Source: Protoeuglena noctilucae
Lineage: Eukaryota > Chlorophyta > Pedinophyceae > Marsupiomonadales > Marsupiomonadaceae
Length of the DNA: 64,000 nucleotides
NCBI GenBank assembly: GCA_958009085.1
Contig: OY253670.1
Location: forward strand, 124,001 to 188,000
Direction: 5' to 3'
Below, one piece after another: positions 1-64,000 of this stretch (within the stretch, counting starts at the first letter, position 1; every line of letters begins with the position of its first letter). The notes under the pieces were generated by a model. The model was not told the origin of the DNA. It was given only the letters and a program-made list of their open reading frames with translations, and made no database searches. The position numbers and the translations under genes were made by a program.

Positions 1-844
1 GGCCCACGGCGCTGGGACCGGGCTCAGGGATGGGCTCGAAGACAGTCGGATGCTGCGGGCGGGCGGGACAACTCATGGTTGGTGAAATGCGACATGCGAC
101 ACTTTATGGTTGGACAATTGATGGGTCATCGGACGCAAGAGACGAGCCAAGCAGTTGCTACCAGACGCCATCTGCGCGCTGGCACCCTACCAAGCGCCAA
201 ACGCCCCACTTGCCCTGCAACACGCGCCGCTACCACCGACGCCACCCCCCCAGCAGACCCCGCCTCACCTGCAGCCGCGACTGCCCCACCGCGCCCCTCC
301 GAGGCGAGTCCGCCGTTGATTCTTCCCGAGCAAAGCTGCCCCGGAAGTCACCCCGCCCGCTCCACACCATCGTGCTCTCCCCGCTGCCACGCCCCACGCT
401 CCCACTGCGGACGTCCCCCCTCCGCTCTGTCCCGTAACCCCCGCGCCCCTCCGCCCCCACCCCGTAACTCCCCGACTCCCTCTCCCGGCCCTGCGCCCGT
501 GCAGACGACCCCTGGGGCCCCGAGGGACTCTCCGCCAAGTCACCATTCGCGACCCGTCCCCGCGCCCCACTGCCCGCCTCCCCCGCCGTCCGGTCCACGG
601 GCCGGTCCGCCGCTCGCGCCGCGCTGGGGCCCGCCGGCTGCTGCGGGGCGCGCCCTGGCGTGGCGCCGTTGGCCTGGGCCTCGGCCCGGGAAGGGGACGG
701 CTGTAGGAGTGACGACCGCCCCTCCCTCGCAGCCGCCTGCAGGGACGCACATGCATACAGTGAGTAGTACTCACTGTCATGCACCTCACGATATACACCC
801 TCCGCGCATTCCACGGCGCCATCGACAACCCCACCACACTCGCG
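1..844. other. No gene recognised (GC-rich flank)
   Basis: Very GC-rich sequence. Several frames on both strands stay open here, but their translations are runs of Pro, Arg, Ser, Gly and Ala with no recognisable domain. In such base composition open frames arise by chance because stop codons are rare. The downstream part of a minus-strand transcript from the WW gene (its 3' UTR) may lie here. Confidence 0.5.
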
Positions 845-2026
845 CTATGCATGCCCGCTCGCCTTGTCGGCCGCCTGCCGCGAGAAGGCCGGCGCTGCCC
901 CGGACAGCTCCAGTCGCCGCCTGCGGATGAGCTCCTCGAAGAAATCGTCCAGCGGGTGCTGGCTCTGGGACGCCCCTGTGGTCTCTTGCGTGAAGAGGGG
1001 GTCGCCATCCCCGTCCTCGGTCTCGGTCCATCCGGGGGGCATCGGGGCCACGCGGGCGAACTTGGCCACCTCTAACACGTACGGATCTGAAAAGCCACAA
1101 ACGGGGCGAGGTGTCTTCCGAGTTGGTTGAGGCCACCCCTGCATGCATGCCACCCCGCGTGCCGCGTCAGCCCAAATGCGCCCCTCGCCTTCGCCTGGGT
1201 CCAATTCCAGGTAGTCGTACATGGCGGCTAACTCATCGGGAACCGGCGCCGATCGTTGCAGCTCCTTCTGAGGATAGGCAAGGCAGCGATGGAAGAGGTC
1301 GCGTATAGCAGCGACCGATGCGGCTTCCCGGGTGAGCTTTGCAGAGCTTTGGGAGGTTTGCATGGTTACAAAACTCGCCTTGACCTGATCCCAGCCGTCA
1401 CGCTCCATGTAGAGCGCCATGCGATAGAAGGGCATGTTGGGATGCTCCCACACGGACTTTCCCGTGCCCGCTTTGGCGTAGAAGTGCCGGCCCGAGTCGG
1501 CGTGGAGGTACATGGACCACCCCGGGGGAAGCGTGGCCTCGTTTGCCATGTCCCGGGCGATCCACAGCAGATCCGCGTCGGCATCCTGCGCGGAGGGGGG
1601 CACGCAAGCGGGTCGCACGTGCCGGGTTCGCAGCGCGTGCGGGGAAGCCAGGGAAGCAACGCCTGACTCCTCCGGCTCCTTCGCAAAACTATAATGCATG
1701 CAATGGCGCCAGCAGCGGAGTGAAACATGCCGGTGCCGGTGCCCCGCGCGGGGACAAAGACAGCATGAGGCCTGCCACCGCGGAGCAGCGTCGAGGAGGA
1801 GGCGGAGCAGCTCCTGGCAGTCAGGTCAACAAAAGCGGTATACATGGACATTGCTCGCACAGCCATTCGCCCGAAAGGTGCGCGCGCCGGGCCAAAGCGT
1901 GGTGTTGTTGCGAGCAGTGCGAGGGCAGCGGGACACGACTCGCGTGGGACCGCGGGCGCAAGCCGCAGTCACCGGGTCGATGCCGAGCTCCTTGCACGTC
2001 GCCTCGACAGCCGGGGGTAGCGACAT
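845..2026 (-). CDS. CEP164-like WW-domain protein
   Basis: The first exon starts at 2026 (MSLPPAVEATCKELGIDP) and is joined across an intron (donor GTGACT just after the Pro codon, acceptor CAG before 1585) to DADADLLWIARDM. The joined stretch continues into a WW domain, LPPGWSMYLHADSG, ending VWEHPNMPFYR. The order 'ELGIDP - LLWIAR - LP.GW - W.HP - YR' is that of the N-terminal WW region of CEP164, a distal-appendage protein of centrioles. A second, degenerate WW-like stretch (MPPGWTETEDGDGDP) follows about 110 residues later and lacks the second Trp. The protein is about 250 residues, far shorter than animal CEP164, so it may represent only the conserved N-terminal module. The stretch at about 1085-1170 reads through in frame but could be another intron. 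CEP164 homology is an inference from this segment only; a general WW protein is the alternative. Confidence 0.6.
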
Positions 2027-3081
2027 AGTCGCGGAGGGGACGCGCGGCAGAGCGCCGCAGGTGGGGCGTGAGCCAGGGGGACCGCCGGGCCCGTGGCCCG
2101 TGCGCCTATGTCCAAAACTCTTCTGAAAGCGCTTTGTCTACGTCAAAAGCTTCATCCCGTGAGCCAGGCCTCGCACGCTCTTGCTGCGCATGCAGCAGGC
2201 AGTGAGAGCTCTTAGGGAGCCTGAGACCTAGCAGTGGGGCCAGCGAAATCTCAAGGCTGGCAATGACTTTCGTTGATCAGCAGACTGTCCATGCGAGAAG
2301 ACATGCCGCAAGCAGACCAGGGCAAATCACCTGCAGTCAGGCAGGCAGTTTATCCGACACACCATCTTGCCAATTCGCCAACAGTGTGCAATATACGGGC
2401 GAGCTTTGTCGCTGGACGGTCTTCTGCTCGTCGTTCAGGAGGCGCGAGATGCCCTCCATGTGTTGACCCTCCCTCGCCGCCCTTGCGAGCGAGCGTCCCC
2501 GTCTCTTCCACGCTGCGACATGCTTGACGCGTGCAAATAGGGTTTTGGTGGCCGCAAGGCAGTGTCACGCCTTGAAGGACACAGTGGCTGGGCCGGGTGA
2601 AGTCGGGAATGGGAGGATGGCCTGCGTCGCTCTCCAACATCTTTGGTGCGTGCAACAGGTCCTACCTGGCTGTCCAGCGCGCCGTAATTCGCGCACCAGC
2701 GCCTCTGGGCCTTCGCCACAAAGGCGTTTGTCTCGCTGCAGGGACACGGCGCCAGGGGGGTCGGGGAGATGCCCGGACGAGTGTGGAGGGGGAACTTGTG
2801 CCGTCAGATGTAGAGCTGGCCATCACAGGTGCGGGAGGGAGGCAGCGGCTCTGTGCTTCTTGTGCATGCAACCGCCGCCCACCCGCGTGGATAGCTGACT
2901 TGATGGAACCTGCAACAAATTTGACTTCGATTGCTTGTCCAATTGCTGCTAACAAGTCAGCAGTTTAGCTCCCCGAGCGCCTGCACTCGGCTTACGTCGC
3001 CCGCCACACTTCACCTCGATTTTGCGGGCCCCCGCGGCCAAACGCCGTTTCATCCGTGTCGTGCGCAGGAGATGTGACGCT
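2027..3081. other. Intergenic, no gene recognised
   Basis: This lies between the start of the minus-strand WW gene and the start of the plus-strand small gene, so it should contain both promoters if the two are head-to-head. Open frames here show no conserved motif and no consistent splice pattern. Confidence 0.4.
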
Positions 3082-3423
3082 GATGCCCCATCGCAAGGGC
3101 ATCAAGCCGAAATCGGTGTTGCGCAGGGGGCGGACGGGAGCGAAGAAGGGCGTGTCGTGGGTGGACGAGAAAGGGCAGGCTCTCGCGGTTGTCCACGAAT
3201 ATAACGTGAGTAATGCCATTCGGAACATGTCAGCCGGGGGCTGGGGGAGGCCGTTCTGCGCCCTCTCCGAAAACGTGCCTTGCTCCACGTCCCGCCCCGC
3301 CCCGCCTTCCCACGCTTGGCCGGTCTTTTCCACCCGCAGCAACAACCCCCCGGGCCGTCCGTGATCGAGGGCGGCGAAGAGCGCGCGAGGAGGTGGTCCT
3401 GTAGCCTCTGCTGCTTTCTCTGA
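3082..3423 (+). CDS. Small basic protein with KKGVSWVDE motif and Cys tail
   Basis: Two exons: 3082-3205, ending at a strong donor (AAC|GTGAGT), and 3340-3423 after CCCGCAG. The splice keeps phase 0 and gives a protein of about 66 residues. The N-terminal half is basic (KGIKPKSVLRRGRTGAKKG) and runs into KKGVSWVDEKGQALAVVHEY. That pattern, basic residues then V-S-[WF]-x-[DE] then G-x-x-L-x-x-V-x-E-[YF], is one I associate with small uncharacterised proteins of algae and other protists. The C-terminus is RRWSCSLCCFL; a Cys cluster beside basic and hydrophobic residues suggests lipidation, but it is not a CaaX box. Function is unknown. The start is the first ATG that includes the whole basic segment. 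Confidence 0.5.
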
Positions 3424-3734
3424 GGCGCAGAGCCTGCTTCTGGTCGCCCATGGTCGGTGTGGCCGCTCTGCCTCCGTCCCCCTTCCCTACCCTGACCCGG
3501 CCCACGATTCCTTTCATGTGGCCAGCGCCCTAGCCCTAGCCCTATTCCCGCGCCGCTCACTTCCTCTCCCACGGAGGGGTGCTGGCTCCCCGCCAGCGCC
3601 CTCTGCAGTAGTGAGGCACCTTGACCCCACACGTACGACCAGGATTCAAATCACTGCAGCGCCAAGTGCACATGTAAGAGTATCTACAAATCTTTAGAAA
3701 AGCGCCCGCAAACTCTGCCACTCTGCCCTTTGAT
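3424..3734. other. Intergenic between convergent genes
   Basis: Short spacer between the end of the plus-strand small gene and the stop of the minus-strand DUS1 gene. I see no gene and no clear polyadenylation motif. Confidence 0.4.
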
Positions 3735-6455
3735 TCAACCACCCGCATGCTTGCTCCCGTCCGCATCGCCTTTGTCGCCCACGTCCCCTGCTCCCTGTCC
3801 TTTCCCGCCCTTGGCCCTCTCCAACTCCGCCAGCTCCGACTCCTCCCTCGCCTGCTCCTCCATCGCCCGCCGCTTGGCAGCACGCGCCTGCAAAGTGGGA
3901 CGCATCAACATAGGCGTGTACGCTACACACGCTCTAGAAGCATGCATGCCTGCTCCATCAGCATGCACGCCTGTGTCAAGCACGCCGGCAATCATGGCAT
4001 ATGTCTATGAGCATCCTCAGCTCGACATCTCCTCACCTCCCTCTTCTTGATGATTTCTGGCGACAGCTGGGGTGCGGGGTACTCCCTCCCGCACGCCGCG
4101 ATCCTCCTCTCCATCTCCCTGGCCATCTCCGTCAACTCCCCCACGTCCTGCACCTTGGACAGTGTGTGCTGCAGGTCCATGTGCTCCTGCAAGGGCAAGC
4201 GGTGAAGGCGGGGTCACCACGGCGCACACAACAGCGTGCGTCTCTCATCGGTGAGACCGGCCGCATGCCAACATGGCTGGGACGCACAGAACCTTGTGCA
4301 TTATAAATAAACTGTGCAAAGAAGAACAGACAGCAGCCGCAGACGCAAATGGCATGCCAAGCATGGCGATAGTGCAGCCACCAGCATCCCCCACCGCTGT
4401 GGCTCGTCACCTGCAGCCACTCCCCCAGGAGCCTGTGCGTGTGCGCCTTGATCATCCTCTTGGGCGTGGGATACTTGCGCACCTCCTCCAAATACTCCGC
4501 CAGCATGCGGGGGCCCTCAACCGCCGTCCGTGCCGTCTCCTGCGATGGGACAGAACAGGCCAAGTGCCAGTGGGGGTGCTAGCCGGCCAAGTAGGCAGCG
4601 TTGGATGCGCAGCGGGAAGCAGCGGGTGCAAATGGCACTGTGAGAGTGTCATCGCGCACACCAGTAACACAAGAGAGCAGCCCCTCTCTCACCGGCTGCC
4701 CCGCGCGCCGTGCAAAGAGCTTCGGGTCTTCCAGCAGCTGCTCGGCACTCATCACGCCCTCGACGCCCGTGTATTCGATGCACTGCGATTGGGAGAGTCG
4801 CGAAGTGTCAATCGACGGGCGCCGAAGCTGCGACCTGGTGCCAGGTGCCATGGGGGACAAGGCGCCATTATTCACAAGCAAAACATGCCGGTATGTCGCC
4901 TCGCCTTTACGGCGTCCTCGTAGCTCCGGACATTGCCGTTGGCCAGGACGGGGACCGTGAGTGCTTCCCTGACAGCCCGGATCTGGTCCCAATCGGCAGG
5001 GTACGTCCCCGTCTGCTTCTGCTCTCGAGTCCTGGACAGGCCGGGCAGAGTGGTGCAGGCGGTGAGGCCCCCGCAGACACCCAGAGCGGTTGTGACCGAA
5101 GTTTTCACCCACCGCTTGCCGCTTGCGTGTGGCAGGCAGCCTCGGCGTGTGGGAGGGACACTGCTCGTGTGCAGCACGCCCTCACCTGCCGTGCACGCAC
5201 ACCAGGGAAGCCCCCGCGGCCTCCAGTCGCCGTGCGTATCGGATGGTGTCGGCCACGTCGGGGAAGACTCGGATCTTGACGCTGATGGGGACGCGCAGCT
5301 CAGAGACGGCGTGGCGGACAATGCGCTGCGGAGATGGGGGGGGCGGATGACAAAAAACGTTGAGTCCAGCCAGGGGCGGCTGCATCTACCACCACTGGTC
5401 TGACCGAGACGAACCGACTGTCGCAGGCAGGGAATATTGACGTTGCGGCTGTGACAAGAGGCAGCTGGGGAGCAGCGCACCTCGATCAAGGGGACGTCGT
5501 CCATCAGGAACGCCCCGTAGTTGCCCCTCTTGGCGATGCGTTGGGGGCAGCCCAGGTTGATGTCGACATAATCGCACTGCAAGGACAGCGGCAGGACAGC
5601 CTCGCTGGAACTCGCAGTCGCTGCATCTTGTCCTGCACCGTTTTCTTCCATACCAGCCGCGCAGTCGACCCGTGGAGACCAGAGCCTTTATCAACGCCAC
5701 ACCCCTGCGGTCGATGCATCACCTGGTCCTGCACGAACGAAGCCGCCTGCACAAAGTCAGCGGGGTCGTTGGTGCAGAACTGCACGAACAGCGGCCGGTC
5801 TTCGGGGCACGTCGTGAACATTTCCTTGCGATAACTGTCCTTTCCCGCAAACAGCCGGCTGTGAAGCATCGGGGTGTAGGCCGCCTCGGCTCCGTACTTG
5901 CGGCAGAGCGCACGGAAGGCCAGCTCGCTTTGGTCCACCATTGGAGCCACGACGAAGCGGGGACGGCCGAGCTTGCGCCTGGGACCAGAGCACACGAGAG
6001 CAGCTATGGAGTGTCCCCGGTTCGACAAGCGGTGGTGCACGCGACGGAGCGTTGAGCAGCGCAGAGCGGGTCAGCCGCGCACCAGTGCTCCCACGCCGCC
6101 TCCCGTTGCGGAGGGCTGGCCCGCTCCGCCACCAGGGCCGCCACCTCGGGGCCGTAAACCTCGCCCAAGGGTCGCGGCTCTGCTGCCCACTTGGCGTTCC
6201 AGTCCACGCACTCCGCCTGGGCCGCATAGACGTGCTCGCCGCCCGCCGTTCGCCGCTTCGACCCGGTGAGCCCGACGGCCGGCACCGCGGCGGCGCCTGC
6301 GTGCGGATACGCGTGCCTCACCAACAGCAGCCGTCGCTCGTTTCGGAGCAAGAGATCGCAGGAACCGGCGCGACGTATTCGTTTCTGTGCAAACACTCAC
6401 CCTGCGAGACCAGGGCCTCTTTGACCTCGTGCGTGGGACGCAGCCGCTTGTTCTG
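3735..6455 (-). CDS. DUS1: tRNA-dihydrouridine(16/17) synthase, DUS1-like
   Basis: Flavoenzyme that reduces uridine to dihydrouridine in the tRNA D-loop (positions 16/17 in the DUS1 family). Coding order on the minus strand: [45 protein letters not shown], then [20 protein letters not shown] (active-site Cys in GCPQ), [34 protein letters not shown] and [13 protein letters not shown] helical C-terminal part follows ([14 protein letters not shown]...) with a charged coiled-coil-like tail rich in Ala, Arg and Glu. Exons that I could place: 5978-5723, 5576-5481, 5325-5186, 5031-4911, 4782-4693, 4539-4411, 4186-4037 and 3887-3735, all GT-AG and phase-consistent. Upstream exons reach at least 6455 ([18 protein letters not shown] joined to an Ala-rich exon ending EHW). 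The start codon was not resolved. The stop is TGA. Confidence 0.93.
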
Positions 6456-7066
6456 CTGCGCAAAACGGCACTCTTTTCCTCGTCACGGAAAAGCCCTTTC
6501 CAGCCGCGAGAGCCAAATGCCATGACACAGCACGGTTGCCTCGTTCACGAGGCAATGCAGGATGCGGCACTAAAGCGGCGCACGCGGCACCTGGCTGCCT
6601 TCAGAGGTGCCGGCGGGCCCCTCGTTCCCCTCCGGGGCCGGCCGCCCAGGGGGAATATCCACCACCATCACAATAAAGGGCGCGACGTTCGAAGGTCGCG
6701 CAGGGACAGCTGACAGGAAACGTGCGATGGACCGGCCGGCCACGGCCATCAAGGAGCGGTGTGATGCGCTGCGCAGCGATGGACGGCGCTACTTTCGCGG
6801 TGATAGTGAAGCAGAGTCATCTGTCGGACCCCTTGCGGTCCTCGGGCCCTGAGACACGCATGGGCCAGCATCTGACATGTTGACGCGTAGGGACGCGGGG
6901 GCCCTTGCCCCTGAAAGCCGCGCCGTTGCCACGAACGCAACAACATCTGACTTGACTTGCAGCGGCGAGGCTGGAATCTTAACCGTCGAGGGCTCACACA
7001 GCCAATTTGAGGGGCAACTCTCGGGAACTATCGTCGCGGACTCAGTGATATACGCTGCGGGCTCGC

Positions 7067-8774
7067 ATGTCGACGGCAACCGTGACTCGTAACGGGCACG
7101 ACGAGGGCGCGGCCGGGAGCCCCTCGACGAGTCGGCACTCGGGTCTGGCCCGGCGACTTGTGCCCATCGCGGCGGTGGGCGTGCTTGGCGCGGCTGCGTT
7201 CTTCACCACGGTTGGGGCCATCGCGACGCTGTACAATGGCTGCGACCAGACCCAGACCATTGGATGGGCCTCCTACCACTCCTACACCGACTTTTTACGC
7301 GCACGCGCCACGGCCGGGCAGGATGCCTCCGTGGCGCAGCAAGTGGACTTCTGCTTGAAGTGGGGGATTGCCAACAACCCTTTCGTCGACATCGCGACGT
7401 GCAACACGGTGCTGCAGAACCCCTCCTTGACGTTTTTTGGGACGAAGGTGTGTGGCAGGGCGCCCTTCGCATGCAGTGTCCAGCGCCGCTGTGTGCGCCC
7501 TGCGATGTCACCCCGCGACGCCGCCCGCAGTGGGAGCACGACGTGCACCGATACTTCGACTGCGAGCACGCGTGGCGCCCTACCCTGATGCACATCCTCA
7601 CTTCCGGCGTCATGATCATCGCCTTCGTCCTTACCGCCTCCCTGGACGGCTTGGAGGTGCGGGGCTGCTTGTAAAGGCATGCTATGCGCAAGCGACACTC
7701 ATGGCCGTCACCGTGGGCCCCAACAATTGCATGGCGGTAATTGCGCCATTGTGGCCACAGACGATCCCTGCTTGTAGCACCGCTTCAGCTGTGTGACCCT
7801 CGGCGGCTTCCTAGGCCCTCCCACTGCAGCATTCGCGGCTCCGTGGAAGCCCCCACAGGATCGCGGTGTCGCCATCGCGCTGGCTTGCCTCCTGACCGCC
7901 ACGGCCGTCTACACGACCGCATCTGCGATCGACTGGGACTTCACCGCTGGCAAGAACCCCGTGCCGCAGCCCTACTGGGGCTGGCAGGACGTCAACAGCT
8001 TCTGGCAGGCGATCGACCCGTCCACGTACTTCCCGGTCGGGAGCAACCCCGCGCTGCGGACGGGGAACGAGGAGGCGTATTGGAACGGCACGAGCGACGT
8101 GTTCACGGGGCAGAACGACGCGCTGCAGAGGATCCCTGTCACGGAGACGAGCGAGGTGGTCGAGAACCTGTGGGTGCGGGACGTCGAGGGGCAGACGGGC
8201 AGCGCGGCCAAGATGTGGGTGCCGAGGGTGAGCTGGGGGGGTGTATGGGTTTCGTGAGAGCGTTTGGGTGGCAAAGTGGGTGCCGAGGGTGAGGGTGGGT
8301 GGGTGTATGGGTGTCGTCAGAGTTTGGGTCGCAAAGTGGGTGCCGAGGGTGACTGTGGTCCCAATGCACTCTGCCCCAGCTGCAAGCTTGTGTGGTTGAG
8401 GTCACCGTGTGAGTGAGGTCACCGTACCACCCGGCGTCGCAGGTCGCGTCGATGTGGAACATGGGGATGTTCGAGGACTACAAGGGGGACCAGACGCCCT
8501 GGGCGCGGTCGGCGATCACCGTCTTCGCGGGCCTGGTGGCTCTGACCATCATTCAGGCGAGGGGCTGTTTCAAGCTCTGACGTCCCGACAGCAGGGTCGC
8601 CACATCCTCCCACCTCTGTGCACCCGCCAGGCATATGATGTTCCTGACTGGTTTATCTTTAATGTCCGTTTGCTCTCTCTCCCGCAGTACGCCGCGGCTG
8701 TCCTCGCTGCCATCTGGGCCTCGTTCATATCCCCTAAAGAGAAGCACCGCACGCACCCCTCCCTGCCCACCTAA
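7067..8774 (+). CDS. Four-helix membrane protein, unknown function
   Basis: Five exons: 7067-7447, 7531-7656, 7777-8227, 8443-8566 and 8688-8774. All joins are phase 0. The third exon uses a TAG acceptor, and intron 4 has a GC donor (ATTCAG|GCGAGG at 8567). The protein is about 390 residues. Four hydrophobic segments are visible: LVPIAAVGVLGAAAFFTTVG, ILTSGVMIIAFVLTASL, GVAIALACLLTATAVYTTAS, and a long last one from AITVFAGLVALTIIQ through YAAAVLAAIWASF. Between helices 1 and 2 is a loop with several Cys (YNGCDQ, DFCLKWG, ATCNTV, DCEHAW). Between helices 3 and 4 is a roughly 120-residue soluble loop with YWGWQDVNSFWQAIDPST. The topology recalls tetraspan proteins, but I do not recognise the family. 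Confidence 0.7.
8212..8353 (+). repeat. 60/61-bp tandem repeat over a splice donor
   Basis: About 2.3 copies of a GT-rich unit with periods of 61 and 60 bases. The string TGCCGAGGGTGA recurs at 8220, 8281 and 8341. Copy 1 begins inside the third exon of the membrane-protein gene, so the exon end and its donor (AGG|GTGAGC, GT at 8228) are duplicated into the intron at 8289 and 8349. Confidence 0.9.
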
Positions 8775-9011
8775 GCGAGACTTGCCTTCTCATACTCTGC
8801 TAACCCACTTCTCTTCACCCACCCCTTTGGTAATTGATTTCTGTGTTCAGCTCCCACTCTGCCCCGACAGGCGCTCCGCTTCGCTGGACGTCGCGCATGT
8901 GCTCTGTGACCCGCGATTCCTCTCCATAGCTGCGCGCCTCGCTCGCGACCCCTCGCAAACCTCGCTTTCTCTTTCAAGTAGCAAATGCCAAAGGCAGTGG
9001 ACCGCATGCCA

Positions 9012-10849
9012 TCATTCACTGTCCCCATCGCCGTCACCCCCATCGCCCTCCTTGCCCCCCTCCTCCCCCTCGGGAAACACGTCGAAGCGTTCCACAGAGT
9101 ACTTGTTGCGCAGGGGCTCGCAGGGGATCAAGTTGCCCAGGTTGTCCTGCAGGGATGATCGGAAAGGCCAAGAGGTTTCAGCATCACCAGTGACATCACC
9201 CTTGGCCCTATCGACATGCTTGTGACAAAGCATCCCAAGCGCACTACCCTTCACTCTATCCTGTTCATGTTCCATGCTTAGCGTCCACTGCATGTCACTC
9301 GACGCCACAGGCCCACCCAGCTAGGGTCACAGCAACTCGCCTTCCCCAGGAACAGCGCGTATCGGAAGGCGCTTCGGAAGTCGCCGTCCTTGGGAAACGC
9401 CTTGGCCCACGACCCCTGGGGCGCGGCCAGGCCCTCCTCCGCCACGTACACCACGGGCACATCCTCGTTCGGCCAGTCCCTGCATGGGAAGGGGTGGCGG
9501 CAGTGGTGGATCGGGAGAGGAGTCGGGAGAGCGCATACGACAAGGACGCAGGGGAAGGTGACGGTGGATGGGGAGGCGTAACTGGGGACACCCTCAGCCC
9601 CGGTCTATGAGTGGGGCGCGTTTCCACGGTGTCGTTGTGTCATGCGCACTGCCCTTGGTGGCGTGACACCCTCATAGACAAGGAGACATTTTCACCCAAA
9701 ACATCCAACTCCTCACCTGTCGTCCACCAGCACGTGATAGAAGAACTGGTTGGCCCCTGCTTTCAGGCCCCCCTCCTCCTCCTGCTGTGCTGCCCACTCC
9801 TCCCCCTCACAGCACCGCCGGTCCCACCCCACGACGACGCCCCGGTACCCCTTGCGCGCGTGCCACACCCGCTGGCCCAGGCGGAACCGAGGGTCCACCT
9901 CCACGGCCCACTCCGACGCACGCAGAGACGCGGACACGCTCTGCTGCTCCAGCTCCTTGATCGCGTCGCGGAGCTTCGCGGCCTCCGCGTAGTCCTGCGC
10001 GGCAGCGGCGAGGCGAGACTCGAGTCGACGACACGGCTGCGGGGAAGCACATTTGCACGCCGCCCTGCCCCTCGCACCTCGTCGGCGATGGCCTTCTGAA
10101 GGCGCGAGCGCAGTCGCAGGCCCTCCGCGGTGATGTCCACGATCTCCTGCGACTGCCCCGGCGCCGCACCTCCCGCCCCCGGGCCCTTCGTCTGCTGCAG
10201 CTGCTGGTACGCCAAGTCGACCTGCTCCCGACGCCGGCGGATGTCCTGCGCCTCCTCGAACGCATCGTGGTGCAAAGCGCGCTGCAGCATCACGTCCAGC
10301 TCCATTTGAAAGAGCAAGATCTGCGCGACGACGCGGGGCAAAAGCGATCGAGACGGGTGGGAGAGGTGGGTAGCGAGGCGAGGCCAGTAGCAGCGAGCCT
10401 CGCGGCTCTAGGAGCGCCGGCGACGGAGATGTCACTCACTAGGAGCTCCTCTTTCGATATTGCAGAGAAGTCCGACATGATATCACCCGTCTTGCGCTCC
10501 CACGGCACGACGCTGCTCCCCGGCTGGTCGGTGGCCCGAAGCGGGGAACCCCTGCGATGAAAGCGAGGTCCGTGGATTCAGGACGATGTAGGGGCTCAGC
10601 ATCTACGCCGCGCGACGAAAGGGAGCTTCGATCGGGATCGCGCGGCGACGCCAGGCACCAGGCACCAGCCACACAACCAGCACAGCGCTGGCGCCGCCCT
10701 CGCCTGGCGTTTTGGGCGCGATGACCAGTGCGTGCGATTCTCAGTGCGGAAAAGCAGTTTGGGCAAAGAGCTCCGCGCCGGGCCGGCGAGGGCCACGTCG
10801 CCAAGCCCACGCGGCCCAGGGCGGTGCCCGTCAGCTGCGCGCCTCGCAT
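9012..10849 (-). CDS. ClpF-like UVR/YccV-domain Clp adaptor
   Basis: The minus-strand exons encode, in order: a Ser/Arg/Ala-rich N-terminus (MRGAQLTGTALGRVGLATW...) that fits a plastid transit peptide; DIMSDFSAISKEELLV; a helical UVR-like segment (FEEAQDIRRRREQVDLAYQQ); a second one (LAAAAQDYAEAAKLRDAIKE); and then a YccV/HspQ-type domain, FRLGQRVWHARKGYRGVVVG ... QFFYHVLVDDR | DWPNEDVPVVYVAEEGL, ending LGNLIPCEPLRNKYSVERFD. A transit peptide, UVR motif and YccV domain in that order is the architecture of plant ClpF, which works with ClpS1 to deliver substrates to the chloroplast Clp protease. A tail rich in Gly, Asp and Glu precedes the TGA stop. The first intron's donor and therefore the exact N-terminal exon are uncertain. 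Another UVR/YccV protein is the alternative. Confidence 0.75.
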
Positions 10850-11308
10850 GCCTCTGCTTCCCCAGGATAAGCGTTAATGATCTTGCAAACTGCCCAGCTG
10901 CGGGAGGTGTTTAAGGCTCGGAAAGGCGAAGGCTCTGAGGCAGCGGATTGATGCGACCCTGTCCAAACAAGGCGCGGTGGATAGCTGTGGGTCAGCGCTG
11001 CGCCCCAATCATGTGATTCTCTTGGCACACGATGGCATGTAGCATGGACCTCACATGCACGCGACTGGCATGCACGCCTGACTCGCTTGCCTCGCTCTTA
11101 CTCGATTGACAGTGCTGAAGAGACGCAGATGGGTTGGGCGCAATCGTTGCTGTCAGTGCGTATTGCCGGGTGATAGGAATCCTCGACAGCAGCAGTGGAT
11201 TTTGCAGCTCCTTTCCGCAGAAGAAAGAAATAGAAGCGTGGCGAGGAGCCCGCCCAGCGCACCCAAGGCACCTTTCGCGTCGTCAGCAGCGTCATTGTGG
11301 ATCCATCA
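10850..11308. other. Head-to-head promoter region
   Basis: About 460 bases between the apparent start of the minus-strand ClpF-like gene and the plus-strand ARM/TPR gene. No coding signal is recognised. It is the likely promoter region for both. Confidence 0.4.
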
Positions 11309-13467
11309 TGGAATCTGGATCCTCGGAGGACCCCAGGCTGGCCGCCTTCATCGCGCGCCTCGACCCGAACACGCCGGAAGAGATTCAGGAGCCCATCGTC
11401 GCTGGCCTCAAGCGGCGCTTCGTCTCCGACAAGACGGAAGACTTTGAGTTTGTGCTGCGGCGTGCGATCCCTCCGGACCGCCTCCGCGACCTCCTGGTGC
11501 GGCCATCCAAATTTTGCCTGCGACAGCTGCGACCAAGCTGCGACAGGAGGTCTTGAAGAAGCTGCGACAGGCTGTCTTCCTTTCGCAGCGTCTTGAAGCT
11601 CAAGAGGCTGCGACAGGCTGTTTGCCTGCGACAGCCTCTAGTAGACCATTTCCTGTCGTCTGTCTCCTCCCCCGCAGTTCGCCCCATCCAACGATGACAT
11701 GGCGCTGTACCCGAGCCTCCTGGCGGCTTCGCCCGAGGAGCTGGCGACGGACGCGCCCGCCAAGCGCGTGCAGACGAGCGCCTCTATCGTGCTATACCTG
11801 GTGCACTCGCGGGATTGGGACCGCATGCGCCCCTTCATCGAGGCCGGGGGCCTGCGTGCCTGCGCCGACATGCTGCGGCACCCCAGCGCCCAGTTGCAGG
11901 GCCAGGCGTTGGAAATCCTGCTCAACGCCACCGCCAGCGAACGCTACGATTGGTTCGCGGACCCACCGGGGCTCGAGCGAGGGAGCCCCTTGAAGGGACC
12001 CGACGGGTGAGGCGCAGTCCAGCACCCTCGTGTGGGAGAGTGGACGGGGGGAACGACCCGGACTGCCTCACCCCCTGGGTGCAGCCGGGCCGCGCTGTGC
12101 CGCGCGGGCCTCGACGCCGCCGACGTGCATGCGGCCTTCTGCCACTGGGCGCGTCATAAAGCGAGCCAGCCCCGTGCATGCGCTCGCAGGGACCTGTGGG
12201 GCCGGATGCTGGAGCTGTCTCGCACGTCATTCGTGGGCACGCTCCTCTCCTTCCGCTCCCGGCCCTTCCCCGGTGCTGGCCTGTCGGCGCTGCGCCTGTT
12301 CGCCTTTTATGCCAGCTGGGTGCGGCGGTGGTTCTGCCCCGGGGGCGTGTTGCGCATGAGTCCCGAGATCCTCGAGCGCCTGCGACTCTGGGCCACGGAC
12401 GAGGAGGCGGAAGAGGCGGAACGGGTGCTGGCCAAGCAGGTGAGAGGGCAAGCAGAGGGAAGCTGGTTGTGGCTTGGTGACACGCGACACTGTGCCGACT
12501 CCCACCAAGGCGCCCCATGGTGCCAGCGAGTGACGGGCTGTGTCTTTCAACTCTTCACCTCCCTTGTCGCTTCCGCAGTTGCACGAGGACTTCAGCCGGT
12601 TCCCGCTCACCGACCCCGGGGGTCCCAACGCCGTGTCGGGCGACGGCACGATCGCCACGGAGGAGGGGGAGGCGCTGGAGGGGCTGCGCGTGGTGCTCGA
12701 TCGCACGAGCATTAACGGGGGCCCGGGGGAGGGCGCGTTGGGGTTCAAGGAGAGGGGTAACGCGTGTTTCCGCGAGGGGCGATGGACGGAGGCCATTGAG
12801 TGGTACTCCAAGGCCATTGACTGCCCTGTGCCCGTCGAGGAGATTGTGCGGGGTGAGGGGCGAGGGGTGGTGACGGGTGCATGCATGAGCGCTGGGGGGA
12901 GAGTCAGCTGCAGCCGTGGCCTTGCGGATGATCGGAGGACCGTGCGTTCCTGTCACCGACGCAGAGGGCCCTCGCCGTGCGGGCTACCATGCCAACCGCG
13001 CGGCGGCGTACCTGCAGCGCGCGGCTGCCTACGCGGAGGGGCGGCTGGCGCCAGCCGTGGACGCCTTGGGGCATTTGGAGGGCCGGGAGGTGTCGGGCTC
13101 TGCGGAGAGCCTAGCCTTGCAGCACCAGGCAGCGGTGCTCGACTGCGACTCCACGCTGGAGCTGGAGCCGAGGCACTGCAAGGCGTGGCATCGCAAGGCG
13201 ACGGCACTGGTGCGGCTGGGGCGGACGGCGGAGGCGCGGGCGGCGGCGGAGGAGGCGGAGAGGGCGGCGGGGGGCGACGCGGGGCTGCGGAGGGAGGCTG
13301 CGCGACTGCTGGCGAAGATTGCGAGAGCGGAGACGGGCTCGCGGAAGGAAACGAACGATGACGGCTGTAGCAATGGGAAGGGTGACGAAGTGGTGATAGC
13401 TTCCGACTGCAAGCACGGCGGCGAGTGGCTGCTGCGGGAGGTGCGCACCAAGCGGTATGCGTCGTGA
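11309..13467 (+). CDS. ARM-like plus TPR protein
   Basis: Five exons in consistent phase: 11309-11496, 11678-12006, 12085-12439, 12579-12852 and 12965-13467. The N-terminal two thirds is all-helical and ARM/HEAT-like (TSASIVLYLVHSRDWDRMRP, FIEAGGLRACADMLRHPSAQ, LQGQALEILLNATAS). The C-terminal part has TPR motifs: ALGFKERGNACFREGRWTEA followed by IEWYSKAIDCP, then YHANRAAAYLQ and a last repeat around LELEPRHCKAWHRKATALVR. 'GN.CF..G.W.EAI..Y.KAI' is the typical first TPR helix pair of Hsp70/Hsp90 co-chaperones, so a chaperone-linked scaffold is an inference. In UNC-45-type proteins TPR comes before ARM; here the order is reversed. Intron 1 carries a short repeat cluster (see repeat entry). Confidence 0.75.
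11512..11640. repeat. Cluster of CTGCGACAG-like repeats in an intron
   Basis: Within the first intron of the ARM/TPR gene, the octamer CTGCGACA or a close variant occurs at least six times in about 125 bases. A longer unit, GCTGCGACAGGCTGT, occurs twice, and GTCTTGAAG also recurs. The spacing is irregular, so it is not a simple tandem array. Confidence 0.75.
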
Positions 13468-13600
13468 GTGGCTGCCCGGCACACGTGCTCTTGTCAGGCT
13501 CGTTCAACTTCTGTTGGCCGACTACCCGGGTGCTCGCTTCCTACGTCGCACCCTTGACGAGTCTCGTGCGCCCGTGGGTTAGGCTGCCAGCACCGCCCGC

Positions 13601-15469
13601 TCAGGCATAGGCCTTGCGTCCGACCGAGCGCCGCGCGACGGCCACGATGTCGTCGACTTGCGGGAAGGCGTTGGCCTCCATGTCCGCGGCGTAGGGCGTG
13701 GGGACGTCGGCGCCCGTCACGCGCTCGACAGGGGCGTCGAGGTCGTCAAAGAACCGCTCCATGGCCATGGCGGCCAGCTCCGCCCCGACGCCGCACTGGG
13801 GCCACCCCTCCTCGACGGACACCAGGCGGTGCGTCTTCCGCACCGACCGCGTGATGGTCTCGGTGTCGAGCGGGCGCAGCGACCGCAGGTTGATCACCTC
13901 GGCGCTGATGCCGTCCTTGGCAAGGATGTCGGCCGCCGCCAGGCAGTTGCCGACCTGCAGCCGCGAGTCGGCGCGAGAGCGGTCACGTCGCGTCGACACG
14001 ATGCACTCCGAGGAAGCGAGCACAGGGGACCCGCGCGGCATGCAACGAGCGTAGTATGTAAAGGGCACACGCGCGTTCTTCTGCGAGTGCACATGATCCG
14101 ACTCTCCGCTCCCCACTCGCCTGGCGGGAGAAGGACACGAGGGTGACGTCGGTGCCCTCGCGCATAACCTTGGCCTTGCCCAGGGGCAGCGTGAAGTCCT
14201 TGTCCAGCACCTCAGGCTTCACGGGGAAGGACTGCCCGTACATGATCTCGTTCTCCAGGAACACGACGGGGTCGGGGTCGCGGATGGCCGCCTGGAGGAG
14301 CGGGGGCAAGGGAGGTATTAGGAAACCGACCTCGCGCTTGCTGCCCACACTCGCCGCCGTTGCCACCCGCCAGGACACGACCGCACGTGGTGCCAAGTCG
14401 CCGCTTGGCCTTCTCTGTGAACTGTGTCACCTTCAGCAGCCCCCTGGCGTCCTCCGAGTCGTACGGGGCCAGGACCTTGAGGCCCGGGACGGAGGAGTAC
14501 CACGCGGCGAAACACTGGGAGTGCTGGGCAGCCACGCCAGCCGCAGCGCCTGGGAGGAGAGGGGGCGGGGGAGTCGAATGACGGGACTCACATCCCATTC
14601 CATGAGGTGTGCGTGACATGCGACCATGCACCATCTGTGCACATAGCTGGGTGACGGCGAGGGCGGCACGCACCGTTGGGCCCGCGGAAGACCATGGGGC
14701 AGGGGATCTTGCCGGCAGACATGTAGTAGGTCTTGGCAGCCGAGTTGACCACCTGGGAAGAGGGATGGGGTTGGAAGGGTTGCACCTGAGATGGCAGTGA
14801 GACGAGGCGTTGGACCTCGCCAAGCGCGGCTGGATCCCTTCCCACTCGCCTGGTCCATGGCCTGCATGGAGAAGTTGAAGGTCATGAACTCGCAGACGGG
14901 GCGCAGGCCCGCCCAGGCCGCCCCGACGGCGAGCCCCGCGAACCCGGCCTCCGTGATGGGCGTGTCCCGGACACGCTTGCCGCCGTACTTCTGGAAGAGC
15001 CCGCGCGTAATCTTGTACGCCCCCTGGTACTCGGCGACCTCCTCGCCCAGAATGAACTGCGCGGGTGGACGGGCGGGCGGGCGTGGGGTCGCACGCCGAC
15101 GCGGTGCAGGTCCAGGAACAGCGATCCCGGTGCCGTTGACGGGCGACACTGCTTCTGCGGTCTAGCGACGGCTGCGAGGCGCGCGCCGAGGGTCGGAGCG
15201 GCCACCCGGGGGGCGCGGATGGGGCGGCACGCACCACCCCCTCGTCACGCTCCATCTCCTCATCCAGCGCCGAGTTCAGGGCGTCGCGGACCGTCATCTC
15301 CGAAGTGCCGCTGCTGAAACCCCGCGCACCCGCCGCCAGGCCCTGGTTGCGCGCCTGCGGGGGGCGGGAGGGGCTGGGACATGCACGGACGAGGTCGCGG
15401 GGAGCGCCCGGCGGGGCCGACGCGACGAGACGGATCGCGGCCCGGACGCAACCGCGAAGTCAATTTCAT
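13601..15469 (-). CDS. PDHB: Pyruvate dehydrogenase E1 subunit beta, mitochondrial type
   Basis: Beta chain of the E1 heterotetramer of the mitochondrial pyruvate dehydrogenase complex, which decarboxylates pyruvate with thiamine diphosphate. Diagnostic segments in order: [169 protein letters not shown] and [15 protein letters not shown]. The stretch before MTVRD ([11 protein letters not shown]) resembles a mitochondrial presequence cleavage region, so mitochondrial rather than plastid targeting is inferred. The first exon is unresolved; the boundary given is one possible ATG. Two introns have GC donors: after MDQ (GC at 14849-14848) and after SFSRQ (GC at 14120-14119). Both are forced by phase. 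Confidence 0.95.
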
Positions 15470-15813
15470 CGAGCGATGGCTCTCGACGGCCGTGCGCCCC
15501 GCGCTCCGGGCAGGCGCCGGATTCACGTGGGCCGTCGCGCGTGTGAGCGCCCGCAGCGCGCTAGGGGCAGATTCCGCGCGGACGCAGGACTCGAGCACAT
15601 GCCTAGGCCACTGAGCCCCCCGTCTAGCCTAGAGATCGTTAGAGCAGCCCGAGGGGCCCCGCCGTGCCCACGTACAGTTATGCAGCCCCATCCCGCAGCC
15701 CTGGACCGCGGTCCAGCGACGAGCGCGACGCCGGTGAAATCCATGAGGCGTGAACAAGACATCCCGAACCTTCACATGGCGCAAGAGGTCGGATCCGATG
15801 CGGGCGAGGAGAC

Positions 15814-16059
15814 TCATGACCCCCTCTGCAGAAAGCACCACGCCTGGCCCAGGCGAGCAGTGGAGACACTCTCGTGAGGCTTCAATAGGACGTGGCAGGG
15901 AGGCGCGGGGAAATCGGGCTCGAACTCGCGAAGATCCAGCAGCGGAAGCCTCTCTTTAGCTGCGAGCTCCGATTGTCCAGCCAAGACCCAGCTCTGCGCT
16001 ATTTCAGGAGGCTGGCCCACAGTTTGCGCAGCCTTGTCGTATTGGGCCTCAGAAACCAT
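15814..16059 (-). CDS. Possible small ORF, unknown
   Basis: An 81-residue open frame with a less GC-biased composition than its surroundings: MVSEAQYDKAAQTVGQPPEI then LPLLDLREFEPDFPAPP. The open frame extends upstream without a Met to about 16118 (YWLALVANGGKFLARK). The composition looks protein-like, but I recognise no family and found no convincing partner exon. It lies in the roughly 0.8-kb space between the head-to-head PDHB and kinase genes and could also be 5' UTR. Confidence 0.25.
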   Translation of the reverse strand: MVSEAQYDKAAQTVGQPPEIAQSWVLAGQSELAAKERLPLLDLREFEPDFPAPPCHVLLKPHESVSTARLGQAWCFLQRGS

Positions 16060-16317
16060 TTTTCTGGCAAGAAATTTTCCTCCATTTGCAACCAGGGCCA
16101 GCCAATACGTGATGATGCTTCATGATAGAGAGCGGCAGGGTCCCTGATGACCACTAGGGGCGCGAGCGCGGCGCTCTCCGCCCCTGAGCCCCTGCACCGG
16201 CACGTGTGTCCGGTCGCGAGGCGATGGGGCTTGGCGGGGCCTGGCAGGCGACGAGTTCATCAATGGCGCAGCGGGGGGTCAAAGGGCGAGGTCGTTCGGC
16301 CGACGCGATGCGCGGCC

Positions 16318-18543
16318 ATGCCGGATATATCGGCCAATGCGGGTCCCGACGAGCTCCCGACGGGCTACGTGATCTCTAGCCCAACCAGTCAGGTGCCCCT
16401 CTTTCCAGGCGCTTCCACGGTAACGCATATGCTTCTGCGTGTGCGCCAATCCTCAAGCGCACGACGCACGGCTGCCCGCAGTACGAGGTCCTGGGCAAGG
16501 TCGGGCAAGGCAGCTTCGGGACGACCTACCGGTGCGCCCGCCCCGACGGGACGCGCGTGGCCGTCAAGGTCGTGGCGGTGCGCGCGCAGGGCGGGTGGAA
16601 GGCCTTCGACCTCTTCGAGCGCGAAGTGCGCGCGTTGCGGAGCATCCCTGCGTGCCTGGGCGTCCCAAAATTCCTAGACGCCTTCGAGCTGGCCCTCGAT
16701 GGAGGCGGCCTGGCGTGCGTCCTCGTGCAGGAGCTCGTCGAGGGCGAGAGCCTTGGCGCGATGAGTTGCGTGCGCGCGCCTGCACTGCTCTCGGCACTCA
16801 GGGGCCAGCCCTGCCCGGCACCGCCTAGCCAGCGACCCCTCACGCGGCCCCTTGATCTCCCGCCCAGTGCGCCGCGGCTGGCGACCGACGGAGGCCGAGG
16901 TGCGCCGCATCACAGACTGCCTCCTCGAGACCACGGAGGTGCTGGCCTCGCAGCGGCCGCCCGTGGTGCACCGGGACATCAAGCCCGAGAACGTCATGGT
17001 GGAGGGGGGCAAAGAGGTGAGAGGGAGCCTGCCTCTCAGGCCTGCGAGTGCTACCTGTGCTCCGCCACCTCATTTCAACTCACCCCTCGGGGTCCCTTGC
17101 TTCCCCAGGGAGGCCGCGTGGTTCTGGTCGACTTCGGCGCCGTGCAGGATGCCGTGAAGGTCGGCTCCCTGGGCACGACTGTCGTGGGCACGTACGGATT
17201 CATGGCCCCAGAGCAATTCCAGGGTGCCGCCGTCCCTGCCTCGGACGTGTATGCCGTCGGGGGCGTCTGCCTGTACCTTCTGTCCGGCAAGAGCCCTGAC
17301 CAATTCCCCCAGAGGCGCCTCGCGGTGGCCTTTGAGGGTCTGGTGGAAGTGTCCACGCTGCTGGGGCAGGTGCTGCGGGGGCTGCTCGAGCCGCTCCCGG
17401 AGGACCGACTGACGGCCCGCGAGGCGCGGGACATGCTGGCGGGGAGGCAGAGGGCAGCTGGGGCGACGGGGCTGGCGGCGGCAGGGAATGCATCTCTGGA
17501 GTTGGGCCGCGCTCAGGGTCGGACGCGGAAGCCCAAGGGCTCGCGCGTCGTGTTGGACCGGTCTCCGGGTGAGAGGAGCGACGCGATGTGCGATGTGCAG
17601 GGAAGCAGGCCCCGCGCGTTGCGGTGCATGTCAACACGCACATCGCTCGCACCCGTTTGTCCTGCCCAGGGCGGTTGACCGTGCTGCTGCCGTCGCGCGG
17701 CATGACGTGGGACGCGGCGGGCCTGTCTCTCTTCACGGCCACCTGGGTGGGGTTCGTGGGGCTGTGGACGGCCGGGGCGCTCTTGTCGGGCGGCGGCCTC
17801 ATGGCGCTTTTCAGCGCCCCCTTCTGGGCCGCGGGCGCCCAGTTGGGCCGGCAGACGGCGGACACGTGTTTCTTGACCGAGACGCTCGACGTGCACCGGG
17901 ATCAGTGGACGCTGCGGCAGGTGAGGTCGGCGGAGTGCGGCTGGGTGCAAGGCACCGGGACAGGGGCGGCGGGCGTGTCGTCGCATTGCTGTGCGAGACA
18001 GTGCCCCGGCTCTCGCGCACTCGCAGAAGTGGGTGCTGAGGAGGCGGCAGGCGGCAGACGCGGAGGACTCTGACAGCGATGGCAGGGTCGTGGCATCGGG
18101 GGCCACGGCGGACCTTCAGGTGTGGTGTGGCTGGGGCTGGAGCGGCCTGGCTGCCTCCTGCACCGTCACGCGTGGCCCGCTCGCTCTCTCGCACCCGTCC
18201 GCGTTCCCTGGCATGCACTGGCACCTGCGTGGCGTGTGCAGGTGGCCTTGAAGCGCGTCCCCGTTGCTGGGGAAGCTGGGGAAGGCGCGGAGCCAATCCA
18301 AGTCCTGGTCCTGCGGGAGGGCGTCGAGGAGCGGCCGTTCGGGGTGGGATACCTGACTCAGGTGGAGAACGACTGGATCCGCAGGTGGGCTGACTGCTGT
18401 GGCAGGGACAAAGGGCACTATGCGCTGTGTGTGCGGGGCGGGCATGTGCGGGCAACTGCGACTGCCGCTCCCTCGCTCTCAGTGAGTTGGATGGCTTTCT
18501 TGCTTCGACGCGGGCGCGCCTGCGCGAGCCTGGGGATCCCTGA
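16318..18543 (+). CDS. Cyanobacterial-type Ser/Thr kinase with membrane tail
   Basis: Eight exons, mostly GT-AG and in phase: 16318-16392, 16482 to about 16763, 16868-17016, 17109-17568, 17670-17920, 18027-18119, 18242-18384 and 18483-18543. The kinase domain is complete: P-loop GKVGQGSFGTTYRC, VAVKVV, catalytic loop VVHRDIKPENVMVE, VDFGAVQDAVK (DFG) and GTYGFMAPEQFQG. After the kinase come GSRVVLDRSPGRLTVLLPSR and two hydrophobic stretches (LSLFTATWVGFVGLWTAGAL and a following one), then a soluble tail. 'VDFGAVQ', 'APEQFQGAAVPASDVYAVGG' and the post-kinase 'LPSRG + two helices' are the pattern of cyanobacterial kinases and their plastid-lineage relatives, so endosymbiotic origin and a plastid membrane location are inferred. 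The donor of exon 2 is uncertain: GTTGCG, or a GC site just upstream. Confidence 0.85.
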
Positions 18544-18758
18544 GACACAACCCATGATGACCCTGGCTAAAGACAGGGCCGGGAGAGGGTCTGCGCGATT
18601 TCATGGCAGGGTTTGAATGTTCAAACCGCCGTCAAGCAGTCATGCGGGCGCGCAGGGCACGTTCTGGCCCTCGCTGCCACGTCATGGACGCCCAAACCAG
18701 CCACCCAGAGCCGTCAAGGATTGCGGCCTGCTTCGCCCTACCCTTCCCGGAGCTCGTC

Positions 18759-20677
18759 TCACAGTCCCACGCGCTCCGGGCAGTACTGTCCGCGGAGGGC
18801 GGTGAGGACCTTGTTGGCGAGGCACTCGCTGTGCTTGTTGTTCGAGAAGCGCAGGCGGTTGGTGGCTTCCTGGAGGAACGCCACCCAGCCGCCCTCCTCC
18901 GCCTTGATGCCCTGCGGGGACTGGAGTTCCCGAAGTTTCCATAATGAAAGCCGACCGCCGGCAAAGAGCAGGCACGTCACACCCCTCGCGTCAACGCAGC
19001 GGAAAGGCTCGCCTGGGCCCCGCCCGTCCCCGCCACCGCCACCTCCGCCCTCGTGCACAGCAGCACGCACTCTGCGAGCTGCAGCGCTGCGGCCAAGCGC
19101 CAGTAGTCCAGCTCTCCCTCCGCCAGTCGCCTCTGCACCTCCTGTGGACTCCCCAGGGCCTCCACAGCGCGCGCGATTGACCGGGGGGCGTGGACCGCGT
19201 CACTCCTGTCGTCTCCACCGCCCCCCTTCTCGCTCCCGCTCTGCATCGCCTTCTCCAGAGCCCTGCGTCGCGGGTGGCTAACGGGATCTAGAGCTGCGAG
19301 GCACGTCACGTGTGGATGCGCACAGGTGGTAGCGGAGTGGCCGTCACCTGAGGGCCGCCGTGCGCACCATGCACAGCGTGTTGGGGTGGCTCTTGCCGGT
19401 CGCCATCCACGTCCGCAGCACGTAAGCAGCGCCCAGGGGATGCAGGTCGCCTGCGTAGGGGGTTTGAAGGAAGGCCTGGCATCGGAGCACGCAAGCCCGC
19501 GCGTGACGACAGCCTCCCGCTTTCATCTCACCGTCGATCCACGAGGACACCTGCGCCGCCACGTCGCGACCCGCGGGTCCCGGCAGCGCCTCGAGCAGGG
19601 CGCGGGCCGCCTCCCTTGAAGCCAGCGACAAGGGTCCCAGCGCGGGCGCGTCCGGAGGGTGCGAGGCGTCGTGGACGGCCCCGAGGGTCAGCAGCGCGCG
19701 GAGCAGGTCCCCGCACGCGGCCGAGTCCGCGAGGAAGGACGCCGCGGCCGGGGATCGGGCCGCAGCGGCAACGTAGGCGCACGCCCGGCAGACACCCCGT
19801 GTCTGGGGGGCGGTGGGTACGGGCGACGACGTGCCCGCCTCCCCGCCCGAAGACCGTCCCCGATCCGGTGACGCTAGCACGCCCAGCGCCGCCAGCTCGG
19901 CCAGCACCGCCCGGGGCCCCGGCAGGGCAGCGCCAGGGTCCGCCAGGGCCCCCAGCAGCAACGCGCATGCGCGGCCTCCTGCAGCCACGGGGGGGCTCGC
20001 CCTTACGCGCGGAGCGCAGCTGATGGTCGACTGTCATCATGACGTGACTTCACGTCCCCTATACCGCGGCGGTCGGCGCTGCAGCCCACCTGCACCCTCG
20101 TCCTCCTGTCGTATCGCTGCCGCGAGCAGAGTATCCGGTTGGACTGGCCCGTCCGCGCCGCCCCTGGCCAGCACCGTCCGCGCCAGCCGCGCGTCCGCCA
20201 CCAGCGACGCGGCATCCGACGCCCCCTTCGCCGCAAGCGGCACGGCCTTCCCGAAGTGCCACGTCGCCAGGAGTGCCGGTCGAACCTCCGTTCGCTCCCG
20301 CAGGTAGTTTGCTTGCTCCTCCGCTCTGCTCACGAGGTTGTCCATCTGCGGCGGCAGGTCGCAGGGTGCGGGAGACCGGCATGGTGCACGCTGGGGGCCA
20401 TGCTGCGCCCTGGGCTCCGCACCTGCGCCTTGTGGCGCAGGCTCTCCACGGCCGGGGGATCCGCCGGGGCGCATACATCTCCCTGCTCCCGGTCCTGGGC
20501 CTCGAAAGCCGCCTGGAGCTGCAGGAGTTTTCTGCGCTTTGCGCGGGCCTCCTCGACGCTCAGCGTGACCATCCGACCCGTGTGACTCGCCAGCCTGCGC
20601 TCCTCCGACCCCGCTGCTGCAGACGCACCGTCTGCCTGCGCAGGCGTCCCGGCCGTGCCCGTGAAACACTCGGTCAA
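18759..20677 (-). CDS. Unknown Ala-rich helical protein
   Basis: Starts at 20677 (MTECFTGTAGTPAQADGASA), then a charged helix (SVEEARAKRRKLLQLQAAFE). Next exons: MDNLVSRAEEQANYLRERTE ... LLATWHFGKAVPLAAKGASD, a long Ala/Leu-rich helical stretch (LLLGALADPGAALPGPRAVL ...), HPLGAAYVLRTWMATGKSHP, SPQEVQRRLAEGELDYWRLA, and a last exon (18911 to 18759) GIKAEEGGWVAFLQEATNRL ending YCPERVGL. Phases fit throughout. The last intron has a GC donor (CAG|GCGAGC, GC at 19012-19011) and the final join is phase 0. The overall character is an alpha-solenoid, but I recognise no family. It is head-to-head with the RBP45/47-like gene. Confidence 0.6.
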
Positions 20678-21137
20678 ACCAGCAGGGTATGGTACCTATC
20701 CCGTGTGCTCAAACTTTGCGAGCACCACACGCGAATTCACGAACACCCCCACACAACCTTTTGTTCCGAGTCAAGTACCACTGCTTTTTCCTGATGATGC
20801 GTGCTTGGTGACCGTTGCGCCCCCCCGGACGGCTCCACCCGTCTGAAGGCCGAACTGGCCCCACGTCTCAGGCATTTACCACCTTCTGCGCGCACGACGG
20901 GACGCGCGCGAGCTGGGCGAGGGGCGAGGGGCGAGGGGCGTCGCCCCAGGTAACCAGTGAGCACATAGGCCCGGTGGTGCGACGGTCTTATGTTTTCTGT
21001 TGTACCGACACGCTGCAGGGGGTCTGGCTGCCGTTCGCGCCCGAACCATCCCCACGCCTGCTCGGCGGTCTGGCGGCGAGGGCATTTCCTCAGGAGCCTC
21101 CTGCGACCCCCATCCTCCGCGCGCAGGCTGAGTCGTC
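20678..21137. other. Head-to-head promoter region
   Basis: 460 bases between two divergent start codons, with locally lower GC near 20690-20790. No coding signal is recognised; it probably carries promoters for both genes. Confidence 0.4.
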
Positions 21138-23993
21138 ATGAAGGGTGAGGCGGAGACAAGCGCCGGGGGTCTGGCTAGCACGAGCGGCCAGGCCATGGAG
21201 GAACCGGATCCGTCGCGGCCGAAACAGGTGAGAAGCCGCGATCCCCTTCCAGTAGAGCGATGCAGGGGCTCGCGGGCGCCCTCGCGCGCGCGTGGAACCG
21301 CCTCGCGAGGGCGGGTGGCGCCCCGTGTGCGCTGGGGTGGGTAGCGCCGGCTCTCCGGCCCGCGTTTCACGGATGGCCGCCTCGCCGCGCTGACGCATTG
21401 CTTGGAAGCAGTGGTGACTGCTCGGGTTCCTGGTGTGCCCTAAGATCCCTCCGGATCTCAGGAATGATCCATGCCACCACGTCGCCCCCAGGGCGTCCTG
21501 TGGATGGGCGGCCTCGACGACTGGATGGACGAGGGGTATGTCGCCAACCTCTTCGCACCAGCGTTCCTCGTCCAGTCCGTCAAACTCATGCGGCGCTCCC
21601 GGGGACGGTGGCGATCGTACGCTTTCGTTGACTTTGGGGTGAGGGCCCGGGCCGCGCTGGCCCGACCACGTCGCCCCCTCGACGCGTGCGTGGATGAAAT
21701 GTCGCGATGCCGGCTGGATACGCCGGATGTGCTCCCCTGGCGGCACCTCATCGGGCAGCACGGTGACCTCCCCCTCCGCCGGATCGCGCGTGGCATCGGA
21801 GATCCACGCCCTCCCTTTGCGATACGTCGCAGACCCGTGATGCGGCGGCGGCAGCCCTGCGGGCGTTCGCGGGGCGTGCGATGCCGGGCACCCCACGACG
21901 CATGTTTCGCCTCAACTGGGCCGAGTTCGGCCTCGCCACGGCGCTGGAGAACGAGTACTCGCTCTTCATTGGGGATTTGGACCTTTCCGTAGCGTGAGGG
22001 CGGCGCAGAACGCGCCCGCGGTCGGAATGCTGCCCCAGCATGGTCGCGCTGGCAGGGTGACGTGGCTGTGCCGCCCGCGACGCAGGGACTACCAGCTCTA
22101 GGAGGTCTTTCAGAAAAAGTACACGACCGTTCGGTCAGCCAAGGTCATCGTCGACGGGGCTACCGGCAAGTCGCGGGGCTTTGGCTTCGTGCGTTTCACG
22201 GGCCAAGCAGAGCGCGACGCGGCCGCCCGCGACATGGACGGCGCCGTCATCGGGTCCCGAGCCGTCAGGTGATGCGGACGTCGCGATCCTGCGGTGCGCT
22301 GGCGGGGCTCCCCGCCTGCACCGACCTCCATGCCACGCGCGTCCCTCTCCGCAGGGCCCTCCCGGCCACGTCCGCTCGGGGCCCCAATGCCGGCGCCCCA
22401 GATGTAGAGCCGGAGCCGAGCAATGACATGCGCAACGGTGCGGCCGCGAGTGGCGGGCGCGTGGAGCTAGCCGAGCTCCCTGCGCCACGCCCGCACTTCC
22501 GCCGACCCTTCCCCTCCGCAGTCATTTTCGTGCACAACTTGAACAGCGCCAGGACTACGGACGCCGCCCTCGCGGAGTTCTTCGCCGCCGTGGGCCGAGT
22601 CGAGGCGGCCCGCGTATTCCAGGGACAGGACAGTGGATTTGTGCGCTACACGTCCCAGTACGACGCCGCCCGGGCCATGGAGAGACTCCAGGGCTGTGTG
22701 TTCAACGGAAAGCCCCTGCAGCTCACGAGCGGCCAGCAAGTCCAAGCAGCATACTCTCAGGTGGCGCTGCCAGCAATGCACCGCACTGCATCGCCGGGCC
22801 TCCTCTGCGCCACCTTTGCGGCCGCTCGTGTGCTTGCATGGCGGGGGCGCGACAGCCGGTCACGGAGACCCGAGACACTGCTGCGGGCTGAAGGGCACCT
22901 GTCGCCCCGCGTGCCCCGCAGGCGTTGATGCCGGCAAGCTACCTGCCCCCCGCGGGCCCCTTGCTGGCCGGCATGCGATACGAATCGGAGCAGACCGGCG
23001 GGGGGATGTCGGTCCCCGGGGCCGCGCCAACCAACCCTTCCTCGTGGGACGTGTCTGGCTGGGCTCCCACGACCTACGGTGTGCTGGGGCAGGGGGCACT
23101 GGCGGGGATGACCCTGCCGCAGGTGTTGATTCTCAACCAGGCATACGGCATGACGCCATACCAGCAGCAGATGGTGAGGCGCGCGAGAGGCCTAGGGTCA
23201 GCGTGGGTCGGGGTGGCCGCGTGTGCGGGCGAGAACGTCCTGCGGCTTCCGCGCCCCCGCAGCTCCTGCACGCGGCGGTGATGCCGGACCAGCAGCTCCC
23301 TCTCCTGCCCATGTCGCCCATGTCTCCGGCCATGGCCGCACAGCCCTACGCGCCAGCACAGTACGACGTTGGGGCGTACATGGGGCAGGGTGTGGCGACA
23401 GACCTGTCCGCGGCTGGCCTCGTGCCCCGCCTCGCGCACGGGTACGGCGTCGCAGGTCACGGCACCGTGGCAGCTGCGTCGGTGCCCCGAGGGGCGGGGC
23501 CGCCACGTGTTGTGATGGGGGGCACCTTCGGCGACCTCACCTCAGCGATGCCCGGGTGAGCGATGCAAGCCATGCAGTTGCGCGGCGGTGGACGCGCGCT
23601 TGGTAGACTGCGCTGGCTGCTGTGCCGCGCACGCTCGGCAGCCCGCACCGCCCATCCCGCCCCGCCCTTGCTGCCTACAGCATGATGGCCATGCAGGACC
23701 AGCACCGGCACACCTCCAGCCAGCCCTCGGGGCGAGGTGAGACCGCTCGCCTGCTATTGCACCGGTGGAAGCCCCCGTGACCCCGTGCATGCGACACCCA
23801 TGCGAGACCCTTGCCCCGCCACGCACCCACAGGCGACGCGGCTGTCGCGGAGTTCCTCTCCGGCACCTCCCAGCACAGCCTGGTGCTATCCGGGACTATG
23901 TCGCTCCCCGGGGACCCCCCACCGGACGTCGAGGAGTTGCAGAGGCAGCTCCGAACGCTCTCTATGGACGGGACAGGCGCCTCCCGGCAGTAG
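21138..23993 (+). CDS. RBP45/47-like triple-RRM RNA-binding protein
   Basis: Three RRMs in the arrangement of plant RBP45/47 and yeast Nam8 proteins, which bind U-rich or poly(A) RNA. RRM1: GVLWMGGLDDWMDEGYVANL and YAFVDFG. The linker PGTPRRMFRLNWAEFG is highly characteristic of the family. RRM2: YSLFIGDLDLSVA and VRSAKVIVDGATGKSRGFGF then VRF. RRM3: AVIFVHNLNSARTTDAALAE and GFVRYTSQYDAARAMERLQG. A Met/Pro/Gly-rich C-terminal region follows, ending SMDGTGASRQ and TAG. Exon joins keep phase throughout. In RRM2 helix 1 the best splice (donor GC|GTGAGG near 21995, acceptor CAG near 22085) gives DYQL-TAG-EVFQKKY, an in-frame stop where the family has Gln. An alternative splice from TCC|GTAGCG to CTCTAG|GAG removes the stop but also six residues of the helix. 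See findings. Confidence 0.88.
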
Positions 23994-25789
23994 CCCGCCT
24001 CTGCAGCCTCGCCGGCGCTCCATGGCGCCGCAGATACCCGCGAGGACACCCCCACCCCGCCCATCGGTTCCATGCCTGGGTCGTTCTCGCCAGGCGGCCC
24101 CCGCCCCTTGCGTGCTGGGGTCCGCCTGCGCCCACCCCTCCCGCGGACACTGACAGGTGGCCCCGGCTCCGCTGCTCCGGGCGCCACTCCTCTTCTCGTC
24201 TGTGCGCCGTCGGGACAGCCTGGGCCGTCGCACTCTCTCCCATGCCTTTCCCGCTGCCCGTCACGCTGCCTCCGGGCTCAGGGCTTTGCTGGGACATGCC
24301 GCATGCCACGTGCGCCCCCGCTGGAGGGCGGTGCATGCCTGCCGCCCCCGGCGCCTTCCTCGCCGGCTCGTCTCCTCGCGCTCCTTCGCCACCCCCGCTG
24401 CATGTCGTCCCCCGCCTCCCCAGCATTTGCAGTAACAACACACGGCAGCCGTCGATCTTTTGGCCCATCTTCGCCGGGTCCCACCACCGGGAGGGGCTGC
24501 CTACCATCGCAGGGATTGCCGTGCAAGTGCGTTGCCTAGATGAGAATCTTGTCCAGCGCGGCCCCTCCCCCATTCCTCCGTTCCACGAGCGTAGACCCAT
24601 CTCCTTTGCCTCACCTCCCGACGCCCTCCCAGGCCCGCTGTCGTTTCCTTGCGTGGGAGGGCCGCTTGCCCCTCCGCCGGCCGGCGCTTGGCGCCCCAGC
24701 GGCTCGCGCCTCCGCCTCCGCCCTGCTACCTGGGCGTTGCGAGCGCGGGGCCCTCGCCGCCCCTCGCACGGGACACGCTCCTTTCCCCGCCCCGGCCATC
24801 CATCGCAGATTACCATGCTATGGATGTAATGCGAGGCCTGGCCGAACAACACCCCTCGCGCGCATTTCCAGCGCCCCCCGGCACGCTCGCCAGCATGGAC
24901 AGCCGCACACCCCAGTGGCCGCGCGCCTTTCCGTGGGCCACGTTAGACGTCCTCGGGCCGGCCGGCCCGCTGTCCTGCACCGCTGGCCCTCCCGGACAGC
25001 GTGTTTGGAAGGCGCCTTCTATCGTCGAGGTTTGCCTCTGTGTTTGCTGGGCCCCTCGAGCGCACCCAGGCCCGGCGTATGGGCCGCTGACCTCATGACC
25101 TCGGCCGAGGCTGCCTGGGACTCTTTGCGCCCTCCATTGGTGCTTGACTTGCTGCCCCCGCGGCTTGGCGTGGGGTGACCGCGTCGCCCGTCCGCAGCCG
25201 CGGCAGCGCGTGGCTCTTGTCTCTGCCGTCTCTGCCGCCATCTCTCCTCGTTGCTAGCCCTTGTTCTCGACGCCCCCGCAAGTTGCAGGATGCTTTGCAA
25301 ACAATGACGCGTGGCATGGTTGCGCCAAGTGTTGCCGTGATGCGTGGGCCTGCCTTGCTTCGCCGACGTGCTTGCCCGTCTGCGCCGCCTCCCAGCTCTG
25401 GGGTGGCCCAGTGGATGTGCCTTGTTCCTCGTGTGGTACGGGCAACGCATGGATCCGCCTTTTAGCCCCTGCTGGAGGCTCTCCGTGTTGAAGGACCCCC
25501 CGTTGTCCAGGTCCTGGACGTAACGTGTAACGTGAAAGACGATCCCCCCACCAGCATTCGGGGAGGGCCTCGTCGTCGACCTTGTTGAGTCGTCTCGGAA
25601 AAAGCGCCCTGCTGTGCCTGACCAGGTATGACCCGCTAGCTGGACGTCGTCTCTAGCGCGAGGAAGCTGTCCCGATCCGCTAAATCATTCGTTCTTTCAT
25701 GATTCGTGTGCGTCGGACGATAGCTGTGTGCGCTAGTTCCCTCCTGCCGTCCCGCGGACCCCGCGTCGGTCCGACTTCCAGCTGCGGAG
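23994..25789. other. About 1.8 kb with no recognisable gene
   Basis: GC- and pyrimidine-rich on the plus strand. Long open frames exist in several phases but are compositionally biased (Pro, Arg, Ser, Ala) with no motif I know and no coherent exon chain. It may hold the 3' UTR of the RBP45/47-like gene, a fast-evolving gene, or a non-coding RNA. I cannot choose between these. Confidence 0.4.
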
Positions 25790-26123
25790 CCATGGGTCTC
25801 CTGGCCGCCTTTCTCGGGAAAACCAAGCCGGATGGCACTGATGATGCGAAACGCACGCCGTCGCAAGGCAACACCGGGAAAAGCGACGGCAGCGGCACCA
25901 GGACCGTCGTCTTGCATGGCCAGGACGCCCAGAGGCGACTCGAGAGCTCGGGCCGCTGCAGTATCGCACGATTCAAGGCGCACAAGCTGCAGAACGACGG
26001 GTCCCGCTTCCCCAACCCACGCGCAGGGCGAAGCTGAGCGCCGGGTTTCTGCGCAACGCAGCGCCGTTCGAGGGCACGCGCCGCAAGGGCATCAACAGCG
26101 CCAACGTCGCGAAGAACATGTAA
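25790..26123 (+). CDS. Small unknown protein, frame change unresolved
   Basis: One frame starts at 25790 with MGLLAAFLGKTKPDGTDDAK and runs to CSIARFKAHKLQNDG. A second frame immediately downstream reads AKLSAGFLRNAAPFEGTRRK then GINSANVAKNM and stops with TAA at 26123. Both halves look like protein and would join if about 26 bases (donor GTCCCG, acceptor CGCAG) were removed, which is shorter than any other intron in this window. A sequencing error, a true frameshift, or two unrelated frames are alternatives. The gene is tail-to-tail with serine acetyltransferase. Function unknown. Confidence 0.35.
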
Positions 26124-26206
26124 CGTGAGGCCAGCGAAAGCATGTCAAGGCATCCTAACCGGAATATCTGCAGCCTCGCTCTGTTGTCTACTATCTGTTG
26201 CAAGGC

Positions 26207-28176
26207 TCAGAGGAAGTACTCTGGGGCTCGCGACCCCTCCGCCGACCCCACCGCGACGCCCGCGCCCGTCCCCGCGGCGAGATCGCCGTCTTCGACGCCC
26301 GCAGACCCCGCGGAGGCCGCGATCTCCCCGATGGTGGCAGACGCGGCAAACACGCTCGTCTCCGAGGGCAGGGCGGCCGCCGTGGCTGGTGGCCGAGCGC
26401 CGCTGAGGAGCGCCTGAGAGAGCTAGGAGATGGGACAGAGGTCACAAGCGACCGGGCAGCGACGGGCGGCGAGCGGCAGCCGCGGCAGTTGAAGCGACGC
26501 AAGCGGCACACACGAGCGGCATGCAATGCGCCTCACCTGCTCATAGTCAGTGACGCTCTTGCTGAACCCCAGTACATGCTCCAGATTCTTGTCCCACTGC
26601 TGCATCCGTAAGGCAGGCGAGCCACGCACGGTGCCGACCACTGCGGGGTCACGGCCACAGAACCCAGCCCGTCACATGCCGACACAGCCATAGGCATGGG
26701 TAGTAAGCATCGTCCATGCCGTGCGCTGGTGAAGGTAGTGCTGCCGCAACGCCCCCGCGCTCACCCTGCGCCGGGCTGCCGGCCACCATCTGGTGCGGCA
26801 GCACGGGCTTGAGCACGAGGCTCCCCGCGGCAACCTGTGCGCCCTTCCCGATCTGGATGTTCCCCAGGATGCTCGCGTAAGCCCCGATGAGGACGCCGTC
26901 TCCCACCTTGGGGTGCCTGTCCCCGTGCTCCTTGCCCGTGCCGCCCAGCGTCACACCCTGGGACACACGAAAGTGCCCGGCGCATTACGCCATGCTGCAT
27001 CGCAGCCCATGGCACCGCCGGCGAGGTAGCATGCGCGCACAGCGATACATATTACGCAGAGGCCTTCAAATGAACCTCGTTTTGATTCCCTCCTCGCCTG
27101 GAGCATGCTGCAGAAGTCCCCAATGACGGCCGTCTCCCCAATGACGACGCCCGTGGCGTGGTCCAGCAAGAGGCCCTTGCCGATGCGCGCGGCCGGGTGG
27201 ATGTCGACGGCAAAGACTTCGCTGATGCGGCTCTGGAGTGCGAGGGCCATGAAGCGGCTGCCGCTGTTCCACAGCACGTGGCTGGGGCGGGGAGGGGCAA
27301 AGCGCATGGGTGCGGGGGCACATGGCGAGCACGGGTTACATCTTGTGGCCACTGCGACAGAGCTCGCACCTGATTCGGTGCGCCTGGACGGCGTGGAAGC
27401 CCTTGGAATACAGCAGGCACTGGGAGTAGCCCTGGCACGCGGGGTCGCGCTCGACGGCCGCGACCACGTCCGCCCGGGCCGCCTCGGGGACGCTCTCATC
27501 CTGGCGCAGGACTTCGTAAAACATCTCGAAGAGCTCCGTCGCCAGCAGCGTCACGTCGGCGAGCCTGGGGCACGGGGACGGAAGCGAGTGACGAAGGGGC
27601 TGCGCGCAGGATCGCGCCGGGCTCCGACGCTCATCGCGTACGCAGCTACTGCTGTACCTGTTCGACAGCACGAACGCCAGGGCGCGCTCGAAGTTGTCGT
27701 GGCACAGGATGGACGCGTAGAGGAAGGATGACAGGAGGGGCTCAGAGCTCGCGTCCCTCTCCGCCTCAGCCCGTATCGCCTTCCACACCACATCTCCGTG
27801 CACGCGCTTGCCATCCTTCAGGTCCTTCCGCGCCACCGCGTCCTGGATGGCCTCCTCCAGCTCCAGGCACTCCGGGAAGGCCTGGTAGCTTTGCAGGTAC
27901 GACGGAAAGGCCGAATCCGTGATACGGTCCCCGCTGCAGTGGCGAGGGGGGACGGGGCATCGTCGGAGGGGCGCAGCAGCGGGGAGAGTTGAGGAAGGCT
28001 CGCAGAACGCACCTCTCGTCTCCCACGGACGCGCGCCTACGTGCGAGATAGCCGCGACATCGCTTCTCGAAAGCCCACCACCGAACGCGCCGAGGGGCTG
28101 GCGGCCGGGGGCCCCCCAGGGGTCGGGTACAAAGCTGAGACGGGGAGCCCGCTCGCGTCGCGCCGGTGGCGCACAT
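26207..28176 (-). CDS. Serine O-acetyltransferase, plant type
   Basis: Makes O-acetylserine from serine and acetyl-CoA, the committed step before cysteine synthesis. Exons on the minus strand: up to 28013, 27933-27658, 27564-27370, 27281-27098, 26957-26765, 26640-26537 and 26413-26207. Diagnostic segments: VHGDVVWKAIRAEAERD, LSSFLYASILCHDNFERALA, ALALQSRISEVFAVDIHPAA, LLLDHATGVVIGETAVIGD, GVTLGGTGKEHGDRHPKVGD, GVLIGAYASILGNIQIGKGA and MVAGSPAQVVGTVRG. The left-handed beta-helix hexapeptides are intact, including catalytic His residues in DIHPAA and LDHATG. The intron after CSMLQ has a GC donor (GC at 27097-27096); only it keeps GVTLGG in frame. The C-terminus ends APEYFL, matching the family's tail that docks in O-acetylserine sulfhydrylase, but with Leu where Ile is usual. 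The chosen start (28176) gives an Arg/Pro-rich leader that may be a transit peptide. Confidence 0.92.
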
Positions 28177-28504
28177 GCCGACGGGAAGCCAAGCTATGCT
28201 CGTCGTATCGAGCACGACGCACGACCGGGAGACTCCCAGGTCCGCGGGTCCCTCCGCGGGTCCCGCAGGTGATGTGCTGTGCTGGCGACGGCAGCAAGCA
28301 CCCACGTCACTGACGTATTTGGGAAATGGCCACTCGACCGTGCGCACGGAGCTCGAAATATGCGCAATTGGATTGGGAACGGTAAGCATACATCACGAGC
28401 CGTGCCAGCCGTGGCCGTTGCTGGCACTGGCGGGGCAATTGACGAGGCACAGTCCTCTGCCTTGTATTCACAGCGTTTTTCATCAGTCTGCGACCCCCCA
28501 GCTA

Positions 28505-31500
28505 TCAGCACACGCGCAGGGCGCCCCTGGCTGTGCTGCAAAAGTGCACAAACGCCTTTCGGAACGAGTTTCTGCGCTCGCGGGGGGACGCCAGCGCGGC
28601 GCAAGTCGTCGCGGCGTGCGTCTGCAGGTCCGTGAGGTGCTGGGCGAGCGAGGACGCTGATGCTGACGGAAGTCGGCCGTCCTCCCCACAGAGCCTGCGC
28701 CCACGGCAGGCGTCATGCGCTGCGCTGGGAAGCAGCAGCTCGAGACTGAAGCGCGCGCGCACGCTCGAGTGTGGCAGCCGCACCTGGCGAAGATAGCGCG
28801 CGTGTCGAGTCCCGGCATCTGGAACACCAGCACCAGCACCTCGGCCAGGGCGTCCGCCATGAAGTTGTCCGCGAAAGTGCCCTTGGCGACCGCGGGACCC
28901 ACCAGCTGCACTCCCAAATAGGTCGGCAGGCCCTGCGGATAAGCCCCTAGGAGGTCCCCGAGGCCGCTCTTGCCTTGGGACGACGCGTTGGCGTGCCACT
29001 GCAGCAGAAACGCGATGCCCTGCGCGAGCAGAGAGCCACAGTGCGCTCGCCGCGGCCGGCCGATGAGCGACACCACAGCAGTACGATCGCGCCGCTCGCG
29101 GCGCACTTCCCCCCCGTGCAGGGCAAACCACGGCCTCTCTTCCTCACCTCGAGCGCCGCAGACCCGACCTCCACGCTCCCCTCGGTCGACGCGAACAGCA
29201 GAGTATCGATGAGGACGCGGAAGGAACTGGCCGGCAAGGCAGACACCTGCGCATGGGATCCTCAGGCGCAGGTGTTGCCACGACCGTCACGGGGGCGGGG
29301 ATCAGCAGAATGACAGCAAGTCACAGCTGCACCTGCTGCGGGAAGGACTCGAGTGCGCTGGCAGCCAGCGACGTGTATTCCTCCGCGACTTTGGGGAACC
29401 GCAGCAGCGCGGCATCCACGGTGGAGAGCACGCCCGCGAGGCCCTGCACCACCGCTGGCCCCAGGAACGCCCCGGGAGCGGCCCCCGCATCTGCTCCCTG
29501 CGCAGCACAGCAAGTGAGACGCCCGGGTTTCCATGAAAGCCCAACGCCATGCATTGCGACACCCCCAACACCGTGCAAGCCTCGCCTCTTCCCCCTCGTC
29601 TTCCACGAGGTTCCTGCTCGCCAGATGCCTCAGCATCCGAAGCAGCGACGTGACCTCCTTGGACCGTTCCCTCAGCACCTGCTCCCTATGACCAGTACCC
29701 GCACCGATCTGCGGGACAAATCACGCGGGACCATAAGCAGATAGAGTCACTCGCAACGGTGTTGCCGTTACATCGACAACGCGGAGGACTGCGCATAGCA
29801 GCCCGGACATGCAGCGGCACGCACCCCGTCTGCCCCCGCGTGGGTGCGATACACGTCCACCACGCCCAGCACCCATTGCGCCAGCGTGCGAGCGTCCCCG
29901 TCTGACAGGTACACCACGTGGGCCTCCACGATCAGCGCCGCCAGCTTGAGCAGGCGGGCGCGCAGGACTGCGGGGGGGCAGAGCGGCGTGGTGACCTAAC
30001 AGGCAGCGGCGCAGGCACATGCAGCGTTCAGCATGCCATGTGCCTCGAACAACTCTCCACGCATCCCTGTCTCGGTCAACGCCCGCCGACGCCCACCAAC
30101 GCTCGCCTGTGTTGACTGCGGCGGCCCGCTGCACCTCCAGCAGGACGCCCAGGTGGGGCTGCAGGAGACCCCACAAGCGCTCGTGCATGCTGGGCTCCAT
30201 GCCCTGGCAGAACCCGCACAGCCGCTCCACCATCAAGAGCATCTGGGAACCCCCGCTGCCCTGCACGTCGCCCTCCCCCAGCCGGCGGCCCCCCAGCGCC
30301 GCCAGCCCCGCCCCCACCGGCCCCGCCAGCCCCGCCAGGTACGCCCCCCGGGCCTCCGCCTCCCCCAACCCCGACGCGGCCTGCAGAGCGCAGCACGCCA
30401 GCTTGCGATGCAGTTTCCCCGGCAGGTGCGCGAAGGGCGGCTCGTTCGCCGCAAAGGCCCCCACGAACGCCGCCCACTCCGGCACCCCCGCCAGCGCCCC
30501 GCACGTCCGCGTGTGCCGCGTCAGAGCCGTCATCAGCTTCCCGCACACGATGCCGTGCAGCGTCGACTCCCCTGGGTAATCCGCCAGCAGCTGCCGGGCC
30601 AGTTGGACCGTCGAGGCCAGCACAGCGGGGCCCGAGCCCTGCAGGCGAGCGCAGAGGCGGGACTCGGCTTTTCGGGAGTTTGCAGTACCATCCGTCCTTA
30701 TCCCTTACACTGCAAGCTGACAGTTGGCAGATGGTTGCATGAGCGCCCTCTACAGGATAGCGCCCACCGTCACCTGCGCCCCAAACGCGTCCGCCACCCT
30801 TGCGGGCCTCAATGCCAGCAGGAAGGTGTCGGCCCAGCGGGCGAGCGCGGCCGCCAAAACCTCCATGATGCGCGGGCTCATGCCGGCGGGCCCCAGGCGC
30901 AGCGCCAGGTCCGCCACGCCCAGCAAGGCGCGCGAGAGGTCCACGGCAGGGTCCGGTCGCCCCTCGCGCGCCGCCCTGTCGCACGCCTGCTCGAGCACCA
31001 GGGGCGCGCTGGGCGTCTCGCCCTCCACAGCGTCTGCCAGCACCCCCGCCGCCACCTGCACCAGCGCGCACAGCTGCTCCAGCGCCACCACATGCGCCGC
31101 GGACCCGGGGTCCCCCGCGCGCACCGCCTCGGCCACCGCCCCCAGCCGCCCGGCCAGGAACGGCGCCGTGGTCAGCATGGCCACCCGCCCCAGCACCGCC
31201 AGCGCGTCTCCCCGGGCCTCCTGCGACCCCACCGCGTCGCCCTCGGCGTCGTGGTCGTCCTCGTCGTCAAACGCCTCCTGCGCACCCAGCGCCGCCTGCA
31301 GCCACGAAGTTCTGCCAGGATTGGATCAATCGTTACGTCAATCTCACACCCTCGCATGCAGCATGCAGTCCATGATGTGGTCCATGACATGAAATAAGAG
31401 CCACAAAGCATTTCTCTCTTGCCTTCTGGTCGACCAGCGTGCAGAAGACCTCCCCCGCCGCCTCCGTGAGGGCCGTGGGTGCCCCGCCGTCCGTGCCCTG

Positions 31501-33746
31501 CAGCAGCGCCACCCACGTGTCTAGGGCATTCTGGAGGCCCGTGTGCGCCAGCGACTCCTGCTGAGAGTCGTCCAGGCCGCCCTCGCGGGCCAGCGCCAGC
31601 GTGATGTCCCGCAGAAGCCCTACTGCAGCGAGGGACATCACGAGGGGCGTCGGTGTGCGAGAGAGCGGGAGGCAGGCAGCTGCATTGTGAGAGAGGGAAA
31701 GAAGCGGGGCAGGAGCAACGCAGGAGTTGTGGCGGGGTCCCCGCTGTTGCGAATGTCGCAGGCATGGGTGGCTGCAATGCTCCCTCACCCAGCCCTCGAG
31801 GCAGGCGGTCCCCTTGGACCATCGACGCAGCTCTCTCCATCTCATCCGGGCGCATCACGAGGCTCAGTTGCAGCTGCAGGGAAAAGAACATGACTGGAGT
31901 TGCCTGCCTCGGCAACGCTGTTGCGTACCGCATGCCCCGCTGCTGTCCCCAGCCCCATGCATGTCACAGCGCGTTATAGTCGAATGCTGCTCTGCCCCGC
32001 AACTCACCAGGACAAAGGTGACGGACCGCACGGCCAGCTCCGCGGCGAGGTTGCCCCGGAGTGCCGCCCCGACAGACCACTCGAGGGGCCACGCAACGGC
32101 GAGGGACGCGGAGATCACCCAGGCGGCGTGGGTGGCCCGGGACGCACCCGCATCGTCGTTGGGGAACACGTCACCTGTCAAGACGGCCAGCTGCGGGGGA
32201 CGCCTGGGACAGACGATCGCATCGCAAGCGAACGGCGGCACGATCACCCACATGCCTTCCCAGGTCATCTCACTCCTCTGCACCCTCGCCCTCTACTAGA
32301 CCCAAAGCACTCGCCTGCGCAATGACCTCCAGGCCTTGTGAGAGTACGTCCAGGCTGCGGGGTTGCTGAGCCCCCTGCCCCGTCGACCCTCGCCAGCCCC
32401 CCACGGCCCACAGGCACGCATCCACGATCCACGCGAGGTTGCCCTTGTCGAGCAGCGTCCCGCGCCACGCGGGTCCCGGCTCCACGGTGGCCGGGTCGAC
32501 CCCCGCGCGCAGGGACGGAGGCACGGGAGTGTCGATGGGCGCGTGGCGGAAGTCCCACGACAGGCAGGCGGAGAGCAGGTCGAGCGCCGCCTGCGAAACG
32601 CCGAGACGCTTCGAGTCCGTGCGCGCAGGGGAGCCTCGCTTGCCTGGCACGGCTGCCGGCCGTTGAGGTGCCGGTGGGGGCAACCCAAGCCCACTCGCCT
32701 GGCACACTCGCGTGGCCTCGTCGGCGGGCAGCGCCCCCACAGCGGCGCCCCCGGCCTGCAGCCCCGATTGGAAAAACTCCAGGAGTAGGGTTTCCCCCAG
32801 GGACCTGCAACAACGCTCGTGGAACTCCAGGGGCATACCCAGGCGGGAGGAGGTGGTGGGGGCGAACTCCACGACCTGGGGCGGGGAGGGAGGCGGGGAT
32901 CGAAGCGAAGCGAGAACAGCTCGTGACATGATGCGGCGGGCTGGGGCTTTAAGTGGCGCCGAGGCTGTCTGGCTCGGTCGACTGCGGCCACCCACCAGGG
33001 CCCGCATGACCCCCAGGGCGACGAGCTGGCCGGGGCAGTCCCGGCGCTCGCGCAGCGACTGGAGGAAGGCGGCGTGGTCCGAGGGGGGCCTGACGAGCCA
33101 GCCGCGCTTGGTGAGTACGGCCACCACCCGGAAGGCCGCCTCCCGCACGGGACGCACGTGCTCGACGGCGCCGGCCAGACTCGCCAAGACGGAGGCCACG
33201 AGGCTCGCGGGGTCGAACCCAGGCACCGCCCAGTCCCGGAGCGCACACGCCTGTGAGATCGGGGTGCGTGGAGGGGCGCTTTGGAGGCAAAATTGCCACT
33301 GCCGTGTTTGCACAGAGCGGCGCACGGTGCGATAGTCTCGCTGTAGCAGTCGTGCGACAGCGGAGGCAGAAGCATCAATCGCCTGGCAGCCCCCGTGCGC
33401 ACCTGGATCGTGTGCAGCGCCTGGAGCTGGGCAGCAGGAGACTGGGAGTGGGCGAGGATGACGTTGCACACTTCGTAAGGGTCGGGCATCGCGCGGAAGG
33501 CCATCTGCGCGCCAGGGAGCGCGCGGGAGGTTCCCGAGCACAAACCAGGACCCCGAGCACAAACCAGCGCGATTCTCGAGCAATGCCGCGCTCCCTCAGC
33601 GCCGGAAGCATCTGGAGACACAGCAGCAATGTATGCTCAGAGCATCGTCGCACCAGCGTGCTCTCCCCGTCCCTGACAGTGCGTGGGTCCTCCAGGAGGC
33701 GGCAAGCATGCTCGACCGCCTCCATCTGCGCGCGCAGCCTCTCCAT
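28505..33746 (-). CDS. XPO4: Exportin-4 (importin-beta family)
   Basis: Nuclear export receptor built of HEAT repeats. The N-terminal exon starts at 33746 (MERLRAQMEAVEHACRLLED) and continues MAFRAMPDPYEVCNVILAHS, then QSPAAQLQALHTIQ, matching the start of the exportin-4 family ('QPY..C..IL..S....A.FQA...I'). Next come VREAAFRVVAVLTKRGWLVR, VVEFAPTTSSRLGMPLEFHE (family 'EF..SSR.S..GL...FH'), and AALDLLSACLSWDFRHAPID ('LL..LLSWDF' signature). The rest is long helical sequence; the last exon ends FRKAFVHFCSTARGALRVC before TGA at 28505. There are many exons. At least three introns have GC donors: after RVCQ (GC at 32698-32697), after EVIAQ (32314-32313) and after LVDQK (31422-31421). An acidic stretch (EAFDDEDDHDAEGD) lies mid-protein. 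Confidence 0.85.
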
Positions 33747-34682
33747 CTGGCCACGGCGCTAGATCCCCAGTCCTAAGGCAGCATCATGGCCGCACGCCGG
33801 CAGGCAGAAGGGCAGCTGCTGGTGAGATGTCAGCCCACGCCTCATATGCGTGGGTAGATCTTCGCTTCGCTCGCTCCAAGCGATTGATATATATACGAGC
33901 TAAGGGCCTGAAGCAATTGCACGCGCTGCCTGTGACCCAGACAGGTGTATCTTGGCCTACGTTCGCGGGGTTTGGCCAGTGACGGCTGCCGGGTCGTGAA
34001 TTTGGCGGCTGGCGCTGTGGACGAGGCATGTAAGCTTTTTCTTTACAAATACGCGACGAAGAAGAGTGTGATTAAGCCGCCAGGCGTTTTGATGTTTTCT
34101 TGAAACGGCGGGCACTGGTATCGTTGACCCCCGATGGGGCCCAGGGCGTCTGTCAGCTCGTCACATAGAGCTTTGTTTAACGCCGATCCGGACGCGTGAC
34201 ATGCGCTGCGCCCGAGGTGGGGCGTGCGCCTCCCCCCGCTCCAAAGGCGCAGAGGCGTGACCGATTTCCCCACCCCCTCGACGGGCAAGGTGAGACGCAT
34301 GCGTCAGCCGCAGGCGGCCCAGCGCTTTGCCTGTTTGCGAGCTGCAAGGGCGCCGTTGCACACTCGCATGCGGTGTGCCCGCAAACGCGGCTGTCGTCTC
34401 ACGAACACCGCCGCGACATGCGATTTCCGGTCACCTTTGAGACGTCGTCGTATCGCGCCCCGCACAGTCGCCCCGGGCGGCTCCTCGCGCCCCGCAGCAT
34501 GACGCGGTGGAAATTGGAAGGCCCGCTGCGCGCGGGCCGTCCCGACAGCGCGATCTCGGGCCTTTGTTTCGGTCTTGCAGGACTGATTGTGTCGCGGGGA
34601 GCGTCCGGCGGCGAATCTTGGCCGCCCAGACGAATCATCGAGGGTCATCTCCCGTGGGCGGCCACCGCGCCGCGCTGAGGCG
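33747..34682. other. Head-to-head intergenic region
   Basis: About 940 bases between exportin-4 and the large kinase gene. The part at 33860-34110 is markedly richer in A and T than the rest of the window. Open frames such as one on the minus strand ending near 34043 show no known motif. Confidence 0.45.
33886..33896 (-). promoter_or_regulatory. TATA-like run upstream of exportin-4
   Basis: ATATATATA in an otherwise GC-rich window, about 140 bases upstream of the exportin-4 start codon when read on the minus strand. A core promoter element is an inference from position and composition only. Confidence 0.25.
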
Positions 34683-37600
34683 ATGAATCAGGGTTCCGCA
34701 GAACTCGCTGCATCCCTAGCAAGTCTTTCCCCGGGAACCCGCAGCTTCCTGGGGCTCACCAGGCGAGCCCGCAGGCCATGCAGCACTACCCTCCCCTCTC
34801 TTTCGGCCCATACGCGACACGGAACCCCCTTTCGCGCCCTCAGCCCGCAAGACTGCGCGTCACAGGCCGCGCTTCTTGCTTCCGTCCTGTCCCCCGAGGG
34901 CCGGGCGTCCCTCCTGGACCTGCGTGGCATCAGCGAGCCTTTCTTTGTCGCCTTGTCCAAGCTCCTTGTCTCCCGCACCGTCACCCTGGAGCAGGTCCTC
35001 GATCTCGACTATGTCGGGCTCCTAGAAATCGTGTCCCAGGCGCCGCCAGACCAGCAACTCCCGCTCCTGGAGAGCACGCTCCGGAGGGTTGGTCAGGCGC
35101 AGCCCGGTCGCGGCAAATCGACATACCGTGCTGCAGCACGCACGCCGACATACGCGATCGCTCGCGCGTGACCCGTGCGTGTCGCTACGGCCGCCACTGC
35201 CCCACGTCCTGCCACCCCTGCCTGGTCCACCCCCCCCAGGTCTGCCGTCTCTGCCTCCCCGTCCCCCTCCCCGCCCCCCGCGCGTCCCAGCGCGCGCCCG
35301 CCCGCCCTGTCTGCGGCGGAGCGCCTGTCCTCCCTCCAAGTTTCCGGCAACGGCCCCGTCGCCTCCCCCGCGCGGTGGGCGCGGTCCGAGACCTCCCAGT
35401 CATGGAGGAATAGCCCCCAGTCCACGTCCCCCATTGCCGCGAGCGCCCTGCCGCAATGGGGCGCCGTGGGGTCCCCGGCCTCCGCGGCATTCGCCACGCC
35501 CACAGGTGTGAGGGTGCTGTGCATGGGCATGGATGTGAAGCTGAGACACGGGAGCAAACATAGGGTAGGTGTTTGGCGGGTGCATCGGCACGGCTACTGC
35601 ATGGACACTCAACTTATCCACTCCTCGACTCCCGCAGGCACCCGCCCTGGATCCCCAGAGCTGGGGGCCACCCCCGGCAGCAACGCCGTCACGCAGTGGC
35701 GGCCGACCCCCACGTCCACGCCCACCCCTGCTGCGGGCCCCATGGCGCCGCCGTCGGGATGGAAGGCCCCTGCGCGGGGGATGGACGGACTGCATGCGGG
35801 CGTCCCGGGTGGCGCCCCGACCCTCGCGAATGGGTTCCGGAGTTATGACGGGCAGCTGGCGGGTGAGGGCGGATAAAGAGGGTCGCGAGACGCGCAGACG
35901 AGATGCATAAAGAGATATGGATCCCTGTCCCGAGCGCTGCGTGTAGTTGGGAAGGGCGGCCTGCGCGGCATGCCATGCAGCTGTGACCCACGTGCCCTTT
36001 TGCTGTCGACAGGGTGCCGGACACCCGATGCGGCGGGCGGCTTTACGCCCGGCGGTCCCCGGCGGGACTCTGCGGGATGGAAGACGGCGGCCAGCCTCAA
36101 CGGAGCCTTGGGCAGGGACAGCGGGGGCGTGGCCACCCCGGGGCAGGCGTCGCTGTCACGGAGCGGGTCGGACCACAGCGGCCCGGGGTCCATGCGCAAG
36201 CAGGACGCGGTGCTAAATAGGTGAGTCAAGGGTGCCTGTGGGGGCTTTTCCTTGCACTGGAGCGTGCAGTGGGTGTGCGGCGGCAAGGCGGGAGTGCGCA
36301 CGCTGTCGCTGGACGCGACTTTGATCAATGTAAACAGCGCTGTTCATCTCATCGCTCTCACCCCTGCCGTGCCTGCCCCGCAGCTTCCCCCTGATCCTGA
36401 CTGGCACCAACACGTCAGAACTGTCGGGGTGGAACCCCGCCTCCACGTCCCCCGGGGGAGGGGCCAAGGCTCCCGGTAATCGCTGGTCTAACCTCTCGGA
36501 ATCTGGCCCGGGGCCCGCGAGCGCCGGGCAGAGGGCGCCGTGGCCTGCCCAGGGCCCTGAGTGGGGAGGGACCCTCGCTGTGCCCAGCCCAGGGGGGGCG
36601 GGCACGCCGCCTCCGGAGCTGGCGGCGGCGGCGCAGCATGCTCTGGCCCGGGTGCAGGCGGGGGCGGGACCCGCGAGGCCCTCGGAGGCGAGCGTGTCGG
36701 GAGGGGAGCTTGGGGAGGGCGGCGCAGGCGCAGGGGCGCGTGTGAGCCGGGGGTGGCGTCCCGGGGATGCCACGCCGCCGATGCGGGGGTCGACGGAAGT
36801 GCGGCGGGAGAAGGCGTGGCTGGCGGAGATCGAGGTGAGGGGGCAAGGGGTGCAGGCGGTGTGGATGGGCCGAGGCACTCCCGGTCACAGTATGGCTGCC
36901 GCTCTGCAGCCACTCGACGTTGCCATGTTTCGTTGATTGCAGGACATGCAGGGGCAGATTATGAACATCACCCAGGCGCCCTGGGTCGGGTCTCTTCACG
37001 CGTCGGCCAACCGTGCGGTGGAGGAGCTGCTGCAGGAGTCAGGGAAGAAGCTGCGCGCCCTGTGCCGGCTTCCCGAGGTGAGATTGACAAACGTCCATGA
37101 AGCACACACTAGAGGTACATGCAAGAGGCGTTGCTGTGGGTCCGAACGCAACCCCACCCGGTCGTCGCACTCACGCCCACCCTCTCCTGTGCCCCATTAG
37201 AGCATCGCCAGGGCCGCGCTTTCCAAAGAAGACTTTGAGGCGCTCCTCACGTGGTCCATGGACCTGAGTGTCCCCGAACTGACTGCCATTGGGGACTGGC
37301 TCTCGGACCCCACCACCCCCGTGCCCCTCCGCGCGCTCCTCTGCCTGCCGTCGTCAGCATTCTGGAAGTGCGCCACCGCCGACGACGTACGCGTGGCCGC
37401 GCAGCCACTCGCCAGGCTGCCGGGGAAGCTGCTGCAGGCGAGTGTGTGGGACAGGGCGAGGCGAGGCAGCGTGCAGCTGCAGGTTGGAAATCGTGTTGCG
37501 GAGAAGCGTGACTTGCACAGCAAACATGGGTCGAGTCTCACCAGTCGCCTTCGCACGGTGTTGGGGCAGGACCCACGACGAAAGGGCGAAATGGGCAAAA

Positions 37601-40083
37601 TGGCGACAGTCTTACCTCACGCCCCGCCCTGCCCTCGCCCATCGCAGATCGGCCGCAAGGACGCCCACTTCAAGCAGGTGCTCGCGTGGACCTCCAAGTC
37701 TGCCACGGCGGCCAACGTGCTCCAGGCAGTGCTGAACCCCCTGGATGTCGCCTCGGGGGGCCTTGTGCTGGACACAGTGGCGGCACTGCCCCCGGCCATG
37801 CTGGCCAAGGTCCACAGGTGTGAGGGCGCAATGCTACCGCAATACAGAGCAGTGCAGAGCTGGGCATGGTGTGCATGCAGGCACGGGGACGAAGGCTACC
37901 TGGCCCGGATGGGTACAAGAATGCTTTCATCGACGGTCGTTGACGCGCGCGCCGCCCTACCTAGCTGTGCGCGACGCCCGCCCTGCTGCGTCGTCCCCGC
38001 AGCCCCCAGGAGCTCGACTTCGTGGTCAAGTGGTTCAACCGCGCCCCCGAGAGCGTGGCGGCCGTGGCCAAGTTCATCGAGAGCAACCCCACGCTCAGCC
38101 TGCCCCAGGTCTCGCGCGCTCCCCTGGCCATCCTGTCCAAGTGCACCAAGCAGGAGCACGTCGACTGGCTCTTCCGATCCACCAAGGCGGGTTGTGGGGG
38201 GTCGTGCGAAAGCCCAGAGCAGCGCGCATTGCGCCGCGTGGGTCGCCCGCACACTCGCTCACCTACCACCACACCTGCTCATCCACCACGCCTGCCGGCA
38301 GACAGAGTCTCTATTTCTCCTCAACTATGACGCTTTCCGCCCCGCCCCCAGGTCGTGTCCTCCAACCGAGAGATGCTCAACATCGCGACCGTGATGCTCG
38401 ACCAGAAAGTCTTGGACCTCGACACCTTCTCCCTCATACCCCTAAGCGTCCTGGCCGAAGTGCGCACCGTGGAGCAGATGCACATCGTCGTGCGACTCGC
38501 CCCGCTCCTGGGCGAGATGTACGTGCCGCTCCACAAGCTCAGCCCGGAGAAGACCTGGCGTAGGCCCACACAGGTGGGGAGCCCGGCATGCATGCCCCCG
38601 CCCACCCGCTGCCTCCACGCCACCCGTGAACCAGTCCTCCTCACCACCCTAGCACCGCCCATCATCGACCCGACCCACGTAACTCACTTCGCGGTGAGGC
38701 CGCGGGGGGGTGCTGGAGTTACTGCCGAGATGTCTTCGTCTCTCTTCTCCCAGGGCGAGTTCGGCGCCATCTTCCAGGCGGAGATGGCGGGCGCCGCCGT
38801 GGCCTGCAAGCTCCCCTTTAAGGTTGATGACTGGTTGGACTTGACGATCCAGGAGATCCTGACTCTGGGCAAGCTGCCGCCCCACCCGGCCATCGTGCCG
38901 CTCTACGGCATCACCCTCAAGCTGCACCGGGGGGACATCGACCTCTTTCTGCTCATGGAGGTGAGGAGGGACAGAGAACGCACGGTTGGATGATGACCGG
39001 TATGTTTGACACACACGGAACGTGGCTTCTGCGCGCTATGGAGCCACGAGAAATGTGCCATCAAGGTTCCTCGCGCAATGACGTCATCGCCCACGTGGCG
39101 TGGCATGGCCAGCGGGTCTCTGAAGCTGAGCGCGTGACATTCACCCCCCGGTCCTTCCCGCCTCGCAGTTCTGTCCCCAGGGCAACGCGGCCCGCTTCCT
39201 GGCCCCCGTCAACGCCACGAACGGCACCTGGGTGGACCGCTTCGCCGTGCTGCTGAGCGTGGCGGAGGGCATGGCCCACATGCACAACCACAACCCGCCC
39301 ATCGTGCACCGGGACCTGAAGCCCGAGAACGTGCTCCTTAAGGAGCGGCCCAAGAAGGTCCAGGACGGCGGGAAGTGGCAGGGCGTCATCACCGACTTCG
39401 GCCTCGCGCGGCTCAAGCAGGGGGAGGTGCTCAAGACCAAAGTCGCGGGAACGGACCGGTGCGGGCGCGGCATCGATGGTCCGCCGCCTGTGTGCACGAG
39501 ACACGCACGCGCGCACTCTGTCGGAGCGGCACACGATGCCGGGCGATTCGTTTAGATACATGAATGATCCTCGCCTGACGCAGGTACATGGCCCCCGAGT
39601 GCTTCCTTCCTCAGAACGAGGGCGGCGGCGTCAGTGAGCCCGCCGATGTCTTTTCGTTTGGGATGGTGTGCTGGGCCATCCTGACGGGCAAGCTGCCCTT
39701 CGAGGGGACCATCTCCGACGACTCGGAGAAGGGGTGGATCGAGGCAAGGGGCGGCGGGGGAGCTGGCGGCAGGGTAGACGAGGTGTGAGGTGGGGCGGTC
39801 CGACAACGCACGCCAAGTTTCGCCGCAGGTGTTCAAGCTGGTGGTGGAGGAGGGCAAGCGGCCCGACGAGTTCTCCCCGTGGCCCAAGCAAGTGCCCCCG
39901 GAGGTGCGGGAGCTGGTGCGGCAGTGCTGGGCCCAGAAGCGCCAGGCCCGGCCGACCTTCAACGACATCTGCCACGACCTGCACCAGCTGACGCGGCACT
40001 ACCGGCTCTGCGGGCCGGACGCCAAGGAGCCGAGGTCCAGCGCCCCGGACAAGGGCGGGAAGCGCGGGGGCTTCCTCGGGTAG
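34683..40083 (+). CDS. Large Ser/Thr kinase with novel helical repeats
   Basis: A multi-exon gene of roughly 1,100 codons. The N-terminal helical part (MNQGSAELAASLASLSPGTR ... LEQVLDLDYVGLLEIVSQA) is followed by a long low-complexity region rich in Pro, Ser, Gly and Ala (about 35.2-36.8 kb). A helical region of repeated units follows (37.2-38.55 kb). The C-terminal kinase begins GEFGAIFQAEMAGAAVACKL, with catalytic loop PIVHRDLKPENVLLKE, ITDFGLARLKQGE (DFG), RYMAPECF, ADVFSFGMVCWAILTGKLPF and RELVRQCWAQKRQARPTFND. This 'CW....RPTF..I' ending fits TKL-type kinases. Key catalytic residues are present, so activity is expected. Three probable GC-donor introns: after GKLLQ (37438), RSTK (38187) and GWIE (39744). 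The low-complexity exons are placed with less certainty. The protein ends KGGKRGGFLG and TAG. Confidence 0.8.
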
Positions 40084-40568
40084 GGCATATCCCTGCCTCT
40101 GCGTTCGTAGACAGGCCGGCGACATGCGCCCGCCTTGCTAGGCACATTCCTCTTTTCCCCCCGCTGTTGTCGAGTCCCAGTTGTGATCCGCGGTGCGTGA
40201 TCCATACCGACGAGCCTTTTTGCGTCTTCTTCACGCCGGCCCCGCGGTTGCTCTGCAGCATACCGAGCAAATCCGTCCGCTACGCTTTGGACGCGCCCTG
40301 GCCGCCTCGTGGAATGATGTATGAGTACAACTCCTGACAGAGGAGTTACATCACCCTCGCCACCCTGGTCACATAGAAGAGAAAAAAGAGATGTGCTGCA
40401 GCGCTGGTACACGGGCACGGGGCGCGGGTTGATATGGTCTGCAAGGCGGTGTGACGACCTCGACATGTGCACTCATCGACATATACGGCACCTGGCTGAC
40501 ACTGCGACGCTCCTCTGCAGCTCCGAGTGCGATCCCTATCCTTGTGCTGACCTGGAGGGGCGTGGGGG
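40084..40568. other. Intergenic, no gene seen
   Basis: Spacer between the kinase stop and the SNARE start, both on the plus strand. It should contain the SNARE promoter. No coding signal is recognised. Confidence 0.4.
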
Positions 40569-41708
40569 ATGGCGGCGACCTCGCGGGCCTCCGGGGGTCT
40601 GGTGTACGCCTTGATAGCGAGGGGCACGGCTGTGCTGGCGGAACATGGGGTCCCAGGCTGCCCGGCCAACGCCGGTAAGCGCAGCCAGGGTTTGGCCTCC
40701 CTGCGGCCGCGCGCGCAGTCCGCGAGGTCGCGATGCAGCGTCCACGCTTTTTTTGTATCCATCCCTGCCATGATAGAGTTTCTGCCGGCTTTCCGAAGCC
40801 CCTGTGCTGCGCGGGCCCCCCGAGGGGACGCTGCTCACGGACTGCCCACGCAGGCGCGACTTCGCAGCAGATCCTCGCGCAGCTGTCCTCGTCGGACACT
40901 CGAGTGACCTATGCGCAGCTCTCGTACGTCTTCAGGCAAGTTTCACCGCCCGCGCGCCCCGCCTTGGTCACCCAGTGCATTTTAAGGCTTCCCGCGGGGC
41001 CCCCGCCGACCAGCGTCCCCCCGACCGTCACCGCAGCATCCGTCAAGAGAATGGGATGGTGTTCCTGTGCATGGCCCAGGGACAGCAGCCCCAGGGCCGC
41101 AGCGTGGCGTTCGCGTTCCTGGAGGACATCAAGGCACGGCCCACGCTGCCGCGCAGCGCGCGCTCCAGCGCCGTTTCCCGGCCCATAACAAACGGTGCTC
41201 GCGTGCGCTACACAGGAGCGCTTCTTCCAGCAGCACTCCCACCACATGGCGTCCGTGCCGCCCTACAGCCTCACAAGCGAGCTGGGCCCGGTCCTGGCGG
41301 AGCGCATGGCGCACTACTCCAACGCGGCCGAGGCCGACGCGCTGCAGAAGGTCAAGGCCGACCTGGATCACGTGCGGTCCATCATGCTGGACAACGTGGA
41401 CCGGGTGCTGGAGCGGGGAGAGCGCATCGACACCCTCGTGTCCAAGGCAGACCACCTGTCCTTCGACGCCATGAACTTCAGGCGAGCGACGCGACGCGAC
41501 GCCGATGCCGATGCTAGCGCCTGGCTGGGAGGGGGCCACGAGAACGGTCGCAACGGTTGCGACTGCCCGCAGGACCGAGGCCCGGCGGCTCCGCCGGACC
41601 ATGCAGTGGCGCCAAATCCGCTACATCATCATCCTGTGCGTCGGCGGCACCTTCCTCCTGTACCTCTTGCTGGCCCTGATTTGCGGGTGGGGCTTCGGCC
41701 GCTGCTGA
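40569..41708 (+). CDS. VAMP7-type longin R-SNARE
   Basis: Vesicle SNARE for membrane fusion. Exons: 40569-40674, 40854-40935, 41038-41133, 41216-41481 and 41573-41708. The longin domain starts LVYALIARGTAVLAEHGVP and continues SQQILAQLSSSDTRVTYAQL then SYVFSIRQENGMVFLCMAQG and VAFAFLEDIK. The SNARE motif is DALQKVKADLDHVRSIMLDN then VDRVLERGERIDTLVSKADH, with the conserved zero-layer Arg in VLERGER. It is followed by ARRLRRTMQWRQIRY and a C-terminal anchor (IIILCVGGTFLLYLLLALIC). Three of its four introns have GC donors: 40936 (CAG|GCAAGT), 41134 (AAG|GCACGG) and 41482 (CAG|GCGAGC). With these splices the protein aligns to plant VAMP72 proteins with no gap in the longin domain. The last position of exon 3 is the least certain. 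Confidence 0.93.
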
Positions 41709-41775
41709 GAGGGCGGAGGGGCAGGACATGAGAGCTCAACCTCCATGTGAATTACAGTCCGACTTCGTTTCAACG

Positions 41776-42307
41776 TCACTCGCGTTCGACTTCGATAGTC
41801 GCTTTGAGTCCCTCCTCGACCACGCGCAGCAGCAGGTCGATGTTGGGGTGCGAGCCGGGCGCGCCCTTCGCCTCTGCGACGTACTCGTCGTACCTGCGGC
41901 CATCATGACAATCGTACCTTTTTGTCAATCGTCTACTTAAGTCCCTGGACGTCTGCAATCGAGGCCCTGAGACCGCACCAGAGCAGCGCCTCCCGGGCCC
42001 CCGTGGCGTCCAGCCGCCCGCCGTGCCGAAGGCCGATGGCGTGGTAAATCGCGACGCTTGCGGCCTTCCCGGGCTTGTTCTCAATGCTCCAATCCAGCTC
42101 GGGGATCTGTGCGGGGCGAAAAGGCCAATAAGAGCTGCATACCGATGGACAGCCCGACGGAGAGGTGCCAAGCGCGCCGCCACTCGCCCGAATACGCTTG
42201 ACGTCCGCCACTGATGGGAGCTGAGCGACGTTTTCCTTCATCGCGCGTGTCGATAGCTGACGATACCTCCCCGACGCGGCATATGCTGCCCACGCTCGCA
42301 GCTGCAT
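41776..42307 (-). CDS. Small mitochondrial-looking protein, unknown
   Basis: Three exons give about 135 residues. The N-terminus MQLRAWAAYAASGRYRQLST then RAMKENVAQLPSVADVKRIR resembles a mitochondrial presequence (Arg/Ala-rich, no acidic residues at first). It joins to IPELDWSIENKPGKAASVAI, RHGGRLDATGAREALLWCGL and, after a short intron (donor AA|GTAGAC), YDEYVAEAKGAPGSHPNIDL ending ATIEVERE. The first join uses a probable GC donor (CGG|GCGAGT, GC at 42187-42186) and acceptor CACAG. A GT site a little further on would leave a very short intron. The size and charge suggest a respiratory-chain or ATP-synthase accessory subunit, but this is a guess. Confidence 0.5.
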
Positions 42308-42599
42308 CTTGGGGAGCCCTGGTCACGCGATGCTATGTAGACGCCAATCAGGGTGTCCAGCAAGGGTGAATTATGACGGATGCGCGCCTGGCAGGGGGCC
42401 GCTGATCATGGCGCAACGAAACGAGCTGTCAGTGTGCATGAAACGCTGCCCCAACATTCAATGCGCTTGAAATGCTGATTGAGGCATATGAAGACAGGGC
42501 CAGATCACGGACGTGCGGCCACAGCAGTAGGGAGACGGGGCTGGCACGCCAGGGCACAGATATCGTAACGAGAGGCACTACACTCCCTGCCAACCTTTC

Positions 42600-45140
42600 T
42601 CAGGGACCCAGCCGCAGCACTCGTCGCAAGGGCTCCGTGACAGGAATGAGGCCCATCTCCCTGCCCTGTTCCGTCCAGAAGACTGCAGAGCAAGGGACCA
42701 ACAGCGCACGTCCGCATTGGCAACGCACATGGGCAACACCCAGACGCTGTGCCCTGCTATCCACAGCGCACGTCGCGTGCCCCCCTCGCCTGTGTAGTTG
42801 CCCAGCACGCCAGGAACCATGCGGCGCAGCACGCCCTCCACTCCCGCCCCCGCAGAGTGCGCGACCCTGCGAGCGCAGCGCGTCGCAGTCACTGTAAGTA
42901 GGATCGGTGACACCACTGGTAGAGAATGTAGATGATCCTGTCCAGCAGGCCCTCACCAAAGAATTTGCAGGGCACGTTCCAGCCACGGTGTGGCCCATGC
43001 CTCCAGGTGCCGGTAGTGGCGGGACCATAGTTTGGCCAAAACATAAGACACGGCGGCGACGACCAGCAGGACCTGGGGCAGCCTGCGGGAACGACGAAGC
43101 GGCAGCGCGGCGCCGTGAGGTGCGGCACCGCAGCGGCTGCCAACCTGACCAGCAGAACCCACGCACGACGACCCATACTGCACCTCGCCTGTATTCGGCC
43201 CCAATGCCCAGAAGGAACGCGCGGATGTGGCCAAGCAGGGACCCCACGGCGCGCACGAGGCCCGCCGCCAGGCTGTGCACCGCCAGGGCAAGACGCAGCG
43301 CCGCACGCGCGACCCACAGCGCAGCCCCCAGGAGCCACAGGCCCAGGCGGGGCAGCCAGAGGGCGACCCCGAACAGGCTGCGGGTAGCGGGAGGGTCCGG
43401 GCGTCGAGCTGCGCCGAACAGCTGCAGTGGTGGCAGCTGGCCCTGGGCGCGTTGCCACCTCACCTTAACACCGCCTCTGCCGCCCAGAGGATCCCCCGCG
43501 CAACCCGCATGGCCAGCCGTTGTCCGTGAATTAGCGCGCCGTACCAAGCGAGGCGGAACTCGCCCTCCCCAAGGGCCAGGGCGCCCGCCATCTCCGCGGC
43601 CGGCGGGCGCTTGGCCGGGTCGTGCGACAGGCACCGGCTCGCCGCGTGAGCCGCGAAGCGCACTCCCTCGTGATCCCACGGCCCCGCGCGCTTGTCCCCG
43701 AGCCCACGTGCGGCCCCGTACTCCCGCCAGCCCTTGTCCAGGTGAGCTGTCGTGGGCGCGTGCGGCACGACTGCAGAGGTGCGACAGAGGGGCCTGCTTG
43801 GAGCCATTCGCAGACGCCGACGCTGGCTGGGCCGATCCGGTCAGACATTGCGGCGCTCGCCACCTGTGTACTGCACTCGATGTCCCGCAGGTGCCTCGAA
43901 GCCCAGGGCCAGCCACAGCTCGCTGAGTGATGGCGACAGCATGAACTGGAAGGTCGCCCAGTGGACGGCTGTCGCCCACCACCCCCGCCGTCGCATCTTC
44001 ATCTGCCACGCCACCCGCTTGCGCCTGCGGAACTCCTCCACGCTCTCCTGCGAGCGCGTGATCGCAGAGTCGACGCTCACATCACCGCCTGCAAGCATCT
44101 CAGCCACCCGCCTGCGCCGACCACAGCCTATTGGCTCGCCTGGGTCTCTGTTTGCACGTCCTGCAGCCACAGTGTCTCCACGAGCCGCTTCCCCCGTAAC
44201 GCCTCCCACACCATCACCCCCAGCGCCCAGACGTCCGACGGCGGTCCCCGCCCCAGCCCCCGCGCCTGCACGGCCTTCACGGACGCACGCACTCGCGCCC
44301 CATGCTCCCGCCCCGCCACCTCCTCCTCCTCCTCCCCGTGCCCTGCCCCCGCGTGTGGCCGGCGCCGGGTGCGCCCCGTCATGGCCCGCCCGGCCGCCAG
44401 CAGCGCGGGCGCGCGGTGAATCGCCTCAGGGGCCACGTAAGCCCACCCCCGCTCGTCGTTCCGGATCATCGCGCGCCCGTGGTAGCCCCCCGGCCCCATC
44501 AGGGCCTCCCCCAGCAAGTCGTGGGCCCACCCGACCAGCACAGCGCGCCCGTCCGGCGCCACGATGACGCTGGCGGGGTGCAGGTCCCAGTGAACCACGC
44601 CTGCATTGGCATAAGATGCCATGTGGGCGTCACGGTGGGCATCTACGGGGGCATCTCTCCGCTCGGCAGCACCGGCAGCTCACCGGCCCGATGGAGCGCC
44701 TCCAGGCCCAGCGCTGTGTCGTGCAGGGCGCGCAGTCGCTCGCGCCACTGCATGGTGTCCTCAGGGACCCTGTGCCCAAACAGCCTCCCCTCGAGCGTCA
44801 TGCCCGGCACCAACTCGCTCACCACCGCCGCTGCCTCCCCACAGGAACCCACGAGCCGGCACACGTGGGGCGACTCGATCGCAGGGAGGGACCGGGCAGT
44901 AGCCAGGAAGCAATCGATTTGCGCGTGAGTGGGCTGGCCAGCCACGCGGAACCGTTTGACAGCCACGTCCCCACCGTCCAGCTTGCCCTGCGTGACGGGG
45001 CACGTTGAAAGGGTCCCTTAGCGGAGCGGGAAGCAGCGCGATGGGCTGTCATGGTTCGCGTCACGCACCCAGAACACGTCAGCCACCGCGCTGCTCGACA
45101 GAAGGCGTCCCCAGGCCCTCCCGTTGGCGTACGTCGCCAT
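42600..45140 (-). CDS. Membrane-anchored pseudokinase
   Basis: A kinase fold with degenerate catalytic motifs. The start region is MATYANGRAWGRLLSSSAVA, joined in phase to DVFW|GKLDGGDVAVKRFRVAG, so the P-loop lacks a normal GxGxxG but the VAVK Lys is kept. SPHVCRLVGSCGEAAAVVSE follows. The catalytic loop reads VVHWDLHPASVIVAPDG (Trp replaces Arg of HRD, Ser replaces the Asn) and the DFG site reads AVLVGWAHDLLG. The helix-F motif is intact (SDVWALGVMVWEALRGKRLV), as is RCLSHDPAKRPPAAEMAGAL. The C-terminal third has several hydrophobic stretches (LWLLGAALWVARAALRLALA and LLVVAAVSYVLAKLW). The end is VLGNYT|VFWTEQGREMG ... RVLRLGP, stop TGA at 42600, with a probable GC-donor intron (GC at 42789-42788). 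Loss of the DFG Asp predicts no normal catalysis. The N-terminal start is tentative. Confidence 0.7.
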
Positions 45141-46181
45141 ATCAAGGTCTTCGGCCGATAGCTCCTGCGCCGTGATTGATGGGGGCCGAGAATTGACGGC
45201 GATGGTGAATCGACCGTTCTTGCTACCGACACGTCATGCCTTCACCCAGGATAATCGCCCCGCGGTGACCAGCCAACGTGAACTGCATGCCATTACCCCT
45301 TTGCTTGCCAGGCCTGTGGCCCGTGATCACTTCAGGACACGCAACCTTGTGCACCATAGCTTTACCTGAGGTTTGCGCCCGCGGAACGGCGACCCGGGGG
45401 CCTTCAACCCCCGGCCCTCGCGGGGCATCGCCTTCGGGCCCGGCTGAAGGCAGAGCCTCCGTCTGCAGGTGGCCGGCTTTTCCCAGCCGATCGTGTCATC
45501 CCGCCCTCACAACGTCATCGTGCTATCCCTCGCTATGGCTCGGCACATCCAAAATGCGAGCAGCATTTCAGGCAGGGCCACGCTTTCCTTACGCTTCTTG
45601 GTGCAGGATGCGAAACGTGTCTTCCAAAAGTGCAACGCGTCGCATTTGCCCCGTCACGGATCGAGAACCCAGTGCAACCCGTGAATTCTTGCAAGTCTGG
45701 CGGTTTCACGGTCAGACTTCATGAAAGAGCCGTCCGAGTTGCCGGGCAGAGCATTGGCAAAAGAGAGAAAGCACGTCGACAAATGCGCCGCGCCGAACTG
45801 CACAGCCACGCCGCGCACTTGGGGGCAAAAAGCAGCTGAGGACCGAGTGAGACCGCCGGTCGCTGCAGCGGAGAGTATTACATTTCCCCCGGAAGACGAC
45901 CGCCGAGCGGAGAGCGGCCGGGCGGGCTCGGAGGCCACTGTCCCCACCCGGGGCGCGAGGTGCGTGGGAGAATGGCGGGCGGCGGCGCACCAGTCACTCA
46001 TGTTCCATTTACGCTGTCATTGCGGAGCGCTGCGCGACTCGCGGCGCCCTGGAGAGGCGCGGGGACTTGCGTGCCCTGGTCGCCGCCCGCAACCCGTCGG
46101 CCCGCCGCGCCCCCCTCGCTGCCGGGCTCTCGCCGGAGTCGCCTGGTTCTGGCGTTCGTGCAGGGGTGATTGGGAGGCGCC
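45141..46181. other. Head-to-head region, no gene recognised
   Basis: About 1 kb between the pseudokinase and NSA2 starts. An open frame on the plus strand (from 45721, MKEPSELPGRALAKERKHVD) has a mixed composition but no known domain and no splice support. The region probably includes both promoters and the pseudokinase 5' UTR or an upstream exon. Confidence 0.4.
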
Positions 46182-47349
46182 ATGCCGCAGAACGAGTACA
46201 TGGAGCTTCACAAGAAGCGGTACGGGCAGAGGCTGGACTTTGAGGAGCGCAAGCGCAAGGTGAGGCCCGCGCGCGAAGGCCCTGCGGTATCTAACGCGGC
46301 CGCATGAAGACGCCGACAAGATGCGGCGCGAGATGGGAGCTCGCCGGCCCATGATGGGGTGCTGCCGGGCCCTGCTGTCTGCAGAAGGAGGCGCGCGAGG
46401 TGCACAAGCGCGCCGAGTACGCGAGGAAAGCGCTGGGTATCAAGGGTAAGATGTTCGCGAAGAAGAGGCACGCGGAGAAGATTCAGATGAAGAAGACGAT
46501 CGCGATGCACGAGGAGTCGGACAAGAAGCACCGCGTCGAGGACGGGCAGCCCAAGGCGAGGGCCCGTGCGGCGTGGATGTGCAGAGGCAGTTTGCGGAAC
46601 GGAGGGCGACGGGCGGGGTCACCGGCCCAGGCGCGCGTGCGGCCTCTGACCCCCATCGGTGCGCTGTCCTGCAGAATGCCGTGCCCACGTACCTGCTGGA
46701 CCGTGAGCAGGCGGACCGCGCCAAGGTGCTGAGCAACACCATCAAGCAGAAGCGGAAGGAGAAGGCGGGCAAGTGGGAGGTGCCCCTGCCCAAGGTGCGG
46801 GGTATCGCCGAGGACGAGATGTTCAAGGTCATGAAGAGCGGGAAGCGGCAGAAGAAGTCGTGGAAGCGCATGGTCACCAAGGTCACGTTCGTGGGACAGG
46901 GCTTCACGCGCAAGCCCCCCAAGTACGAGCGCTTCATCCGCCCCACGGGCCTGCGGATGACCAAGGTGGGGGCTGGCACGACGCGGAAGCAGGCTGGCGA
47001 CGGGAGGCTCTGCTCAGACCAGCGTAGCGTTGAGCGGGGTCAGCCACCACCTGTGCACCGCTCTCCCATGACTGACCGACGATGTCGCGTGGCCCACCGC
47101 TCCCAGGCGCACGTGACGCACCCGGAGCTCAAGGCGACCTTCTGCCTCAACATCATTGGGGTGAAGAAGAACCCCAACGGGCAGATGTACACGGGGCTGG
47201 GGGTGATGACCAAGGGGACGGTCATCGAGGTGGACGTCTCGGAGCTGGGGCTCGTGACGCCGGCGGGGAAGGTGGTGTGGGGCAAGTACGCGCAGATCAC
47301 GAACAACCCGGAGAACGACGGGTGCATCAACGCCGTCCTTCTGGTATGA
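46182..47349 (+). CDS. NSA2: Ribosome biogenesis protein NSA2
   Basis: Nucleolar factor required for 60S subunit maturation. Four exons: 46182-46259, 46385-46555, 46675-46965 and 47107-47349. The protein is highly conserved: [120 protein letters not shown] and [20 protein letters not shown], ending INAVLLV. Length (about 260 residues) and the C-terminal end match the family exactly. Intron 2 has a GC donor (CCCAAG|GCGAGG, GC at 46556). No nearby GT keeps the frame into NAVPTYLL, which makes this one of the firmest GC-AG introns here. Confidence 0.97.
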
Positions 47350-47688
47350 GGGGGCACCATCATTGCTGCGCCCCCCTGGGTCGCTCGCTTGCAGTGACGC
47401 CCGCATGTTGGTTTTTTTACGGCGTTGCTCTAGCGCTTGAACTGAGATGGGGCGACTGACTGACGCGGGCGGGTCACAGAGTGCGACGAAGCCGGCGGCT
47501 GCAGCGAGGTTCCAGCATGGGGCAGCCCTGCCTCAGTTCTTGGCAAGCTTGCCGCCTGGGACCTAGATGTCGTCGTCAAACTTTCCATGTTTACTTAGCG
47601 AAGACAATTGACTTGTACCGCGATGCGCCGGGCGTGACATGCTGCGCATGCTGTGGGGTCGTATCCAGGGAAGCGCTGCGATATCAAG
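47350..47688. other. Intergenic spacer
   Basis: Short spacer between two plus-strand genes (NSA2 and calpain). Nothing is recognised apart from presumed 3' and 5' untranslated sequence. Confidence 0.4.
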
Positions 47689-49825
47689 ATGCCGGAGAGG
47701 TCTTGCCTGTGGGGATGGACGGTGTGGACCTGTTGGTGAGAGCGGAGCAGTTCGAGGGCTCCCTTGGGGCAAATGCACACACAGAAAACGCTTTGCATTT
47801 GGCTTCCATGCAGGCTCCTCGTCACGCCCCTGATCTTCCTCTACTACGCCCTCAAGGTCTATGTTTGGGGTTTCCTCAGCATCTACCTGCGAAGGGCGGG
47901 CACCCAACTCTTCTGCGGCCTGTGCATCCTTTGCGGGTGGACCTATGTCGACAAGGACTTTAATGGAGACGCAGCCATCGTCGGTGGGACTAAGAAGGGC
48001 GGGGATTTCAGGCAAGGGTGCCAAATCAGGATCTGCCTGGCGCAGAGGGATGCATGCGACAGCGCGAGGGATGCATGTCGTCCTGTGCACTCGCAGCAAC
48101 ATCTTGGCGAGCGTGGATATGAAGGACGTGCGCTGGCTGCGGATCGGCGAGGTCTGCCGATCGATGGGGTACCTGGACGGCAAGGACGTGCCGCTGTTAT
48201 TCGCCGAGAAGATCGAGCCTGCGGACATCCTGCAGGGGGGCCTGGGGGACTGCTGGCTCCTGGCAGGCATCGCGAGCGTCGCCATGCACCCGCACCTCAT
48301 CCGGCGGATATTCGTGCAGCGCGAGTACAGCCCCACGGGACGCTACAAGCTGAGGCAAGTGCAAGCTCCAGGGGACAGGTCAACCAGAGGCCTGTCGAAG
48401 TGCACTCTTGCGTCAGGTCCATCCTGCTACCCTCGCTGTGCCGTTCAGGCTTTATGACCGGGAGACGCTCCAGCCGAGGACGGTCGTCGTGGACGACCGC
48501 ATTCCCTGCGACAAGGACGGGCAGCCGCTGTTTGCCAAGCCGAACGGGAAGGAGGCGTGGGTGCTCCTGTTGGAGAAGGCGTTCGCCAAGATGTGGGGGT
48601 CCTACCAAGCCCTGGACGGGTGCGCAGACGCGGCCGGCAAGGGCTCAACGGCTTGCATCACGCCATCGTAAGAATGGCAATATCCACCTAGGCCGCCCCT
48701 GGTTCCCTTCGCAGGGGCCTGACCGAGTGGGCCATTCAGTCGATGCTCGGCTGCCCTTCCATCTACTACCGTCGCAAGGCGAACGTGTGGGTGCGTGTGG
48801 CGGTGCATGGCCCCGTGGAGGAGGCCAAAAAGCAAGTGGGTGAGTGCCTCACCCACTGCCAACAGTCTCTGACACCGCAGCCGGCCAAAGTGACGCCTGC
48901 GGGGTCGTCACTGGTCTCGCTGGCTTCCCCGCCCGCGCAGGCAAGTCGGTTACGAACGATGAGATGTTCAAAGTCCTGTCGCTGTTCCTCAAGCTCGGGT
49001 CGCTCGTCTCGACGTCGATGCACGACGAGGAAGCGGGGCTGGAGCACGTCAACACGTGAGTGCTGACTCGCAATCTGAGCCGTGACATGGGATGCTGCGA
49101 CATGCGGCTGAGCCAGAGCTTCCTTGGACACCGTCGCACGCAGCCACGGCCTCGTCAACGCGCACGCCTACTCGCTGTTGCGCACGGTGAGTGCCAAGGC
49201 CCAGGACGGCACGAAGGTGCGGCTGGTGTCTCTCCGCAATCCTTGGGGACGCGGCGAGTGGGAGGGCGCGTGGTCAGACAACTCTCCGATGTGGGAACAG
49301 AACCCGAAAGTCAAAGAGGCGGCCAACGTCGTGGCCAAGGGTGAGGGCGAGCACTGCTACGGTGACCGTCTCCCTGGCTTAAACAGCACCCACCCCGACC
49401 CTCCCCTGCCCTGCCTTCAGATGACGGCTCCTTCTGGATGCCGTGGGATGAGTTCTCGCGTTCATTCGAGATGGTGCAAGTGATGGCGAGGGACCTGGGG
49501 GCTAAGAACTTGCTGATGGACTATGACGAGAGCCGGCCGTGCCTGGGGCCCCTCGCAGGGTGCACCTGTGGACTACTGTCCTACTGGTGAGTCGGGGAGG
49601 GCGCGGTGCATGGGTCTCCTGTCCTGCCACGAAGCCATGCGACAGGCTGCTGTCTTAAGAGAGGCCCATCTGCACGACCTCACCGTCACCCGCAGCTGCT
49701 GCTGCGTGGGCTGCCGCGCCGTATGTTGCGCGGCCGAAGCGGACTACGTGGCCGAGACGGGGCCGACAGATGCCAAGTGCCTCAGTCGGCGGTGGTGGTA
49801 CAACCACCTCGTGTCGTCCGAGTGA
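47689..49825 (+). CDS. Calpain-type cysteine protease with membrane N-terminus
   Basis: A small first exon (47689-47735, MPERSCLWGWTVWTC) joins in phase to LLVTPLIFLYYALKVYVWGF, an N-terminal membrane segment. The protease core follows: ADILQGGLGDCWLLAGIASV (catalytic Cys), LYDRETLQPRTVVVDDRIPC, EAWVLLLEKAFAKMWGSYQA, THGLVNAHAYSLL (catalytic His), VRLVSLRNPWGRGEWEGAWS (catalytic Asn) and DDGSFWMPWDEFSRSFE. All three catalytic residues are present, so Ca2+-dependent proteolysis is expected. The C-terminal beta-sandwich domain of classical calpains is absent. Instead the last exon encodes a Cys-rich tail (GCTCGLLSYCCCVGCRAVCC) and ends HLVSSE at TGA. Exons: 47814-48011, 48097-48354, 48449-48619, 48715 onward, 48941-49056, 49144-49340 and two more. 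The second GC donor (48355) is forced by frame; the first (48012) has a possible GT alternative a few bases on. Confidence 0.9.
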
Positions 49826-49913
49826 AGCTAGAAAGCCGAGAGTGACCGGAGCTGCTCCAGCTGCAAACTTGAAAACGTTAAGCGGAAAGCATGCGACGCG
49901 ATGCGCGTGCTTC

Positions 49914-50742
49914 TCAGCGCACCGGCACCTCCTGGGGCCTGTCGTCCCCCTCTTCCTCCTCCTTCTCCTTCTCCTTCTTCTTCTTGTCCTTGTCCTTGTC
50001 CTTCTCCTTGTCGGGGCTGTCCTCCCCGGGCTCAGGCTCCTCGCGGCGCTTTCGCTCCTCCTGCGAGAGACGGGCAAAGATACGCACGTTGCGTCGGGAC
50101 CGAGGGGCGCGCCGCGGGAAACGCGGCCGCGCATGGCAGGGGGCAGTTCGCTGGCTGCTTGGCGAGTGTGCACAGTGCGATTCCTTCACCTCCTCGAGCT
50201 CCTCTTCGTCCGGAAGCTCAGGATCCCCCGGCATCGGTTTTGGGTCGGGATGCTTGAGGCGCTCGAACTCGGGGAAGATGTCGGGGCGGCGAGAGGGCAC
50301 GGGCGTCATCCACTCCTGGGGGAAGTCGAGGGTGGACCGCTCCTTCTCCGTCTCCGGAATCTGCAAGCGCAAATATCGCCGCACGTCAGCATGCGGCCGG
50401 CCGCCGCTGCCGAGCCCGCGCGCGCCGCGGAAGCCGATGTTGGGACCCGGCACAACCCATCCGCGAGCGCGTCGGCGGCGCGGTCCCGGGGAGGCACGAC
50501 GACGTGGGCCTGTCAAGAAGCACGCAACAGTAGCCTAACGACACGCGGAGGCCGGCGAGTCCACTCACGCAGGGGTCCGGGTACGTCCGGGCGACCACCA
50601 GCCTGCCCCGCGAGGCAGACGTCAATGGAGCAACGGCAGTCTCCAGTGCCACCGAGGCTGGCCTCGGCGCGGATGTGCTGGGCCTGCTCGAGCAGCCGAG
50701 CGGGGCTGCTAGGCCCCAGGGACGAGCCGCCGACGCCAACAT
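49914..50742 (-). CDS. Unknown protein, targeting leader and acidic/Lys tail
   Basis: Three exons in phase 0. Exon 1 starts at 50742: MLASAARPWGLAAPLGCSSR, Ser/Ala/Arg-rich and typical of an organelle (probably mitochondrial) leader, ending VVARTYPDPC at donor GTGAGT. Exon 2 begins IPETEKERSTLDFPQEWMTP and continues VPSRRPDIFPEFERLKHPDP then KPMPGDPELPDEEELEE; this block looks like the conserved core. Exon 3 is a highly charged tail with alternating Lys and Glu/Asp (KEKDKDKDKKKKEKEKEEEE), ending RPQEVPVR. About 165 residues in all. The core resembles small accessory subunits of respiratory complexes in style, but I cannot assign a family. Confidence 0.55.
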
Positions 50743-51248
50743 CGCTGCGGCTGGCGCACGGCCGCGCTATCGCCACACGCGGTGTCCCGGCAGAAAGGAC
50801 AGACGAAGAATCGGCGCAAAGTGGTTCGAGGCACGCTCGTCCTCGTGGATATCAGATAGGGACGGAAGCAGGCCCACAGGACTTCGCAAGTCAAGCGCTA
50901 GGACAGAGCGGGACGACCAGACGCAATGTCGACATATGCACTGGGTCCTACGCAGCTTGAGGTCGAGCTGCTGCTCCGCCAGTGTGCGACGCCCGCGTCA
51001 GTGTTTCGAGCCCAGGGGAGAGAAAACTTGGGCTCGCATGCTCCTCGATGTCAAGAGCGTTGCGTGATCCGCCTACACTGCGCTCGCTGGCCTTGCTCCC
51101 TCATCGGCAAAGCTCTACCCCTGCTTCGCTCGCGGTGAGCACTTTCGGGCGACTGCATGGTGTTAAGTCGTTAAACTACGCATTTTGTAGATTTGTTGGG
51201 TCGCTCTAAGGCGCTGTGATACTTCTGCCGCAGAGATCGCGCGCGGCG
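50743..51248. other. Head-to-head promoter region
   Basis: About 500 bases between the unknown minus-strand gene and galactokinase. No gene is recognised. The final 80 bases before the galactokinase ATG are less GC-rich. Confidence 0.4.
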
Positions 51249-53930
51249 ATGGCCAGCGAGCCCGTTCCCGTCTTCACGGACCTCGTGTCCGTGTACGGGA
51301 CCGATGGGGCCGCGGAGGCCAACGAGCGCTATCGCGAGTTGAAGGTGAGGAGTATATGGGCTAGGCGTAGGATCGCGGGCGTGCCGAGGCGTTCTGGACT
51401 GGGAGAACCGGCCCGCAACACGCAGGAGGCGTTTGAGCGCGCGTACGGCGCGGCCCCGGAGCTCTACTCTCGATCTCCTGGCCGCGTCAACCTGATCGGC
51501 GAGCACATCGACTACGAGGGCTACGGGGTGCTCCCGATGGCCATCAAGCAGGACACGGTCTTTGCCTTCCGGTGCGCGGTCGTGCCAGCCTGCGCGCGAG
51601 CCCCGGCGCCACCGATTCCGCCACGCGGCCTCTCAGAGGTTCACTTTGTCTCGCTCCGCAGGTCAGCGGGGTCTTCCCTTCAGGTAGCCAACGTGAACGG
51701 CTCCAAGTACGCGCCGGTGGAGTTCCGTGCCGATCACTCACAGGAGGTCGACCGCTCCCACCACACCTGGGCCAACTACTTCCTCGCGGCGTACAAGGGC
51801 GTCTTCGAATACCTCGCCTCCAAGGGCATGCCCCTGCCGCAGGCGAGGCGGGAGTGCGCACCGCACCGGCGATGCGAGCGGGTCGTGCTGGCCTCTGGAG
51901 CGTGCGTATGACGTGCCGCATGCCGCCTTCGCAGGAGCGGGGCATCCAGGTCATGGTGGACGGGCGCGTCCCCACGGGGGCGGGCCTGTCTTCGTCGTCG
52001 GCGTTCGTGTGCGCGGCGGCCATCGGGCTCCTGGGGGTCTTCGGCGTCTCATTGACCAAGGGAGAGGTGGCCGAGTTCACAGGTGAAGCGCTTGCCTTTA
52101 GCTTCCTGCAGCCGTGGGCGTGCATGTCATGTTGCCGTGGGTACCTTGGCTGACGACGGATGCCACGGTGCGCTTGTACGCCCAGCCAAGTGCGAGCGCC
52201 ACGTGGGCACCGAGTCGGGGGGCATGGACCAGGCGATCTCGCTCATGGGCCGCCCCGGCGTGGCCATGAACATCGACTTCAACCCCGTGCGTGGCGGCGA
52301 CGTTGCGGTCCCCACCGACGGCACCTTCGTGATCGCTAACAGCCTCACGGGTGAGGGAGGAGTGCAGTGAATTGCGCGTCGAGTGCTCGGACTCTCGGCT
52401 GCATTACATCTCCCAACCCCGTGCCTTGCTTGGCAGCCAGACATTGGAGCCGGACAATGCCTCGACTGCGGTGTGCGCTTGGCTGCGTGAGATGACTCGC
52501 GCCTCTCGGTGCCCTTCCCGCAGTCAGCAACAAGGCGGAGACAGGTCCCCGCAACTACAACATGCGCGTGGTGGAGTGCCGCTTAGCCGCCGCGTGCCTC
52601 GCCGTGGCCCTCGGCACGCCGCCCGCGGACGCCCGGCGCATCGTGACGCTGCGGGAGGTGGAGCCCCTGGTGAGTGACTGAGTATTGGCCTGTACTTTGA
52701 TCGGTTCTAGCAAGGTTGACCAGCACGGAGAGCGCAAAGCACGACATGACCATCACCACCACCTTGACATTCATGGACAGGTGGTCTCGGTGCTGTAGCC
52801 AATCTGATGGTGCATGCTGGCCTCGCTTGCAGGTCGCGCAGGGCAACCCCGACCACGAGGCGGTGCTGGAGGCGGCGGCGAGGGCGGCGCAGGAGCACCT
52901 GCATGCGGGCAAGTACACTCAGGTGAGAGACGCACTTCACAGACACCCCACCCTGCACAGTGCTACACAGCCGGTACCTTGGAGTGACTTTGGATGGTCG
53001 CTCTGTGCCTGTGCAACTCACGTCTCACGACTCTGCACCAATTTCACCTCTTGCGCAGGAGGAGGTGGAGTCTGTGCTGGGGGTCCGCCTGGAGACTCTT
53101 CTGGAGGGCCGCGCCAGCCAGCTGCAGGTGCTGCCCGTGGCGGCGCAGGGCGGCGGGTTCAGCCTCCGCGACCGCGCCGTGCACGTCTTCACGGAGGCGG
53201 CAAGGGTGGAGACCTTTCGGTGAGGAGCGATACGCACAGTGGGGCATGAAAGGGGGCGTGCTGGGTGGGATGATCATGAGCAGAGATTCATGCATGGAGT
53301 GATGAGGGAGCCAAGGGACGAAAGCTGTTGCGTGTTGTGCCTGCGTGGCCGACGCAGAGAGATGCTGACGTCAGCCCGCTCCCTCTTGGTGTTTTGTTTG
53401 CAGCCGCGTGTGCGCGTCGGGCGCCCCCGGCCAGGAGGTCCTGTCGCAGCTGGGGGAGCTGATGAACGCGTCGCACGCCTCGTGCCGGGACAGGTACGAA
53501 TGCTCCTGCCCTGAACTGGAGGAGCTCGTGGGCCTGGCGCGGGCGCACGGGGCCCTGGGGGCTCGGCTGACGGGAGCGGGGTGGGGCGGGTGCGCCGTGA
53601 TGCTCGTCGGCAAGGGCCGGGAGGGGGCATTCATCAGGTGCGACCTTGCCACGCCATGCATGCCGCCTCCCTACCGCAGTCATGGGCGCTCGTAGTCATA
53701 TGCACTGATGTCGTTCCACTCTACCCTCTTACAGCGCTGTTGCAGTCGCCCTCGGTTTCGTGCTTAGTCCACCTACGTGACTCCCTCTCCCGCCCTCCCC
53801 CAGTGCCCTGAGGGAGGGTTTCTTTGCCAAGCGCGTGGCGGCCAAGGTGCCAGGATCCGAGGATTCGGACGAGGCCGTCTTTGCGAGCAGGCCCGCTGCG
53901 GGGGGCGCGCTGCTGCGCCTGAAGCTCTGA
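51249..53930 (+). CDS. Galactokinase
   Basis: GHMP-family kinase that phosphorylates galactose at C1, the first step of the Leloir pathway. About eleven exons. Signature segments: [20 protein letters not shown] (galactokinase signature), [20 protein letters not shown] (ATP-binding GHMP motif), [35 protein letters not shown] (crosses a splice), [13 protein letters not shown], and [17 protein letters not shown] (C-terminal GHMP motif). The end is LLRLKL and TGA at 53930. Length and motif order match plant and animal galactokinases. The intron after GMPLPQ has a GC donor (GC at 51843) and acceptor CGCAG before 51935; the GT just downstream is out of phase. The remaining introns are GT-AG. Confidence 0.96.
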
Positions 53931-54490
53931 GAGAGGTGCTGCTCTGTGAGAGGTTTGCGCCCATGGCTGTGACTGTGACACCGTTGCAGTGTCACGTGGT
54001 TGGTTTTGGGAGAGACGCGAGCTTGACAAATGGGCGCGACGAAACGTGCACGGCTAGACAAACACAGTGAACGGCGAAATGTGCTCTGGCGGGCTCGCCC
54101 GCACGGAACGCGAAAGAATCAAGGAACGCGAGAAGATCGGATCGCGAGCCCGGCGGCGCTGTTGCCAATCGGGTCCTAGTCAAGACATGGAACGTGTCAC
54201 AGGGTCAGACATGGCTAGGCTAGGACGGGCGAGAACGGGCGAGGGGCGGCTCGCCCCTCATCTACACCAGGTGGAACCGAAAACGCCGGATAGCAGCTAC
54301 GAGGACAGCTTCCAGGGCACTTGGGGGGGATGCCGACACGGACACACCGACATAGACATGGAGTTGAGCGACGCATTGCGCCTGCAGAATGCCTGTGCAT
54401 GGAACGCATGCCCGACGGCGAAGCGAGGGGCCGGGAACGAGGCGGCTTGAGCGCGTCACGGCCCTTGGGCCGGTCATCCCTGGTAGTATG
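53931..54490. other. Convergent intergenic region
   Basis: Between the galactokinase stop and the apparent end of the minus-strand RING-CH gene. No gene is recognised. The end of the RING-CH gene is itself uncertain, so part of this may be its 3' UTR. Confidence 0.4.
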
Positions 54491-55957
54491 CTACAGAGGA
54501 GGGTGCCAAATGTCCAACAGGGTGTCCCTGCACATGCAGAGCGAGGGCCGTGCATTCCTGCTCCTACACATCTCATGGGACCAGCCTCTGCATGACTGCG
54601 CGACTGTTGCTTGCCAGTCACCTGAGCCGCCGCCCCAGCCCCCGGCCCCCCTCGACCCTCTTCGCATTCCCCTGCGCCAGCTCCCCCGTCCCCCCCAGCT
54701 CCCCGATGTCTGCGGCCGCAAGGGACACCAGTTCAGTTCAGAGCATGGAACAATGTCTCTCGTGCTATATACAACCCCACCGCCTCCCTGCCGCGCACCT
54801 GACATGGGCACCCTGACTGCCTCTGCATTCTCGTCATCGGCACCCCAGCCCAGGGCGCCTGCCGATGACGCGCTCCCGTCTGCCTCCGTGTCGCTGCCTG
54901 CTATCGCCGCATTCGCCAACTCCAGCAAAGTCGCTGCCTCCACCTTCACCAGACTCGCGGGGTCCACCTCTGACAGGTCGTCTGGCTCGTCTGCCCCCTC
55001 CTCTCCCTCGCTGCAAGCGCCCTTGTCGGCCACCCACGCCCCCTCCATGCACGACGCCTCTCGCTCGGACGTGACCCCCACCTGGCCCCCACGCGGGGCA
55101 CCCTCGGGGACGCTGTCACCATCGCGCTGCGCGGGGAGCTCAGAGCCACGCAGCTGCTCCGCGTCGCCCCCCTGAAGCAGCCTGGGGCAGGCGGGGCTCA
55201 GGCACGTGCTGGCTGGCGCCCGCGCCTGGCCCTGGCGCTTCTCCGCGGATACGCACGCGCAGTGCACGGCCGCGTCGTATGCGCCGGCGCCACGGAGCGT
55301 CATCAGAGACCCTGCGGGGAAGTGCAGGGTGGTTGGGGCGGTCGCGGGGGGGGCGGTGAAGGGGGTTGCTGTGTGCGACCCCAGTGCACCCTCTACCCAA
55401 TGCCACGAGCTCCAGTCCACTCGCCTGTGAGAGGATCGTCGCATGAAAAGCTGATGCTGAGGTCTGAGTCCTCGGGGAGGGCAAAGGCAGCGCGGATGGC
55501 GTCGGTGAAGGCCTCGTAGCCGCCGCGGCCGGACTGCACGGTCAAGGAGAGGGCCTGCCCGCCAAAGTTGACGGCCATGACGGCCGGGGCGGAGCAAGTG
55601 AGGTCGGCCGGGGTCAGGGGAGCCCGCCAGTCAGGGAGAGGGCCGTGGCAGAAGTCGCAGCAGTGCTCGCGCGCGGTGCCGGCCGACTGGAGCTGCCAGC
55701 GCGCGAGGCACAGGGCGTGCACGAAGCGTGGGCAGTGACATGGCTGCGGGCGAGGCGGGGCGGCGTAGGTGCCCTGGCCCGGAGGGCACAAGGCACGGGC
55801 AAGGGCCCGCCGGGAGAGGCACGTGTGGGGATGTCGACCGTCGCGCGTCTTCCTATATTGGGGCAAGGCTGCTCACCCGAATTAGCTCCGACTCGTCGGC
55901 GCCGTCCAGGCATATCCAACAAACCTCGTCGTCTCGGGGGGGCTGCGAGGGCAACAT
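54491..55957 (-). CDS. RING-CH (RINGv) zinc-finger protein
   Basis: Starts at 55957: MLPSQPPRDDEVCWICLDGA, then ELIR joined across an intron to PCHCPRFVHALCLARWQLQ and HCCDFCHGPLPDW. The ligand order C-x2-C ... C-x-C ... H-x2-C ... C-x2-C is the RING-CH (RINGv) pattern of MARCH-type E3 ubiquitin ligases. A second domain follows: VMAVNFGGQALSLTVQSGRG, YEAFTDAIRAAFALPEDSDL and SISFSCDDPLTG|SLMTLRGAGAYDAAVHCA. Its 'FT.AIR.AFGLP.DS...I.F.C' layout resembles a beta-grasp or PB1-like fold. The intron between LTG and SLMT has a GC donor (GC at 55434-55433). After this the sequence is acidic and low complexity, and the true C-terminus is uncertain. No membrane segments are obvious, unlike most MARCH proteins. 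Confidence 0.75.
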
Positions 55958-56896
55958 GGTCCATGTCGAGACAGGATAGGGCGGCTCGCTGGCGCAGACC
56001 CGCCTATCTGCGTCGCCCAGGCGCCCATAAGGCAGTCTAGGTAACACTCTTGGCACTGACGATGAAAGAGAGCGGATATATATCGCGAAGGCGTGCCAAA
56101 ACGTCAGAGCACGTGGGTCGGCGGGCACAAGCGAGCGCCGGCGCCACCATGTGCATGCACACGATAATTGTGAGGGCAGACACGAAGCAAACAGCGCAGA
56201 GGGGCGGGCTAAGAAAAGTGACCAGCCTTGCGCGTCGCACGGTGGACAGTGCGCACTTCCGTCGCCTCATCATAGCAAAACAAAGCTAAGCGATCCGCGC
56301 AAGGCCGGATCCACCGGTCAGGATCGCGGCAAACGGGCGCTCAGCTCTACAGGGCGCCCCACACGCGGTCCTTCCAAAAGGAGCGGGCCGCAAGGGCTTC
56401 TTCATAACAATAATATCGCAGTCAGTGATCGGAGGAAGGTCGTTGGGGGCCGCATGGAAAATCTTGGCCGTTACCGGAAAAGTGTCCCCACTGCCAAAGC
56501 CTGCAGCGACGTGACTCACCTGTGTCACCTGTGTGTCTCTCCTGCGCGACATAGTCACACCATTAGGGGAACGGAGAGGCTTAAAGCGCTTGCAGACGTG
56601 CTCCAGCTGGACATGCAGTCACATGCGGGAGCTGCCCAGGCTGAGACCCCAGTGATGCAAGCGCAGGAGCCTCCCAGCCGGTCACACTTTCCAGCCACCT
56701 CTCAGATTCAAGAAGATCAAGACGGGTAGATTGGGGAGGGTACTTGGGCGGGCAATCAGAAACAGCAAGTAGGAGAAAACAAGGGGGGGAAAGGACCCCA
56801 CTAGCCTCAGACAGGTGAGATTACGAGGGCAAACAGTCTGGATAACTTGGCAATGTCGGTAGGTGAACACAGGAGCAGATCGACTTGTCACCCTCG
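55958..56896. other. Intergenic, no gene recognised
   Basis: About 940 bases between two minus-strand genes (RING-CH start, carrier stop). Less GC-rich than coding areas. No conserved frame is seen. It should contain the RING-CH promoter and the carrier's 3' UTR. Confidence 0.45.
56075..56085 (-). promoter_or_regulatory. TATA-like run upstream of RING-CH gene
   Basis: GATATATATCG in a GC-rich context, about 120 bases upstream of the RING-CH start codon on the minus strand. The position is similar to that of the run upstream of exportin-4. A promoter role is inferred only. Confidence 0.25.
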
Positions 56897-58290
56897 TCAT
56901 CCGCCGAGGCCCCGTAGCCACTCGTAGGTGGCCCAGAGGACGACGTTGAAGGACCCGATGCGCGCGAAGTTCGGCCAGAAACCCTTGTAGAACGCCGTCA
57001 GCCCCTCGTCCCTGGCCATAGCAACCACGGTCGCCCACAGGCGCGCGTGGCCGGTAGTGGTGATGAGCCGGGTGCCCAGCACATCAGCGGGGGAACCCAG
57101 CAGTGTCGCCACAAACCCAGCCGCCAGCCCGCACCCCAGGTGGAGCCCGAGCCCGTCTGCACGACATGACATGGCAAAAGGTGCTGCTTGCACAGCCCAC
57201 ATGTGCAAAGCGCCAACTGCACGGCTGTCAACAGGGCACCCAGTCACCTGGCACGCCGCTGTCCAGCGCTGCTCGCTTGGTCCAGTCGTACGAGACGATC
57301 TCTGCTGTAGATATCGTCGAGTTGCGCATCAAGTTTGCCGCGTAGCCCTTGTAGAGCCCCCCCCACACGCCCTCGGCTCTGCAAGGCAAGGGCGCGGCGC
57401 AGCACTCGCGAGGAGCCCAAAATGGGGCCGCTACCCTGCTGGCCCCGCTGCAGACCCCCGTTGCCGCTGCCCTGCCACCCCCAGCTGCCACCCCGTAACC
57501 GCACCTGGCGACGGTGGCGTAGGCCCTGAGCACCCCTTGGCGCGCCAGCGACCCCGCTTCCGTGCGCCCGCTGGCGCTCGCATCCGCCTGGAAGCGCACT
57601 TTCAGGACGTCCGACGGGTTGGCTGCGGTGATGCCCACTGCGCCGACGAGCGACACGCCGTGTCATAAGGTGAGACCCATGGCGGCCATGAAAGCAGTCA
57701 GAGTCGACAGCCTGTCAGTAAGCAGCACCGGACGCCCTCCGCACGGCGTAGGCCCTCACCAGAGCTAGTGATGACAGCGGCCACGACCTTGTGCCCCAGC
57801 GATGCGTCCCCCACGTCCCCAGCGACCCACCGCTTGATGTGGTCGTAGAGACCCAGGCGCAGACCCGTGAAGATGAACTGCCGATGCAGCCCCGGGGATA
57901 GACCCTTGAACGGCGCCGCCACGCCCTCCTCGCGCACGATCGTTGCCAGCGTCTGGAAGGGACCTGCGGGCGGCGATGGCGTGGCGGTGCAGCGCCCGTC
58001 GTGCCTCGGCGTTGCGATGCCGAGGAGGCTGCAGGGCTTGTGAATCTCAGGAAAGGGAGCGCATACCAACCTCGGTACTTCGGCGCACTCGCTGCAGACG
58101 CCCCCGCCTCCTGTCGCAGCTGTCGGATGCTCTGCAGCTGTAGGCGGACTTTCGCCGTGTCCAGCGGGATCGTGGTTGCTTCTGCAACCGCAGCTGCCGT
58201 CGCGGAGGCCAGGACGTTTGTTATGATGTCCTGCCGCCCGGGCTCTGCCTCCTTGGACCGAGGAGACTCCTCAGCGCCGGTACGACTCAT
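56897..58290 (-). CDS. Mitochondrial carrier, UCP/PUMP-like
   Basis: Inner-membrane transporter with three SLC25 repeats. Start 58290: MSRTGAEESPRSKEAEPGRQ, then ATTIPLDTAKVRLQLQ (first P-x-[DE]-x-x-[KR] signature; 'TIPLDTAKVRLQLQ' is characteristic of plant uncoupling proteins and near relatives). Then VREEGVAAPFKGLSPGLHRQ, GLRLGLYDHIKRWVAGDVGD, the second signature NPSDVLKVRFQAD, GGLYKGYAANLMRNSTISTA then EIVSYDWTK, the third signature GSPADVLGTRLI, and EGLTAFYKGFWPNFARIGSF ending YEWLRGLGG. The third signature has Gly in place of the basic residue (PADVLGTR), which would weaken one matrix salt bridge. The closest groups are uncoupling proteins and dicarboxylate carriers, so the substrate cannot be fixed from sequence alone. 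Head-to-head with epsilon-tubulin. Confidence 0.85.
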
Positions 58291-58710
58291 CGGCTACCCA
58301 ACGATGGACAACACGGGCGCTGGCACGGCGTCGAGGGTCCCGTGAAAACAGATAAGCGATGATCGTTACGGTGTAGTTGACACATCCGATCCCAGTTAAG
58401 GGAGACGTTGACGCCACAAGGATCATTCGTCAACGATGCGTTTGACGGCATGACAAAGACGCAGGAAAGATTGCCGCGTCGCAGGACTGGCACGCATTGA
58501 CGCGGCGCGTCAGAGACTCCGTTGAAAGGCCCCTGGCAGGCCTTGTGTTCCATGCAGTCCTTGGTTGCCAGTGGACGTGCAAAGCGTGAACAGCATCGGG
58601 CCTCCTGACCGGTTGAGCCGGTGATTTCGTGGTCGCGAGCGCGAACACGCTGTGCCCGGCTCTCAGACCGGCGGACGTCGCGGGGCTCGCGCCCCGCGCC
58701 GCCCGGCGCC
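58291..58710. other. Head-to-head promoter region
   Basis: 420 bases between the carrier and epsilon-tubulin start codons. No coding signal is recognised. Confidence 0.4.
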
Positions 58711-61251
58711 ATGCCCCGTGAGCTAGTCGTGATCCAGGTCGGGCAATGTGGCAACCAGATAGGAACTCGGTTCTGGGAGATGGCGCTGAGGTGACCGCGG
58801 TCTCCGCGACCTCCCTCAACCGCGCGAGGCGATGCGCCGCCGGCCTGTGCCCTCATTCCCTCGCGAGTGATGTCGTTCTTTCCATCGCGCGATGCGGGCA
58901 ACGGCGGAAGCTTTTGATCTTCTCGCGCAGGGAGCACGCGGCGCACAACCCGCAGGGCGTGTTTGACGACGCCATGAGCAGCTTCTTTCGGAACGTGGAT
59001 GCCAGGTTCGAGCCACCACAGGAGATTCCTTTGGGTGGCCGCGTGCGGGACCTGCGCGCTCGCGCCGTGGTCATCGACATGGAGGAAGGGGTCGTCAACT
59101 CTCTGCTGCAGGGCCCATTGGGGTAAGGGCCGCATTGCCGCTGACATCTGCGGCTGCTTCGACCAGCCGCGATGGCACCCACGGCCATCTGCTCTGATCC
59201 CAGGGACTTGTTCGACCACCGCTCCATGCTGACGGACGTGAGCGGCGCCGGCAACAACTGGGCCCACGGCTATGCCATGTACGGTCCCAAGTATCACGAC
59301 AACCTCGTCGAGTCCGTGCGGGCAGCCGCAGAGCACTGCGACTCTCTGCAGAGGTGGGCAGCGTGACCAGGAGCGCCCTTCCTTGCGCGCCACGCACCCA
59401 CACCTGTGGCTGGAACACTGACCCAGGTGTCGCGCATGTGCTGTCGAGCGATAAGCGTGTACTGACACCGTGACCTCCGCAGTTTCCTGGTCACCCACTC
59501 GCTGGGCGGTGGGACGGGCAGCGGCGTGGGTAGCTACCTCATGGGTGTGCTGGAGGACGAGTTTCCTGAGGTGTATCGCTTCAACGTGGCCGTGTTTCCC
59601 AGCGAAGACGACGACGTCATCACCTCGCCCTACAACTCCCTCCTCAGCCTGTCCAAGGCGAGTCCTGTGCATGTGGCAAAGGGTGCACCAGGGGTCAACC
59701 TAGGGCACATAAGCCTGCGAAACAGCGTGCCATGGGAAGTCTTGCGCATATTTCCACCCGCAGCTCGCCGAGCATTCGGACTGCGTCTTTCCCGTGGAGA
59801 ACCAGGCGCTGATGGACATCTGTGCAGCTATCGACGGGGCGGGCCCGCGGCTAGACGCGAGGAGAGGTGCGGCACTCGACGGACAAGTGGCAGACGCGCC
59901 CGGGTGAGCGGTGCGGCGCTGACGGAAGAGGTGGAGTGGCGGCAGTGCTGGCGATGGCGGGAGTGCTGCATGTTGCATGGCAACGCACTTCATGTGTGCG
60001 AGGGTGAACGACGGGTGCCACATCATTCATACCCTGGCCCGTACACCCAGGACGCGGGAGAAGCCCTTTGACCGCATGAACGGCATCGCTGCCAGTCTGA
60101 TGCTCAACCTCACCTCCTCCGTCCGCTTCAAGGGCTCCCTCAACGGTGACGGCCGGCGCAGGGTAGCAAGATGGTCAACAAACCTTGTGCATAGACCTCC
60201 ACTATAATCGACATGATCTCTGTTTTTTCATCGATAAGTCTTGGTCCCCAATGTGCCGGGGATGGGACTTGCCGTCGCCATCCCCATCACCAAGAGAGAC
60301 CTTGGCTCTCAAGTCCTCCCTTGCCCCCAGTGGATGTCAATGAAATTACCATGAACATGGTCCCGTTCCCACGACTGCACTTCATGACTGCGTCCATGGC
60401 ACCCATATGGGCCCCGGGGGGTCCCCGTGCCATGCGGCAGCCCCGGGGCCTGGAGCAGATGTTCACAGACGTGCTGCAGCCCAAGAGCATGCTCGTGCGG
60501 TCGCAGCCCAAGGCACACACCACGCTGGTGAGGATTGGCCGAGCTAGGCTGGCGAGTCGTCACACAATGCCCGTCGCTGGTCGGCTGCCCCACTGAGCCG
60601 CCTGGGCAGGCAGGCGCTGCGCTGGCGTTTCATCGACGCTCCGATAGTGCCGCTTTCGATGCACGCCGGCCGTGACCTCCCTGCACCGCAGGCCTGCGCG
60701 ATGCTGATGAGGGGCGAGGCGACCATCTCTGACGTGAACCGGTGCATGGCTAAGGTTAAGAAGGAGATGCGCATGGTGCCGTGGAACCGGGACGGTTTCA
60801 AAATCGGACTGTGCAGCAAGGGGCAGGTCGGCATGCCACAGGTGAGCGCCTGCCAGCCCCACTCGGTGTCACAACTGAGCAGCAGAGCAATGGACGAACT
60901 ACTGGCCTGCGTCCTCTGCGTTTCGCGACCCGAGAGAGCGCGCCTGCACGCTGCCACCCCTGCGCACCACCACCTCTACCCCTCGCATGGCCCCCGCAGT
61001 CCCTCCTGTGCCTTCAGAACAACACGGGCATCCAGTCGAGTTTCCGCGCCATGTGCGACCGCTTCGACAAGCTCTACTCCCGCAGCTTCTACCTCCACCA
61101 CTACACGCAGTACATCGAGCAGGCATCGTTTGACTGCGCGAGGGAAGACGTGAGGCAGCTGGTGGAGGAGTACAGGGGGCTAGAGACCGGAGGGGTGCAG
61201 GGCGCGCCCGCCACGCGCCTGCAGCCGGTCGGGCTGTCTTTTAACCGGTAG
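58711..61251 (+). CDS. TUBE1: Epsilon-tubulin
   Basis: Centriolar tubulin needed for triplet microtubules and basal-body duplication. Nine exons, all phase-consistent: 58711-58790, 58931-59122, 59204-59353, 59483-59657, 59764-59903, 60051-60145, 60331-60527, 60693-60841 and 61000-61251. Features distinguishing epsilon from gamma or alpha/beta: [40 protein letters not shown] then [87 protein letters not shown] and [13 protein letters not shown]. The GTP-binding loop GGGTGSG is intact. The intron after LSLSK has a GC donor (AAG|GCGAGT, GC at 59658). A GT a few bases on would also keep phase but insert three residues not found in relatives. The stop is TAG. Confidence 0.96.
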
Positions 61252-61320
61252 CCTAGGATGTGCATACGACGGACACGTGTCCAGTGCAAGCGTCACCGGC
61301 CCGCTTACCGGGTCTCTGGG

Positions 61321-62340
61321 TCAGGTTTTGCGCTTGGGCGGGTCGTACTTGCCCTTGAGCGGTGCGAATGTGAGTCGGTGGATGGGGCAGGGCCCGTGCA
61401 CGGCGATGGCTGCTACATGCTCGCGTGTGGGGTAGCCCTGGGGCGGTGACAGTGGTTGGAAGGGGGCATTGATGGGGCGGACCCCCCTAGTCAGCGCCAG
61501 GGCCTACCATCGACAGACTCATGTCACCTTGTGCTGCTTGAAGTTGTACTGGGGCCATCGCTTGTCGAATTCCATCATGAGACGGTCCCTGCAGTCACGG
61601 CACAATGGAGTCGCGCGCCATCGCTATGAAGGTCGTGACAAACACGCAGCCATCGCTCGCTGGTGACCTGTGGACCTTTGCGATGACGGATGCAGCGCTG
61701 ATGCACCGCACGATGCGGTCCCCGCCGACCACCGCCCGGGCACGTGAAGCGTCCAGCTCTTGAGGGAGCCTGTTGCCGTCCACTAGGACGAAGCCCGGTC
61801 GCTGCGGTAGGTACCGCACCGCCGCTGCCATGGCACGCATCGCTGCCTGCGGGAAGCAAGGCTACATGTTGGACGTGTTGGCAGCGGGCAGCGAAAGCGA
61901 CATTTGGAGGGTAGGGGAAGTGTGGCACGCAAGGCGCACCTGCAGGATGTTGATCTTGTCGATATCTCCCGCCGACACCTCCGCCACCGCCCAGCAGACG
62001 CGGCTGTCGCTGGTGAGCTGCTGGTAGATGGCGTCACGTTGCGCCTCGGAGAGAAGCTTCGAGTCGTTTAACTCATCGACTTGCACGTCCTCGGGGAGGA
62101 TGCACGCCGCAGCCACGACGGGACCCGCCAGCGGACCACGCCCCGCCTCGTCCACGCCAGCGATCAACTTGTACCCGTCTGCCTCAAGCTTCCGCTCCAT
62201 CTCCCTGGCCTTCCCCGCGCTGCTCGGGCCTGTTGACGCTCCCCGGCGCTGAGCTGGCTTGGGCTTGGGCTTGGGCGAGGAAACCGGCGATGCTTTCGCA
62301 GCCTGCGAGCGCGCAGGCCCGGTTTTAAGCGCGGTTGTTG
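61321..62340 (-). CDS. Ribonuclease HII, bacterial type
   Basis: Removes ribonucleotides from DNA and cleaves RNA in hybrids. Four 3' exons are placed: upstream to 61940, 61846-61668, 61588-61528 and 61437-61321, all GT-AG. Motifs: [20 protein letters not shown] ([13 protein letters not shown], with the metal-binding Asp and Glu), [30 protein letters not shown] (third acid), [39 protein letters not shown] and [14 protein letters not shown] ending PPKRKT. The 'GPLAGPVV' and 'HKGYPT..H' forms are those of bacterial RnhB, not of eukaryotic RNase H2 subunit A, so plastid or mitochondrial function is inferred. Upstream of [10 protein letters not shown] there is an in-frame, Lys/Pro/Ala-rich stretch ([13 protein letters not shown]) likely to be the linker after a transit peptide. 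The start codon is unresolved, so the upper coordinate is approximate. Confidence 0.9.
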
Positions 62341-63115
62341 CAACGCCATGACGTCCTGCCCCTGGCCTGCGCTCGCCTGGCGCGACGTGGCCCGCGGGCG
62401 GAGCACTCGCAAAGGCGCTCTCTCGCTCATCGCAGGCTCGGCTGCGCGCGACCGGCCCTTCGCCATCGACGCCACGCAGACCCTCCAGGCCCTGCGTGCC
62501 TCACGCAGCAAAGGCCCAGCGAAATCCACACGACATGGCAAGAACGATCACTTGCTTGCGCAGCGATCTCACCGCCGCGAGGATCGAGATCAGGTATGGA
62601 CGTGCTCGGCGGGCAGACTGGCGGAGACGCGCCAGTGCAGCTGACCAGTGCGACGGCAGCGATGCGTGAAGGGGCCCGCGAAAGCACATGCGACATTTAA
62701 TCGTGTCGGGGAGCATCCTCGGGGTGGGAGCTGGCGTCCTGGGTTTGGTTAGCGGGGGATCACTTCTTGCCGTTGCTGGGGAGCAGACTGCGCGCGCAGC
62801 AGGGGTCGCGGCGATGGGCGCAGACGAGAATTGAGCTTTATCGGCATCAACAACGTATCCGACATCGTAGGGCGTTCAAGAACGGACTGCGCGACCTGAA
62901 AGAGGCCCGTGCACGCTCATCGCCACGATGGTGCCGGCGGCCGCCCCCAGGCCGGCTCGCGTCGATACGTACGACGCCGCCGACCCGTTGGAAGACGTAG
63001 AGGACGAACGGCTCCTCGGAGATGCCATGGGCGGTGAGGTTGCGAAAGAGGGCGTGCATGCAGTGGCGCCTCTGAGCAAACAGCGACCCCTGCGCCTCAG
63101 CCGCCGCGTCTGCAG
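62341..63115. other. Head-to-head region, upstream exon of transporter possible
   Basis: Between RNase HII and the first firm exon of the transporter. The transporter's first exon and both promoters should be here, but I could not identify a convincing start codon. Confidence 0.4.
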
Positions 63116-64000
63116 ACGGGCGCGCGCGTGACTTCGCGTCCCTGGATGGCAAGAAGTTTGCGCCGATTCCCGCCGACGCCAAGGGCCTGCCTTCGGTGCC
63201 GGAGCTCCCCGTGCTATCGACCGAAGACGAGGACAAGCTCTTTGCCAAGATATCCTGGCGGATCCTCCCTGTGCACTTCACGCTCGCCATGTGCTGCTTC
63301 ATCGACCGCACCAACCTGAGCTACGGCGCGCTGCAGCTCAACGAGGACCTCGGCTTTGGCCCAGAGGTCTACGGGCTGGGTGCTGGCATCTTCTTCATCT
63401 CATACACCGGTGCGCTACTACCGGTGGCTACGAGGGCGTGCGTGATCCACTGCTGTGAGCCACGTGCACGCACGGCCCCTCGCCTCTCTCTCCCTGCAGC
63501 CTTTCAAATCCCGTCCGACATGGTCATCGGCCGTGTCGGTGCCCCGCTGTGGCTGGCGCTCATCCTGTTTGTCTGGGGGGGGCTGGCTGCATGCATGGCC
63601 GGCATCCGGAGCCAGTCGGGCTTTTTCGTGCTGCGGCTCTTTCTCGGGTGAGCGCAGGGCCGTGAGCAAACCCAGCATGTCAGGGCAGGCGCAAGCACCA
63701 CACTGAGCATTGCCCTTTGCGCACCGCCACGCAGGGCCGCGGAGGCGGGGACGTTCCCGGGCATCTGGCACCACCTGGCGATGTTCTACTCTCCACGCAC
63801 GGTCGGCGAGGCCTACACGCGCGTCGCGACGGTCACGGCCTTCTCCTCGGTCGTTGGCGGCCCCTTAGCGGCCCTGCTGATGCAGCTGGACGGCGCCTGG
63901 GGCCTGCGGTGAGTGCCCTGCCTCTTGCAAGGAAGGGGTTGTGCGGCAGGGGGCGCAGCAAGGCGCTTCGCTCTGCCCATTCTGGCTAGCACCTAGGACA
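63116..64000 (+). CDS. MFS transporter, anion:cation symporter-like (partial)
   Basis: The 5' part of a major facilitator gene, cut by the window end. Exons: about 63116-63409, 63500-63647 and 63735-63908. The N-terminal cytosolic segment (DFASLDGKKFAPIP) is followed by LFAKISWRILPVHFTLAMCC and FIDRTNLSYGALQLNEDLGF ('FIDRTNLSYGA' is typical of the ACS/phthalate-permease-like MFS family), then GPEVYGLGAGIFFISYTAFQ, IPSDMVIGRVGAPLWLALIL, and AAEAGTFPGIWHHLAMFYSP ('GAAEAGFFPG...' family motif), ending at LLMQLDGAWGLR. About five of twelve membrane segments are inside the window. The substrate cannot be inferred. The first exon upstream of 63116 is missing from this call. Confidence 0.85.

Follow-up and report, generated by a model that had tools for sequence, protein, structure and literature searches.

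A high share of GC-AG introns has already been published for several GC-rich algae other than Protoeuglena noctilucae. In Aureococcus anophagefferens, 39.6% of the introns are GC-AG in a genome of 69.5% GC, and in Micromonas pusilla 22.2% in a genome of 65.9% GC (Iwata and Gotoh 2011, PMC3033335), and the putative 5' end of the U1 snRNA has the standard sequence AUACUUACCUG in both (PMC3033335). In Emiliania huxleyi (65% GC genome), about 60% of the junctions are GC-AG (56–65% in curated and RNA-seq sets; PMC4028052), and the green alga Chlorella NC64A has 7.7% at 67% GC (PMC3033335, PMC4111847). In plants, animals, and fungi, U2-type GC-AG introns are ordinarily a minor class of about 1% (PMC7072748, PMC6310983). 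Our literature search found no report of GC-AG introns in Trebouxiophyceae.

In the current study, we confirm the abundance of GC-AG introns in a 64-kb stretch of P. noctilucae DNA (i.e., the window; 66.4% GC), from which we infer splicing at these sites in vivo. A two-class gene finder predicted 138 introns with 104 GT, 31 GC, two GG, and one GA donors, thus a GC share of 22% (31/138; 95% interval 16–30% by gene bootstrap on this single 64 kb window), with at least one GC intron in 16 of the 22 genes. This is far above 1–2%, as in the GC-AG-rich genomes of M. pusilla, A. anophagefferens, and E. huxleyi, and a previous sequence-only reading, which had roughly counted 10–20%, was right in proposing a high share but set it slightly too low. 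Of the 22 donors listed in that reading, 20 lie exactly on a GC, while 8567 (plus strand) and 55434 (minus strand) are misprints for the good GC donors 10 bases off at 8557 (CAG/GCGAGG) and 55424 (CAG/GCGAGT); about ten GC introns are added here (Table 1). The gene models are unreviewed predictions of our own gene finder, of which the first version missed or misplaced the donors 39744, 40936, and 8557; at 39744, a 46-nt GT intron was placed instead of the GC intron. The joining of exportin-4 with serine acetyltransferase, and of NSA2 with the calpain gene, by that first version is not claimed. Two GC candidates, a 39-nt intron at 12151 and a 1734-nt intron at 46721, were discarded as model artefacts.

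The window shares with M. pusilla and A. anophagefferens a GC-rich composition, a very high GC-AG share, AG acceptors, and equal lengths of both intron classes, but it carries about six introns per gene, as opposed to 1.9 exons per gene in M. pusilla (PMC4111847). With E. huxleyi it has in common the GC richness, the canonical acceptors, and GC donors that break standard gene models. However, GC is the majority donor in E. huxleyi and accounts for about 22% in the window, and the GC junctions of E. huxleyi have been confirmed by RNA-seq and RT-PCR, whereas those of the window are predicted from the sequence. Chlorella NC64A resembles the window in being GC-rich with several introns per gene, although GC-AG introns are about three times less frequent in it than in the window. 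The ordinary minor GC-AG class is alike in donor, acceptor, and spliceosome class, but about twenty times rarer.

Table 1. GC-AG introns in the window, with the evidence for each (a slash marks the exon-intron boundary)
Gene	Intron	Strand	Donor	Evidence
WW-domain gene	737..862	-	AAG/GCGAGC	gene finder; WW domain match
WW-domain gene	1087..1188	-	AAG/GCGAGG	gene finder
WW-domain gene	1268..1378	-	AAG/GCGAGT	gene finder
tRNA-dihydrouridine synthase gene	4783..4904	-		gene finder; chosen by GT+GC alignment
	8557..8687	+		motif; frame continues across 8688
UVR/YccV-domain gene	9147..9340	-		gene finder
pyruvate dehydrogenase E1 beta	13955..14120	-		equal-cost homology; junction ungapped vs human PDHB
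pyruvate dehydrogenase E1 beta	14753..14849	-		equal-cost homology; human PDHB
Ser/Thr kinase gene	16744..16867	+	AGG/GCGAGA	gene finder
gene without Pfam match	18912..19012	-		gene finder
serine acetyltransferase	26958..27097	-		equal-cost homology; match ungapped over junction
exportin-4 gene	29498..29585	-		gene finder
exportin-4 gene	29968..30106	-		gene finder
exportin-4 gene	31296..31422	-	AAG/GCAAGA	gene finder
exportin-4 gene	32191..32314	-		gene finder
exportin-4 gene	32591..32698	-		gene finder; ungapped over junction
low-scoring gene model (weak candidate)	35067..35221	-		gene finder only
kinase gene	37438..37647	+		gene finder
kinase gene	38187..38351	+	AAG/GCGGGT	gene finder
kinase domain	39744..39828	+		GC junction raises Pfam kinase score from 132.3 to 139.2 bits
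VAMP7 gene	40936..41036	+		gene finder; VAMP7 score rises from 77.8 to 114.8 bits on joining upstream exons
VAMP7 gene	41134..41215	+		equal-cost homology
VAMP7 gene	41482..41572	+		equal-cost homology
DUF2322 gene	42107..42187	-		gene finder; after splicing, match to PF10084 over positions 2-97 of 99 (80.8 bits)
kinase-like gene	42683..42789	-		gene finder
kinase-like gene	43083..43188	-		gene finder
kinase-like gene	44048..44139	-		gene finder
NSA2	46556..46674	+		equal-cost homology; 260 aa ungapped vs human NSA2
calpain-domain gene	48012..48096	+		gene finder
calpain-domain gene	48355..48448	+	GAG/GCAAGT	gene finder
galactokinase	51843..51934	+		donor chosen by GT+GC alignment; in-frame GT absent within 30 nt
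	55312..55424	-		gene finder; motif
tubulin-family gene	59658..59763	+		equal-cost homology

The GC donors are also recovered when the second intron base is left free. A gene finder allowing GT, GC, GA, and GG donors returned 103 GT, 30 GC, two GG, and one GA, and the gain over a GT-only gene finder was 183 log units for GC compared with 30 for GA and 15 for GG; GA and GG donors were at noise level in this and in the two-class gene finder. The 8-mer [CA]AGGC[AG]AG occurs 41 times in the window against 15.0 by shuffling (sd 4.0, maximum 26 in 100 shuffles), and [CA]AGGT[AG]AG 17 times against 5.9 expected, while the GA and GG versions of the motif were not enriched (10 vs 7.1 and 15 vs 10.9, respectively). 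Among these motifs, 24 of the 41 GC, 10 of the 17 GT, and none of the 25 GA or GG instances are called donors.

In protein alignments with all 16 donor dinucleotides at equal cost and a required AG acceptor, the junctions of five conserved genes came out as seven GC, nine GT, and no other, and in PDHB, NSA2, VAMP7, and serine acetyltransferase the conserved protein and the reading frame are continuous over the GC junctions. No relatives of NSA2 and PDHB were found among the viral and prokaryotic contigs searched. For the calpain and dihydrouridine synthase genes, the solved homologues are too distant for the junctions to be fixed, and in galactokinase the any-dinucleotide alignment slides at the junction, while the GT+GC alignment places the acceptor 15 nt beyond 51934. 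It could be argued that the GC sites are prediction or sequencing errors and that the true donors are nearby GTs, since several GC donors have an in-frame GT within 30 nt and the alignment with calpain-1 is ambiguous at 48355, where it prefers a GT four bases on. We consider this extremely improbable, given that forcing GT costs 109 alignment points in PDHB, 37 in serine acetyltransferase, 29 in VAMP7, and 23 in NSA2, and that the motif excess is independent of the gene models and absent for GA and GG. The earlier statement that no GT nearby keeps the frame holds within 30 nt for some sites (e.g., 14849, 51843, 1188, 862) but not for others, such as 46556 (in-frame GT at -21) and 14120 (at -27, -18, and +18), and using such a GT leads to the loss of conserved residues.

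The GC sites have U2-type donor flanks that are nearer to the consensus than those of the GT sites, with A at -2 in 96% of GC vs 57% of GT donors, A at +4 in 89% vs 58%, and G at +5 in 100% vs 77%. Intron length and acceptors did not differ between the two classes. In the two-class gene finder, the GC share rises sharply with the number of flanking matches out of six, from 0/44 at four or fewer to 7/60 at five and 24/34 (71%) at six, and the trend persists with a model that is uninformative at +2 (8/56 at five matches, 23/32 at six). In the homology-anchored set, seven of eight GC donors have perfect flanks as opposed to one of nine GT donors (p = 0.003). An altered U1 would make GC as good a donor as GT whatever the flanks, which is not what is observed here. 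Moreover, the proportion of C over C plus T is 0.71 in perfect-flank donors and 0.69 at intronic GN[AG] sites.

Based on these data, we propose that an ordinary U2 spliceosome probably accepts C at +2 provided that all remaining U1 pairs are formed, and that the base at this position then drifts with composition. The introns would be ordinary U2-type spliceosomal introns with C for T as the second base. The usual U1 5' end, which we infer here, cannot pair with a +2 C, but the site would still be used when [CA]AG before and [AG]AG after the boundary pair well. Mutation or GC-biased repair would keep converting T to C at +2 in this genome of 66% GC, with selection purging the C at weak flanks and largely ignoring it at complete ones, so that the share of C at complete flanks would approach the local base composition.

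The sequence-only reading had suggested relaxed or altered U1 pairing. The flanks of GC donors are significantly better than those of GT donors, as predicted for an ordinary U1 tolerating a C:A mismatch, while better flanks would not be needed by a U1 altered to pair with C, and altered U1 pairing is thus unsupported; nor is it needed, given that GC occurs almost only at near-perfect flanks and with a C share close to the composition. The milder sense of relaxed, a greater tolerance of C at +2 once all else pairs, may apply. A Rfam scan found no U1 or any other RNA in the window. More generally, the splicing machinery of this lineage might have changed, through a U1 variant or modification or a protein of the U1 snRNP, U6, or Prp8, and now recognise C at +2 as readily as T. 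The donors with complete flanks, which show C as composition predicts (24/34) with no visible bias against it, fit this idea, and for the GA donors of some animals there is a proposal that a variant isoform of U1 is involved (PMC7072748). We nevertheless regard such a change as unlikely, since better flanks are required with C than with T, which leaves C as the weaker base, and the published GC-AG-rich algae have a standard U1 5' end (PMC3033335).

The sharp dependence on the flanks provides a simple and testable rule for what earlier authors termed an enigma. Going beyond the tolerance of C proposed above, it is possible, and we suggest it only tentatively, that +2 is effectively neutral between T and C once the U1 contacts are complete, the GC-AG level of a genome then being the product of its composition and its share of perfect-flank donors. 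Such neutrality, if true, would account for the enigma described for GC-AG-rich algae with no need for a different U1 sequence or, alternatively, would point to a lineage-specific relaxed check of +2 by other parts of the spliceosome. Perfect-flank human donors are overwhelmingly GT, and near-neutrality at +2 would thus itself be unusual. Micromonas RCC299 has 64.1% GC yet 2.7% GC-AG introns (PMC3033335), indicating that something besides GC content, e.g., a lineage-specific tolerance, must contribute.

Retention would break the reading frame for 26 of the 31 GC introns. This, together with roles documented in other systems (PMC7242645), would be compatible with many GC sites being weak donors that are regulated and kept to allow alternative splicing, a role argued for certain GC-AG introns of humans and nematodes, but the GC introns are too numerous and too evenly spread for this (16/22 genes, housekeeping genes included) and their flanks are strong rather than weak, making such a role very improbable. 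The expectation that standard gene predictors would fail was borne out, as GT-only prediction displaced the donor of 24 of the 31 GC introns, displaced both ends of five, and lost two. GT-only gene models are wrong at the GC junctions, and GC donors are therefore needed for annotating this genome and its relatives.

A small hidden Markov model, written for gene finding and trained on the window's own sequence, confirmed the high share of GC-AG introns that a sequence-only reading had put at 10-20%. With separate donor profiles, it placed 104 GT, 31 GC, 2 GG and 1 GA introns across 22 gene models, 16 of which contained at least one GC intron, and gene resampling within this one window gave a 95% interval of 16-30% for the GC-AG share. 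Equal-start competition among GT, GC, GA and GG yielded 103, 30, 1 and 2 introns, respectively, and the score gain over GT alone was 183 log units for GC, 30 for GA and 15 for GG. The gene models are automatic, and the fusion of some adjacent genes left individual junctions unaffected. Limited to GT, the model placed 134 introns and got all 31 GC introns wrong (24 with the donor shifted and the acceptor kept, 5 with both ends shifted, 2 lost), as expected from the earlier claim that standard GT-only prediction would fail.

Homologue sequences were also placed directly on the DNA by spliced alignment, with no donor profile and an equal charge for all 16 donor dinucleotides. In NSA2, PDHB (pyruvate dehydrogenase E1 beta), serine acetyltransferase, VAMP7 and a tubulin-family gene, this gave 7 GC, 9 GT and no other junctions, and at none of these 16 was a shifted GT-AG reading equivalent. 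Restricting donors to GT cost 109 alignment points in PDHB, 37 in serine acetyltransferase, 29 in VAMP7, 23 in NSA2 and 6 in tubulin. Over the eight genes tried, allowing GC gained 233 points, compared with 96-136 for five other dinucleotides tried; galactokinase, dihydrouridine synthase and calpain were too divergent to pin every junction. The model proteins align through the junctions with solved structures: NSA2 with human NSA2 (260 residues, gap-free), PDHB with human PDHB (327 residues, one 1-residue gap) and serine acetyltransferase (233 residues, gap-free). VAMP7 likewise matches a solved structure, including its upstream exon.

The 64 kb window is gap-free, with 66.4% GC. Among the 22 GC donors listed from sequence, 20 lay exactly at GC, all but one immediately preceded by AG, while two were misplaced by 10 bases and have been corrected (see table). 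Without gene models, [CA]AGGC[AG]AG occurs 41 times in the window versus 15 in dinucleotide shuffles (2.7x; 0/100 shuffles reached 41) and [CA]AGGT[AG]AG 17 times versus 5.9 (2.9x), so that among perfect-flank motifs those with C outnumber those with T. With GA or GG in place of GC, the motif shows no excess over chance across the window.

GC donors were nearer the U1 complement than GT donors of the same window at -2, +4 and +5 (p = 5e-5, 0.003 and 0.003). The GC share rose from 0/44 at four or fewer matches to [CA]AG/GN[AG]AG around the donor to 7/60 at five and 24/34 at six. That this trend is a product of the donor model was rejected, as it persists with a model ignoring +2, the second intron base, and in the homology-fixed set, where flanks were perfect in 7/8 GC versus 1/9 GT donors (p = 0.003). 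At perfect-flank donors, the C share (71%) was indistinguishable from the C/(C+T) of 69% at intronic GN[AG] sites. In length, acceptor and pyrimidine content, GC and GT introns of the window were alike. GT donors across the window mostly carry G at +3 (95%) and, at +6, G in preference to T (51%), and are weak at -2 and +4.

The simplest account would be that the U2 spliceosome is ordinary and that C at +2 leaves U1 one base pair short. With all remaining U1 pairs in place, this loss may be tolerated and the base at +2 would follow composition; with some of them missing, selection would act against C. We infer this mechanism from the sequence pattern, which is what was observed. Altered U1 pairing, as previously proposed, fits poorly, since, if U1 itself had changed so as to pair with C, GC donors would not be expected to need better flanks.

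GC-AG introns average 1-1.5% (PMC7072748, PMC6310983), but are extraordinarily abundant in GC-rich genomes according to Iwata and Gotoh, reaching 39.6% in Aureococcus anophagefferens, 22.2% in Micromonas pusilla and 7.7% in Chlorella NC64A (PMC3033335). Most donors in Emiliania huxleyi are GC, as RNA-seq and RT-PCR confirmed, a pattern ascribed to GC content (PMC4028052). The window is therefore another case of a known kind. Its high GC, numerous short introns and plant-like gene content hint at a possible green alga. The putative U1 5' end is standard in A. anophagefferens and M. pusilla, and Iwata and Gotoh termed the cause an enigma (PMC3033335). Composition alone is insufficient, because Micromonas RCC299, at 64.1% GC, has just 2.7% GC-AG introns (PMC3033335); lineage-specific tolerance, or a different time or strength of GC bias, may contribute. 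As far as our limited comparison extends, the rule that GC donors depend on complete flanks and there reach a composition-matching level is not stated as such. Based on one window, it could help to explain GC-AG abundance.

Among individual genes, PF10084 (DUF2322) is described as conserved in bacteria, and the window gene suggests a bacterial-type gene with introns gained in the eukaryotic nucleus. The kinase-like gene is possibly a membrane pseudokinase, and the tubulin-family gene perhaps an epsilon or delta tubulin.

Donors and genes singled out in the window
Feature	Position	Strand	Observation
GC donor	8557	+	Corrected from 8567; overlooked by the hidden Markov model, backed by other evidence
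GC donor	39744	+	Overlooked by the hidden Markov model, backed by other evidence
GC donor, VAMP7	40936	+	Joins the upstream exon
GC donor	55424	-	Corrected from 55434
DUF2322 protein gene	41776-42241	-	PF10084, 80.8 bits; one GC-AG and one GT-AG intron
Kinase-like gene	42600-45140	-	Catalytic-loop motif HWDLHPAS; long hydrophobic stretch at end
Calpain-domain gene	47700-49825	+	Hydrophobic N-terminal part; immediately 3' of NSA2
Tubulin-family gene	58780-61251	+	Divergent; alpha and beta tubulins matched in two stretches
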